From contig DATDEH010000048.1 in assembly GCA_036523395.1 (NCBI GenBank), positions 1 through 41,870 on the forward strand: a stretch of 41,870 nucleotides of DNA, given 5' to 3'. The position numbers were made by a program, and so were the translations under genes. Of the stretch, positions 1 to 41,870 are shown in pieces. Source of the stretch: Candidatus Limnocylindria bacterium (GTDB lineage: Bacteria; Chloroflexota; Limnocylindria; P2-11E). A model generated the notes under the pieces. That model searched no databases, was not told where the DNA came from, and saw only the letters and a list, made by a program, of their open reading frames with translations. How positions within the stretch are numbered: the stretch's first letter is position 1; each line of letters opens with the position of its first letter.

Positions 1-588
1 GAGGACACGTTCACGATCGCCGCCGCCGATCGTGTCGCGCTCGCGATCGCCAACCGCCGGGTGCTCGAGACCGCGCAGCGCCAGGCCACGACCGACGGCC
101 TCACCGGGCTACACAACCGCCACTTCCTCCGCGAGCAGCTCCGCCTGCTGCACTCGCTCGCGACGCGCCACGGCCAGAGCTACGCCGTCATCGCGTTCGA
201 CGTCGACGGCCTGAAGCAGGTCAACGACACCTACGGCCATGAGACCGGCGATCTCGCGCTCCGCGGATTCGCGAACGTGCTCCGCAAGACGGCGCGCGGG
301 TCGGACGTGGGCGTGCGGACGGGCGGCGACGAATTCCTGGTCCTGATCCCGCGCGGCGGCCTGGACGATGCCCGCGTGCTGGCCGAGCGGGTGCGGGAGG
401 CTCTCGCGGCGCAGGGCCGCGCCGAACCGCACACTGCGATCACGGTGAGCGCCGGTGTGAGCGCGTGGCGCACCGGCCGCACGGCCGAGGACACGGTGGA
501 GGCCGCCGACGCGATGCTGTATGCGGCCAAGCGGGCAGGAAAGGACCGCATCATGACCGAGACGACCGAGGCGGCGGCCGGGACCTAG
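1..588 (+). CDS. Diguanylate cyclase, C-terminal part (GAF end + GGDEF domain), partial
   Basis: The frame is open from base 1, so the gene begins outside the window. The first ~20 residues (…RVALAIANRRVLETA) look like the last helix of a GAF domain, followed by a GGDEF domain opening with TTDGLTGLHNRHF. The active-site loop GGDEF is intact (about bases 325-339), and an RxxD inhibitory site (RGSD) lies five residues before it, so product inhibition by c-di-GMP is expected. Role by family: synthesis of cyclic di-GMP from two GTP. No EAL domain follows. The gene ends just before the groES promoter and is probably unrelated to it functionally. The GTG at base 61 is an internal codon and not the real start. 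Confidence 0.93.
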   Translation, partial: EDTFTIAAADRVALAIANRRVLETAQRQATTDGLTGLHNRHFLREQLRLLHSLATRHGQSYAVIAFDVDGLKQVNDTYGHETGDLALRGFANVLRKTARGSDVGVRTGGDEFLVLIPRGGLDDARVLAERVREALAAQGRAEPHTAITVSAGVSAWRTGRTAEDTVEAADAMLYAAKRAGKDRIMTETTEAAAGT

Positions 589-600
589 CGACCGCTCGCC

Positions 601-629
601 TTGACAGGGTTTTCGGCCCTGCCTACAGT
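601..629 (+). promoter_or_regulatory. Sigma-A type promoter of groES-groEL
   Basis: A perfect -35 TTGACA (601-606) and a -10-like TACAGT (624-629) are separated by 17 bp, the optimal spacing. The predicted transcription start (~636) falls inside the CIRCE element immediately downstream, the classical arrangement for HrcA repression. Confidence 0.85.
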
Positions 630-630
630 G

Positions 631-657
631 TTAGCAGTCCACCAGGGCGAGTGCTAA
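631..657 (+). promoter_or_regulatory. CIRCE element (HrcA operator)
   Basis: Inverted repeat TTAGCAGTC (631-639), 9-bp spacer, GAGTGCTAA (649-657). It matches the CIRCE consensus TTAGCACTC-N9-GAGTGCTAA with one change in the left arm (G for C at base 637). It overlaps the predicted start of the groES transcript, so heat-shock derepression by loss of HrcA binding is expected. hrcA itself is not in the window. Confidence 0.95.
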
Positions 658-715
658 TTCAAAACGACGGCCCCAGCCGGGCACCGGCGCGGGCGAAGTG
701 AAGGGGGAAATTCGA

Positions 716-1027
716 ATGCCAGCAGTCGCAGAGAAGATCAAGCTCAAGCCGCTCGGATCCCGCGTGGTCATCAAGGCCCTCGACCGTGAGGAGACCACCA
801 AGAGTGGGATCTTCCTACCCGATACCGCGAAAGAGAAGCCGATGGAAGGCCGCGTCCTCGCGGTCGGTCCCGGCGACCGTGACGAGGACGGCAAGCGCGT
901 TCCGGTCGAGCTCAAAGAGGGCGAGCGCGTCCTCTACCAGAAGTACGCCGGAACGGAATTCAAGCTCGATGGTGAGGAGTACCTGATCCTGTCGGAGAAG
1001 GACGTCCTCGCGCGCATCGAGGAATAG
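716..1027 (+). CDS. groES: Co-chaperonin GroES (Hsp10)
   Basis: A 103-residue protein of normal GroES length. It forms the heptameric lid on GroEL that closes the folding cage in the cytoplasm. [17 protein letters not shown] is the conserved N-terminal strand, followed by the mobile-loop segment ([16 protein letters not shown]) that contacts GroEL and the roof and C-terminal strands ([28 protein letters not shown]). ATG 716 is chosen because it is preceded by an A/G-rich Shine-Dalgarno (AAGGGGGA, ~701-708). A GTG at 698 would place the ribosome-binding site inside the gene. It is followed after 14 bp by groEL in one operon, controlled by the upstream CIRCE. Confidence 0.97.
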
Positions 1028-1041
1028 GGAGAGGGATAAAC

Positions 1042-2673
1042 ATGGCAAAGCAACTCGTATTCACCGATGAGGCGCGCAAGAAGCTGAAGCAGGGCGTCGA
1101 CGTCATGGCGAACGCCGTGAAGACCACGCTCGGCCCGAAGGGCCGCAATGTCGCGCTCGACAAGAAGTTCGGATCGCCGACCGTGACGCACGACGGCGTC
1201 ACCGTCGCGCGCGAGGTCGAGCTCGAGGATCCATTCGAGAACATGGGCGCACAGCTGCTCAAGGAGGCCGCGACGAAGACCAACGACATCGCCGGTGACG
1301 GCACGACCACATCGGTCGTCCTCGCGCAGGCCATCGTTCACGAGGGTCTGCGCAACATCGCCGCTGGCGCGAACCCGATGCTCCTGAAGCGCGGCCTCGA
1401 GAAGGGTGGCGCGGCTGTCGTCGAGGCCATCAAGGCCGACGCAAAGGAAGTCAAGGGAAAGGCCGAGATCGCGCAGATCGCGACGATCTCCGCCGCCGAC
1501 GAGAGCATCGGTCAGCTCATCGCTGACGTGATGGACAAGGTCGGTCGCGAGGGCGTGATCACTGTCGAGGAGTCCAAGGGCCTGCAGTTCGAGACCGAGT
1601 TCGTCGAGGGCATGCAGATCGACCGCGGTTACATCTCGGCGTACTTCGTCACCAACGCGGACCGCATGGAAGCCATCATCGAGGACCCGTACATCCTCAT
1701 CACCGACAAGAAGATCTCCGCGATCACCGACATCCTGCCTGTGCTCGAGAAGCTCGTGCAGGTCTCCAAGAACCTCATCATCGTCGGAGAGGACATCGAC
1801 GGCGAGGCGCTCGCCACGCTCGTCGTGAACAAGTTGCGCGGCACGCTCAACGTGCTCGGCGTCAAGGCGCCGGGCTTCGGTGACCGCCGCAAGGCGATGC
1901 TCGAGGACATCGCGATCCTCACCGGTGGCCAGGTCATCACCGAAGAGGCCGGCCGCAAGCTCGACTCAACGACGATCCAGGACCTCGGACGCGCTCGCCG
2001 TGTTACGGCGACCAAGGACGAGACCACCTTCGTCGAGGGTCACGGCGACCAGGACAAGATCCTGGCCCGCGTGAAGCAGATCAAGGCACAGATCGAAGAG
2101 ACGACCAGCGACTTCGACAAGGAGAAGCTCCAGGAGCGTCTCGCGAAGCTCGCCGGCGGCGTCGCCGTCATCAAGGTCGGCGCGGCCACAGAGGTCGAGC
2201 TCAAAGAGAAGAAGCACCGCGTCGAGGACGCGCTCTCGGCTGCCCGCGCGGGCGTCGAAGAGGGCATGGTCCCGGGCGGCGAGGTCACCCTGCTCAACGC
2301 CATCAAGGCTCTGGACAAGGTCAAGGCCGAGGGCGATGAGCTCACCGGTGTGAACATCCTGCGGCGCGCGCTCGAGGAGCCGTTCCGTCAGCTCGTCGCG
2401 AACGCCGGACACGATGGCTCGGTCATGCTGGACGGCATCCGCCGCAAGCAGGCCGAGACCAAGTCCAACGTCTGGGGCTACGAGGTCATCAAGAACGAGA
2501 TCGTCGACCTGTTCAAGGCCGGCGTGATCGACCCCGCCAAGGTCGTCCGGTCTGCGGTCGAGAACGCGGTGTCCATCGGCGCGATGATCCTGACCACCGA
2601 GGCGCTCATCACGGACCTTCCCGAGAAGGAAAAGGCTCCCGCGATGCCCGGTGGCGGCGGGATGGACTATTAG
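1042..2673 (+). CDS. groEL: Chaperonin GroEL (Hsp60)
   Basis: A 543-residue ATP-dependent chaperonin subunit, full length. It forms the 14-mer that encloses and refolds substrates together with GroES. Visible hallmarks are [17 protein letters not shown], the ATP-binding [12 protein letters not shown] near residue 85, the apical region [17 protein letters not shown], and the family signature AAVEEG-like segment present here as [15 protein letters not shown]. The C-terminus has a short Gly-Met tail (PGGGGMDY) and not several GGM repeats. The start ATG is preceded by a strong AGGGAGAGGGA ribosome-binding site. It is the second gene of the groESL operon and is followed by a clear intrinsic terminator. 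Confidence 0.98.
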
Positions 2674-2696
2674 CCGCTGTCAGGCGACGCAGGAAG

Positions 2697-2732
2697 AGAG
2701 CCCCGCCGGAACTAACGGCGGGGCTCTTCTTT
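2697..2732 (+). terminator. Rho-independent terminator after groEL
   Basis: A 12-bp perfect GC-rich stem (2697-2708 with 2716-2727) encloses a 7-nt loop (GAACTAA) and is followed by a short T-rich tract (TCTTT). It lies 24 bp after the groEL stop and ends the groESL transcript. Confidence 0.92.
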
Positions 2733-3417
2733 ACTGCGCGAATCGCGCGCGCCAAGAGATCGAGACACCGCAGATACGTTCACAACGAAGATGCAACCAG
2801 CGCGGACGCAGACCTCACCACTAAACGGGGTCTAGTTGGGCTGCGCGGGGTCACCGCTCGCTCACCCACCAACGCTGCGGCGGCCCCGCGCCTTTCATCT
2901 AGATAGCCGAGACGCAAAGAAGCAGGTGTTTCGGTGATTACGCGCGCCGTGTGATCCTAGTGAGCACGGCCGACAACTCGAACGCGACGCGCGCGACCCA
3001 GCTTCGGCAGCCCAAACGGCGTATCGGGTCAGGGCTGAGTAGCGGGTATCCCACCATCCCCGGCCGTCCTGGATCCAACACGCCCTACTCGCTCACCTGA
3101 CCCGACGCCGCGTCCGACAGGCCTAACCGGTCGCGGTGGAGATCCGGTTGAGCCCCAGTGCGCACGCGGTCGAACTGCCGCCGAAGCTACTCGACGTTGT
3201 TCACCGACCCGGCGTCGGGCGGACCGAGGAGGCGCATCGCGATTGTCACGCTTCGCCGCGCGCGCTGCTCCTCCCGCGAGGACTCGTCGCGTCCCTGTGC
3301 GTCCGCGCTGGTCGCGCGAGCTTCTGCGCCCTCCACCAAGATCGGTTCCATATGCCCAACACACACTGACATCCATTGTCTGCGGGTTGGATGGGAAGCG
3401 GTCGAGTTTCGGTTGGG
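2733..3417. other. 685-bp stretch without a protein gene; three hairpins
   Basis: The reading frames here look like GC-rich noise: none has a ribosome-binding site or recognisable protein. Three inverted repeats stand out. One pairs 2843-2850 with 2884-2891 (8 bp) plus an inner 4 bp (2854-2857 with 2877-2880). One pairs 2946-2951 with 2965-2970. The longest pairs 3017-3022+3025-3033+3037-3042 with 3085-3090+3096-3104+3105-3110, giving 21 base pairs with a 2-nt bulge, a 3/5 internal loop and a 42-nt terminal loop. It could be a structured RNA, a small mobile-element remnant, or a terminator region between the convergent groEL and GT4 genes. No known RNA family (tRNA, tmRNA, RNase P, SRP) was recognised. 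Confidence 0.5.
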
Positions 3418-4620
3418 TCACCATGTGAGGAGTCGCGAGGCACGGAGGCGCTCTGGGATACCGGTCTTTGCCGACGCGTAGACGTCGAGCAGATCGCGCG
3501 CGACATTCTCGATGCGGAACTTCTCACGAGCCCGCACGGCCGCTCTTGCGCCGAGGTCAGCTCGACGGTCCGCATCCTGGACGAGCCGCAGCAGCTCGCG
3601 CGCCAGGCCGACCGGGTCGGCCGGCGGCGCGCATAGGCCAGTCTGGTCGGGCACCAGGAACTCACCAGGTCCGCAGTACGTGATCACTGAAGGCAGCCCT
3701 CGTGCCATCGCCTCCAGCAATGCGACCGATCCCGAGCCGAGCGGCGCCGCGAGAGCGAAGACATCGCTCGCATCAAGGAATGGCGCGGGGTCGAGTTGGT
3801 GCCCGAGGAAGTGAATGTTGTCCGCGACCGCGAGCTCCGCGGAAAGCGCGTGAAGATGGTCCCGGAGCGGGCCGTCCCCGATCAGCAGCAGGCAGCAGGG
3901 CGCGTTGAGCCTCACTTGGGCGAATGCGCGCATCAGGTCGTCGAGGCCCTTCTCGTCCGCGAGGCGCGCCACGCACGCGATGACGACGGCCGAGGTCGGG
4001 ATCCCAAGCGAGTCACGGATCCGCGCGCGATGCGCCGCGCGGACATCCGGATCGACCTCCGCGATGCGGATGCCCGGCGGGATGCCTACGAAGTTGCGCG
4101 GCTCACCCAGCCAGGTACGGCGCAGCGCGGCATTCCTGGCGGAAAGTGTGACGACCGCGTGCAGCAGTCGATCCTTCAGCCGTGTCGCGAGGCGCAGTCG
4201 CGTCCCGGGCTCCGCGAACGGCACGTTGTGTTCGGTCAACACGACCGTCGCCGAGGTGGCGATCCGTGCCGCGGTGATGAGAGCGACGCCGCCCGTTGGG
4301 CCGCCGGTGTGGACGTGGACGGCATCGGGTCGCCAATCGCGCATGAAGCGGATCACACGCGCGATCGCGACGCTTTGCGCCACGCGGCCGTGGCGGGCGT
4401 CGGTGTCGAGCCGCTCGACGCGGGCGCCGGCGGCGGCGAAACGCCCTGCAAGCCCGTCGAACGCGGGCGCGACCGGCACGAGAGCGGCAACCTCAACGCC
4501 GCGCCCGACGAGCTCGACCGCGATGTCCACGCATTGGCCCTCCATCCCGCCGACGGTGACCGACTGGAGGGCCAGGAGCACGCGACCAGCCGGCGCTCGC
4601 CTTGCCTCCTCTGCGCTCAC
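3418..4620 (-). CDS. Glycosyltransferase family 4 (GT-B fold)
   Basis: A 400-residue retaining GT-B glycosyltransferase, expected to add a sugar from a nucleotide-sugar donor to the lipid-linked EPS unit at the inner membrane face. The N-terminal acceptor domain carries the glycine loop VGGMEGQCVDIA and HVHTGGPTGG. The C-terminal donor domain begins near VARLADEKGLDDLMRAF, with LLIGDGPLRDHL and an E-x7-E-like segment (SGSVALLEAMARGLPSVI). It is a close paralogue of the minus-strand GT4 at 27386-28618: both share GGME, DTDAR/TTDARxGR, TATVVLTEH and RRNAALRR-type blocks. It reads divergently from the GT2 at 4719 and converges on groEL. Sugar specificity cannot be read from sequence. Confidence 0.9.
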   Translation of the reverse strand: MSAEEARRAPAGRVLLALQSVTVGGMEGQCVDIAVELVGRGVEVAALVPVAPAFDGLAGRFAAAGARVERLDTDARHGRVAQSVAIARVIRFMRDWRPDAVHVHTGGPTGGVALITAARIATSATVVLTEHNVPFAEPGTRLRLATRLKDRLLHAVVTLSARNAALRRTWLGEPRNFVGIPPGIRIAEVDPDVRAAHRARIRDSLGIPTSAVVIACVARLADEKGLDDLMRAFAQVRLNAPCCLLLIGDGPLRDHLHALSAELAVADNIHFLGHQLDPAPFLDASDVFALAAPLGSGSVALLEAMARGLPSVITYCGPGEFLVPDQTGLCAPPADPVGLARELLRLVQDADRRADLGARAAVRAREKFRIENVARDLLDVYASAKTGIPERLRASRLLTW

Positions 4621-4654
4621 ACCCGGAGGCTAACGGGGCTCCGCGGCTGGCCGC

Positions 4655-4683
4655 CGCAACCGCCGCTCAACTTTGCCGTATCC
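4655..4683 (+). promoter_or_regulatory. Weak candidate 11-bp-periodic box
   Basis: CGCAACC (4655-4661), 4 bp, CTCAACT (4666-4672), 4 bp, CGTATCC (4677-4683). It keeps the 7+4 spacing of the stronger boxes in this locus but with more mismatches. It lies in the divergent gap between the two glycosyltransferases. It would be dismissed without the stronger copies at 18053, 22525 and 33602. Confidence 0.3.
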
Positions 4684-4718
4684 ACTCCCAAACGGCGGAC
4701 CGTCAGGCTCCCGGGCGG

Positions 4719-6221
4719 GTGGGACAGCGAGTTTCTGGGTCCGATGATCGGCTGACCGCGTACGACGCCGCTTGCGGCAGCTCCATCAACGCGGCATTCG
4801 CCTGCTTTCAGGGCATGGACCCGTCGCCAGCGATGGCGCCCGTATTTGCCGCGGTGGTGCACCGCAGGACCGGTGGTCGCGACGACGGAACGCATAACCC
4901 GCTGAAGCTCGAGGGCGCTGGTTGGGCCGGTTACACCGGGCGCGCGCACCACGCGGGCGCCGGGAGCTCCGCGGACACGGCGTCCTTCTCCACCCTCGAC
5001 GACGGGTGCCGTGCGGCGGCCCTCGTCATGCAGTTCCGGGATTGCCAGCACGTGCAGGTCGCGTTCCGGACCGGAGACCCATTGCAGTTCGCAGCTGCCA
5101 TTGAGTCGAGCCCGCTCGCATCGATGATCGAGCTCGCGGGTCTGGTGTCGGCTGTCGAAGCACTCGGGCGTGGTCGCGGCGCGGCCCTCCGCCGAAGGAT
5201 GTCCGCGCTCACGTCGACGGTGCGCAGCCGGCAGAAGCGCTGCACGGCACTTGGTGGTGGCCAGCCTGATGCGCGCCGAACGTGGACTGAGCCGTTGGCG
5301 ACTCCGACCCTCGTCTCGGTCATCGTCCCCACGTGCGACCGCCCCGAGATGCTCGCTGAGGCCCTCGCGAGCATTCGTGCGATCGAAGGACCGGACATTC
5401 GGTTCCAGATCATCGTGGCCGACAATGGCCACAGCCGGCCCGCCGGGGACGTCGCCGCTCGTTTCGACGCGACATACGCGGCCGTCCAGACGAGGGGTGC
5501 CGCCGCAGCACGTAACGTGGGCCTTCGGCTCGCGGCTGGCGACTTCATCGCGTTCCTGGACGACGACGACCTGTGGCTCATGTCGCATGTGCGACCGCAC
5601 TTGCTCATGCTGGCCGAGCACCCCGAATTCGACGCAGCGATTGGTCAAGCCGTCAACACGGATATCACTGGCCGTGAGCTCGGCCAGCCATGGCCGACGC
5701 GCATTCGCTCCGATGGTCGCGTCGCGACCCAATTCTTCTCATTCCACCCGCAGATCGGCACGACCATCGTCCGCGCGAGCGTCGCAAAGCGTGTTGGTGA
5801 GTTCGACGAACGACTCAAGGGCGACCAGGATTGGGACTGGCAGCTCCGCCTTGCCGCGATCGCGCGCATCGGATTCGTTCCGCGGCCGTCGGTGCTCTTT
5901 CGACAGCGACCGATCGGGACGGACACGCATCTCATGTGGACGAGGCTTCCGTACCTCAGCACGGTCATGTGGCGCAACGCCCTACGGATGCCAGGGAACG
6001 TGCGTCTGAGCACCATTACGGCGTTCATCGCCCATCGTGGGACGTACTCGTTCTACTTCGGACAGGCCGCCCGGGCGCACTACAGCGCTGGGGACGTCGC
6101 GCTCGCGCGAACGGCGATGCGTTACTCGTTCCTTTCGTCACCGCCACATTTCGCGATGAGCGTGCTTCGCGACAAGTCGATCCGGCTGCTCCTCGTGCCG
6201 GTGCTCACGGGAAAGAGCTAG
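4719..6221 (+). CDS. GT2 glycosyltransferase with lysozyme-like N-terminal region
   Basis: About 500 residues from GTG 4719. The frame stays open back to a TTG at 4602, but that lies inside the divergent gene, so a later start is likelier; ATG 4815 is also possible. From residue ~200 it is a GT-A family 2 transferase: VSVIVPTCDRPEMLAEAL, the acceptor loop RGAAAARNVGLRLA, the metal-binding FLDDDDLW (~280) and the late DQDWDWQLRLA motif. Residues ~60-150 (HNPLKLEG…GYTGR…FSTLDDGCRAA…FRTGDPLQFAAAIESS) resemble the NPGN/NPLN-type lysozyme-like domains of phage and cell-wall lytic proteins. No signal peptide precedes them, so this part may be a fused, non-lytic remnant. An insertion element starts six bases after the stop codon, so the original C-terminus could have been altered. 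Confidence 0.85.
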   Translation: MGQRVSGSDDRLTAYDAACGSSINAAFACFQGMDPSPAMAPVFAAVVHRRTGGRDDGTHNPLKLEGAGWAGYTGRAHHAGAGSSADTASFSTLDDGCRAAALVMQFRDCQHVQVAFRTGDPLQFAAAIESSPLASMIELAGLVSAVEALGRGRGAALRRRMSALTSTVRSRQKRCTALGGGQPDARRTWTEPLATPTLVSVIVPTCDRPEMLAEALASIRAIEGPDIRFQIIVADNGHSRPAGDVAARFDATYAAVQTRGAAAARNVGLRLAAGDFIAFLDDDDLWLMSHVRPHLLMLAEHPEFDAAIGQAVNTDITGRELGQPWPTRIRSDGRVATQFFSFHPQIGTTIVRASVAKRVGEFDERLKGDQDWDWQLRLAAIARIGFVPRPSVLFRQRPIGTDTHLMWTRLPYLSTVMWRNALRMPGNVRLSTITAFIAHRGTYSFYFGQAARAHYSAGDVALARTAMRYSFLSSPPHFAMSVLRDKSIRLLLVPVLTGKS

Positions 6222-6226
6222 TCCGG

Positions 6227-6239
6227 ATGGCGCGGCCGG
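6227..6239 (+). repeat. Left subterminal inverted repeat of the IS
   Basis: ATGGCGCGGCCGG, a perfect 13-bp inverted match to 7641-7653. It begins six bases after the GT2 stop codon. Confidence 0.85.
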
Positions 6240-6310
6240 CGCCGCACCGTATGTTCGCGGATTAGGTCCGGTCTCCCGGACCCAGAGCACGCAGACGGAG
6301 GACGCCGGCC

Positions 6311-7410
6311 ATGACCGAGGTAGCGCCACATTCATTGGGATGGACGTCTCGAAGCACAGCATCGCGATCGCGCTGTTGCGCCCAGGCGAGCACGTCCCGC
6401 TCGAGCAGACCATCGCGAACACGCCCAAGGCGGTGCGCAGGCAGCTGCGCCGCTGGGGCGATCCGGCCACGCGGCGCGTCTGCTATGAGGCCGGGCCCAC
6501 CGGATACGAGCTGCAGCGCCAGCTTCTCGCCGCGGGTGTCGACTGCGCGGTGATCGCCCCGGCGCTGATCCCAAGCGACCCGGGCAGCGCGTGAAGACCG
6601 ACCGCCGCGACGCGCGGATGCTCTGTCGGCTGCACCGTGCGGGTGAGCTCACCGCGGTGCGTACGCCGAGCCCCGCCGAAGAGATCGTGCGCGACCTGGT
6701 CCGGGCGCGTGAGGACCAGACCGAGGACATCCTGCGCGCCCGGCATCGCACCACCAAGCTGCTGCTGCGCCACGGCCGCGCGTACCGCGAGGGCAAGGGT
6801 TGGACGGCCAAGCACCTACGCTGGATCCGCGAGCAGCAGTTCGAGAGCGCGCTGCTGGCGTCGCTCCTCGACCATCACCTCGCGGTGATCGAGACCCGCC
6901 TGGCCCAGCGCAGCGCGCTCGACGCCGAAATCGCCGCTGTCGCGCACAGCGAGCCGTACGCCGAACCGGTGCGGCGGCTCAGCTGCCTGCGCGGCATCAA
7001 GGAGCTCAGAGCGCTGACGCTGCTGGTGGAGGGCCGGTGACTTCACCCGCTTCGCGACGGCCCGACACTTCATGGGCTTCACCGGGCTCACCGCGAGCGA
7101 GCGCTCCGGCGGCGAGCGGCGCCGCCAGGGCGCGATCACCAAGACCGGCAACGCCCACCTGCGGCGCATCCTGGTCGAGGCGGCCTGGGCCGCGCCGCGC
7201 CGGCCGAGCTTTGGCGCGGCCTTCCGTCGCCGGGTCGCAGGTCAGAGTCCCGACGTCGTGCAGTACGTGATGCGCGCGCAGCAGCGGCTGCACCGGCGGT
7301 ACTGGCGCATCGCTCAGCGCGGCAAGCCGACTCAGGTCGCGACGGTCGCGGCCGCGCGCGAACTCGCGGGCCTCGTCTGGGGCCTCATGAGCGGACGGAC
7401 CGCGAGCTGA
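6311..7410 (+). pseudogene. IS110/IS1111-family transposase, frameshifted
   Basis: ATG 6311 follows a GGAGG ribosome-binding site (6297-6301). The family landmarks are all present but spread over frames: FIGMDVSKHSIAIALL (catalytic DEDD first Asp), CYEAGPTGYELQRQL (Glu), VKTDRRDARML (second Asp region), then the C-terminal transposase_20-like part HFMGFTGLTASERSSG-type and ITKTGNAHLRRILVEAAW. Three single-base events are inferred: near 6330 between the ATG and FIGMD; loss of one C at ~6571 (restores IPKRPGQRVKTD); and gain of one G at ~7031-7033 (restores VEAGDFTRFATARHFMGFTG). The last two are in homopolymer runs and cancel each other. Everything else is intact, so this is either very recent decay or an assembly error. 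Confidence 0.88.
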
Positions 7411-7640
7411 ACGTTGCTGCATCTGGGGCGCGCGCAGCTGGGAGCCCGCGGGCGAGCCCTTCGGAGGGATCCCCGTTTCAGCTATGTGGCGGACCACGGT
7501 CCGAGCCACGTGACTAGTGGGGGGCAGCCTCCGGCGTACCACCGACATGCGGGACAGATCCGCGAATATCAGCGTGGCGAAGCGCCGCTGCCACGTGTCC
7601 GCGTGCTCCCTTTTGCGCTCGCTCCACCGATCACAGTTGA
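7411..7640 (+). other. IS 3' noncoding end, candidate bridge RNA region
   Basis: There is no protein gene in this part. Two stem-loops are visible: 7486-7509 (GTGGC and GGACC pair with GGTCC and GCCAC, GA bulge, 2-nt loop) and 7573-7595 (CGTGGC with GCCACG, 11-nt loop). IS1111-group elements are known to encode their target-choosing bridge RNA on this side of the transposase, so this is where it should lie. The guide loops were not assigned. Confidence 0.45.
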
Positions 7641-7653
7641 CCGGCCGCGCCAT
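7641..7653 (-). repeat. Right subterminal inverted repeat of the IS
   Basis: CCGGCCGCGCCAT, the exact reverse complement of 6227-6239. The segment 7654-7742 outside it holds only the palindrome CGAGAGCTCTCG (7661-7672) and no gene. Confidence 0.85.
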
Positions 7654-7742
7654 ATCAGCGCGAGAGCTCTCGTTCGGTCATCTGGATCTTCCTGTCTTCT
7701 GGAAGCTCCAATAGTGTTCAACGAAGTCCGTCAGTCTTAGAA

Positions 7743-8225
7743 CTAGCGCGACCGAGTCGGTCGACTGAGCCACGCCGCACATGCGGCACTCGTGATCTGC
7801 GCCGCGGTTACAAGGGCGCCTTGCCATTCCACGGCGCCGGGCACTGCGAGCGTGAACATCCACACCGTGCGTTCGCCGCTCTCGTGACTGTGCGCGATAG
7901 CCGGCGGCAGACCGACGGTCACGTTCAGCAGATAGAGCTGGATGAGGACGAGATTGAGCAGCACCACAGCCCGAAGGGCGAGAGCGCCGGCCCCGCGACG
8001 CAGCATCCGTGTGGCGAACACGCCCTGCGCGACCCCGGCCGCGAACGAGAGGTTTCCGAACATCGACCCGGCGTGGTCGAGACCGACGGCGATGTGCAGA
8101 CTCGCCGCGACCAGTAGCGCGAGCGCGCAGGTCTGGCGGACGATCGCCGCGAACGCTGGCCGCTGCTGCTCTGACGCACGGAGGCTCGCGACGAACGTGT
8201 GGGCATCGGCCACGCGACCACTCAC
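7743..8225 (-). CDS. Hypothetical membrane protein with four hydrophobic segments
   Basis: 160 residues from GTG 8225. This start is chosen because it overlaps the TGA of the upstream GH gene by four bases (GTGA), implying translational coupling. Four hydrophobic stretches are visible: LALLVAASLHIAVGLDHAG, LSFAAGVAQGVFATRML, LRAVVLLNLVLIQLYLLNVTVGL, and the C-terminal AVEWQGALVTAAQITSAACAAWL. HIAVGLDH and HSHESGERT contain histidines at membrane edges. I do not recognise the family. Its coupling to the secreted GH/NBR1-Ig protein suggests a role in export, anchoring or membrane association of that protein (inference). The gene ends close to the IS, so part of its original surroundings may be lost. 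Confidence 0.75.
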   Translation of the reverse strand: MSGRVADAHTFVASLRASEQQRPAFAAIVRQTCALALLVAASLHIAVGLDHAGSMFGNLSFAAGVAQGVFATRMLRRGAGALALRAVVLLNLVLIQLYLLNVTVGLPPAIAHSHESGERTVWMFTLAVPGAVEWQGALVTAAQITSAACAAWLSRPTRSR

Positions 8226-11200
8226 GGAATGACGGTGATCAACATATACACGCCCTGGTCCTCGAGCCACATGGACCCATCGACGACCGGTCGGAGCCGC
8301 AGGATGTACCTACCGGGCGCGGGCGGGGCGTGAACCTGGAAGGTGAACGTGACATTCTGGCCGGGCAAGACCTTCGCCTCGGATTGGACCGCGACGCGGT
8401 CGCCGGTCGGCCAGTTCGCAGCGAACGGCTGCCACGCGTCCGCCGAGTCGGTCACGCCGAGGTTGACTTGCTGGCCGAGCACACCACGCACCCAGTTCAT
8501 TGACCCGGTGTTCCGGAAGGTCACGCTCATCGGGGCGCTCGTCGTGCCCGCGCGAACGGTGGGGTAGGCGCTCTGGCCGACCCATTGGACGTGATAGTCG
8601 GCAAGCGTGGTGATGAGGATGAACGCTCCCGCGTTCTCCATCCAGACAGTCCCGTCGATGACGAGACGCAGACCGAGCTTGTAGACGCCTGGCTCGAGCG
8701 GGGCGCGGACGTTGAACGCGAACGTGCCGAGCTCGCCGGGGGCCACGACATCCTCGCTCTGCACGGCGGTGCGGTCCGCGCTCGGCCACGCCACCGCAAC
8801 CAATTCGGAGACGCGCGGGAGCACGACAGGCACGTTATCGAGTGCGCTCGCCTGGAAGGACATGCCGGATCCACGATCGGCCGCGACCGCGCGGTAGAAG
8901 TCATCCGCGCTGGCGTAGACGTATGGGGTCGGCTCTCCGCTCACGCCCAGGAGAGCCTGCTGCCCCTGGACGCCCTTGACCCATGGGGCCGTGCCAGTGT
9001 TGCGGAAGCGCATGGTCACGCGCCCGATCTGACCAGGCTGCATCGTGAGGTAGTCCGACTGATCGACCCAGCGCGAGTGGAACGCGCTCGCTGGCGGCGG
9101 CGTGGGCTGGACGTTCGCGATCGCGGGCGCCGCGGTGGCGGGAGGCATGTGTACGACGGTGCCACCGCCGGTGGTGCCACCGCCGCTGCCACCAACGACC
9201 TGCGACGGGGCGGGGACGGTCGGAAGCGCGCCGCTCGGGGTCGGAGCGACGGTCGGTGCCGTGGTCGGCGGCCGGGTGGGCCCGATGGTCGGCGCCACGG
9301 TGGGAGCCGGAGTCGGCGGAAGCGTCGGCCCGATTGTCGGTGGCACCGTCGGCGGGAGCGTCGGCCCGATGGTCGGCTGAGTCGTTGGTGCGACGGTCGG
9401 CGCTGGGGTCGGCGCGACCGTGGGGGCAGTCGTTGGTGGGGCGGTCGGAGTCGTCCCACCGACACGCGGACCGACCACGCTTGCGTGAGACGCGGTGAAC
9501 GCGGTCGCCTGCGTGAGGTCGACGGCGAGCTGGTCAGAGGTCTTCGCCGGGAAGAGCGACCACGGCCAAGCGCCGGCGTAGCCCTTGTCGAAGAAGCTTG
9601 TGAAGCGGCCCGACGTGTCGGCTCCGGCGTAGTACTCGCCGATCACCAGCGGGTGATCGAGGTCGTACCGCGTTCGGACCGTCGCGTAATCGGTGCACAT
9701 CGCGCACCAATCACCGCTGCTCATGTAGTCGTACCAGTGGGCCTGGTAGTAGTCGAGGCCCTGGCCCTTCCACATCGGGAGGCCGTCCAGCGTGGCGGAG
9801 CCGACGGTGACGTAGGCGCTGCTGTTCGCATGCACCGCGGCACCGATCGCGCGGACCGTCGCCTGGACCGAAGCCTGGTCGATCTTGGCATTCCACACGT
9901 CGAGCTCAGGCTCGTTGTAGATCTCCCATGAGAGGATGCGCGGGTTCGTGCGATAACGCGCGAACAGCGGCCCTAGGGCTGTTGCCAACGCAGCGCGCTT
10001 CGTCGCGTCGGTCTGCCATGCCGCGGGGAACGCCGAGGGCGCGCTGAAGAGCACAAAGTCGAAGTACAGATCGTGCTTCGCTGCGAGCGCGAGAGCCGCA
10101 TCGAAGTCGGGAAAAACCGCGGGATCGATGGAGGTCGGAGTTCCGGCGCTGTCCGTTCGGACCTGCCACGCCGTCCCCTCGAAGACCCACCAGCGAATGG
10201 TGTGGAGACCAGCGGCCTTCGCCTGCGCGAACCGCGCGTCGAGCGCGGCGTTCACCGCCGAGTTCGAGACGCCAGAGCCGGTGCCACAGCCAAAGTCGCA
10301 GGCCCAGTTGTACCAAGGCACATTCGCTCCGTGCACGTAGTACTGCGCGCCCTGCCACAGGATCGAGCTGGCGGCGGCAAGACCCGTCCCCGGCGGCAGC
10401 GGCGGCGCAGTCGGCGCGACTGTCGGCGCCACGGTCGGCGCCACGGTCGGCGCGACGGTTGGCGCGACGGTCGGCGGCGCCGGCGGAGCCACCGTGGGAA
10501 GCGGCGGCGGGCTGGTCGGTACCGGCGTCGTGCCGACGCCGACGGTGCTGGACCAGACGCCGACGTTCTGAACGACCCACGGGCCACCGTACCAATCGCT
10601 GCCCTTGAACTGCACGCTCTGAGTGCCGGCGGGGATCGGCATCCAGAAGGAGTCGAAGTGTTCCTCGCCGAGTTGCTGGCTGTACGCCTGGCGCTGAGCC
10701 GCTTGCCATGTCTGGCCGCCGTTGAAGCTCACAGCGAGGCTGCGTCCGATGCCGGTGAAGCGCAGACGCGAGTCAGCCGGCGCCGGTGCCGGGAACGACA
10801 TCGCGCCCGGGCTGCTCGCGCTCGCCGCACGACGGTCCGCATTCAGGATCGTGAACGGGATCGCCGGCGAGATGGAGACGTTGTCCCAGTGCCAGGTACC
10901 GGCTGCGCAGGCGGCGATCCCAGGAGGTGGTCCGCACCCATCGGCCTTCTCCGGGTTGTAGCTGTGGTGGCCGATCGTGAATGTACCGGTCGACCAGCCC
11001 AGGTCCGCGATGTTCGTGTCGACCCACCAAGCGTTGACCGACGGGATGCCGAACTTCAGGTGCGTGCGCGAAACGTGAAGCTCGAATGTCGTGCGAACAC
11101 TGGCGGACACAGCCAGCACCTGCTGGACCGAGAGGCCGTCGTTGGCGCCGACCTGCACTCCGCTGAAGTTCTTGATCACGTTCCCGCGGTAGATCGTCCC

Positions 11201-11752
11201 CGAGTTGAACTGGTCCTGGCGGATCTGGATCGCGTTCCGCGGGAACCCGTTCAGGTCAACGTCGCCAATGTCACCAGCAAGCTGCAGCTGTTGGTCGAAC
11301 GGCGTGATCCAGAAATCGAGGAAGTCACGGTTCGAGGTCCTCTGGGTCGAAACGTCGAACTTCACGACGGCCTCGCCGGCGGAGAAGTCGACGAGCTGGT
11401 TCGGGGTGAGGTAGATCGCCGCGTATCCCTCGCCTTTGATCGCCGTCATGACGTGGTCTTTGCACTGGAACACCACACCCTCGTAGCTCGTGTTGACGTG
11501 CGTTGCCGGTGGGGCACCGCAGTCGCTGCCATGCGAGGCGTTCATCGCGTCGAGGCTGTTGAAGGTCCCCACATCACGGGACGTGACCGTGACATCCCAG
11601 TTGGGTCCATGCCATGGCGTGGGCACTGACGGCGCACCGGTGAAGGTCTCAAGGAATGTCCCGGCCGCATAGACGCTGCTGGGCAAGCCCAAAGCTCCGA
11701 CCAACGAGATCGTGAGGGCCAGGGAGACGAGCAGCGTTCCTCGGAGTTTCAT
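8222..11752 (-). CDS. Secreted multidomain protein: new N-domain, GH5-like glycosidase, two NBR1-type Ig domains
   Basis: 1176 residues. A signal peptide covers ~1-29 (KLR…LLVSLALTISLVGALGL…VYA-AG). Residues ~30-395 are a beta-rich domain of unknown family shared with the protein at 15904. A Pro/Thr/Val linker (VAPT repeats, ~400-450) leads to a clan GH-A glycosidase (~455-760) with YVHGANVPWYNW, HTIRWWVFEG, acid/base Glu in SWEIYNEPE (~614) and nucleophile Glu in PLVIGEYYAG (~705). A second PT-rich linker (~760-880) precedes two Ig domains of the NBR1 type (FHSRWVDQSDY… from ~887; YHVQWVGQSAY… from ~1049, with RFRNTGTAPW/TFRNTGSMNW and WLEDQGVY). It is probably an extracellular polysaccharide hydrolase acting on the local EPS. 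The substrate is unknown; GH5 is the closest call. Confidence 0.9.
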   Translation of the reverse strand: MKLRGTLLVSLALTISLVGALGLPSSVYAAGTFLETFTGAPSVPTPWHGPNWDVTVTSRDVGTFNSLDAMNASHGSDCGAPPATHVNTSYEGVVFQCKDHVMTAIKGEGYAAIYLTPNQLVDFSAGEAVVKFDVSTQRTSNRDFLDFWITPFDQQLQLAGDIGDVDLNGFPRNAIQIRQDQFNSGTIYRGNVIKNFSGVQVGANDGLSVQQVLAVSASVRTTFELHVSRTHLKFGIPSVNAWWVDTNIADLGWSTGTFTIGHHSYNPEKADGCGPPPGIAACAAGTWHWDNVSISPAIPFTILNADRRAASASSPGAMSFPAPAPADSRLRFTGIGRSLAVSFNGGQTWQAAQRQAYSQQLGEEHFDSFWMPIPAGTQSVQFKGSDWYGGPWVVQNVGVWSSTVGVGTTPVPTSPPPLPTVAPPAPPTVAPTVAPTVAPTVAPTVAPTAPPLPPGTGLAAASSILWQGAQYYVHGANVPWYNWACDFGCGTGSGVSNSAVNAALDARFAQAKAAGLHTIRWWVFEGTAWQVRTDSAGTPTSIDPAVFPDFDAALALAAKHDLYFDFVLFSAPSAFPAAWQTDATKRAALATALGPLFARYRTNPRILSWEIYNEPELDVWNAKIDQASVQATVRAIGAAVHANSSAYVTVGSATLDGLPMWKGQGLDYYQAHWYDYMSSGDWCAMCTDYATVRTRYDLDHPLVIGEYYAGADTSGRFTSFFDKGYAGAWPWSLFPAKTSDQLAVDLTQATAFTASHASVVGPRVGGTTPTAPPTTAPTVAPTPAPTVAPTTQPTIGPTLPPTVPPTIGPTLPPTPAPTVAPTIGPTRPPTTAPTVAPTPSGALPTVPAPSQVVGGSGGGTTGGGTVVHMPPATAAPAIANVQPTPPPASAFHSRWVDQSDYLTMQPGQIGRVTMRFRNTGTAPWVKGVQGQQALLGVSGEPTPYVYASADDFYRAVAADRGSGMSFQASALDNVPVVLPRVSELVAVAWPSADRTAVQSEDVVAPGELGTFAFNVRAPLEPGVYKLGLRLVIDGTVWMENAGAFILITTLADYHVQWVGQSAYPTVRAGTTSAPMSVTFRNTGSMNWVRGVLGQQVNLGVTDSADAWQPFAANWPTGDRVAVQSEAKVLPGQNVTFTFQVHAPPAPGRYILRLRPVVDGSMWLEDQGVYMLITVIP
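10408..10476 (-). repeat. 12-bp tandem repeat encoding VAPT linker
   Basis: About five near-identical 12-bp units (GGCGCSACGGTC on the plus strand) encode repeated Val-Ala-Pro-Thr in the first linker of the GH protein. A second, less regular PT-rich tract lies at about 9230-9440. Such runs expand and contract by slippage. They are coding and not CRISPR. Confidence 0.8.
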
Positions 11753-11813
11753 GCCCTGCTACGTGTAACTGACCGTCTGCCCCATTGGCTTTAGCGTGAA
11801 TGGGCTAGGAAAC

Positions 11814-11864
11814 CTAGTCCTTTTGGCTCACAAGCGCGCGCGTACTAGTCCTTTCGGGCTACAA
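11814..11864 (-). promoter_or_regulatory. Direct repeat upstream of the GH gene
   Basis: CTAGTCCTTTTGGCTCACAA (11814-11833) and CTAGTCCTTTCGGGCTACAA (11845-11864) share the first ten bases and most of the rest, with starts 31 bp apart (about three helical turns). The second copy is also an imperfect palindrome (TAGTCC-TTTC-GGGCTA), as expected for a dimeric NarL/LuxR-type regulator site. An inverted repeat CCCATT/AATGGG (11781-11786/11799-11804) lies between this and the gene start. The pair sits 60-115 bp before the start of the 1176-residue protein, in the only gap of this minus-strand run. Confidence 0.5.
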
Positions 11865-11898
11865 CCACATTGCGGGCCTCTCGACGGCGTTGAGGGCG

Positions 11899-12447
11899 CT
11901 ATCTCTTGAGCAGGAGCCTGGCGGCGCGCGCGGCAAGCCCGCCGGCGATGGTCAAGAGCATCGCCAGAAGCGCTTCAGACGGAATGTTCGCGCGCGCGAC
12001 GTCGCTGGCCGCATCCGGTGGCAGATAAGGAGCACCGGTAGGGCCGATGAGGACCGCGGCGAAAGCGAGCACGACGCCGGTGTTCACGAGCGCTCCCGTG
12101 GCGCCCGCGAGGGCCAGCGCCACGACCTCGTTGATCGAGCGCGAATAGCGGAACACGAGTGCCGCGACGATGCCGACGAGGATCCGTGGCACAAGGGCTA
12201 CGACCGGGTCCCGGAAAAGTGGAGTAGTTGATACAGCGAGGCTCGTGACGCCGAAAACCAAGCCCACTACACCGCCGCCGAGAACTCCGGCGAGCACGCC
12301 CGCGAGGATCGTCGGGATGGCGAGGATCGTCACGTTCAGGCCGGTCGGCAGCGGCACGGAGGACGGCCCCGCGAGGATGAGGGCCACTTGGATCGCGGCG
12401 AAGGCAGTGGTGATCGCGATCGTGCGCAGCGCGAGCGTCCGGCTCAC
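11899..12447 (-). CDS. ECF transporter substrate-binding (S) component-like membrane protein
   Basis: 182 residues with about six transmembrane helices. The pattern is typical of energy-coupling-factor S components: VPLPTGLNVTILAIPTILAGVLAGVLGGGVVGLVFGVTSL followed by DPVVALVPRILVGIVAALVF and ALAGATGALVNTGVVLAFAAV. S components bind a vitamin or metal-like ligand in the membrane and pass it to the shared EcfA/EcfT module, not encoded here. The overall pattern is nearest to the pantothenate/other-vitamin S subgroups, but the ligand cannot be assigned. Its start overlaps the stop of the GT2 at 12444 by four bases (ATGA), so it is the last gene of the epimerase-GT4-GT2 operon, an odd partner for polysaccharide genes. 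Confidence 0.75.
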   Translation of the reverse strand: MSRTLALRTIAITTAFAAIQVALILAGPSSVPLPTGLNVTILAIPTILAGVLAGVLGGGVVGLVFGVTSLAVSTTPLFRDPVVALVPRILVGIVAALVFRYSRSINEVVALALAGATGALVNTGVVLAFAAVLIGPTGAPYLPPDAASDVARANIPSEALLAMLLTIAGGLAARAARLLLKR

Positions 12448-13649
12448 TGGTCAGGGCTCGTGGAGCGCCGCCTTTCGGTCCGTACCCAAGCTTGACCCGC
12501 CGGAGTCACCGTCGCGCGCGCGTAGAGGATCAGTTTCCAGACGATGTACGCCGGCGTCAGCAGCAATGCGCGATACACGGTAACGGGTGCCCGAACGGCC
12601 ATCAGGCCTGAGAGCACGTGGACCATCAGGCCCGTCATCGCGAAGACGCCGAGCGCGGCCGCCGCGGCATTCCCCGTCACGACACCGACGAACGCGCACG
12701 CGGCGGCGACTGCGACCGCGACGGATAGGGGCGGTACAAGCTGTTCGATGGCCGCATCGACGAGCAGGGGATCACGAGCCACAAGGCCATCGCGCAGCAA
12801 CCACACGACGTCGCCGCGCACGCTGGCGAGGCGACCGGCTTCCCACCGCACGTTCTGGCTGTAGGCAGCCGCGAGCGTCAGTGGCATGTCGGCGCGCACA
12901 ACAGCCTCTGGCGCGAACTCGGCCCGCACTCCACGCCGCACGAGCGCGAGGTGCAGCTCGACGTCCTCGGCAAGCCCAACGCTTCCCCAGCCGTGACGGT
13001 CCAACGTTCGCGCCTCGAAGCACATGCCGTTGCCCTTGAGGCCGCAGCTCAGGCCGAGCGCCGATCGACCGAGCGGTCGGACGTAATGCAGTGACGCGAG
13101 CGCGGCCTCGCGCACCGCGGCGACAGGGGAGTCGGCGCCGTTGAGCACGGTGTAATGCGCTTGCAGGACCAGCGAACCTGTTGCCAGGCGCGCATCCATG
13201 CGCGCGAGGAAGTCCGGTGCCACGACCGAGTCCGCGTCGAACACCAGATACGCCCCATAGCCTCCGGCGCGGACGATGTCGAGGAGCCAGCGCAGCGCAT
13301 GGCCCTTTGCGCGTCGTTGATCGTCCTTCCGCTCGTGGACGATTGCGCCAGCTCGACGCGAGAGGGCCGCCGTTTCGTCGCCGCAGTTGTCGGCGACGAC
13401 ATGAATGTCGTAGTGATCGCGTGGGTAGCGCTGGGCGGTGAGACTCGCTAGAAGACGCTCGATGACCAGTGCTTCATCGTGCGCCGGGACCAGGATGGCA
13501 AAGTGCGTGCGGTGCGCCGCCTCCGCGGGCGGCGCCCGCCGTTTCGTGAAGGCTGCGGCGCTGAGCGCGAGGAGATACGCCGCCATTGCGCCGATCGGCG
13601 CGGCCACGACGGCCGCGAACAGTCCGACGACGGCCGCAAGCTCAGCCAT
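12444..13649 (-). CDS. Membrane-bound processive GT2 glycosyltransferase
   Basis: 401 residues. An N-terminal membrane helix (AVVGLFAAVVAAPIGAMAAYLLAL) is followed by a cytoplasmic GT-A domain with FAILVPAHDEALVIERLL, VADNCGDETA, the FDADS metal site, LAEDVELHLALVRRG and QNVRWEAGR, the Q-x-x-R-W motif of processive beta-glycosyltransferases. Two to three C-terminal helices follow (SVAVAVAAACAFVGVVTG…FAMTGLMVHVLSGLM…LLLTPAYIVWKLIL). Related enzymes make cellulose, poly-GlcNAc or hyaluronan-type chains. It has no PilZ domain. It overlaps the upstream GT4 by eight bases and the downstream ECF gene by four. It could provide a second, synthase-dependent polymer beside the Wzx/Wzy product. Confidence 0.88.
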   Translation of the reverse strand: MAELAAVVGLFAAVVAAPIGAMAAYLLALSAAAFTKRRAPPAEAAHRTHFAILVPAHDEALVIERLLASLTAQRYPRDHYDIHVVADNCGDETAALSRRAGAIVHERKDDQRRAKGHALRWLLDIVRAGGYGAYLVFDADSVVAPDFLARMDARLATGSLVLQAHYTVLNGADSPVAAVREAALASLHYVRPLGRSALGLSCGLKGNGMCFEARTLDRHGWGSVGLAEDVELHLALVRRGVRAEFAPEAVVRADMPLTLAAAYSQNVRWEAGRLASVRGDVVWLLRDGLVARDPLLVDAAIEQLVPPLSVAVAVAAACAFVGVVTGNAAAAALGVFAMTGLMVHVLSGLMAVRAPVTVYRALLLTPAYIVWKLILYARATVTPAGQAWVRTERRRSTSPDQ

Positions 13650-14793
13650 AGGACACGGTGCGGCGGAAACCTTGGGCGGACGTGTCGAGTACGCATGCGG
13701 TCACCAGTGCTCGCATTCGCTCGGCGAACCGTTCGACGGTGAAGAGCTCATCGGCGAGCCGACGACCCGCGTGCCCCAGACGCTCGCGCTCCTCGGGGTG
13801 CGCGAGCAGATAGTCGATGGCCTTGCGGAGACCGGCGGCATCGCCGGGTGCGACGTAGAAGCCCGTGGGCTCGATCGGGATGCCCGCGTCGGTCGCGAGC
13901 GATCGGGCGAGGCTCTGCGGTCGCTGCCGCATGGCGCCGCGGGCGTTGCGACGACGGTCCTCCACCACGTCCGTCTGACCGAGCGACTGCGTCACGATCA
14001 CCGGCCTTCCCATCGACATCGCTTCGAGGATCGTCGTCACGCCCGCCTGATTGTCGACGTCGTTGAGTGGCACGACGACGATCGCGGCGCGCGCATAGAG
14101 GCTTCGCAGCCCCGCATAGTCAAATGTTCCAATGCGGACATTTTCAGGCGGCTTGGCGTGCGTGAACGCGTGCTTGGACCAGTGGCTCGCGGCGCCGACG
14201 ACTACGTGCGCGTCGAGACCGGTGACGGCGCGGAAAAAGGTCCCATAGTCACGGTGCTCCAAGCCCGCGCTCACGATGAGACGCTCGTCGGCGCTCGGCC
14301 GCGGTGCCCAGAACTTCGTGTCCACTTGATACGGGATCAGCGCGACCCGGTCGGGCCGAACATCTAGCTTCTGGACGGCGACGTCGCGCTGTCGACGCGA
14401 GTGGAGCGCGAACCGGTCGATGCGGCGCTGCACGCCCAGGACGCGGAAGAAGAGGCGTTTCTTTCGCGAGGTCAACCGATGTCCGATCGTCACATGCCGC
14501 ACTGGCGACCGCGAAGTCCTGAGCAGAAGGGCGAGCGGGATGCCGACGTGCTCTCCGTCGGTGACGATCACGTCGAAGGCGTCGCGGCGCCGGTAGGCAA
14601 GCCATGCTTGGGCCGGAGCGAATCCCAGCACGGCTTGGATCGCACGCGCGACCCGAGACCGCTCCACGGCACTGCGATCGAGCAGCGTTGCCTCAAGGTC
14701 CGCCGCCAGCACCGTGAAGTCGCGCCGGGGCGCGTCTGACGTGTCGCGGGTGGTGTCTGTGCCGACCGTCAGCAGAACGCGAGGGCTCGTCAC
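13642..14793 (-). CDS. Glycosyltransferase family 4-like protein
   Basis: A 383-residue GT-B protein. The N-terminal half is atypical: it opens with VLLTVGTDTTRDTS and lacks the usual GGxE loop. VTDGEHVGIPLALLL and VTIGHRLTSRKKRLFFRVLG occupy the acceptor side. The C-terminal half is recognisable GT4: LIVSAGLEHRDYGTFFRAV, VVVGAASHWS, VVVPLNDVDNQAGVTTILEAMSMGRPVIVTQSLGQTDVVED, GFYVAPGDAAGLRKAIDYLL. It likely transfers a sugar during EPS assembly. Four-base overlap with the upstream epimerase and eight-base overlap with the downstream GT2 place it in one tight minus-strand operon. Confidence 0.83.
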   Translation of the reverse strand: MTSPRVLLTVGTDTTRDTSDAPRRDFTVLAADLEATLLDRSAVERSRVARAIQAVLGFAPAQAWLAYRRRDAFDVIVTDGEHVGIPLALLLRTSRSPVRHVTIGHRLTSRKKRLFFRVLGVQRRIDRFALHSRRQRDVAVQKLDVRPDRVALIPYQVDTKFWAPRPSADERLIVSAGLEHRDYGTFFRAVTGLDAHVVVGAASHWSKHAFTHAKPPENVRIGTFDYAGLRSLYARAAIVVVPLNDVDNQAGVTTILEAMSMGRPVIVTQSLGQTDVVEDRRRNARGAMRQRPQSLARSLATDAGIPIEPTGFYVAPGDAAGLRKAIDYLLAHPEERERLGHAGRRLADELFTVERFAERMRALVTACVLDTSAQGFRRTVSYG

Positions 14794-15737
14794 GCTGCGG
14801 CGCCGGCGACACCGCGGATCATGCTCACGAGCTGATAGAGCGGATCTGGAGGTGACTGCACCCCAAGTAGCGCCACCATGCGATCAGTACTCCCCACGAA
14901 GCGCACGACCTCGATGGACCGGCGTGGCTCAACACGGATCTCGATGCTCGCGCCTGACATCTGTGCGATCCGTCGCGCGAGGTCGAGGATCTTCGTGCCC
15001 GTGCCGCTCGCGACATTTATCGGGGGAAGCGCGACATCGGCGTCAGCCGCGTGTCTGAGCGCGCGGACCACGTCGCCGATCCAGATGAAGTCGATGATCT
15101 GCTCCCCGCCGTAGACCACGAGGTCACGGCCCTTCCGAGCTTCGCCGATCCAATGCGGGATGACCCGTCCGAAGTCGCGTTCCCCGTATACGTTGGCCAA
15201 CCGCAACACGGTCGTCTCGACACCTCGTTCGCGCGCGAACGCCCGGCATAGAGCCTCGCCCGCGACCTTGCTCGCGCCGTAGAGATTGATCGAATAGAGC
15301 GGATGAGCCTCGTCCACCGGAAGGCTCACGGGCTCTCCGTACACCTCACGTGAGCTCGTAAAAAGGACGCGACGGATCCCGTGGGCTGCCGCCGCATTCA
15401 GGACGTTGTAGGTCCCGACGACATTCGTGCCGAAGGTGTAGTCGGCATCCGCGGCCGCGCCCATGACCGTGGACTGGGCCGCCAGGTGATAGACGAGCGT
15501 CGCCCCGCGAAAGACGCGCCGCATCTCCGCAAGGTCCCGTACGTCCGCGTGAACGATCCGGAGTCGGGGGTCGTTCTCCCGGGCGGCGAGGTTCTCCGGT
15601 CGCCCCCGCGTCATGTTGTCGACGACGATGACCTCGACGGCGTCGCCGTCGAGGAGCGCATCAACGAGGTGACTACCGATGAACCCCGCCCCGCCCGTGA
15701 CAACGACGCGGTCGCGCCAGCCCTGCACGCCACGCAT
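14790..15737 (-). CDS. NAD-dependent nucleotide-sugar epimerase/dehydratase (extended SDR)
   Basis: 315 residues. Rossmann motif TGGAGFIGSH (~14-23), DNMTRGRPENL adenine-ribose acid, HLAAQS, TSSREVYGEP with the catalytic serine, and Y153xxxK157 (LYGASK). The family interconverts or dehydrates UDP/GDP sugars; overall form is closest to UDP-glucose 4-epimerase-like proteins (RLANVYGERDFGRVIPHW). ATG 15737 has AGGAA just upstream. It is the first gene of the minus-strand operon epimerase-GT4-GT2-ECF and is preceded by one of the repeated CTCAAC-type boxes (15762-15790), though only ~25 bp away. Confidence 0.88.
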   Translation of the reverse strand: MRGVQGWRDRVVVTGGAGFIGSHLVDALLDGDAVEVIVVDNMTRGRPENLAARENDPRLRIVHADVRDLAEMRRVFRGATLVYHLAAQSTVMGAAADADYTFGTNVVGTYNVLNAAAAHGIRRVLFTSSREVYGEPVSLPVDEAHPLYSINLYGASKVAGEALCRAFARERGVETTVLRLANVYGERDFGRVIPHWIGEARKGRDLVVYGGEQIIDFIWIGDVVRALRHAADADVALPPINVASGTGTKILDLARRIAQMSGASIEIRVEPRRSIEVVRFVGSTDRMVALLGVQSPPDPLYQLVSMIRGVAGAAA

Positions 15738-15761
15738 GTTGGTTCCTGGCCCGCCTGGGAG

Positions 15762-15790
15762 CGTTACTCGGGGGTTGAATTGCCGTTGAG
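15762..15790 (-). promoter_or_regulatory. 11-bp-periodic triple box upstream of the epimerase operon
   Basis: On the minus strand: CTCAACG (15790-15784), 4 bp, TTCAACC (15779-15773), 4 bp, AGTAACG (15768-15762). The half-site and spacing match the plus-strand boxes at 18053, 22525 and 33602. It lies 25 bp before the epimerase ATG and 114 bp before the divergent secreted-protein gene. There is little room for a -10 before the epimerase start, so it may also act on the divergent gene or repress. Confidence 0.55.
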
Positions 15791-15903
15791 TCGTCCGGGA
15801 CTCGAATCACGCTTCAACGATCGTGGGTAGACTGCCAATTGCAGCGGGGTCGCGATGAGGAGAATCTCGATCTTTTCAGCCAGATCCGTCTTCGTTTGCG
15901 GTC

Positions 15904-18033
15904 ATGCGCATTAAGCGGCTCGCCTTGATCCTTGGCGGGGCCGTGCTGGTGGCCGCTCTGTCGCTCGGCAACACTCCGCGCTCCGCGGCGAGCGTCACCT
16001 TTCTCGAGACATTCGACGGCGCGCCGAACATGCCTACGCCCTGGCACCCTGCGAACTGGGACGTGACGGTGCATTCGCGGGACGTCGACACGTTCACGTC
16101 GCTGGAGTTGATGCACGCCGGTCACGGTGTGGATTGTTCGGCTCCGCCGGCCACGCACGACATCTCGTCGTACGGCGACGCCGTCTTCCTCTGCCGCGAT
16201 CACGTGATGACGGCAATCAAGGCGAGCGGTTACGGCGTGGTGTACCTCACGCCGAATCAGCTCGTCGACTTCAGTGGGGGCGAGGCGGTCGTTCGTTTCG
16301 ATGTCTCCACGCTGCGCACGAGCGATCGTGACTGGATCGATCTCTGGATCACGCCGTTCGACCAGAACGTCCAGCTCGTCGGCGACATCGGCGACGTCGA
16401 CCTGAACGGGTATTCGCGAAACGCGGTGCACATCCGTCAGGACCAGATCAACCGCATGGCCATCTTCCGCGGCGGTGTCGTGCGGAACTTCAACGAGTTC
16501 CTCGTCGGCGCGAATGACGCTCTCGCACTGGAGAGGGTGCTCGTGCCGTCAGCGACGGTACGGACGACGTTCGAGCTTCGGGTGTCGCGCACGCACCTCA
16601 AGTTCGGGATCCCGGCGTTGGGGGCGTGGTGGGTAGACAGCGACATGGCCGATCTGGCTTGGACGAGCGGTGTTCTGCAGATCGGCCACCACAGCTACAA
16701 CCCCGAAAAGAGCGATGGCTGCGGGCCGCCCGTCGAAGTCAGTTCCTGCTCCGCGAACACGTGGCACTGGGACAACATTTCGATCTCGCCCGCGACGCCG
16801 TTCACGATCCTCAATGCGAGCCGTGCGACGGCCAGTGCCTCGAGTTCCTCGGCGATGACGTTCGCGGCACCCGCTCCCTCGAACTCGCATCTGCGCTTCG
16901 CCGGCATCGGAAGGAACATTGCCGTGAGCTTCGATGGCGGTCAGACGTGGCAGGCGGCCCAGCGCCAGGCGTACGGCCAGCAGCTGGGCGAGGAGCACTT
17001 TGATTCCTACTGGACGCCGATCCCTGCTGGCACCAAGAGCGTCCTATTCCGCGGGACCGATTGGTACGGTGGGCCATGGCTGGTGCGTAGCGCGGGGATC
17101 TGGGCGAGCGCCGCGCCGACCACGGTGCCGCCGCTGCCCACCGCGCCGCCCGGCGGGGGAAACCCGACGCCGCCGCCGCCCGGCGGTGGAAACCCACCGC
17201 CGCCCGCGCCAACGCCGGGTCCTGTCGCAGTCGTGCCAACGCCACCGGGGACTCTTCCGGGCACGCTCGCGCTCACACCGGGTTTCCACAGCGGGTGGGT
17301 CGAGCAGAGCGCGTATCCGCAGCTGGCTCCGGGTGAGCTCGGCGCCGTCACCGTGCGTTTCCGCAACCTCGGCACCGAGTCGTGGCAAGTCGGCGTGCCC
17401 GGCCGACAGGTGAATATCGGGGTCGTTGGAGATTCGACCGAGTTTGCAGATCGCGGCCTCGCCGAGGCGTGGCTGAGCCCTAATCGTCCGGCGACCACCT
17501 CCGAGTCGCTCGTGCCGCCAGGAGGCATCGGCACCTTCACCTTCAAGGTGCGCGCGACGAGACCGCCTGGGGAATATCGCATCGACCTCGCGCTCGTCGC
17601 TGATGGCGTCGCATGGCTGGAAGACCAAGGCGTCTACATCGTCGTCAACAGCGACGCCGGGTTGCACAGCGCCTGGGTCGCGCAGACCCCGTGGCCTGTC
17701 CTGCGCGCTGGCGAGTTAAGCGCGCCGATCACGGTCGTCTTCAGGAACACGGGCAACGCAAGCTGGATCAAAGGATCCGCCCGCGAGATGCATCTCGGGG
17801 TCGTCGGCGACGACCGATCGTGGGCCGATCTTGGGATCGATTGGCCCGCGCCCGACCGCGTCGCTGTCCAGACGGAATCGGCGGTCCGGACCGGCGACTT
17901 CGGAAGCTTCACCTTCCGAATGCAGGCACCCGACCGGCCGGGCGTTTACGCCCTCCGGCTGCGGCCAGTCGTAGATGGCGTGACGTGGCTTGAGGATCAG
18001 GGAGTGTTCGTCCAGATCACCGTCTCGCCCTAA
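15904..18033 (+). CDS. Secreted protein: new N-domain + two NBR1-type Ig domains
   Basis: 709 residues. Signal peptide ~1-29 (RIKR…LALILGGAVLVAALSL…SAAS). Residues ~30-400 are a near copy of the N-domain of the GH protein at 8222: shared blocks include FLETFxGAP, NWDVTV, APPATH, DHVMTAIK, YLTPNQLVDFS, GDIGDVDLNG, RTHLKFGIP, IGHHSYNPEK and DWYGGPW. A Gly/Pro-rich linker (~400-455) leads to two NBR1-type Ig domains (FHSGWVEQSAY ~460; LHSAWVAQTPW ~587). The glycosidase domain of its paralogue is missing, so this is probably a binding or structural surface protein. No clear ribosome-binding site precedes ATG 15904. It is transcribed away from the epimerase operon. Confidence 0.9.
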   Translation: MRIKRLALILGGAVLVAALSLGNTPRSAASVTFLETFDGAPNMPTPWHPANWDVTVHSRDVDTFTSLELMHAGHGVDCSAPPATHDISSYGDAVFLCRDHVMTAIKASGYGVVYLTPNQLVDFSGGEAVVRFDVSTLRTSDRDWIDLWITPFDQNVQLVGDIGDVDLNGYSRNAVHIRQDQINRMAIFRGGVVRNFNEFLVGANDALALERVLVPSATVRTTFELRVSRTHLKFGIPALGAWWVDSDMADLAWTSGVLQIGHHSYNPEKSDGCGPPVEVSSCSANTWHWDNISISPATPFTILNASRATASASSSSAMTFAAPAPSNSHLRFAGIGRNIAVSFDGGQTWQAAQRQAYGQQLGEEHFDSYWTPIPAGTKSVLFRGTDWYGGPWLVRSAGIWASAAPTTVPPLPTAPPGGGNPTPPPPGGGNPPPPAPTPGPVAVVPTPPGTLPGTLALTPGFHSGWVEQSAYPQLAPGELGAVTVRFRNLGTESWQVGVPGRQVNIGVVGDSTEFADRGLAEAWLSPNRPATTSESLVPPGGIGTFTFKVRATRPPGEYRIDLALVADGVAWLEDQGVYIVVNSDAGLHSAWVAQTPWPVLRAGELSAPITVVFRNTGNASWIKGSAREMHLGVVGDDRSWADLGIDWPAPDRVAVQTESAVRTGDFGSFTFRMQAPDRPGVYALRLRPVVDGVTWLEDQGVFVQITVSP

Positions 18034-18052
18034 CGTTTCGCGCCCCGTCACG

Positions 18053-18081
18053 CTCAACCGACACTCAACCCTCGGACAACG
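18053..18081 (+). promoter_or_regulatory. 11-bp-periodic triple box upstream of ugd
   Basis: CTCAACC (18053-18059), 4 bp, CTCAACC (18064-18070), 4 bp, GACAACG (18075-18081). It lies 20 bp after the preceding stop and 55 bp before the ugd start. A -10-like TACGCT follows at 18102-18107. The first 18 bases match the boxes at 22525 and 33602 at every fixed position (CTCAACCG-N3-CTCAACC). Confidence 0.7.
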
Positions 18082-18135
18082 GCAGCGGAAAGACGTCTCC
18101 GTACGCTCGCCGCACCAAGGGGTGGGAATAACCGA

Positions 18136-19467
18136 ATGAGTGGCGTCTCGATCGTTGGCGCGGGACACGTCGGTGTCGTCTACGCGGCTGGTCTGGCCGA
18201 GCTCGGTCACCAGGTCAGGGTCATCGATGTCAACGAGAAGCGCGTTGCCATGCTCCGCAGCGGTCGGATCTGGTTCTATGAGCCTGGCCTGCCCGAGCTG
18301 CTCACACGGGGGCTGTCGCGCAAGCGCATCACATTCACCACGAGCTACCCGGCCGGTCTGGCGCGCGCTCGCTTCGTGTTCGTCTGTGTTCCGACGCCCA
18401 CCACCAGCGAAGGGACGCTTGACGACAGCTACCTGCGGAGTGCCTTCTCGAACATCCGGCAGTACGCGAAAGCACCGCGCCCGATCATCGTCAACAAGAG
18501 CACGGTCCCGGTCGGCACCGGCGATGTGGTCGCTCGACTCTTCGATGGCGAGGACATCCACGTCGTCTCCAACCCCGAGTTCCTTGCCGAGGGACGGGCC
18601 GTGGAAGACTTCTTCCACCCATCGCGCATCGTCATCGGCTCGCGCAACCGCATCGCGGCGGAAGCGGTCGCCACCCTGTACGCGCCTCTCCGGGCCCCCG
18701 TCGTCCACACCGATCCGGTCTCGGCCGAGTTCAGCAAGCTTGCGGCGAACGCCTTCCTGGCAACGAAGGTCTCGTTCGCGAACGTGCTCTCTCGGATCGG
18801 CGAGTCCGTCGGCGCTGACGGTGAGGGTGTGGCCAAGGCCCTCTCGCTCGACCCGCGCATCGGCGCCGGTCACCTGCGAGCCGGCCTTGGCTTCGGAGGG
18901 TCCTGCCTACCCAAGGACTTGGCCGCGGTCGAGCAGCTTGCACGCCGCTTCACCGACTCATCCGGATTCTTCACCGCGGTCGCCGCGGTGAATCGCGCAC
19001 AGCGGTCGCGGGTCGTCGATCTCCTTCACGACCGATTTGGCGCCATCGCCGAGCGGCGCATCGCGCTGCTCGGAGCCACCTTCAAGGCGAACACCGACGA
19101 TCTGCGGGAATCTCCGGCCCTCGCGCTCGCACGGCAGCTCGACGAGCTGCACGCACTGGTCACCGTCTACGACCCGGTCGCGGCACCGCAGCTCAAGAGC
19201 CTCGCTCCGACACTGCATCTCGCTCGGTCCGCGATGTCGGCCGTCAAGGGCGCGGACGTCGTGATCGTTGCGACTGAGTGGCCTGAGTTCGCCTCTCTCG
19301 ATCTCGCTGCCGTGCGTCGGGCGATGAGCGGATCGTTGCTCATCGACGGTCGCGGCCTCTTCGATGTTGCGTCGGCGCATCGTGCTGGCCTCGACTACTT
19401 CAGCTTCTCCACGGCCGGGATCCGCGAGTGTGCCGTCGAGGAGCCGCTGCCGGCCGTCGCGAGCTGA
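18136..19467 (+). CDS. ugd: UDP-glucose 6-dehydrogenase
   Basis: 443 residues, the usual length. It oxidises UDP-glucose twice with NAD+ to UDP-glucuronate in the cytoplasm. N-terminal Rossmann IVGAGHVGVVYAAGLAELGH; VCVPTPTTSEGTLDDSYL; NKSTVPVGT; NPEFLAEGRAVEDFFHPSRIVIG; catalytic cysteine in GFGGSCLPKD (Cys257); C-terminal LLGATFKANTDDLRESPAL. The ATG is preceded by AAGGGGTGGG. Its downstream neighbour (six bases away) converts the product to UDP-xylose. The 11-bp repeat box just upstream suggests regulated expression; B. subtilis tuaD, the equivalent gene, is under PhoP control, an analogy only. Confidence 0.96.
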   Translation: MSGVSIVGAGHVGVVYAAGLAELGHQVRVIDVNEKRVAMLRSGRIWFYEPGLPELLTRGLSRKRITFTTSYPAGLARARFVFVCVPTPTTSEGTLDDSYLRSAFSNIRQYAKAPRPIIVNKSTVPVGTGDVVARLFDGEDIHVVSNPEFLAEGRAVEDFFHPSRIVIGSRNRIAAEAVATLYAPLRAPVVHTDPVSAEFSKLAANAFLATKVSFANVLSRIGESVGADGEGVAKALSLDPRIGAGHLRAGLGFGGSCLPKDLAAVEQLARRFTDSSGFFTAVAAVNRAQRSRVVDLLHDRFGAIAERRIALLGATFKANTDDLRESPALALARQLDELHALVTVYDPVAAPQLKSLAPTLHLARSAMSAVKGADVVIVATEWPEFASLDLAAVRRAMSGSLLIDGRGLFDVASAHRAGLDYFSFSTAGIRECAVEEPLPAVAS

Positions 19468-19472
19468 TCCGT

Positions 19473-20429
19473 ATGCGGGTACTGGTCGCGGGCGGCGCCG
19501 GTTTCGTGGGGTCGCATCTCGTCGAGCTTCTCGTCGAGCAAGGCGACCACGTCACAGTCGTCGATAATCTGCTCACCGGCTCGACGCGCAACCTCGCGCA
19601 CCTTGCGCGGCCCAGCCTCGACTTCGTGCGGCAAGATGCGGAGAGCGCGCCGGACGGAAATTTCGACCGCGTCTATCACCTCGCGAGCCCCGCAAGCCCC
19701 GAGGCGTACGGCCGCAATCAGGTCGCGACGCTCATGGCGAACAGCGCTGGCACCAAGCACCTTCTCGACGTGGCCGCCCGCGCTGGAGCGCGCTTCTTGA
19801 TGGCCTCGACCTCCGAAGTCTACGGAGACCCGCTCGTACATCCGCAGCCTGAGAGCTATTGGGGCAACGTCGATCCGATCGGGCCGCGCTCGATGTACGA
19901 CGAAGCCAAGCGCTTCGCCGAGGCTCTCGTGGTCGCGTACGTCCGCGAACGCGGCGCTGACGCGCGCATCTCGCGGATCTTCAACGCCTACGGGCCGCGT
20001 ATGCAGCTGAACGATGGCCGCATGCCATCGACCTTCATCGCGGCTGCGATTCGCGGCGAGCCGATACCGGTGCACGGTGATGGATCCCAGACCCGCAGCC
20101 TCTGCTACGTGATGGACACGGCGCGTGGTCTGATCGCCACGATGGAGCGAGGCACTCCGGGAAGCGTCTACAACATCGGCCGAGCGGACGAGGTCTCCGT
20201 CCTTGAGTTCGCTCAGATCGTCGCGCGCGCCACCGGTCGGATGACCCCGATCCACTTCGTGCCCCGACGGCCGCAGGACATCCAGCGGCGATGCCCGGAC
20301 ACCACGATGGCCGAGCGCGACCTCGGTTGGCGCGCGACGACGCCGATCGATGAAGGGCTGCGCGCGACGCTTGCCTGGTATCGCGATGCGCTGATGTCCC
20401 CGCTCGAAGCGGGACGACAGACTGCGTAG
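19473..20429 (+). CDS. uxs: UDP-glucuronate decarboxylase (UDP-xylose synthase)
   Basis: 318 residues from ATG 19473, six bases after the ugd stop; the open frame upstream overlaps ugd and is ignored. Extended SDR: VAGGAGFVGSHL, DNLLTGSTRNLAHL, YHLASPASPEAYGRNQ, STSEVYGDP, HPQPESYWGNVDPIGPRSMYDEAKRFAE (Tyr142, Lys146), FNAYGPRMQLNDGRMPSTF. The YWGNVxPxGxRxxYDExKR block and the HLASPASP segment are characteristic of UXS and not of galactose epimerases. It makes UDP-xylose from UDP-glucuronate, a direct follow-on of Ugd, so xylose is expected in the polymer. Confidence 0.92.
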   Translation: MRVLVAGGAGFVGSHLVELLVEQGDHVTVVDNLLTGSTRNLAHLARPSLDFVRQDAESAPDGNFDRVYHLASPASPEAYGRNQVATLMANSAGTKHLLDVAARAGARFLMASTSEVYGDPLVHPQPESYWGNVDPIGPRSMYDEAKRFAEALVVAYVRERGADARISRIFNAYGPRMQLNDGRMPSTFIAAAIRGEPIPVHGDGSQTRSLCYVMDTARGLIATMERGTPGSVYNIGRADEVSVLEFAQIVARATGRMTPIHFVPRRPQDIQRRCPDTTMAERDLGWRATTPIDEGLRATLAWYRDALMSPLEAGRQTA

Positions 20430-20439
20430 GCATCGCGAC

Positions 20440-21450
20440 ATGGTCGACGTGCTCAACGTCATCGAACGTGTGCGAGTGCCCTCGATCGATCGGCGTGGGC
20501 TGCGGGTCCGTTGGTTCGAGCGCTGGGAACGCACGCTTGACGAGGCGCTTGCCGCCCTGCCTGAGACCGAGGCCAGCCCGCACGAACTTCTCGGTCTGCT
20601 GATGCGCAATCCGTCGGCAATGGCGAAGCGTACGGCTCTCGTCACGGATCGCGATCGTCCAGTAGCGGTGCTCGGCCTGCGAAGGCGAAAGATGTTCTGG
20701 GAGCCCGTCTGGGGCGGCGGCGTGAACGAGCGTTTTCGGCTCGCCGTCGCCGAGGGGTACGCGTCGGCGGCGCTCGCCGCGACCGGCGCGAATGTCTGGA
20801 TCATGAGCCGCGACCGGCCGTCCGCCTCGAACGCGGTGAGAGCCGTCACCGAGCTACCGCGTTTCGGCGCGCCGCTGAGCGGCGCCTACGAAGAGCACTG
20901 GAAGTCCTCGAGTCAGTGGGACAGCGTCAAACAGGCTCGCCGACGATCGGCGGCATTTACGCTCGAAGTAGACGCACCCGGTTCGGCCGAGTGGACGCTA
21001 CGCAACTGGGCGCGGAAGTGGTCGGCGCACGAGGCCGAGTCCGATCTGCTCGCCGCGGCGGAGTTCTACGCGGACCGATCACGGTTTCACGCGTTCCGGT
21101 TGTATGACGGCGTCACGCCGATCGCGGGCTGCACCTACATCGTCGACGGAACCGTGCTGCTCGCGCAGCTCAACTACTTCGACGCGGCGTACCGACGCAA
21201 CGGCGTTCAAACGCGCCTCGACGATCTGGTCTTCGCCTGGGCTCGAACGAGATACTCGACGATGGATCTCGGGTGCAGCTACCAAGCGGACTCATACAAG
21301 CGCCGCTGGGCACCCCGAGATGGGAGCTCGTGGCTGTGGAACGTCGCGCCACTGCATCTTCACCTCGTTCGTGAGGGGGTGCGTTTTGGCAGACGCGCCG
21401 TGGCCACAGGGTTCAGCACCTTTGGATCCAGGCCGGGCGTGACGGCGTGA
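20440..21450 (+). CDS. FemAB/GNAT-like acyltransferase, copy 1
   Basis: 336 residues. The N-terminal module (GLRVRWFERWERTLDEALAALPE…SPHELLGLLMRN…KRTALVTDRDRPVAVLGLRRRKMFWEPV) is followed by a GNAT fold of the Acetyltransf_6/FemAB type (~170-300): FTLEVDAPGSAEWTLRNWARKW, FHAFRLYDGVTPIAGCTYIVDG, FDAAYRRNGVQTRLDDLVFAWA, DLGCSYQADSYKRRW. Relatives transfer acyl or aminoacyl groups to cell-wall or EPS precursors. It is the first of three tandem paralogues (20440, 21447, 22607), followed by a smaller GNAT. It begins ten bases after uxs and overlaps copy 2 by four bases (GTGA). The substrate is unknown. Confidence 0.8.
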   Translation: MVDVLNVIERVRVPSIDRRGLRVRWFERWERTLDEALAALPETEASPHELLGLLMRNPSAMAKRTALVTDRDRPVAVLGLRRRKMFWEPVWGGGVNERFRLAVAEGYASAALAATGANVWIMSRDRPSASNAVRAVTELPRFGAPLSGAYEEHWKSSSQWDSVKQARRRSAAFTLEVDAPGSAEWTLRNWARKWSAHEAESDLLAAAEFYADRSRFHAFRLYDGVTPIAGCTYIVDGTVLLAQLNYFDAAYRRNGVQTRLDDLVFAWARTRYSTMDLGCSYQADSYKRRWAPRDGSSWLWNVAPLHLHLVREGVRFGRRAVATGFSTFGSRPGVTA

Positions 21451-22511
21451 CCGGCGTGGGATCGCATCCGAACATCGAACTGCCCGTTCGGCCACACGCT
21501 TCCGATCGCGCCGGCACCATGAGCCGAGGTTTGCGCGTCCGATGGTTCGATCCCTGGAGTTCGGAGGTCGACGCGGCACTGCTGTTGCTTCCCGAGCCCG
21601 AAAGCTGTCCTCACGACCTGCTCGCGGAGCTCATGCAAGGTCCGACTCGAACGCGTAAGCGCACGGCGATCATCACGCTGCGAGGCGAGCCTGTGGCCGT
21701 TGTGGGTTTGCGGAGCCGCAAGCACTTCTGGGAGCCTGTGTTCTCTGCGAGCGTTTGCCCGCGCGCGAAAATGCCCGCGCGCGACGGGATGCTCTTTCCT
21801 GCGCTTGCCGCCCTCGGCCTCGACGTCTGGACGGGCGGCTGGGAGGATGCCCCGGAAGGATCACTCCCGAACGTGAGAAGCGCCTTCTCATTACCGATGT
21901 ACAAGGTCGACTGCGGGAAAGGCGCCGAGGAGCATTGGCGGCAGAGCGGGAATGCCAGAGCCGTCGAGATCGGTCGGAATCGCACCAGGGGGTTCACCCT
22001 CGAGGTCGATGCTCCGGGCGCGACGGAATGGGTCATCGAAAACTGGGGTCGCCAATGGCGGCACCACCCGAGTCAAGAGACGATCTGCGTTGAAGATCAA
22101 CTGATCGCCGCGCGGTACTTCCAGCCGCGCGGGCTTCTACACACGTTCCGGCTGCTCGATGGCGGCCAGCCGGCCGCCGGCTACGTCGGGGCGGTGTACC
22201 GCGGCGAGATCGTGCTCGTTTGCGGTCACCGCGAGGCCGAGTACGAACGCCGCAGCGTCGGCATCCGTCTGTTCGATCTCGTGATCGACTGGGCCGCGGC
22301 AGCCGGCTACGCGAAGGTCGACATCGGCGGAGGCCATGCCTACAAGGCCAAGTGGGCGCCGGAAGACGGGCAGAGGTGGTACTTCAATGTCTGCCCGACG
22401 CCGCTCTACGTCGTGAAGAAGGCCGTGCGCGTGGCGCGATCGAGTCTCAGCTCGTTCAGAAACGGCGCCGCCGGCCGCGCCACGACGGCTGCTTCCGCGG
22501 CCGGCCAGTAG
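21447..22511 (+). CDS. FemAB/GNAT-like acyltransferase, copy 2
   Basis: 354 residues from GTG 21447 in a GTGA overlap with copy 1. An internal ATG at ~21519 (MSRGLRVRWFDPW) aligns with the start of the conserved part and is an alternative. Same layout as copy 1: LRVRWFDPW…PHDLLAELMQ…KRTAIITLRGEPVAVVGLRSRKHFWEPV, then GFTLEVDAPGATEWVIENWGRQW, HTFRLLDGGQPAAGYVGAVYRGE and KVDIGGGHAYKAKWAPEDGQRWYFNV. It is the most diverged of the three: the Glu-rich AHEAESDLL helix of copies 1 and 3 is replaced by HHPSQETICVEDQL. Copy 3 is separated by a regulatory gap. Confidence 0.78.
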   Translation: MTGVGSHPNIELPVRPHASDRAGTMSRGLRVRWFDPWSSEVDAALLLLPEPESCPHDLLAELMQGPTRTRKRTAIITLRGEPVAVVGLRSRKHFWEPVFSASVCPRAKMPARDGMLFPALAALGLDVWTGGWEDAPEGSLPNVRSAFSLPMYKVDCGKGAEEHWRQSGNARAVEIGRNRTRGFTLEVDAPGATEWVIENWGRQWRHHPSQETICVEDQLIAARYFQPRGLLHTFRLLDGGQPAAGYVGAVYRGEIVLVCGHREAEYERRSVGIRLFDLVIDWAAAAGYAKVDIGGGHAYKAKWAPEDGQRWYFNVCPTPLYVVKKAVRVARSSLSSFRNGAAGRATTAASAAGQ

Positions 22512-22524
22512 CCCGAACTGCCTG

Positions 22525-22553
22525 CTCAACCGTCCCTCAACCGCCGAACAACG
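22525..22553 (+). promoter_or_regulatory. 11-bp-periodic triple box upstream of FemAB-like copy 3
   Basis: CTCAACC (22525-22531), 4 bp, CTCAACC (22536-22542), 4 bp, AACAACG (22547-22553). A -10-like TATCTA lies at 22570-22575, 16 bp after the third unit, the clearest promoter-like arrangement among the boxes. It starts 14 bp after the copy 2 stop and would restart transcription at copy 3. Confidence 0.7.
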
Positions 22554-22606
22554 CCGCGTGCCGTGGTGTTATCTAGGTTCACCACTGTGGAGACGCCGAG
22601 GGTCGG

Positions 22607-23611
22607 GTGCCGCGAATGGAATTGACGGAGCTGCTCGAGAGGCTGCCGGTGCCTTGGCTCGATCGGCAGGGTCTCGCCGTCGAATGGTTCGAGCCATGGG
22701 ACTTGAGTCTCGAGTCTGCACTTCGGAGCCTGCCCGAATCACTCACATCGCCCCACGAGCTCCTCGGGCTGCTCATGCGGAACGTAACGACGGGCCGGAA
22801 ACGCACGGCGCTGGTGACACGTGGCGGTCGTCCGGTCGCGGTGCTCGGCCTGCGACGGTGGATGCGCTTCTGGGAACCGGTCTGGTGGCGCGGTCCGATC
22901 AATGAACGCTTTACTTCTGCCGCGCACGAAGCCGAGCTGCTCCCCGCTCTCGCGGCGACCGGGCTCAACATCTGGATGGTGACCCGATCTGCCCCCGAGA
23001 TGGGACGGGTCCGGAGCGCAACACAGTTTCCGGTCTACAAGATCCCCTGTGCAGACTCCGAGCGGGTTTGGCGTGAGACCGGTCACTGGAAGCGGATCCG
23101 CGAAGCGCGGAACCGGACGCGTGGCTTCATGTTCGAGATCGACCCGCCTGGAGCCGCCGAGTGGACGATTCGGAACTGGGCTCGCAAGTGGCATGCGTAC
23201 GAGGCCGAGAGCGATCTGCTGCTCGCTGCCGAGTACTTCGCGCAGCGTGACCTGTGCCATGTGGCCGTTCTGCGCGAGGGCGGCGTGAAGGCCGCAAGCT
23301 GCATGTTCCTTGTGGTCGGTGACGAGCTGCTCGCGCAGGTGAACTTCCACTCCGAGGACTATCGCTGGCATGCCGCACAGACGCGCTTATACGACCTCGT
23401 CGTCGCGTGGGCGTACGGGTCGGGCGTGCGATCGATCGACATGGGCGTCAGCTATGGGAAGAGCTACAAGCAACGGTGGGCTGTCCGCGACGGGACGGCT
23501 TGGATGTTCAATGTCGCGCCCGCGCACCTGCACTTCATGCGCAGCGCCGTCAAGGCCGGCGCTTCCGCGCTCGGGTCGGTGCGAAGGTTCGCGCCAAAGG
23601 GAACGACGTGA
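22607..23611 (+). CDS. FemAB/GNAT-like acyltransferase, copy 3
   Basis: 334 residues from GTG 22607; ATG 22616 is an alternative, as the GAGGG at ~22598 could serve either. Blocks match copy 1 closely: WLDRQGLAVEWFEPW, SPHELLGLLMRN, KRTALVTRGGRPVAVLGLRR, FWEPVWWRGPINERF, GAAEWTIRNWARKWHAYEAESDLLLAAEYF, SYKQRWAVRDGTAWMFNVAPAHLHFMRSAV. It is the first gene of a new unit with small GNAT, NodB deacetylase and GT9, all joined by 1-10 base overlaps, and has its own upstream box. An acyl or aminoacyl modification of an EPS sugar is the best inference. Confidence 0.8.
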   Translation: MPRMELTELLERLPVPWLDRQGLAVEWFEPWDLSLESALRSLPESLTSPHELLGLLMRNVTTGRKRTALVTRGGRPVAVLGLRRWMRFWEPVWWRGPINERFTSAAHEAELLPALAATGLNIWMVTRSAPEMGRVRSATQFPVYKIPCADSERVWRETGHWKRIREARNRTRGFMFEIDPPGAAEWTIRNWARKWHAYEAESDLLLAAEYFAQRDLCHVAVLREGGVKAASCMFLVVGDELLAQVNFHSEDYRWHAAQTRLYDLVVAWAYGSGVRSIDMGVSYGKSYKQRWAVRDGTAWMFNVAPAHLHFMRSAVKAGASALGSVRRFAPKGTT

Positions 23612-24264
23612 TGGCCAGGTTGCTGCCACGGTCGGTGCGGTCACTTCTTCGAGCGATCGCTCAGAACATGGTGGTGTTGTTCTTCAGCGCGCTCAGCGCA
23701 TGCGCACGCCCGGCGCGGCCGCCCTTCTCCGTTTCTTCGTGCGCGGGCTCACCTGAACTGTGGCGGAAGAGCGGAATGACGCTTATGCGCCTTCAGTTCC
23801 AGGCATTCGGCCGGCACATGCGCGTGTCCGTGCTGCGCGAGATGTACTCCGACCCGAAGACTGTCGTGATCCTGATCCGCGATACCACGGGCCGTATATA
23901 CGGCAACAACTTCGCGCATCCGAGCAAGCGAGATTCGTCGACCGCATACGCAGCCAGCATCGCGACAGACAAGCGGTATCGGCACGGACGCTTGGGCTGG
24001 CTGATGATGCGGGAGCTTGAGGAGGCCCTGGTGCGCCGCTCGTACGAGCGTATGGACTTCGATGCTGTGACCGTGCGAGGGTGGGCGGACTCTCTTGCGC
24101 GCTGGTTCGACGGCTACGTCATCGAGTCGTTCGATCACGCCAGCCCGTACGGGCCGCAGCGATACTTCTGCGTGAGGCTCCCGCGGCCAGGCGAGCGCAG
24201 GCAGACGAAGCGCCATCGCGCCTCGTCCGACGTGGGAGCGCAGGTCGCGACACTCCCGGCGTGA
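23611..24264 (+). CDS. Small GNAT N-acyltransferase
   Basis: 217 residues from ATG 23611, overlapping the stop of copy 3 by one base. After a partly hydrophobic N-terminus (LLRAIAQNMVVLFFSALSACA) comes a GNAT-like domain: MRVSVLREMYSDPKTVVILIRDTTGRIYGNNFAHP, STAYAASIATDKRYRHGRLGWLMMRELEEAL with the acetyl-CoA loop in degenerate form (YRHGRLGWLM in place of R-G-x-G-x-G/A), then DAVTVRGWADSLARWFDGY. It is shorter than its three neighbours and not an obvious copy of them. ATG 23767 would give only the GNAT core. It may attach an acyl group to an amino sugar freed by the downstream deacetylase (inference). Confidence 0.68.
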   Translation: MARLLPRSVRSLLRAIAQNMVVLFFSALSACARPARPPFSVSSCAGSPELWRKSGMTLMRLQFQAFGRHMRVSVLREMYSDPKTVVILIRDTTGRIYGNNFAHPSKRDSSTAYAASIATDKRYRHGRLGWLMMRELEEALVRRSYERMDFDAVTVRGWADSLARWFDGYVIESFDHASPYGPQRYFCVRLPRPGERRQTKRHRASSDVGAQVATLPA

Positions 24265-25094
24265 AGATGGGGGACGCTGCGGCGGTCGCGCGTCCGCTCG
24301 CCGCGCTCAAGCCGCTCGCGCGGCGCGTTGGCCTCCGGCGCGCGACGGCCGCGTCGATTCGGCTCCGCTGGGAGCGTTCCACGCTCGCTGTGTTTTCGTC
24401 ACCGAGCGCGCGTTCATCTGGGCGGGTCCTCTGTTACCACTCGATCGGCACACCGGCCTGGGGCGTCAACGACCTCTCACCCGGACGTTTCCGGCGACAG
24501 CTAGAAGCGGCGCTTGCCGCCGGCTACCGTTTCGTGCCCGCTGATCGCATCGCGCGCGGCGAAGGTCTCGCCCAAGAGCTGGCCGTCACCTTCGACGACG
24601 GTCTTTCGAGCGTAGCGACGAACGCCGCCCCGATCCTCGCCGAGCTTCACATCCCCTGGACCCTCTTCGTGGTGTCCGATTGGGCTGACGGTCGACACTC
24701 CTTCGGCCAGGATGTCATGCTCGGGTGGCGCGACATCGATCGGCTGCAATCCTCCGGCGTCGCGATCGGGAGCCATTCGGTGAGCCATGCGGATTTCGGT
24801 CGGCTCTCCGCCGACCGATCGCTTCGCGAGCTGAGCGACTCTCGCGACACCCTCGAGCGCAACCTCGGAGTGGCACCGACCTCCTTCGCGATCCCGCTTG
24901 GCGGCCCACGCAACTGGACAGCCGCGGCAGCGAGGGCTGCGCGCGAGACTGGGTATGAGCTAATCTACGCGCAGGCCGAAGATCGCCGTCCGGCAGGCAC
25001 AAGCGGTCGGACCTTCATCACACGTGACGACGGCGATCGAGTGTTCCGCGCGGCGCTCTCAGGTGCGTTCGATCGTTGGCACGAATGGCTGTGA
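24261..25094 (+). CDS. Polysaccharide deacetylase (NodB homology, CE4)
   Basis: 277 residues from GTG 24261 (GTGA overlap with the upstream stop); ATG 24267 is also possible. NodB motifs: motif 1 TFDDG with catalytic Asp112 and metal Asp113, motif 2 SHSVSH with His172 and His176, and LGGPRNWTAAAARAARETGYEL in place of the RxPxG motif 3. CE4 enzymes remove N- or O-acetyl groups from GlcNAc-type polymers or precursors. There is no signal peptide, so it may act on cytoplasmic lipid-linked or nucleotide-bound substrate, or the N-terminus may be misjudged. Tightly coupled to the GNAT upstream and the GT9 downstream. Confidence 0.88.
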   Translation: MKMGDAAAVARPLAALKPLARRVGLRRATAASIRLRWERSTLAVFSSPSARSSGRVLCYHSIGTPAWGVNDLSPGRFRRQLEAALAAGYRFVPADRIARGEGLAQELAVTFDDGLSSVATNAAPILAELHIPWTLFVVSDWADGRHSFGQDVMLGWRDIDRLQSSGVAIGSHSVSHADFGRLSADRSLRELSDSRDTLERNLGVAPTSFAIPLGGPRNWTAAAARAARETGYELIYAQAEDRRPAGTSGRTFITRDDGDRVFRAALSGAFDRWHEWL

Positions 25095-26212
25095 GCCCGC
25101 GGCGGATCCTCGTGATCCTCGACAATTGCCACGAAGCCGACGCGATCCGTCTTCAGTTCTGCCTCGACACGATGCGCAGCGCGTTCGCCGACGCCCACAT
25201 CACGCTCCTTATCAATGCACGCGCAGCCGCGGTCTTCGAGCGTGTCCGACCGTTCGACCGACTCATCGCGAGCGACCTGTACCAGGGACGAGACGCGGAA
25301 GGGCTCCGCCTGCGCTGGCGGAAAGCCACCCACTTCTCGAAGCTGCTTCTTCGCGTCGGCTCTGGCTACGACCTCGCGATGACTCTCGGAGTCGGTAGCA
25401 CGGTGCTCAACGTCCTCGCCCGTTTGGCGGCGCGGCGTTCGGTCGGCTTCGCGAATCGCTTCCCATGGCTCTTGTCGTCGCACCTCGGACCCTACGACCC
25501 GTACTCGGACGTGACCGCCCAACATCGGCGGCTGCTTGCGACGTTGGGCGTCTCGGCATCGGAACTCGGTGAGGCGACACTCCGCACCGCGGCCGAGGAC
25601 CGGGACGTCGCGAGGCTGCTCGACCAGAAAGGGATCGACGGAGCGCGCTCGCTGGTGCTCCTTCATCCGGGTTCCGACTGGGCGTGCCAGCAGTGGCTCG
25701 TCGAGCGCTGGGCCGCGCTCGCCGACGCCATCACAGCTAACTATGGCGCGCAGGTGGCCTTCACCGGCATCTCCAGCGAGATGGAGTACATCGCGAGCAT
25801 CCAGAACAAGATGCGGGCAGCATCCGTGTCGTTCGCCGGTCTGACGACGCTCGCCCAGCTTGAAGCGCTCATCGCACGCGCGACGCTCATGATCTGCGTC
25901 GACAGCGCCGCGCACGATCTGGCGTTGCGCACGAAGACCCCATTGGTCGTGCTCGCCGGCCCGTCAGACGCCGAGCGTCCGCCGAACGGTCAGACACGAC
26001 GTTCGGTCGTGAACTCGATGTCTCTCGAGCTCAAGGACCGCATCAACCGCTGCAAAGAACCGAAGGACATCTTCGGCGGCTGTCACAACTACGAATGCCC
26101 GATGGCCGGCCTGCGTCCGATCTCGGTTGCCAGCGTGCTCGACGCGGTCGCCTCATGCATGGTGACCACCGTTCCGCCACTTGCCGTGGCTACGGGTTCG
26201 GCCCTCTTCTAG
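25085..26212 (+). CDS. Glycosyltransferase family 9 (heptosyltransferase-like)
   Basis: About 375 residues from ATG 25085; GTG 25091, in a GTGA overlap with the deacetylase stop, is equally plausible. GT9 pattern: RRILVILDNCHEADAIRLQFCLDTMRSAFADAHITLL, DLAMTLGVGSTVLNVLARLAARRSVGFANRFP, the donor-site LLHPGSDWACQQWLVERWAALADAI, and FAGLTTLAQLEALIARATLMICVDSAAHDLA. A cysteine cluster near the C-terminus (NRCKEPKDIFGGCHNYECPMAGL) matches the CxxC-type tail seen in many GT9 proteins. GT9 outside LPS clusters transfers heptose or other sugars to surface glycans. The gene meets the minus-strand GT4 tail to tail with a four-base overlap. Confidence 0.88.
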   Translation: MAVSPRRILVILDNCHEADAIRLQFCLDTMRSAFADAHITLLINARAAAVFERVRPFDRLIASDLYQGRDAEGLRLRWRKATHFSKLLLRVGSGYDLAMTLGVGSTVLNVLARLAARRSVGFANRFPWLLSSHLGPYDPYSDVTAQHRRLLATLGVSASELGEATLRTAAEDRDVARLLDQKGIDGARSLVLLHPGSDWACQQWLVERWAALADAITANYGAQVAFTGISSEMEYIASIQNKMRAASVSFAGLTTLAQLEALIARATLMICVDSAAHDLALRTKTPLVVLAGPSDAERPPNGQTRRSVVNSMSLELKDRINRCKEPKDIFGGCHNYECPMAGLRPISVASVLDAVASCMVTTVPPLAVATGSALF

Positions 26213-27336
26213 CCCGCCCTCGTTCGTCGGCTGCTCCGACCCGCGACTGCTTCCTCGATGAGGGCCGCGACCTGACGAGCCTCTACTTCGGTGCTGAAGC
26301 GCCGCACGGCATCTTCGCGGGCCGCGCGGCCCCAGCTCGCACCGCGCTCGACATCCAGGATGACGGAGTCGATCGCCGTCGCGAGCGCCGGACCGTCTCC
26401 CGGCGGGACCAAACGACCGGTGCGTCCGTCCTTGACGATCTCGGGGATCCCGCCAACGGCCGAGACCACCACAGGCATGCCGCACGCCATCGCCTCGATC
26501 GACGCCATCGAGAACATGTCGGCCAGCGTCGGCAGGACGAGCGCGTCGCAGCTCTGGTACAGCCGCAGGAGACGATCGTCATCGGGCCCGAAGTCACGGT
26601 ACACATGCACCCCGGGCTCCTCGGCGACGTCGGCGCGCGTCACGAGATGAAGGTCGCAGCGGTCGCGCAGGTGCGTGCGATACACGTCGAGCAGCAGGGG
26701 TCCGCCCTTTCGGGCGAAGTCAGCTCCGACGAAGATGAGCTGCGGCCGCTCGTTCCTCGTCCGGCGCTCGTCCGGATGCCATCGCGCCGTGTCGACGCCC
26801 GGGTGCACGACGTGCATCCGCTCGGGCGGAGCGCCGAAGTCATTGATCATCGAGTCGGCGACCCACTTGGACCACGGCAGCAGTCCCGTGCACTTTTGAT
26901 AGAAAAGGCGGTGGAGGGCACCACTCGCGCGGCCTTTCAGCGTGGCCGGATCGGTCTGATCCACGTAGTGCTCCTGAAGGCCCGCATAGAGTGCCGGAGT
27001 GCTGTCCACGGCGAAGAACAGCGGGATGTTCTGAGGGATGACCCGCGTCAGCGTGTACGGCAACAGCAGAACACTGAGCTGCGACCAGACGGCGTCGACC
27101 GAACGCGACCAGATCATCGGGAGCAAACACGAGAGCGAGCGCACGTGGCCGCGCGGCTTGTGCGGGATCGGGAGTCGTTCGAGCCAGCCGCCATCGACGT
27201 AGGGACGCGTCTCGACCCCGACGACCTCGAAGCGATCGGAGGGGAAGGCTTTCCTCAGGTGCCTGTATTGCGTTTGGACGCCCGCGACCATCCACGCCAC
27301 CATCGCGAGCCGGATCCGACCATCGCGTGCGATCAC
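26209..27336 (-). CDS. Glycosyltransferase family 4
   Basis: About 375 residues from GTG 27336 (GAGGGA just before it); ATG 27303 is the alternative. The longer frame to 27513 overlaps the upstream GT4 by 127 bases and is rejected. IRLAMVAWMVAGVQTQYRHLRKAF begins the acceptor domain. The donor domain carries FVGADFARKGGPLLLDVYR, YRDFGPDDDRLLRLYQSCDALVLPTLADMFSMASIEAMACGMPVVVSAVGGIPEIVKDGRTGRLVPPGD. Likely EPS sugar transfer at the inner membrane. It is the last gene of the minus-strand run kinase-regulator-methyltransferase-GT4-GT4 and is similar in its donor domain to the plus-strand GT4 at 33663 (FxRKGG, CLSIALMEATAAGMAV-type). Confidence 0.87.
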   Translation of the reverse strand: MIARDGRIRLAMVAWMVAGVQTQYRHLRKAFPSDRFEVVGVETRPYVDGGWLERLPIPHKPRGHVRSLSCLLPMIWSRSVDAVWSQLSVLLLPYTLTRVIPQNIPLFFAVDSTPALYAGLQEHYVDQTDPATLKGRASGALHRLFYQKCTGLLPWSKWVADSMINDFGAPPERMHVVHPGVDTARWHPDERRTRNERPQLIFVGADFARKGGPLLLDVYRTHLRDRCDLHLVTRADVAEEPGVHVYRDFGPDDDRLLRLYQSCDALVLPTLADMFSMASIEAMACGMPVVVSAVGGIPEIVKDGRTGRLVPPGDGPALATAIDSVILDVERGASWGRAAREDAVRRFSTEVEARQVAALIEEAVAGRSSRRTRAG

Positions 27337-27385
27337 TCCCTCGGCAGCGCCCGCGTTGGCGATACCCGCGGTCAACGATGACTCG

Positions 27386-28618
27386 CTACGGGCGGACAGC
27401 GGCGCGCTGGCGCGACCCTGGCCGTGGGTTCGGGGCACCGTCGGCACGCAGTCGGGCGGGAACTCGTCCGACGCCGACCGAGGCATAGAGCTCGAGAAGG
27501 TCGTCGGCGACACGCTCGACCGAGAAGTGCGTGCTCACGTGTGAGGCCGCCGCCTTCGAAAGGCTCGCACGCAGCGCGTCGTCGCGCACGATGCGTGCGA
27601 GCACCGCGGCGAGCCCGCGTGGATCCGCGGGTGGCGCGCTGAGACCGGTCTCCTCGGTGATGACAGCCTCCTCCGGCCCGCAGAAGGTGATCACCGGGGG
27701 CGCTCCGCGAGCCATTGCCTCGAGCAGCGCGATCGACATGGAGCCGGCGGGCACGGCGAGCACGAAGACGTCCATGGCGTCGACGAACACACCTGGGTTC
27801 TCACGCTGTCCGGCGAAGTGCACGTCCGCGCGGATGCCGAGCTCACTTGCGAGAGCCTCGAGCTCGGCGCGAAGCGGGCCGTCGCCGACAAGAAGCAACT
27901 GAGTCGTCATCTCGCGGCGGACGATCGCGAACGCACGCAAGAGGTCGTCGAGTCCCTTGCCGTTCGCGAGTCGGACGACGCTCCCGATCACCACGACGTC
28001 ACCCGGGATCCCCATCTGATCTCGAACGGCGGCGCGGTTGCGCGCCTTCTCCGTGTCGGTAACCGCTGGGATCGGCACCCCGTTGAGGATCGACCCGAAA
28101 CGGTGCTCCCGGGCACCGCCGCGATTGCGGCGTAGCGCCGCGTTCCGTCGTGATACCGCGACCAGGCCGTGGACCAGGTGATCCGTCAGCTTCTTCGTGG
28201 CGCGATCTTGCAGCGCCATCCGCTCCGCCGGGACATCGTGCTCGGTGAGGACGACGGTCGCCCCCGTAAGCGCGCGCGACAGAGCGACGACACCGAGGCC
28301 ACCCGTCGCGCCACCGGTCTGGACGTGCACCACGGTCGGACGGAAGGCGCGGAGGATCGACGCGAGCTTCGAGAGCCGCGCGAGCTGCGCGCGCCGACCG
28401 CTACGGGCGTCAGTCGTGAGCCGGTCGACCTCGGCTCCGCCGGATCGGAATCGCGCGTCGAGCCCATCGAATGCGCTGCCTTCGGGGAGCACCGCCCGGA
28501 CGGGAATGCCGCGGCGGACGTATTCGGCGGCCAGGTCGACGCAGTGCGTTTCCATGCCGCCCACCGCCGTGGACTGCAAGATCAAGCAGACGCGAGCGCG
28601 GGACTGGTCACCGCTCAT
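27386..28618 (-). CDS. Glycosyltransferase family 4, paralogue of the 3418-4620 gene
   Basis: A 410-residue GT-B enzyme. VCLILQSTAVGGMETHCVDLAAEYVRRGIPV, HVQTGGATGGLG, ATVVLTEHDVPAERM, RRNAALRRNRGG; donor domain GSVVRLANGKGLDDLLRAFAIV, LLVGDGPLRAELEALASELGI, AGSMSIALLEAMARGAPPVITFCGPEEAVITEETGLSAPPADPRGLA. Most of these blocks have a direct counterpart in the GT4 at 3418-4620, 23 kb away, so the two arose by duplication. Its start overlaps the methyltransferase stop by four bases. It likely extends the EPS repeat unit. Confidence 0.9.
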   Translation of the reverse strand: MSGDQSRARVCLILQSTAVGGMETHCVDLAAEYVRRGIPVRAVLPEGSAFDGLDARFRSGGAEVDRLTTDARSGRRAQLARLSKLASILRAFRPTVVHVQTGGATGGLGVVALSRALTGATVVLTEHDVPAERMALQDRATKKLTDHLVHGLVAVSRRNAALRRNRGGAREHRFGSILNGVPIPAVTDTEKARNRAAVRDQMGIPGDVVVIGSVVRLANGKGLDDLLRAFAIVRREMTTQLLLVGDGPLRAELEALASELGIRADVHFAGQRENPGVFVDAMDVFVLAVPAGSMSIALLEAMARGAPPVITFCGPEEAVITEETGLSAPPADPRGLAAVLARIVRDDALRASLSKAAASHVSTHFSVERVADDLLELYASVGVGRVPARLRADGAPNPRPGSRQRAAVRP

Positions 28619-29619
28619 CCCATCCTCACCGAAGCTTTGGTTCGTCGGTCGCGCGCGAAGAAATCTGCGAGCTGATGTCGGAGTGCCCGATACGCCGGGC
28701 GCAGCGGGCTGAGGTAGAGCGCCACGTCGCGTGTGCCGCGCAGCGCGTGCGCGAGGCCCGCGGACTCAACGCGCCGATAGCGAGTGACCATTCCGTCGAG
28801 GTTCTCTTCCGGCTCGAAGCCCGCACGCTGGAGCTGGTAGCGCAAAGGCAGGTCGTCGTCATAGAGATGCGGTGCGTTCTCGGCGCTCGCCGGACGCACG
28901 TCGAAGTTCGCGAAGAGCAGACCGTTCGGACGCAGCGCCATATGAAGCATCCGGCAAGCGGCGGGCACGTCGGGGATGTGCACCAGCGTGTCCACGGCCG
29001 TGATCACGTCATAGCTGCTTGGCCGGATCGTTTCGAAATTAAGATCCAAGTACGTCGCTCTGTCACCGCGCCGCTCAAGCCTGAATCGCGCGAAATCCAA
29101 GAGCGACGTCGAGATGTCCGCGAGATCGGATTCGTATCCGAGCCGCGTAAAAAGCTGGCTCGTCGCCCCGATGCCTGATCCGAAATCGAGATGCCGAGCG
29201 CCAGAACGCGCGCGCGGAACGCTCTGCGCGATCGCCACGCTCACGGGATAGGCATAACCCATCGCTTGGAGATACGAATACCAGAGCAGATCGAACGCCC
29301 ATGACTTCGTCGCGCGATAGAAGGCGGTCATCGCCTCCTCGGAGTCGCGCCGCTCTGCTGTCCACTCTTCGACCGACCATTGCTCCCATTCGATGCAGCG
29401 GCGTGCGCACTCGTCCGCTGCCAGGCCAAAGAAGGTGCTGAGGTCATCGAGCACCGCCGCGCGGAGGTCACCGGCACCCGTGAACTGCAGTGACTCTCGA
29501 TAGAGGTCCATAGCGGCGCTGACGAAAGCGCGCCGCTGTCGCGCCGGCCACAGCGCGCGGTCCGGGGCCGGATCCACGAGCGGATCAGCGTGTTGCCCCT
29601 GCTTCAGAACACGTGGCAT
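28615..29619 (-). CDS. SAM-dependent methyltransferase
   Basis: About 334 residues from ATG 29619 (GTG 29628 possible). Class I fold in the middle: motif I RHLDFGSGIGATSQLFTRLGYESDLADIS (SAM glycine loop and acidic post-I residue), then SYDVITAVDTLVHIPDVPAACRMLHMALRPNGLLFANFD, as in Methyltransf_11/12 enzymes. An N-terminal ~130-residue helical part (ALWPARQRRAFVSAAMDLYRE…WEQWSVEEWTAERRDSEEAMTAFYRATKSWAFDLLWYSY) may bind the acceptor. Probably methylates a sugar of the EPS or caps its end. It lies 23 bases after the response regulator, so it may be transcribed with the two-component genes. Confidence 0.85.
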   Translation of the reverse strand: MPRVLKQGQHADPLVDPAPDRALWPARQRRAFVSAAMDLYRESLQFTGAGDLRAAVLDDLSTFFGLAADECARRCIEWEQWSVEEWTAERRDSEEAMTAFYRATKSWAFDLLWYSYLQAMGYAYPVSVAIAQSVPRARSGARHLDFGSGIGATSQLFTRLGYESDLADISTSLLDFARFRLERRGDRATYLDLNFETIRPSSYDVITAVDTLVHIPDVPAACRMLHMALRPNGLLFANFDVRPASAENAPHLYDDDLPLRYQLQRAGFEPEENLDGMVTRYRRVESAGLAHALRGTRDVALYLSPLRPAYRALRHQLADFFARDRRTKASVRMG

Positions 29620-29642
29620 TGCGAACACAACCTCGGTAGCAG

Positions 29643-30323
29643 TTATGACATGGCCAAGCTGTAACCGACCCCAGGAACAGCTCGAATACCGCCGTTCTTG
29701 CCGGCCGAAAGGTTCAGCTTCTGGCGGATATGGCAGATGTGGGTCTTTAGGAGGCTTGAGTCGCCTCCCTCGTAGCCCCAGGCGTACTCCACGAGACGCG
29801 AATAGGGAATGACACGGCCCTCGTTGACGCCGAGCAAATAGAGGATCCGGAACTCGAGCGGCGTGAGCTGTATCTGCCTATCTCCGGCTGTGACACCGTA
29901 GGACTGCAGATCAAGGCGTACCTCGCCGATCTTCACTTCGCGCACGGGCTGGCGGTACGGGTCAGCCTGCGCCCTGCGAAGCACGGCCTTGATGCGCGCG
30001 CCGAGCTGCTTGGCGCTGAACGGCTTGTTGACGTAGTCGTCCGCCCCGACACGGAATCCGTGAAGGACGTCCTCCTCTTCGTCGCGTGCCGTGAGCATGA
30101 TGATCGGGGTCGCGCCTTCGTGACGCAGGCGTCGGCAGACCTCGTAGCCGTCCACCTTGGGCAGGTTCGCGTCAAGGAGGACGATGTCGGGGGAGCTCTC
30201 CTCCCAGCGTCGGATGGCCTGTTGCCCGTCCATCGCGGTCAGTACCGTGTAACCCTCTCGACCGAGGGCGTAGGTCAACAGATCGAGAAGATCCGCATCG
30301 TCTTCGACGAGCAGCACTTTCAT
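29643..30323 (-). CDS. OmpR/PhoB-family response regulator
   Basis: 226 residues. Receiver domain (1-118): VLLVEDD with acidic residues 7-9, phospho-acceptor Asp51 (VLLDANLPKVDGYEV), Thr78 and Lys100 (DDYVNKPF). Winged-helix DNA-binding domain (~130-224): QLTPLEFRILYLLGVNEGRVIPYSRLVEYAWG, SSLLKTHICHIRQKLNL and VPGVGYSL. This subfamily binds tandem 7-bp half-sites with an 11-bp period, which is the geometry of the boxes found around this locus, so it is the obvious candidate to bind them (inference). Four-base overlap with the histidine kinase gene upstream and 23 bp to the methyltransferase downstream. Confidence 0.94.
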   Translation of the reverse strand: MKVLLVEDDADLLDLLTYALGREGYTVLTAMDGQQAIRRWEESSPDIVLLDANLPKVDGYEVCRRLRHEGATPIIMLTARDEEEDVLHGFRVGADDYVNKPFSAKQLGARIKAVLRRAQADPYRQPVREVKIGEVRLDLQSYGVTAGDRQIQLTPLEFRILYLLGVNEGRVIPYSRLVEYAWGYEGGDSSLLKTHICHIRQKLNLSAGKNGGIRAVPGVGYSLAMS

Positions 30324-31072
30324 ACCGCGTCCATCCTTTCCGCGATTGCACCGGGTTCTTCCGAGGCGGGGACGGCCTTACCCATCATGGGAAGCAACTC
30401 GAACCAGAACGTGGTGCCACCACCAACGCGATTGAATGCACCGACCCTCCCGCCATGCGCGCGCACGATCGACCGCACGACCCAAAGCCCGATCCCGAGA
30501 CCCTCGCCGCCTGAGCGACCCGCGCGGTCGTATGCGCGGAACGCGGTGCGAAGCGCCCCGTCCGGAAGACCGGGACCACGGTCGGAGACGCTCACGCGCA
30601 CTTTGCCGGCGACGGTCGAGACGGCGATCTCCACCTCCGTGCCCGCGTCGGCGTACTTGTTCGCGTTGGAGAGGAGGTTGAGAAGCACCTGAGAGATCCG
30701 GTGGTCATCGGCTTCCACGAGCGGGCATGTCGGAAGCGAGAAGACGCGGATCGTCTGTCGTTTGCGATCGAAGCTCGGTCGAACGACCGACTCGATCTCC
30801 CCGATCGCTTCGAGGATGTCAAGCGGGCGCAGGTGGACCTGAAAGCGGCCCTCGCTGATCGCCGCACTCGCGAGCAGGTTCTCGAGCAGGCCACGCATCC
30901 AAATGGTCCGGCGATGTATCGCAGAAACGAGGTCGCGAACCTGGCCCGCGTCGAGACTGTCGAGGTCGCGTCCGAGGACCTCAGATGCAGACTCGAGCGC
31001 CGTGAGCGGGCCTCGCAGCTCATGTGCGACGGTCGCAATCAGACTTGGAGACTCGTGAACGATCACGGCCAT
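30320..31072 (-). CDS. Soluble histidine kinase without a sensor domain
   Basis: Only 250 residues. The H-box starts almost at the N-terminus (TVAHELRGPL, His17), leaving no room for a membrane helix, PAS or GAF sensor. DHp helices follow to ~85, then the HATPase domain: N box LLNLLSNANKYADAG (131-144), G1 DRGPGLPDG (164-172), G2 GEGLGIGLWVV (190-199). The in-frame sequence upstream of ATG 31072 has no ATG, GTG or TTG codon nearby, so the short form looks genuine. It presumably senses through a partner or through its DHp domain. It phosphorylates the co-translated response regulator (four-base overlap). First gene of the minus-strand run; the palindrome at 31148-31167 lies ~75 bp upstream. 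Confidence 0.9.
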   Translation of the reverse strand: MAVIVHESPSLIATVAHELRGPLTALESASEVLGRDLDSLDAGQVRDLVSAIHRRTIWMRGLLENLLASAAISEGRFQVHLRPLDILEAIGEIESVVRPSFDRKRQTIRVFSLPTCPLVEADDHRISQVLLNLLSNANKYADAGTEVEIAVSTVAGKVRVSVSDRGPGLPDGALRTAFRAYDRAGRSGGEGLGIGLWVVRSIVRAHGGRVGAFNRVGGGTTFWFELLPMMGKAVPASEEPGAIAERMDAV

Positions 31073-31147
31073 TGTGAGAAAGCCGAACGCAATGCGAACA
31101 GATTGACGCGAATCCCACCCATGTCCGCCCCCACCTATGCCCCACCG

Positions 31148-31167
31148 GTACTACGCGTGACTAGTAC
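31148..31167. promoter_or_regulatory. Palindromic operator-like site before the kinase gene
   Basis: GTACTA (31148-31153), 8 bp, TAGTAC (31162-31167), a perfect 6-bp inverted repeat in the 301-bp divergent gap 31073-31373. The gap also holds the 11-bp box at 31265. No gene was found in it. Confidence 0.4.
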
Positions 31168-31264
31168 TCCGCACTTTCTAGCGGGACCGTGACGTGTTGT
31201 AAACCGGTAGAGGTATCAGGCCAGTTGAGGTTTGATGCGATTCTGAGACTGAACCAATTTCGTA

Positions 31265-31293
31265 CACAACCTCGGGTCAACCGGCGGTAGACC
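31265..31293 (+). promoter_or_regulatory. 11-bp-periodic triple box upstream of the WecG-type gene
   Basis: CACAACC (31265-31271), 4 bp, GTCAACC (31276-31282), 4 bp, GTAGACC (31287-31293). It is less conserved than the CTCAACC copies but shows the same 7+4 phasing with C-A/G-A-C-C cores, 80 bp before the start of the core EPS operon. A TAGAAC at 31298-31303 is a poor -10 candidate. Confidence 0.45.
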
Positions 31294-31373
31294 GCCATAG
31301 AACTTGCGAACCGGAAACTCGCTCTGCGTCGGATGTTTCCGAGGCCAAGAGCCGCGCAGGGTGGGGGTTTCGG

Positions 31374-32165
31374 TTGGATTCCAGCGATGTCCGGACGAGA
31401 CGGCCACGAGTCTCGCTGTTCGACGTGCTCGTCGATCGTGTGGATCGGGCGAGCGCGATCGTGATGCTGCGCGGGTTCTTACGTGACGGAGGCCGACACC
31501 AGATCGTGACCGTCAACCTGGACTTCATGCGGCTCGCTGATCGCGACCCTGCTTACCGCGCGGTCCTGAACCGCGCCGACCTCGCAGTGGCCGACGGGAT
31601 GCCGCTGGTCTGGTTCTCACGTCTTGGCACGGCGTCCTTGCCGGAGCGCGTCGCGGGGATCGACCTTGTCGAGCAGTGCTGTCGCCTCGCTACTGAGGAG
31701 TCCGTGCCGGTGTTCTTCCTTGGAGCGTTGCCTGGCGTTGCGGCGGAGGCTGCGCGGGTGCTGAGCGGACGCTATCCCGGGCTGCGGATCGCGGGCACCT
31801 ACTCGCCGCCCTTCGGGCCCGCGAGCTCCGAAGGCGATGAAGAGATCGTGCGCGTTGTCTCGGCCGCTGGCCGCTGTGTGCTGCTGGTCGCGTTCGGCGC
31901 TCCGCGTCAGGACCGGTTCATCAGCGATCACCTGCACGAATTCGACGCCGCGATCGCTATGGGCGTGGGCGGGTCGTTCGACATCTTCGCCGGGACTCTG
32001 CGTCGCGCACCCTTTTGGATGCAGCGCACCGGGTTCGAATGGATCTGGCGGCTGATGCAGGAGCCGCGCCGACTCTGGCGACGTTATCTGGTCGAGGATG
32101 TTCCGTTCATCCTCCGGCTCGGCGCGCGCGCGGCGCGCGGACGCATCGCGCTGGACGTCGGATGA
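31374..32165 (+). CDS. WecG/TagA/CpsF-family glycosyltransferase (GT26)
   Basis: 263 residues from TTG 31374; no ATG or GTG gives a complete domain, and a G-rich tract (GGGTGGGGG) lies a little upstream. GT26 signature: VSLFDVLVDRVDRASAIVML, HQIVTVNLDFMRLADRDPAYRAVLNRADLAVADGMPLVWFSRL, ERVAGIDLVEQCC, VFFLGALPGVAAEAARVL, VAFGAPRQDRFI, GVGGSFDIFAG, RAPFWMQRTGFEWIWRLMQEPRRLWRRYL. Relatives add ManNAc(A)-type sugars to the lipid-linked first sugar, so this is probably the second step of the repeat unit. Four-base overlap (ATGA) with the sugar-transferase gene downstream. Confidence 0.93.
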   Translation: MDSSDVRTRRPRVSLFDVLVDRVDRASAIVMLRGFLRDGGRHQIVTVNLDFMRLADRDPAYRAVLNRADLAVADGMPLVWFSRLGTASLPERVAGIDLVEQCCRLATEESVPVFFLGALPGVAAEAARVLSGRYPGLRIAGTYSPPFGPASSEGDEEIVRVVSAAGRCVLLVAFGAPRQDRFISDHLHEFDAAIAMGVGGSFDIFAGTLRRAPFWMQRTGFEWIWRLMQEPRRLWRRYLVEDVPFILRLGARAARGRIALDVG

Positions 32166-33601
32166 GCATCATCCAGCTCCCGGTCGTCGAGCCACTGCCT
32201 GCCGCCGCACAGGCCCGATCAACGCGCGCTCTGTTGTCGCTGTCGGTGCTGGTCCTGCTCGCTGTGGACGTGGCGCTCGTCGCGGTCTCTTTCGTGCTCG
32301 CGTACGACGTGCGTTTCGTCCTCTCCGACGCGGTCGCCGAGGCATTTCCTTTCACGTTGTACCTTCGGACCGGAGTCCTCGTTGGCGCGATCGCGGCCGC
32401 ACTGCTCGTTCTCCAGGGGCTAGGCGATCTGGAGCGACGACGCTCGTGGCCGACGAGACTGCGCGCCATCACGTCCGCGCTCTCGACCGGGACGGTCATG
32501 GCCGTGGTCATAACGTTCGACCAGGACCAGCGTCTGTCTCGCGCGTGGCTCGCGATCGGTTGGACGCTCTCGCTCGTATCGATCATCGCGTGGCGCACGG
32601 CCGCACCGCCGGCGTACCTGGCTATCCGTCGCCGATTCGCTCCTCGGCGCAGGGCGCTTGTGGTCGGCGCCAACATCGTTGGCCAGGAGCTCGCGCGCGA
32701 GCTCGAGGCGCGCTACGAGGTCCTCGGGTACGTCGACAACGGCACGGATCTCCTTGCCCTCGACCGTCCGCTTCTGTCGCCGATCGCCGAGCTCGAGGCG
32801 GTCGTGCGCTCGGCAGCCGTCGATGAGATCGTCATCGCGCTACCCGCGGACAGGCGCGAGCAGGTCGATCGGGTGATCGCTCGTGGTTTCGGCCGTCAGG
32901 TCGACGTGAAGATCGTGACCGAGCTTGGCGAGCAGCTGCCGCGACGGTTGGAGCTGGGGCGATTCGGTTCGCGCCCGTACATCGCGTTCGCGCCCGTGGC
33001 TCCGGTGACGTGGCTCAAGCGCGCCGTCGATATCGTGCTCGCGACCTCTGCTCTTGCGCTGGGCTCACCGCTCCTTATTGCGATCGCGATCGCGATCCGA
33101 CTCGACTCCCGCGGCCCTCTGCTCTATCGCCAGCGGCGAGTGGGCAAAGACAGTGTTCCTTTCGAGATGCTGAAGTTCCGATCGATGTGCGTCGAGGCCG
33201 AAGGCATGTTGGCCGAGCTCAGTCAGCACAATGAAGCGACCGGCCCGATATTCAAGATGCGACGCGATCCGCGTGTGACCCGCGTGGGTCGGATCCTCCG
33301 GCGTTATAGCCTCGATGAGCTTCCTCAGCTCGTGAACGTGCTTCGCGGTGACATGAGCTTGGTCGGTCCGCGCCCGCCACTCCCTACAGAGGTCGCCAAG
33401 TACGAGGACTGGCAGATGGCGCGACTGCGCGCTCGGCCAGGGATGACCGGTCTCTGGCAGGTGAGCGGGCGCAGCGAAGTCCCCTTCAATGACATGGTCC
33501 GTCTCGACATCCATTACGTCCGGAACTGGTCGTTCGGCCTCGACCTCGAGATCATGCTGCGGACCATCCCGGCGGTCGTCGCGAACAAGGGCGCGTACTA
33601 G
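32162..33601 (+). CDS. Undecaprenyl-phosphate sugar phosphotransferase (initiating enzyme)
   Basis: 479 residues from ATG 32162 inside the ATGA overlap. Polytopic N-terminus (LLSLSVLVLLAVDVALVAVSFVLAY; LRTGVLVGAIAAALLVLQGLG and two more), a CoA-binding-like Rossmann region (RALVVGANIVGQELARELEARYEVLGYVDNG), then the bacterial sugar transferase domain: KRAVDIVLATSALALGSPLLIAIAIAIRL, GPLLYRQRRVGKDSVPFEMLKFRSM, RVGRILRRYSLDELPQLVNVLRGDMSLVGPRP, RPGMTGLWQVSGRS. This is the WbaP/CpsE layout; it moves a sugar-1-phosphate onto undecaprenyl phosphate and so starts EPS assembly. Confidence 0.95.
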   Translation: MSIIQLPVVEPLPAAAQARSTRALLSLSVLVLLAVDVALVAVSFVLAYDVRFVLSDAVAEAFPFTLYLRTGVLVGAIAAALLVLQGLGDLERRRSWPTRLRAITSALSTGTVMAVVITFDQDQRLSRAWLAIGWTLSLVSIIAWRTAAPPAYLAIRRRFAPRRRALVVGANIVGQELARELEARYEVLGYVDNGTDLLALDRPLLSPIAELEAVVRSAAVDEIVIALPADRREQVDRVIARGFGRQVDVKIVTELGEQLPRRLELGRFGSRPYIAFAPVAPVTWLKRAVDIVLATSALALGSPLLIAIAIAIRLDSRGPLLYRQRRVGKDSVPFEMLKFRSMCVEAEGMLAELSQHNEATGPIFKMRRDPRVTRVGRILRRYSLDELPQLVNVLRGDMSLVGPRPPLPTEVAKYEDWQMARLRARPGMTGLWQVSGRSEVPFNDMVRLDIHYVRNWSFGLDLEIMLRTIPAVVANKGAY

Positions 33602-33630
33602 CTCAACCGCTTCTCAACCTTCTGTGAACA
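33602..33630 (+). promoter_or_regulatory. 11-bp-periodic triple box before the GT4-Wzz-BYK unit
   Basis: CTCAACC (33602-33608), 4 bp, CTCAACC (33613-33619), 4 bp, GTGAACA (33624-33630). It begins at the base after the sugar-transferase stop codon and ends 33 bp before the GT4 start. No clear -10 follows. It matches the boxes at 18053 and 22525 through CTCAACCG-N3-CTCAACC. Confidence 0.65.
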
Positions 33631-33662
33631 GGCCCGAACGGGCTTGGCACGACCATCACTCT

Positions 33663-34781
33663 GTGCTCAGGGCTGCTTTCGTGATGGAACAAACCCTCGG
33701 CCACGTGACGCACGGCCAGAACCTCCGGGACGCAATCGCTCGCCAGACCACGATCGAGGCGAGCTGGATCCCGATCCCCTTCGAGGTTAGTGGCCCCGGG
33801 CGATACGTGCCGGCGTACGCGAACAACTGGTCGGTCCGCGCCAGCTATCGCGCCAGGCGCGGGTTGTCGGAGGTGCTCGCTACCTGGCAGCACGACGTTC
33901 TGTTCTTTCACACGCAGGTGACGTCGCTTTTCAGTGTTCGACTCATGCGCCGCCTGCCCGCGGTCGTGTCGCTCGACGCGACCCCAATTAACTTCGACTC
34001 CGTCGGAGCGGCCTACGGGCACTCCGCCGCCGGTCATACGTGGCTCGATGCGCGCAAGTCCTCAATGAATAGGGCGTCATTCCAGGCCGCGCGTGCGCTC
34101 GTGACCTGGTCCGAGTGGGCGGCCGCGTCGCTGGTGGCGGACTATGGCATCGACTCGGCGAAGATCTCGGTCATCGCGCCAGGTGCCGCTCGCGCGTTCT
34201 TCGCCATCGGAGCCGAGCGCCAGGCGAGCACAACGAGCGGTGGCGTGGTCCGTCTGCTGTTCGTGGGCGGCGACTTCCAACGGAAGGGTGGTGCGGATCT
34301 TCTTGGCGCATTTGCCGCAGCGCGCGCCGACGGCAAGGCTGAGCTCCACATCGTCACGCGTGATGCGGTCGCGTCTCGTCCCGGGGTGTTTGTGCATCGA
34401 GGGATTCGACCCAATAGCACCGAGCTCCTGGACCTCATTCGACAGTCGGACATCTTCGTGCTTCCAAGCCGCGGCGAGTGCCTGTCCATCGCGCTGATGG
34501 AAGCGACCGCGGCCGGCATGGCGGTCATCTCGACGAACGTCGGTGCGCTCGGCGAAGCGGCCGTCGACGGGCAGAACGCGCACGTCGTTGTCCCCGGCGA
34601 TCCGCGGGGTCTCAGGTCCGCGATCGCTTCGCTTGTCGAAGACAAGGCCCTGCGCACGCGGTTTGGGCGTGCCGGCCACGCTCTCGCGCGACAACGGTTC
34701 GACGCTGAGCGGAACAATCAGGCAATCCTCGACATTCTTGCGTCGGTCGCACGACCGATGGTCGCAAGGAGCGTGGCGTGA
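33663..34781 (+). CDS. Glycosyltransferase family 4
   Basis: 372 residues from GTG 33663 (VLRAAFVMEQTLGHVTHGQNLRDAI); ATG 33684 is an alternative. Upstream in-frame sequence overlaps the sugar transferase and the regulatory box and is rejected. Acceptor half: VLFFHTQVTSLFSVRLMRRLPAVVSLDATPINFDSVG. Donor half: LLFVGGDFQRKGGADLLGAFAAA, ELHIVTRDAV, FVHRGIRPNSTELLDLIRQSDIFVLPSRGECLSIALMEATAAGMAVISTNVGALGEAAVDGQNAHVVVPGDPRGL. A retaining EPS glycosyltransferase of unknown specificity. Four-base overlap (GTGA) with the Wzz-like gene downstream. Confidence 0.88.
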   Translation: MLRAAFVMEQTLGHVTHGQNLRDAIARQTTIEASWIPIPFEVSGPGRYVPAYANNWSVRASYRARRGLSEVLATWQHDVLFFHTQVTSLFSVRLMRRLPAVVSLDATPINFDSVGAAYGHSAAGHTWLDARKSSMNRASFQAARALVTWSEWAAASLVADYGIDSAKISVIAPGAARAFFAIGAERQASTTSGGVVRLLFVGGDFQRKGGADLLGAFAAARADGKAELHIVTRDAVASRPGVFVHRGIRPNSTELLDLIRQSDIFVLPSRGECLSIALMEATAAGMAVISTNVGALGEAAVDGQNAHVVVPGDPRGLRSAIASLVEDKALRTRFGRAGHALARQRFDAERNNQAILDILASVARPMVARSVA

Positions 34782-35842
34782 TCGAGAAGGTGCTCGAAGC
34801 GTTCTTCCGGCATTGGCTCCTGATTCTTCTGCCGGTCATCGTGATCCCATTGGATGTGGCTGCATCAGTGCTTTCGACACCGCCGCAGTACGAAGCGTCC
34901 GCGGGGATGTGGGTGGAGCAGGCGACGTACCTCAATTACAGCATTGACGACATCAATCGGTATCTCTCGCCAGCGCAGAACCAGCGCAACCGGCTCGTCG
35001 AGCTCATGCAGACGCGGAGCTTCCTTGATGCCGTCGCCAAGAACACAGGCTTGGCCGAGATCGCGGCGCGGCCGACGGGCAGCGACGATCTGCGGGATAT
35101 CTTCGCGCGTGACTTTGAGTCGAGCGCGACCGGTGACCATTTGCTCACGTTGAAATTCCGCGCGGAAAGCCGCGACCTCGCGCTGCAGGTCCTCAGCACG
35201 ATCTTCACGTCCTTCAGGACGCGAGCAGCGGCGGATCGCTACGGCCAGGCGCAGCTGGCGATCAGCTTTTATCAAACGAACCTCAGCGACGCCGAGGCGA
35301 CACTCGCGACGGCGCGAGCGGACCTCGCCAAGTTCCTCGCGGCCAACGTGAACATTGCGACGACGCTCAGCAGGAGCGGCGTCGACGTTGCTCGCGCGGA
35401 CCCTCAGTTCGCGGAGGCGCAGCGTCGAGTCGATGCCGCGCAGCGTGATGCCGACAAAGCCCGGGAATCGCTCGACCGCGCCGAGCTCGATGTGTCGGCG
35501 GGCACGAAGGGGTTCGAGCTCAGCTTCCGGCTGGCGGACGAACCGCAGGCCTCGCTGACCCCATCGCGTCAACTCAAGAAGGCGCTCATCTATCCGATCG
35601 CGGCACTCGTGTTCGGCGTGATCCTGAGCGCTTCGCTGTTATTCCTCTTCGCCCTGTCCGACCACTCGATCCGGTCGATCGCCGATCTCGCTCCTGACAC
35701 CGTGATCCTTGGGGTGCTTCCGCATCTGACGCCCGAAGGCGTGGCACGCAGGAGCGGACCAGCTGTGACGCGCCGGGCGGTCGCATTCGTGGCTGGCGCG
35801 ATCGTCCCCTTGCGCGGTGGAAAGGCGCGTGAGGCGTCATGA
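34778..35842 (+). CDS. Wzz/CpsC-type chain-length regulator
   Basis: 354 residues with two membrane helices: HWLLILLPVIVIPLDVAASVL (~12-32) and ALIYPIAALVFGVILSASLLFLFAL (~270-293). Between them lies an extracytoplasmic part with a long helical stretch (ISFYQTNLSDAEATLATARADLAKFL; FAEAQRRVDAAQRDADKARESLDRAEL) before the second helix, as in the Wzz/GNVR family, and a short C-terminal cytoplasmic tail. These proteins form a bell-shaped oligomer that sets polymer length and activate the adjacent BY-kinase. Separate Wzz and kinase polypeptides are typical of Gram-positive systems. GTG start in a GTGA overlap with GT4; four-base overlap with the kinase. Confidence 0.88.
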   Translation: MIEKVLEAFFRHWLLILLPVIVIPLDVAASVLSTPPQYEASAGMWVEQATYLNYSIDDINRYLSPAQNQRNRLVELMQTRSFLDAVAKNTGLAEIAARPTGSDDLRDIFARDFESSATGDHLLTLKFRAESRDLALQVLSTIFTSFRTRAAADRYGQAQLAISFYQTNLSDAEATLATARADLAKFLAANVNIATTLSRSGVDVARADPQFAEAQRRVDAAQRDADKARESLDRAELDVSAGTKGFELSFRLADEPQASLTPSRQLKKALIYPIAALVFGVILSASLLFLFALSDHSIRSIADLAPDTVILGVLPHLTPEGVARRSGPAVTRRAVAFVAGAIVPLRGGKAREAS

Positions 35843-36549
35843 CGAGCAAGACCGCTAGCTTCGCCCCTGGTCGCCTGGACGTCATCGACCTGCGGCCGCG
35901 CATCGCTCAGCCGCGACGGAACTGGCTGATCCCCGGCGCCGACGAGCTCTTCCGCTCGCTGTATACGGGTTTCGAGGTCATGCAAGGTGCGAGCTTCGCC
36001 GTGTGCAGCGCGGTATCCGGTGAGGGCAAGACCACCATCAGCCTCGGTCTCGCGCTGGCGATCGCACAGGACCTACCGGATAAGCGCGTCGTCGTGGTCG
36101 AGACCGATCTGTGGCACCCGGTGCTCGCGAAGGACTTCGGGATCGAGACGGTCCCCGGCCTCGTGGACAGTCTCCTCGATCGCGCGCCGGTGCTCAGCAC
36201 GCTGCGCTCGACGTCGCTCGATAACCTATCGCTCGTCGTCGCGGGCGGCGCGGTCGCCGGCGCGCAGCGGCTCCTGCGCTCGGCTCGAATGCCCCAGATC
36301 ATCGAGGAGCTGAGGCGAACGCACGACGTCCTCATCCTCGACACGCCCGCGGCGCTCGCGCACAGCGAGGTCGCGCTCCTGGCGCGTATGGTCGACGACG
36401 TCGTCTTCGTCGTCCGCACCGGGGTGACACCCGCGCACGCACTGACCTCTGCGCTCGGCCGGATCCAGGGAGCGAAGGTTCGCGGCATCATCGTGAACGA
36501 CGCGCGTTCATCGGTACCGGGCGCGGTCCGTCAGCTCGTCCACCTGTAG
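35839..36549 (+). CDS. BY-kinase-like P-loop ATPase (CpsD/Wzc kinase domain)
   Basis: 236 residues. Walker A SAVSGEGKTT (57-66), Walker A' VVVVETDLWHP (Asp90), Walker B VLILDTPA (Asp168), as in CpsD/CapB. The motif A' reads E-T-D where D-x-D is usual. The C-terminus (SSVPGAVRQLVHL) has no tyrosine cluster, and the protein has only one visible tyrosine (Tyr42), so the normal autophosphorylation-cycling site is missing. It may act as an ATP switch on the Wzz partner without tyrosine-tail phosphorylation. Overlaps the Wzz-like gene by four bases and is followed by a 47-residue membrane protein. Confidence 0.9.
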   Translation: MTSKTASFAPGRLDVIDLRPRIAQPRRNWLIPGADELFRSLYTGFEVMQGASFAVCSAVSGEGKTTISLGLALAIAQDLPDKRVVVVETDLWHPVLAKDFGIETVPGLVDSLLDRAPVLSTLRSTSLDNLSLVVAGGAVAGAQRLLRSARMPQIIEELRRTHDVLILDTPAALAHSEVALLARMVDDVVFVVRTGVTPAHALTSALGRIQGAKVRGIIVNDARSSVPGAVRQLVHL

Positions 36550-36558
36550 GTCGCAGCG

Positions 36559-36702
36559 ATGCAGCTTGTACTTGGGGCGATCGCGATCATCATCATCATC
36601 GGACTGTCTTCAGGTCGTTTCGACTGGCGTCACCAGAGCCTGGTCGTAGTCGTCGCCGTCGTACTGGTCTCGATCCAGTTCGTCTTCCCGCGCTTCCTCT
36701 AG
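36559..36702 (+). CDS. 47-residue membrane protein between BY-kinase and polymerase
   Basis: ATG 36559 to TAG 36702, filling the gap between two EPS genes exactly (9 bp after the kinase, 6 bp before the polymerase). Two hydrophobic segments (QLVLGAIAIIIIIGLSSG and SLVVVVAVVLVSIQFVFP) flank a short polar loop (RFDWRHQ), so it is probably a hairpin in the membrane. No family recognised. Position and spacing argue for a real, co-translated small protein, perhaps an accessory of the polymerase or the Wzz/kinase complex (inference). Confidence 0.65.
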   Translation: MQLVLGAIAIIIIIGLSSGRFDWRHQSLVVVVAVVLVSIQFVFPRFL

Positions 36703-36708
36703 ACGGCG

Positions 36709-38097
36709 ATGATCGCCCAGGACGTCCTCCTCGGTCGGTTGCCGGCGGTCGCGCTCAAAGCCAGCCCTGAGGCGGCGATCCAACGCGGCGGGGCAGCTCG
36801 GCTCGTGCTCAAGGTGACACTCGTATCCGTGATCGCATTCGAGGCGCAAACACCGGACCCGCTGATGGATCTCGGAACGTACATCCATCGCGGCATCGGA
36901 AGCTGGACCGGCCTGCCGATCATCTTCTCGCCGCTTGAGCTCCTCGTGGTCGTCGGGCTCCTCCTGGCGCTCGCGTCGGCCGCGACCGAGCGGCGGTCCG
37001 GTGCGGCGTCAAGCCTCGGCTGGCCAGTCGCGCTCTTCCTCATCGCGCTCGTGGCTGGCTTCGCACGTGGCGTACTGGGGGGCGGAGACATGTACGTGGG
37101 TCTCTGGGAGGGCCGATATCTCCTGTACATCCCGGCATGTTTTGCGATCGCGAGGATCTCTCTGAGGAGCGCACAACACGTGGCCTCGCTCTTCGGAACC
37201 GGATTGGTCGCAGCCACCGCGTTCGCTGTCGAAGGTGCCTATCGCAAGTTCGGACTGATCAACCCTGGCCTACTGCTCAGCAGTCCTGACCTCTTCTACG
37301 AGCACGACGACGTCATCTTCCTTGCGACGTTCCTGATCTTTGCCCTCTCGGCCTTCATCTTCCGCACGGCTGGTCGGATCAGGCTCCTCTCGATGGTCGC
37401 GGCTCCGGTCCTGATGTTCACGCTGCTCGCGTCGAATCGTCGCTCCGGGATCATCGTCCTGCTCGTTGGCCTTCTCGTCACGGCGCTCACCTTGCTTGTT
37501 GTGAGGCGAAAGGCGTTCTTCATCGGGATGATCCCGGCGCTGGTCGCCATCGTCGCGTACCTCGGCGTGTTCTGGGACGCCTCAGGAACGCTCGGCCAGC
37601 CGGCGCGCGCGCTGCGGTCGCTCTACGAGCCTGACGCGCGCGACGCGTCGTCAAACCTCTATCGGCTGCTCGAGACCTACAACATCAACGTGACCATCCA
37701 CTCGGATCCGATCCTCGGAGTCGGTTTCGGCCGCGAGTTCATCGTCGAGGCCACTCTGCCCGATCTTTCGTGGTGGCCCTTCTGGCGCTTCGAGACCCAC
37801 AACAACGTGCTGTGGATGTGGATGAAGACGGGGGTGTATGGCTATGTCGCGTTCTGGGCGCTGCTCGGGACCGCGATGAGTCGCGCTGCGTACTCGGCCA
37901 AACGCGTGGCGGATCCACGCCTCAAGTCGGCCGCGCTCTTCAGCTTGGTCGCATTAGTCGGGATCTTGGTGTACGGCTACGTCGACCTGGCATTCGTCTC
38001 GGGTCGCATCACCGTACTACTCGGCACCGTGCTGGGAGTCATCGCCGTCCTCCCGCGCGCGGATGCCAAGCGCGTTGTCGGGGAACCGAGCGCCTAA
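36709..38097 (+). CDS. O-antigen polymerase/ligase-like protein (Wzy)
   Basis: 462 residues with about ten to twelve membrane helices, among them LELLVVVGLLLALASAA, VALFLIALVAGFARGVLGG, DVIFLATFLIFALSAFIF, LLSMVAAPVLMFTLLAS and IIVLLVGLLVTALTLLVV. A large extracytoplasmic loop of the Wzy_C/O-antigen-ligase type contains DPILGVGFGREFIVEATLPDLSWWPFWRFETHNNVLWMWMKTGVYGY, with the family's H-N pair. It joins lipid-linked repeat units on the outer face of the membrane. Placed after kinase and small membrane protein and two bases before the acetyltransferase start. Confidence 0.88.
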   Translation: MIAQDVLLGRLPAVALKASPEAAIQRGGAARLVLKVTLVSVIAFEAQTPDPLMDLGTYIHRGIGSWTGLPIIFSPLELLVVVGLLLALASAATERRSGAASSLGWPVALFLIALVAGFARGVLGGGDMYVGLWEGRYLLYIPACFAIARISLRSAQHVASLFGTGLVAATAFAVEGAYRKFGLINPGLLLSSPDLFYEHDDVIFLATFLIFALSAFIFRTAGRIRLLSMVAAPVLMFTLLASNRRSGIIVLLVGLLVTALTLLVVRRKAFFIGMIPALVAIVAYLGVFWDASGTLGQPARALRSLYEPDARDASSNLYRLLETYNINVTIHSDPILGVGFGREFIVEATLPDLSWWPFWRFETHNNVLWMWMKTGVYGYVAFWALLGTAMSRAAYSAKRVADPRLKSAALFSLVALVGILVYGYVDLAFVSGRITVLLGTVLGVIAVLPRADAKRVVGEPSA

Positions 38098-38098
38098 C

Positions 38099-38683
38099 GT
38101 GGTCACCGATCGCGAATTGGGTCTCGGCGGTCTGATCCGTAGCGACGTCGTCGCGTGGGTCAGTCGCTGGTCGCAGCCCACCGCCGGTCGCATCGAAGAC
38201 CCGAGCTTCCTAACGGGTCTCCGCTACGCGTGGACGCAGCTCGGTCTGCGCGCGACGATCCTGTACCGCGTCAGCCACTCCCTCCACCGTTCGGGGATCC
38301 ACGTGCTGCCGGGGATGGTCGGTCGGCTGAATGCCACGCTCCACGGCATCGACATCCCGCCGTCGGTGCCGATCGGCCCAGGTCTCTACGTCCCTCATCC
38401 CTTCGGCACGGTCGTGATGGCGCGACGCATCGGCGCGGGCGCGACGCTGGTGAGCTGTGTCACGATCGGGATGCGCAACGAGCCGGCGTTCCCGCTCATC
38501 GGCGACAACGTGTACGTCAGCGCCGGCGCGCGCGTTCTCGGTGGGATCACGATCGGCAACAACGTAGCGATCGGCGCGAATGCCGTCGTCCTGCGAGACG
38601 TGCCGGACGATCATGTCGCCGTCGGTGTGCCCGCCGCGGCCCGTCCCCGCAGGTCTGAACGTCTCGCCGAGGTGGCGCAGTGA
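38099..38683 (+). CDS. Serine-acetyltransferase-like hexapeptide acyltransferase
   Basis: 194 residues from GTG 38099, two bases after the polymerase stop. The N-terminal helical part (FLTGLRYAWTQLGLRATILYRVSHSLHRSGI) and the left-handed beta-helix repeats (IPPSVPIGPGLYVPHPFGTVVMARRIGAGATLVSCVTIGMRNE, IGDNVYVSAGARVLGGITIGNNVAIGANAVVLRDVPDDHVAVGVPA) are of the CysE/EpsC-like type used in EPS loci. It likely O-acetylates a sugar using acetyl-CoA. The histidine of the active site can be placed in YVPHPFG. Four-base overlap with the GT2 downstream. Confidence 0.88.
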   Translation: MVTDRELGLGGLIRSDVVAWVSRWSQPTAGRIEDPSFLTGLRYAWTQLGLRATILYRVSHSLHRSGIHVLPGMVGRLNATLHGIDIPPSVPIGPGLYVPHPFGTVVMARRIGAGATLVSCVTIGMRNEPAFPLIGDNVYVSAGARVLGGITIGNNVAIGANAVVLRDVPDDHVAVGVPAAARPRRSERLAEVAQ

Positions 38684-39675
38684 CATCCACCCGGCCGGCG
38701 GTGAGTGTGGTCGTACCCACGTACGGCCGGCGCGCGAGTCTTGGGCGGTTACTGGACGCGCTCGCAGCGCAGCAGGGGCCAGCGGACTTCGAGGTCGTGG
38801 TTGTGGACGACGGGTCGATGGATGACACGCGCGCGTGGCTGCGTGCGCTGCGCACCCCGTACGCGCTGCACGTCGTGGAGCAGGCGAACGGCGGTCCGGC
38901 AGCTGCACGGAACCGGGGCGTCGTCGACGCCCTGGGAGAGCTCATCATCTTTCTCGACGACGACGTTGTCCCTGCCGCCGACCTCATCGCGAAGCACCGC
39001 GAGGCGCATCGCGACTGGCCCGACCGTGTGGTGACGGGTCCGATGCTCCCGCCGGCGAAGTGGCGCCGGCCTTCCTGGATCCGCTGGGAGGAGACCAAGC
39101 TCGTGCGCCAGTACGACGCGATGGCCGCACAACGATTCGAGTGCACGTATCGCCAGTTCTTCACCGGAAACGCATCACTGCGGCGTTCACACTTCCTAGC
39201 GGCTGGTGGCTTCGACACGGACTTTCGCCGCGCGGAGGACATCGAACTCGGTTACCGACTCGCCCGGCGCGGCCTCCGCTTCGTCTTCGAGCCGTCGGCG
39301 CGCGCGTGGCACTACCCGACGCGCTCCTTCGGCGCGTGGCGTCAGACTCCTTACCGGTACGGCCGCGCCGAGGTCGCGATGCATCGCGACAAGGGCAGCA
39401 ATACGTTGACCATCGCGTACCGAGAGCTCCAGGGGCGTCACATGCTCAGCCGCACGGTCGTCGCGCTCTGCGCGGGGAGTCACTTGCGATCCCGCCTCGC
39501 GGCGGCAGCATTCGTTGGGGTAGTCCACGCCGCAGGTTTCCTGCGCGCCGAGAAGGTCGCGAGCCTGTCACTGAGCGCGCTCTTCAACCTCTTGTACTGG
39601 CAGGGCGTTCACGATGAGCTCGAAGGAACGCCGCGGCAGATCGACCCTACGCGCGCGGCTGATCCAGCGTCCTGA
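38680..39675 (+). CDS. Glycosyltransferase family 2
   Basis: 331-residue GT-A enzyme. VSVVVPTYGRRASLGRLLDALAAQ, FEVVVVDDGSMDDTRAWL, NGGPAAARNRGVVDALGELIIFLDDDVVP (metal site DDD), FFTGNASLRRSHFLAAGGFDTDFRRAEDIELGYRLARRGLRF (acid ED). The C-terminus (LRSRLAAAAFVGVVHAAGFLRAEKVASLSLSALFNLLYWQGVHDEL) is partly hydrophobic and may sit at the membrane. Last gene of the plus-strand core operon. It runs tail to tail into the minus-strand acyltransferase with a 29-base overlap. Confidence 0.9.
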   Translation: MTSTRPAVSVVVPTYGRRASLGRLLDALAAQQGPADFEVVVVDDGSMDDTRAWLRALRTPYALHVVEQANGGPAAARNRGVVDALGELIIFLDDDVVPAADLIAKHREAHRDWPDRVVTGPMLPPAKWRRPSWIRWEETKLVRQYDAMAAQRFECTYRQFFTGNASLRRSHFLAAGGFDTDFRRAEDIELGYRLARRGLRFVFEPSARAWHYPTRSFGAWRQTPYRYGRAEVAMHRDKGSNTLTIAYRELQGRHMLSRTVVALCAGSHLRSRLAAAAFVGVVHAAGFLRAEKVASLSLSALFNLLYWQGVHDELEGTPRQIDPTRAADPAS

Positions 39676-40228
39676 TGACCCGCGCGGGTTGACCCGCCGC
39701 GATGGATCGCGGAGGAACGTTCCTCGTAACGACCGCGCCAGCACCGATGACGCTGTCGTGTCCGACGGTCACACCTTTGAGCACGATTGCGCGTGCCCCG
39801 ATCCACACGCGGTCCTCGATCGTGACTGCGGCCGCTGCGAACTCCTCACCAGGGAGCGGGTGCTGATCACTATCCATGATGATCACGTCGCGTCCGATCA
39901 TGCAGTCGCGCCCGATCTGCACTGAGCCCGCTGCGACTATCTCCGCGTTTCGATTGAGATAGGTGCCGTTGCCGATCTGGATCTTCGCCCCACGCCAGCA
40001 CTCGAGGCGGACCCCGGGGAAGAACGCGCAGTTCCCGACCTCGATCCATCCGCCCCGGTCATCGATCTCAGGGAGATGCCAGCCGCCGTGGACGACGATG
40101 ATTCCTGAGCGCGACAGGCGCGCCCGGACGATCAGGCCGAGGAGGTGGCCGCGGAGGCCGCCTTTGCGCAGCCGTGCCGCGGCGCGCTTGGCTGTACGGA
40201 TCGGCGTCTCGGCCTGCGCGACGTTCAT
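39647..40228 (-). CDS. Hexapeptide O-acyltransferase (WcaF/maltose acetyltransferase-like)
   Basis: 193 residues from ATG 40228 (ATGA overlap with the flippase stop). Left-handed beta-helix: IEVGNCAFFPGVRLECWRGAKIQIGNGTYLNRNAEIVAAGSVQIGRDCMIGRDVIIMDSDQHPL, then VTIEDRVWIGARAIVLKGVTVGHDSVIGAGAVVTRNVPPRSIAAGQPARVIR. The DSDQHPL histidine is the expected catalytic residue. It is a different subfamily from the serine-acetyltransferase-like gene at 38099. Probably O-acetylates an EPS sugar; coupled to the flippase gene. Confidence 0.9.
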   Translation of the reverse strand: MNVAQAETPIRTAKRAAARLRKGGLRGHLLGLIVRARLSRSGIIVVHGGWHLPEIDDRGGWIEVGNCAFFPGVRLECWRGAKIQIGNGTYLNRNAEIVAAGSVQIGRDCMIGRDVIIMDSDQHPLPGEEFAAAAVTIEDRVWIGARAIVLKGVTVGHDSVIGAGAVVTRNVPPRSIAAGQPARVIRTLDQPRA

Positions 40229-41730
40229 GCCAGACCCACCGCGCTCCGGACCGCTCGCACGTGTCGGAGGCCGAGTACACCGAACGCCGTCGCCGCCGCT
40301 GCGTAGGCGGCACCGCCGCAGGCCAACGCCGGCACGACACCGTACGGTCGGACGAGGAGAAGCGCGGCGAGCATGACGCCGCCCGCGCAAACGATGCGTG
40401 CCGCGTGACCGATGTTCTCTCGGCCGAGAAGACCGCGAGGGAGAAGGCGCAATGCACCTGCGAGGAAGAGACATTCGGTTGCGAGCTCGACAACGGCGGC
40501 CCCCACGGCTCCATTACCCGTGAGCGACTGTGCCACGGGGATCGCGAGGAGGTTGAGCGTGGGGTTGAACACCGCGCCGATCGTCGCCACGCCGAGCCAG
40601 CGACGCTCGAGTCCCAGGGCGATGAGTGCGGTCCCGAGGACCATGTCGGCGCCGACGAGGGTCTGTTGGAACGCCAGGACCATCATGAGTGGCACCGCGT
40701 TCTGCAGTCCATCGGACCAGCCCAGCAGCCCGGGGATGAGGGGAGCCATCGCGAACACCGTCGCGCTGATGGGCACGGTCAGCAGGAGCACGGTCGCAAG
40801 GCTCTCGCCGAGAAGGGTCCGGAAGATCTCCGGCCGGATCTTGTTGCGGCTCAACGCCGGCAGCAACGGGGTGGTGATGATCGTCGGGACGAAGACCGCC
40901 ACGCCGATGATCCGATAGGCGGCCGCGAGCCATCCCGCCGCGCTCGACTGCAGGAGAATGCCGGTCAGAATCACGTCGATATCGGCGCGGACCCGGATCG
41001 CGATGTTCCAGCCCAGGAACGGCAGTCCTCCGACCACCAGCTGTCGGAGCAGGCTGAGGTCGAAGGCGCCGCGGGTGAACCGTAGGCCGCTGGTCGACCA
41101 GAGCACCACCACCGTGATCGATTGGGTGATGAGGATCGCCAGTGCAAGGCCGAGGACGCCGCCACCGAGCGCGAGGGTGCCCAGTGAGGCTGTGGTGTTC
41201 GCGATCGTCGCGCCCGCGAGGGACCACGCGTATCGCGAGTGGCGGCCCATGCCGTTGAGCACCGCCGTCAGCACGGCGAAGATCGAGCCGACCAGGGCCG
41301 CGCCGATCGCGATCGGCAGGAGCCGGAGATCGAATGCCTGGACACCGAAGATCTCGACGCCGCCGAGCAGACCAGCGGCAAGGGCGAACCAGCAGCCCGT
41401 GGTCACAGCGACGGCGGCCCACGCGTAGCTCGAGGCGCGCTCTGGATCCGTAGCGACGCGTCGTTGCAGCAGCGCAGGTATACCCAGCGTCGAGATCGTG
41501 CCGATGAAGCTCGCGACCGCCCACGCGATCGCGTACCTGCCCAGACCGTCGTCGCCGAGGAACCTCGGGATGAAGACGGCTGTCGCAAGGCTGCTCGCCC
41601 AGGTGATGGGTTGCGTAGTGAGCAGGGCCAGCGCGCCGCGCGTGACCTGTACTCCGGTCTGCCGAGCGGTCGCCGGCTGCGGGGCCGCCGGTTCACCCGA
41701 GCTGGCGGGCGAGAGCGTACGTAGGCCCAC
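40225..41730 (-). CDS. Wzx-type polysaccharide flippase (MOP superfamily)
   Basis: 501 residues with about twelve to fourteen membrane helices and the repeated small-residue pattern of MOP exporters: ITWASSLATAVFIPRFLGDDGLGRYAIAWAVASFIGTISTLGIPALLQRRVA, GGGVLGLALAILITQSITVVVLW, VGGLPFLGWNIAIRVRADIDVILTGILLQSSAAGWLAAAYRIIGVAVFVP. It moves lipid-linked repeat units across the membrane for polymerisation. Its GTG start shares one base with the tadC stop (TAGTG), so it may be read from the Tad-pilus transcript, unusual for a flippase. A start further inside (e.g. near TRGALALL) is possible. Confidence 0.9.
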   Translation of the reverse strand: MGLRTLSPASSGEPAAPQPATARQTGVQVTRGALALLTTQPITWASSLATAVFIPRFLGDDGLGRYAIAWAVASFIGTISTLGIPALLQRRVATDPERASSYAWAAVAVTTGCWFALAAGLLGGVEIFGVQAFDLRLLPIAIGAALVGSIFAVLTAVLNGMGRHSRYAWSLAGATIANTTASLGTLALGGGVLGLALAILITQSITVVVLWSTSGLRFTRGAFDLSLLRQLVVGGLPFLGWNIAIRVRADIDVILTGILLQSSAAGWLAAAYRIIGVAVFVPTIITTPLLPALSRNKIRPEIFRTLLGESLATVLLLTVPISATVFAMAPLIPGLLGWSDGLQNAVPLMMVLAFQQTLVGADMVLGTALIALGLERRWLGVATIGAVFNPTLNLLAIPVAQSLTGNGAVGAAVVELATECLFLAGALRLLPRGLLGRENIGHAARIVCAGGVMLAALLLVRPYGVVPALACGGAAYAAAATAFGVLGLRHVRAVRSAVGLA

Positions 41731-41870
41731 TAGTTGAACGCCTGGAACGCTTCGAGGACGCGTGGCACCGCGGGGCCGAGCACGACCACGAACAAGGCGG
41801 GGAAGATGAAGAGCACCATCGGGAACAGCATCTTCACCGGGGCTTTGTGGGCGGCTTCCTCGGCGCGCTG
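41730..41870 (-). CDS. TadC-like type II/IV secretion membrane protein, C-terminus, partial
   Basis: The last 46 residues of a gene entering from the right edge: [33 protein letters not shown]…, then a stop at 41730-41732. The [32 protein letters not shown] block is the characteristic end of TadC/GspF-family proteins of Tad (Flp) pilus assembly platforms. It implies a Tad locus to the right of the window. Confidence 0.85.

Follow-up and report, generated by a model that had tools for sequence, protein, structure and literature searches.

Introduction

The PHO box of PhoB (E. coli) and PhoP (Streptomyces) consists of 11-nt direct repeat units, each with 7 conserved and 4 less conserved nucleotides (PMC4415409). 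CenR of Rhodobacter sphaeroides has a TGA-N8-TGA tandem repeat at envelope genes (PMC9275681), and ArcA sites of E. coli contain three to five direct repeats with an 11-bp centre-to-centre distance (PMC3798270). The Caulobacter ChvI motif is palindrome-like, TTGC-N3-GCAA (PMC9731502). As for promoters, TANNNT signals serve leaderless genes in high-GC bacteria (PMC3160421). In the literature we found nothing direct on an exopolysaccharide (EPS) operator with 11-bp repeats, or on any such operator in Chloroflexi, and no EPS regulator–operator pair described for Chloroflexota. Here we describe a tandemly repeated box in an uncultured member of this phylum.

Results

A tandem box in front of polysaccharide units

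The window, which is the whole 41,870-bp stretch of DNA analysed (67% GC), is contig 48 of a 3.02-Mb uncultured Chloroflexota MAG. Its polysaccharide cluster contains genes for an NDP-sugar epimerase, GT4, GT2, Ugd, Uxs, GT9 and WecG, for three FemAB-like proteins, a polysaccharide deacetylase and a Bac_transf sugar transferase, and also Wzz-like, kinase-like, Wzy-like and flippase genes. An Rfam search of the window matched no families.

The initial annotation listed five intergenic sites, each with three 7-bp half-sites and each next to the start of a different EPS unit, as well as a poor sixth copy. The coordinates and sequences of all boxes match the DNA, and the adjoining EPS units were confirmed with Pfam and our own gene calls. 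The boxes and the hexamers at a common offset behind them are as follows.

18053–18081, plus strand: box 1, CTCAACC gaca CTCAACC ctcg GACAACG, 55 bp 5′ of the ugd start (18136)
18102–18107, plus strand: −10-like TACGCT of box 1
22525–22553, plus strand: box 2, CTCAACC gtcc CTCAACC gccg AACAACG
22574–22579, plus strand: −10-like TAGGTT of box 2; unit of FemAB-like copy 3 (22607), deacetylase and GT9
33602–33630, plus strand: box 3, CTCAACC gctt CTCAACC ttct GTGAACA
33651–33656, plus strand: −10-like GACCAT of box 3; unit of GT4, Wzz-like and tyrosine-kinase-like genes
33663, plus strand: GTG start of the GT4 gene after box 3, predicted leaderless
15762–15790, minus strand: box 4, CTCAACG gcaa TTCAACC cccg AGTAACG
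15741–15736, minus strand: −10-like CAACAT of box 4; unit of NDP-epimerase, GT4 and GT2
31265–31293, plus strand: weak copy, CACAACC/GTCAACC/GTAGACC, between the divergent kinase and WecG genes
31314–31319, plus strand: GAAACT, hexamer at the −10 offset of the 31265 copy
4655–4683, plus strand: weak copy, CGCAACC gccg CTCAACT ttgc CGTATCC
4704–4709, plus strand: CAGGCT, hexamer at the −10 offset of the 4655 copy
4719–6221: GT2 glycosyltransferase ORF, 36 bp 3′ of the 4655 copy

Four of the five listed sites are strong, and each lies directly 5′ of one polysaccharide unit, with the consensus CTCAACN-N4-YTCAACC-N4-NNNAACN (n = 4). All four are intergenic, and intergenic DNA makes up 6% of the window by our own gene calls. 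The 7-bp units recur at an 11-bp period on one strand, in the geometry of a tandem direct-repeat operator of PhoB/PhoP type, as had been proposed. The first two half-sites are strong, and the third is only loosely conserved (NNNAAC). The fifth listed site, at 31265, is weak and a doubtful member of the set. The 4655 copy is weak as well, but may be genuine because the GT2 ORF follows it closely and a −10-like hexamer stands at the usual offset.

Rarity of the box in the genome

In the whole genome there are four exact copies of the pair CTCAACC-N4-CTCAACC and none of the reversed pattern, with about 0.02 matches per genome expected from base composition (P about 6e-9). Three of the four lie in the 42-kb window, which is 1.4% of the genome (P about 1e-5). 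The fourth is found on contig 33 (5639–5622, minus strand), 5′ of a tad pilus operon, and shares CTCAACCG-N3-CTCAACC with the copies at 18053, 22525 and 33602, whose identity in this stretch had been noticed before. It precedes a LuxR-type gene and then TadE/TadG-, CpaB- and CpaE-like genes, as read from translations, with Pfam confirming the LuxR-type HTH only. Thus, the small EPS regulon put forward in the initial annotation is supported but extends beyond EPS, and we infer rather than observe the coordinated switching that it was said to have.

When up to three mismatches are allowed, the CTCAACC pair has 18 matches in the window versus 2.7 (sd 1.8) in its dinucleotide shuffles, none of 100 shuffles reaching 18. 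The triple repeat TCAAC-N6-TCAAC-N7-CAACG with at most two mismatches is found at four places in the genome, all in the window (reversed control, 1), and a looser triple-repeat pattern gives five matches, four of them in the window (control, 0). Combining the box motif with a −10 at the offset described below retrieves from the whole genome exactly the four strong window sites and the contig-33 site (control, 0). No comparable boxes inside genes emerged from the whole-genome scans.

Conservation and spacing

The box is kept in syntenic loci, as it stands 5′ of the orthologous epimerase–GT4–GT2 operon in five other genomes. Three genomes with an orthologue of the regulator described below have an epimerase–GT4 or epimerase–GT2 neighbourhood, with the box 33–38 bp 5′ of the epimerase on the same strand, and two further genomes with the box before the epimerase operon came from the phylum scan. 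When four epimerase promoters were aligned, the sole long invariant island in the promoter core was CTCAAC-N5-TCAAC-N8-AAC, and the flanks around the conserved boxes do not align where an alignment was made.

Distances between same-strand TCAAC pairs were counted in 13 loci (the window and 12 others) around the response regulator of the window and its close orthologues. There were 16 pairs at 11 bp, versus a mean of 0.42 and a maximum of 3 at other distances. Fifteen of the 16 are intergenic, with intergenic DNA making up 18% of these loci. With the window excluded, the count at 11 bp is 12 versus 0.39.

The boxes are real, their number being far above chance expectation. Coincidence in the GC-rich intergenic background, whether by chance or driven by repeats, has the weak copies as the sole point in its favour; it is contradicted by the shuffles, the reversed patterns, the spacing spectrum and the conservation. 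For the four strong window sites the data already refute it, and we give it practically no credence.

Position of the box relative to the promoter

In the discovery set, a −10-like NANNNT begins 20 or 21 bp past the 29-mer box at 13 of 20 sites. This offset was noticed by eye and was therefore tested as a preset value on sites fetched later, where NANNNT was present at 13 of 19 sites versus 1.4 expected (P = 3.6e-11), in a set that has two sites from one array and orthologous promoters that are not fully independent. Thus, the box has a fixed position relative to the promoter. With the −10 set at −12 to −7, the 29-bp box covers about −61 to −33, and the −10 behind it has no recognisable −35 nearby.

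At 33663, on contig 33 and in several epimerase genes, a start codon is found 6–10 nt after the −10, so several of the transcripts are predicted to be leaderless. For the window epimerase, the ATG at 15737 given by the ORF caller overlaps the −10, and the GTG at 15728, which gives a 7-nt spacing to the −10 and seven residues before VVVTGG as in five orthologues, is the probable true start. Start distances are somewhat inexact because the genes were called with a simple home-made caller.

A fixed distance to the −10 would also be seen if the box were itself a core promoter element, such as a −35 read by an alternative sigma factor, and AAC often occurs in ECF −35 elements. Such an element, however, would leave two to three copies at an 11-bp period unexplained. 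Besides, the 20/21 bp that separate the last repeat and the −10 exceed promoter spacing, and the box tracks a response regulator, making a core promoter element highly improbable.

A candidate regulator and its co-occurrence with the box

A response regulator and a kinase are encoded among the boxes.

29643–30323, minus strand: OmpR/PhoB-family response regulator, proposed to bind the box (Pfam Response_reg and Trans_reg_C)
30320–31072, minus strand: histidine kinase, probable partner (HisKA and HATPase, no other Pfam domain)

The linked regulator has a receiver and a winged-helix Trans_reg_C domain, and its closest solved proteins (PDB) are MtrA, RegX3 and PhoP. Its close orthologues, at 69–74% identity, are in other Chloroflexota MAGs. 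The residues of the presumed DNA-reading helix, LLKTHI[CS]H[IL]R, are almost invariant among the orthologues, and the phospho-acceptor D51 is invariant in the orthologue model A3. The helix reads LLKTHICHIR in the window type and ALRSHISHLR in the type of the relatives. A kinase gene also precedes the regulator gene in several orthologous loci.

A strict box, CTCAAC-N5-YTCAAC-N8-AAC, was searched for in 400 Chloroflexota genomes, giving 26 matches in 13 genomes, with 3 matches in all for the reversed control. It is present in 10 of 17 regulator-positive genomes (orthologue >329 bits, model A3) versus 3 of 383 regulator-negative ones (Fisher 2e-13), a co-occurrence that is partly confounded by phylogeny and comes from incomplete MAGs, with the 329-bit cut chosen after the table was seen. 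At a looser cut (52 genomes matching at 1e-75), the association persists (1e-7). The three box-bearing regulator-negative genomes are consistent with the background rate. The seven regulator-positive genomes without the strict box are either incomplete MAGs or have diverged boxes.

In other genomes, the box is linked to the glycosyltransferases GT4, GT2 and GT87, and also to an FkbH-like TPR protein, a sugar methyltransferase-like protein, a NusG-like gene and a histidine kinase, in agreement with a scheme of jointly switched polysaccharide genes.

Because the box is found across the phylum mostly where the regulator gene is present, it is very probably the docking site of this regulator. Judging from sequence, we consider it likely that the box serves as the promoter-proximal operator of the regulator encoded at 29643–30323.

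About 59 sequences of this genome match this regulator at E ≤ 0.001, so that another of them could be the binder. With so many paralogues, and with TCA-N8-TCA spacing shared by several regulators of this kind (PMC9275681, PMC4415409), the box could be the operator of a different OmpR-family regulator, the cluster-encoded one merely travelling with EPS clusters. On the other hand, the phylum-wide co-occurrence is specific to the orthologue group of the cluster-encoded regulator, whereas other OmpR-family regulators are present in nearly all genomes searched, including box-negative ones. Moreover, boxes lie near the kinase and regulator genes themselves in several orthologous loci. A different binder thus appears unlikely, with a modest share of probability left to it.

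With the cluster-encoded regulator as the binder, its monomers would line up head-to-tail on a strong pair of half-sites (YTCAAC) and a third, weak one (NNNAAC), which follow each other at intervals of one DNA turn. The phosphorylated regulator would take the strong pair and then extend onto the weak third repeat beside position −35. It would most likely recruit RNA polymerase there, because the box is directly 5′ of a −10 without a recognisable −35. Once phosphorylated, probably by the neighbouring kinase, the regulator would turn on the units together, and the exopolysaccharide genes for precursor supply, assembly, modification and chain length would be switched jointly with the tad pilus operon elsewhere.

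The box position alone is also compatible with repression, in which the regulator would bind the box and keep the EPS units off until it is dephosphorylated. However, the box ends some 20 bp short of the −10, leaving the −10 and the start free, and there is no good −35, an arrangement that would be usual for an activated promoter, so we hold repression to be improbable. The regulator probably activates the polysaccharide units together with a small number of other surface genes. We infer regulator binding, activation over repression, phosphorylation dependence and the signal.

Relatives in the window's own family

None of the 27 other genomes of the window's family contains the exact CTCAACC pair. 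The first impression of box loss in these relatives was dropped, as they use a changed half-site, TCAAY. For TCAA-N7-TCAA-N7-TCAA, 29 matches were listed over the 28 genomes of the family, and the reversed control gave none. This triple repeat occurs with the same regulator clade in 11 of 12 genomes versus 1 of 16, a count in which shared ancestry is not removed and the window's own genome is included with one mismatch.

The boxes of genus-level relatives have another sequence and mostly the opposite orientation relative to the gene. In the relatives' TCAA boxes there is no −10 peak at 20/21 bp, and most have a second conserved element 44–47 bp away. They resemble the window boxes in the 11-bp triple geometry, the TCAA core and the co-occurrence with the regulator clade. 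In view of the mostly reversed orientation and the missing −10 peak, we refrain from equating them with the window boxes.

Tentatively, these promoters may belong to a phylum-wide, lineage-evolving EPS control code, in which leaderless surface-polysaccharide transcripts would be controlled by one family of regulators through an operator of 11-bp repeats. In the window's own family, changed and mostly flipped half-sites with a second element beside a second, paired response regulator would then form a two-regulator composite promoter. We regard this as possible, with the odds against it.

Discussion

Chloroflexota is a major, mostly uncultured soil phylum, for which the box supplies an operator, a promoter position and a regulator that can be tested. 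The motif lets EPS and surface genes be located, and the natural series of regulator–operator pairs is material on the evolution of OmpR-family specificity. The interpretation given in the initial annotation is, on sequence evidence, supported overall.

Among known systems, the PHO box has in common with the CTCAACC box the 11-nt units and, presumably, the head-to-tail binding of an OmpR/PhoB-family regulator. The Streptomyces half-site GTTCACC even has a TCA core in the same register. However, the PHO half-site is CTGTCAT or GTTCACC (PMC4415409) and the one here is YTCAAC, its difference from the E. coli sequence having been recognised at the outset. PHO-regulon targets are phosphate-uptake and phosphatase genes, whereas no phosphate gene is among the window genes tested, and the box targets are glycosyltransferases, NDP-sugar enzymes, Wzz-like, deacetylase and tad genes. 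The degenerate third repeat and the 20/21 bp gap to the −10 are also unlike the PHO box.

Read on the other strand, the CTCAACC box is TGA-N8-TGA as for CenR, whose regulon is also envelope-related. CenR is, however, alphaproteobacterial, with an essential cell division and envelope regulon and other targets, and the further half-site bases (TTGAG) differ, the comparison being one of motif and regulon. ArcA, of the same OmpR/PhoB family, likewise has more than two repeats at 11 bp, but its half-site, physiology and lineage are all different. ChvGI of alphaproteobacteria resembles the present case in two-component control of exopolysaccharide genes, but the ChvI motif is not an 11-bp direct repeat. 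As for the JUMPstart/ops element (RfaH), ops (GGCGGTAGCGTG) is in the leader, whereas the CTCAACC repeats are upstream of the predicted −10 and outside the leader.

Tandem 11-bp repeats 5′ of a −10 that lacks a good −35 make up the arrangement of an OmpR/PhoB-family activator, as with PhoB, PhoP, CenR and ArcA. The regulator–operator pair is therefore of a kind already known, and what is new, and well supported, is its own consensus, its promoter geometry and its phylum-wide distribution.

A second element and box variants

In the window's family relatives (loci L042, L047, L089, L096, L099, L100, L107 and others), a second conserved element, approximately AACGTCATG-N15-TCCTCAAT, is found on the side of the triple box that faces the gene, at a distance of 44-47 bp. 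The genes downstream of it are unrelated to one another, and the clusters that have it also hold two tandem response regulators. This element may be another regulator's site or a promoter. In two relatives, a tRNA gene adjoins the regulator pair and may mark a hotspot where the cluster inserts.

L047:10593-10666, tRNA gene
L089:10124-10197, tRNA gene

Two loci from other genomes concern a regulator copy and a gene behind a box.

L052:9626-10363 (G010 contig 216), EPS-linked regulator copy with Asn at the expected position of the phospho-acceptor Asp (VVVNLALA)
L276 (G347 contig 30), strict box upstream of a NusG-like gene

Boxes of the L052 cluster deviate, with TTCAAGK as the first repeat. 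The NusG-like gene could be a specialized antiterminator serving a surface cluster.

In the window, the epimerase probably starts at GTG 15728 rather than ATG 15737, because of orthologue N-termini and the -10 spacing. A further pair, with one mismatch, is not followed by a start codon at the distance typical of the boxes.

Window 3135-3152, minus strand, CTCAACC-N4-CTCCACC between groEL and a GT4 gene

Other repeats near regulator genes

Repeats of other sequences were found beside regulator genes.

L156:4653-4755, and L158 and L161 near 8967, repeated TGTAACG motifs upstream of kinase-regulator genes
L054:10351-10323, minus strand, TTCACCG-N4-CTCACCG-N4-CTCACCG in a genome of the same genus, adjoining a PhoP-like regulator

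The TGTAACG motifs are perhaps sites of a different, MtrA-like regulator. The L054 repeats resemble the PHO box and contrast with CTCAACC.

Follow-up and report, generated by a model that had tools for sequence, protein, structure and literature searches.

A histidine kinase without a sensor and the OmpR/PhoB-family response regulator encoded beside it are predicted, with a probability that we put at roughly 0.8, to be dedicated to the control of a surface-polysaccharide regulon, with the direct-repeat boxes CTCAACC-N4-CTCAACC as its candidate sites. The pair lies in the EPS locus of the window, by which we mean the whole 41,870-nt stretch of DNA analyzed here. The system belongs to the OmpR/PhoB-type two-component pairs, its kinase being unusual; its regulon, which is newly defined, is predicted to be wider than EPS and to include Tad pili and NusG-type antiterminators. 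A literature search, thin on subscription journals, found no description of such a system.

In the mechanism that we propose, the cytosolic kinase would phosphorylate the regulator encoded on the same transcript, and the phosphorylated regulator would bind as tandem monomers to CTCAACC-N4-CTCAACC and a weaker third unit, recruiting RNA polymerase to promoters with a -10 element some 32 bp beyond the second unit. This would switch on the cluster's genes for sugar nucleotides, glycosyltransferases and chain length and, outside the cluster, a Tad-pilus operon. In the least certain step, the kinase would lack phosphatase activity and be set by its own amount or by a partner. For a regulator so far uncharacterized, this supplies a candidate motif, a set of predicted targets (EPS, Tad pili and antiterminators) and a sensorless kinase that is conserved; most of the assemblies that represent the group here are fragmented. 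Two-component function without an input domain becomes directly testable, and box scans could predict surface-sugar and pilus genes across many genomes.

The EPS locus and its boxes

The regulator gene (29643-30323, minus strand) encodes 226 amino acids with Asp51 and the recognition helix SLLKTHICHIRQKL; its Pfam scores for Response_reg (109 bits, cut-off 30.2) and Trans_reg_C (58.9 bits, cut-off 26.2) place it in the OmpR/PhoB family. It shares a 4 bp overlap with the kinase gene (30320-31072, minus strand). As the initial annotation had it, the pair heads a minus-strand run, which profile scans resolve into a methyltransferase next after the pair (28615-29628) and two GT4 glycosyltransferases (27386-28618 and 26209-27513). 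The contig as a whole is an EPS locus with epimerases, a UDP-glucose/GDP-mannose dehydrogenase (UGD), GT2, GT4 and GT9 glycosyltransferases, WecG, a bacterial sugar transferase and Wzz, Wzy and Wzx-type genes; the gene finder was simple and purpose-written, and start positions and some gene calls are rough. The locus is flanked by genes for a GGDEF domain, GroES and GroEL (window 1-2673). IS110-type transposase pieces (DEDD_Tnp_IS110) lie between EPS genes at 6340-7040, a sign of the locus's past mobility. Positions 8222-11752 and 15904-18033 encode two large exported proteins that are related to each other and have an N_BRCA1_IG-like domain; their genes share a 262-nt repeat (78%) in inverted orientation, the first also has long coding repeats of 12-bp period, and homologs of these proteins were found in the G413 box cluster.

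Each box consists of two CTCAACC units in direct repeat, CTCAACC-N4-CTCAACC, and a weaker third unit, at an 11-bp period. Sites of OmpR geometry had been claimed around the regulator, and the window indeed holds four three-unit GGTTGA arrays of 11-bp period, compared with none in 100 shuffles, the pattern having been picked after two of the arrays had been seen. GGTTGAN5GGTTGA with at most one mismatch occurs nine times in the 3.02-Mb genome, six of them on this 41.9-kb contig, and its reversed control matches once. Because the GGTTGA pattern came from the window, we built a matrix from 46 sites, all of other genomes. It finds 12 window sites of at least 12 bits, eight outside accepted coding sequence and four inside, against a background of 60 Markov shuffles with a mean of 0.37 and a maximum of 2 sites. 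The 131.6 kb of other sequence from the same genome contains two sites, both in loci that had been fetched for holding the pattern.

The best window site (33602-33630, plus strand, 34.2 bits, three units) precedes a GT4 gene (33663-34781, plus), whose likely GTG start is about 44 bp away; the box is conserved in four other genomes, and a Wzz-type chain-length gene (34778-35842, plus) follows the target, as it does in other genomes. The plus-strand UGD gene (18136-19467) has a 26.8-bit box 66 bp ahead of it (18053-18081, plus), and the epimerase gene on the minus strand (NAD-dependent; 14790-15737) has one of 20.9 bits about 25 bp ahead of its start at 15737 (15762-15790, minus), again conserved in other genomes. 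A 25.9-bit box (22525-22553, plus) lies 65 bp ahead of a GNAT gene (Acetyltransf_6; 22607-23611, plus), which is the third of three tandem Acetyltransf_6 genes at 20440-23611 and has this upstream box of its own. The WecG/TagA-type glycosyltransferase gene (31374-32165, plus) is a probable target of a weaker box of 12.4 bits (31265-31293, plus) that stands between the kinase and WecG genes, facing WecG. Two box-like matrix sites on the minus strand lack a clear target (3124-3152, 20.6 bits; 3389-3417, 15.5 bits), and another on the plus strand (4655-4683, 15.2 bits) falls inside the uncertain 5′ part of the GT2 ORF 4602-6221. Four matches were discarded as false positives: 30654 and 30665 fall in the kinase N-box codons, 24465 and 40529 in coding sequence. 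A 17-nt match, GAGGTTGTGTWCGMAAT, at 29618 and 31257 was also dropped, since the pattern had been derived from those very copies, one of which overlaps the methyltransferase start.

Box placement was analyzed at 88 of the 108 listed places, the omitted ones being three overlapping second matches in G088 and eight, five, one and three places in G068, G064, G066 and G080, respectively. A start codon lies 20-140 bp downstream at 38 of the 88 places in the box orientation, compared with 13 of 88 in the reversed one (p = 6e-4). The third unit is in register, with AAC at +25 in 9 of 49 promoter-like sites and in no more than one at any other offset between 18 and 35; a fourth unit is weak (+36 in 5 of 49, and +37 also in 5). 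TANNNT is most frequent at offsets 49-51 (12 of 49 promoter-like sites; mean 0.59 per offset), such that a four-unit array would end about 10 bp ahead of the -10 element. The same spacing, about 10 bp to the -10, is reported for E. coli Pho boxes (PMC1906773), and this match in spacing suggests that the regulator would activate rather than repress the box promoters.

Distribution of the regulator and the predicted regulon

True orthologs of the regulator, with 50-75% identity, have a patchy distribution across other classes of the phylum and often adjoin a sensorless kinase and EPS genes. Among 60 relatives of the window's genome, every other regulator stays at or below 51% identity. The closest named relative (about 68-70% identity) is that of Centralia_MAG_106 (JAJPGT010000060.1), which adjoins a sensorless kinase and an epimerase, and 11 of 151 genomes around this one carry the regulator at E ≤ 1e-70. 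A phylum-wide draw gave 13 carriers in 400 genomes at 1e-80, the window's genome included, although ten of the other 12 are apparently earlier genomes drawn again (identical coordinates). Since all carriers in this draw except the window's genome belong outside its class, horizontal transfer is the simplest reading.

In a tree of 33 regulators, that of the window groups with G061's (89/72) within a clade of six (88/94), apart from own-family paralogs (100/99) and from paralogs in its own genome. The recognition helix is kept among carriers and differs in the own-genome paralogs. Own-family regulators with 46-51% identity, which we first took for orthologs, were set aside: nine of them form a clade of their own in the tree, their helix reads ALRSH or ALRTH instead of LLKTH, and their genomes have no clear box excess. 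These regulators often have a second OmpR-type regulator in tandem (L164, L166, L171, L172 and similar loci), and in L163 and L165 they adjoin another sensorless kinase. At seven of 17 ortholog loci no kinase gene stands next to the regulator (both G413 copies, both G080 copies, G088, G089 and the second G085 copy), and one (G066) is cut by a contig edge. Thus, the regulator, being present also without an adjacent kinase, is the constant part of the system, and the two are not strictly linked.

Co-occurrence of pair and boxes, the check that the initial annotation had proposed, was assessed by counting CTCAACCN4CTCAACC with at most one mismatch against reversed controls. The 11 regulator carriers contain 103 boxes against 25 controls, and the 140 non-carriers 211 against 189; box density differs between the two groups (Mann-Whitney p 9e-7, uncorrected for kinship), and within the nearest 30 genomes, comprising 11 carriers and 19 non-carriers, the excess of boxes over controls differs (p 5e-5); control density does not differ (p = 0.19). 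Enrichment is uneven, being strong in G062, G074, G088 and G413 and weak in G068 (11 boxes vs 8 controls) and others. One carrier found later, G413, ranked top of 26 genomes with 12 boxes against 1 control, but for another, G510, the prediction failed: it has the pair yet only 2 boxes against 2 controls. The 24 non-carriers of this follow-up test gave 40 boxes against 20 controls, the highest being 6 against 0 (G515), and a further non-carrier, G152, has 7 against 0. The expected association thus emerged between carriers and their near non-carriers but failed in G510 and is slight in several other carriers.

Boxes recur before homologous genes. An upstream box accompanies UGD in the window, G062 and G074; the GT4 'AFVMEQTLGHVT' in the window, G062, G074, G066 and G413; and the epimerase in the window, G061, G062, G074, G413 and, with its start re-placed, G510. 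Further box targets are HlyD-type proteins, GT87, PMT_2, a hexapeptide transferase and a sugar methyltransferase. In loci chosen by regulator (L226-L237, L158 and L371-L373, L158 also with one box), a box of at least 13 bits stands no more than 200 bp upstream of 8 of 222 genes, including three epimerase homologs, the G085 kinase and the G413 regulator; a box stands ahead of all three called homologs of epimerase 14790-15737, compared with 5 of the 219 other genes. A fourth homolog, in G510, has a three-unit array ahead of its re-placed start, missed by the automatic call. Loci L268-L327 and L374-L378 were fetched for holding boxes, as were many of the loci that served for target homology. Of the proteins encoded after boxes, 39 beyond the window were scanned for families, some of them neighbors of the first gene, with no control gene set.

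Beyond EPS, the candidate targets are a LuxR-type gene accompanied by TadE in the window's own genome, a prepilin-peptidase region in G062, NusG-domain genes (NusG-type antiterminators) in G061 and G089, and DUF4388 proteins. The local control by the regulator that had been envisaged therefore agrees with the co-occurrence and the conserved target boxes, but "local" is too narrow a word for boxes found at Tad-pilus, antiterminator and other genes elsewhere. Some genes after boxes have no surface theme (TIR-rhodanese, cupredoxin, phage-sheath-like and a replication initiator in G088). The G088 gene occurs in four copies (L301, L307, L308), each preceded at a distance of 120 bp by a multi-unit box array, and the one copy scanned matches Rep_trans replication initiators; a mobile element in G088 may use the regulator of the boxes.

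A box also marks the pair's own promoter in two genomes: in G085 it stands 46 bp upstream of the kinase gene, and in G413 an array precedes a regulator gene, this regulator copy lying outside an EPS locus. The orphan sensorless kinase of G089 has a box 258 bp upstream. We rejected autoregulation as a general rule, as only in G085 and G413 is a box directly before a kinase or regulator gene.

Co-occurrence could in part reflect joint inheritance of the EPS locus. Taken to its limit, linked inheritance would be all that ties the boxes to the pair, and they would be read by a different, widely distributed regulator such as an MtrA-like one. EPS loci do house both the pair and the boxes, and some non-carriers show a box excess, yet the boxes of carriers also stand at Tad, antiterminator and other non-EPS genes, at the G085 kinase promoter and at the G413 regulator copy outside an EPS locus. 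Moreover, own-family EPS homologs without the regulator show no upstream box among 12 distinct scorable cases (best 2.0 bits); on the other side, 177 kb of these own-family loci contain nine matrix matches of at least 13 bits. We consider this explanation unlikely and favor the pair as the controller.

Phosphate control and comparison with known systems

The boxes could instead be Pho boxes read by the genome's PhoB, with the local pair doing something else. CTCAACC-N4 resembles the cyanobacterial SphR box, for which PMC1906773 gives the unit CTTAACCT, a 3-bp linker and at least three tandem copies, and the third unit of the 33602 box is TGTTCAC on the opposite strand. Against this, the genome has a separate PhoB-like regulator and kinase on contig C56, beside PhoU and genes reading as pstBACS (PhoU was identified by profile, the pst names are our reading of the genes). 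The C56 region has repeats of its own, GTGAACGCTCGGTGAACG and CGTTCACCGCGCGTTCAC, of the GTTCAC type, its 20 kb contain no box with at most two mismatches, the recognition helix of its regulator, RTVDTHVKTLREKL, differs from that of the window regulator, and the box targets are non-phosphate genes. PhoU occurs on C72 as well; none of the window genes scanned is a phosphate gene, just as the initial annotation had stated. The window regulator scores 181.8 bits against the NCBIfam PhoB equivalog, below the cut-off of 296.2, its pair is not linked to phoU/pst, and no box was found in the C56 region with its pst-like genes. Given that the PhoB-like pair adjoins phoU with a different repeat, we rejected phosphate as the control of the CTCAACC boxes, for which it appears unlikely; binding by a distant PhoB, which had been named as the outcome that would overturn the proposal, is disfavored, and the Pho-box explanation as a whole is decidedly improbable.

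The control that we propose for the local pair resembles PhoR-PhoB and SphS-SphR in its OmpR/PhoB-type regulator and its candidate sites, tandem 11-bp-period repeats upstream of a TANNNT -10, and the SphR unit CTTAACCT (PMC1906773) is close to CTCAACC. It differs in its predicted targets, which are EPS, pili and antiterminators, in its sensorless kinase and in coexisting with a separate PhoB-like pair. MtrA is the regulator's best NCBIfam and PDB sequence match, although at 198.9 bits it stays below the MtrA cut-off of 300. MtrA has a cell-surface role, and its partner MtrB is a membrane sensor kinase, whereas the window kinase has no membrane sensor. The kinase's best NCBIfam match is NF006800 (126.2 bits, cut-off 342), which we take to be SasA. 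In the SasA-RpaA system of cyanobacteria, a soluble kinase is fed by a partner protein; the window kinase, by contrast, lacks an N-terminal input domain. Mycobacterium tuberculosis PhoP has a repeat sequence that differs from CTCAACC, and its PhoR is membrane-bound. The geometry of its sites, direct repeats of 7-bp motifs with a 4-bp spacer (PMC4832192), is identical to that of CTCAACC-N4-CTCAACC.

A kinase without a sensor

The kinase has 250 amino acids, with the motif HELRG and its phospho-acceptor at His17, preceded by 16 residues. A profile scan found HisKA (residues 11-73, 38.1 bits) and HATPase_c (122-226, 84.6 bits) and no other domain, and the most hydrophobic 19-mer reaches 1.01 on the Kyte-Doolittle scale, which indicates that there is no membrane segment. 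The reading frame stays open for 26 codons upstream of the start, none of them ATG, GTG or TTG, and then meets TAG. Profile, hydropathy and upstream-start checks thus bear out the description of a kinase with His17, no sensor or membrane input domain and no alternative upstream start.

All kinases that adjoin regulator orthologs, at nine loci (G000, which is the window's genome, G061, G062, G064, G068, G074, G084, G085 and G510), are without a recognizable sensor, as judged by profile for G000 and G061, by eye and hydropathy for the others and by eye only for G510. In the eight other genomes the called ORFs span 275-391 amino acids with His at about 27-56; the G061 kinase has His at 164, with an uncertain start, and is still sensorless. 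That the window kinase is a decaying remnant, its sensor lost in this genome, might be read from the mere 16 residues ahead of His17 but is highly improbable, as the ortholog-adjacent kinases of eight other genomes are equally sensorless and the catalytic domains are intact.

HisKA kinases require Thr or Asn four residues after the His for phosphatase activity (PMC3510030). Gly occupies this position (HELRG) in the kinases of six genomes (G000, G061, G062, G074, G068 and G510), Thr in those of G064, G084 and G085, and Ala in the G089 orphan kinase. The replacement of Thr/Asn by Gly in the closest kinases suggests that they are kinase-only phosphodonors without phosphatase activity, from which phosphotransfer to the regulator would proceed. 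We entertain, as a tentative and rather doubtful extension, a portable surface-polysaccharide regulon that moved with its boxes between classes of one phylum, in which the kinase gave up its sensor and its phosphatase residue and output is set by the amount of kinase, by self-regulation or by a separate partner, instead of a signal read by the kinase. That a signal reaches the kinase through a partner protein is a guess.

In G074, G062 and G068 (L226, L227 and L228), a second two-component pair adjoins the first. Its kinase shows a weak PAS match in G062 and carries HELRG in G062 and G074, and this second pair is a candidate signal partner.
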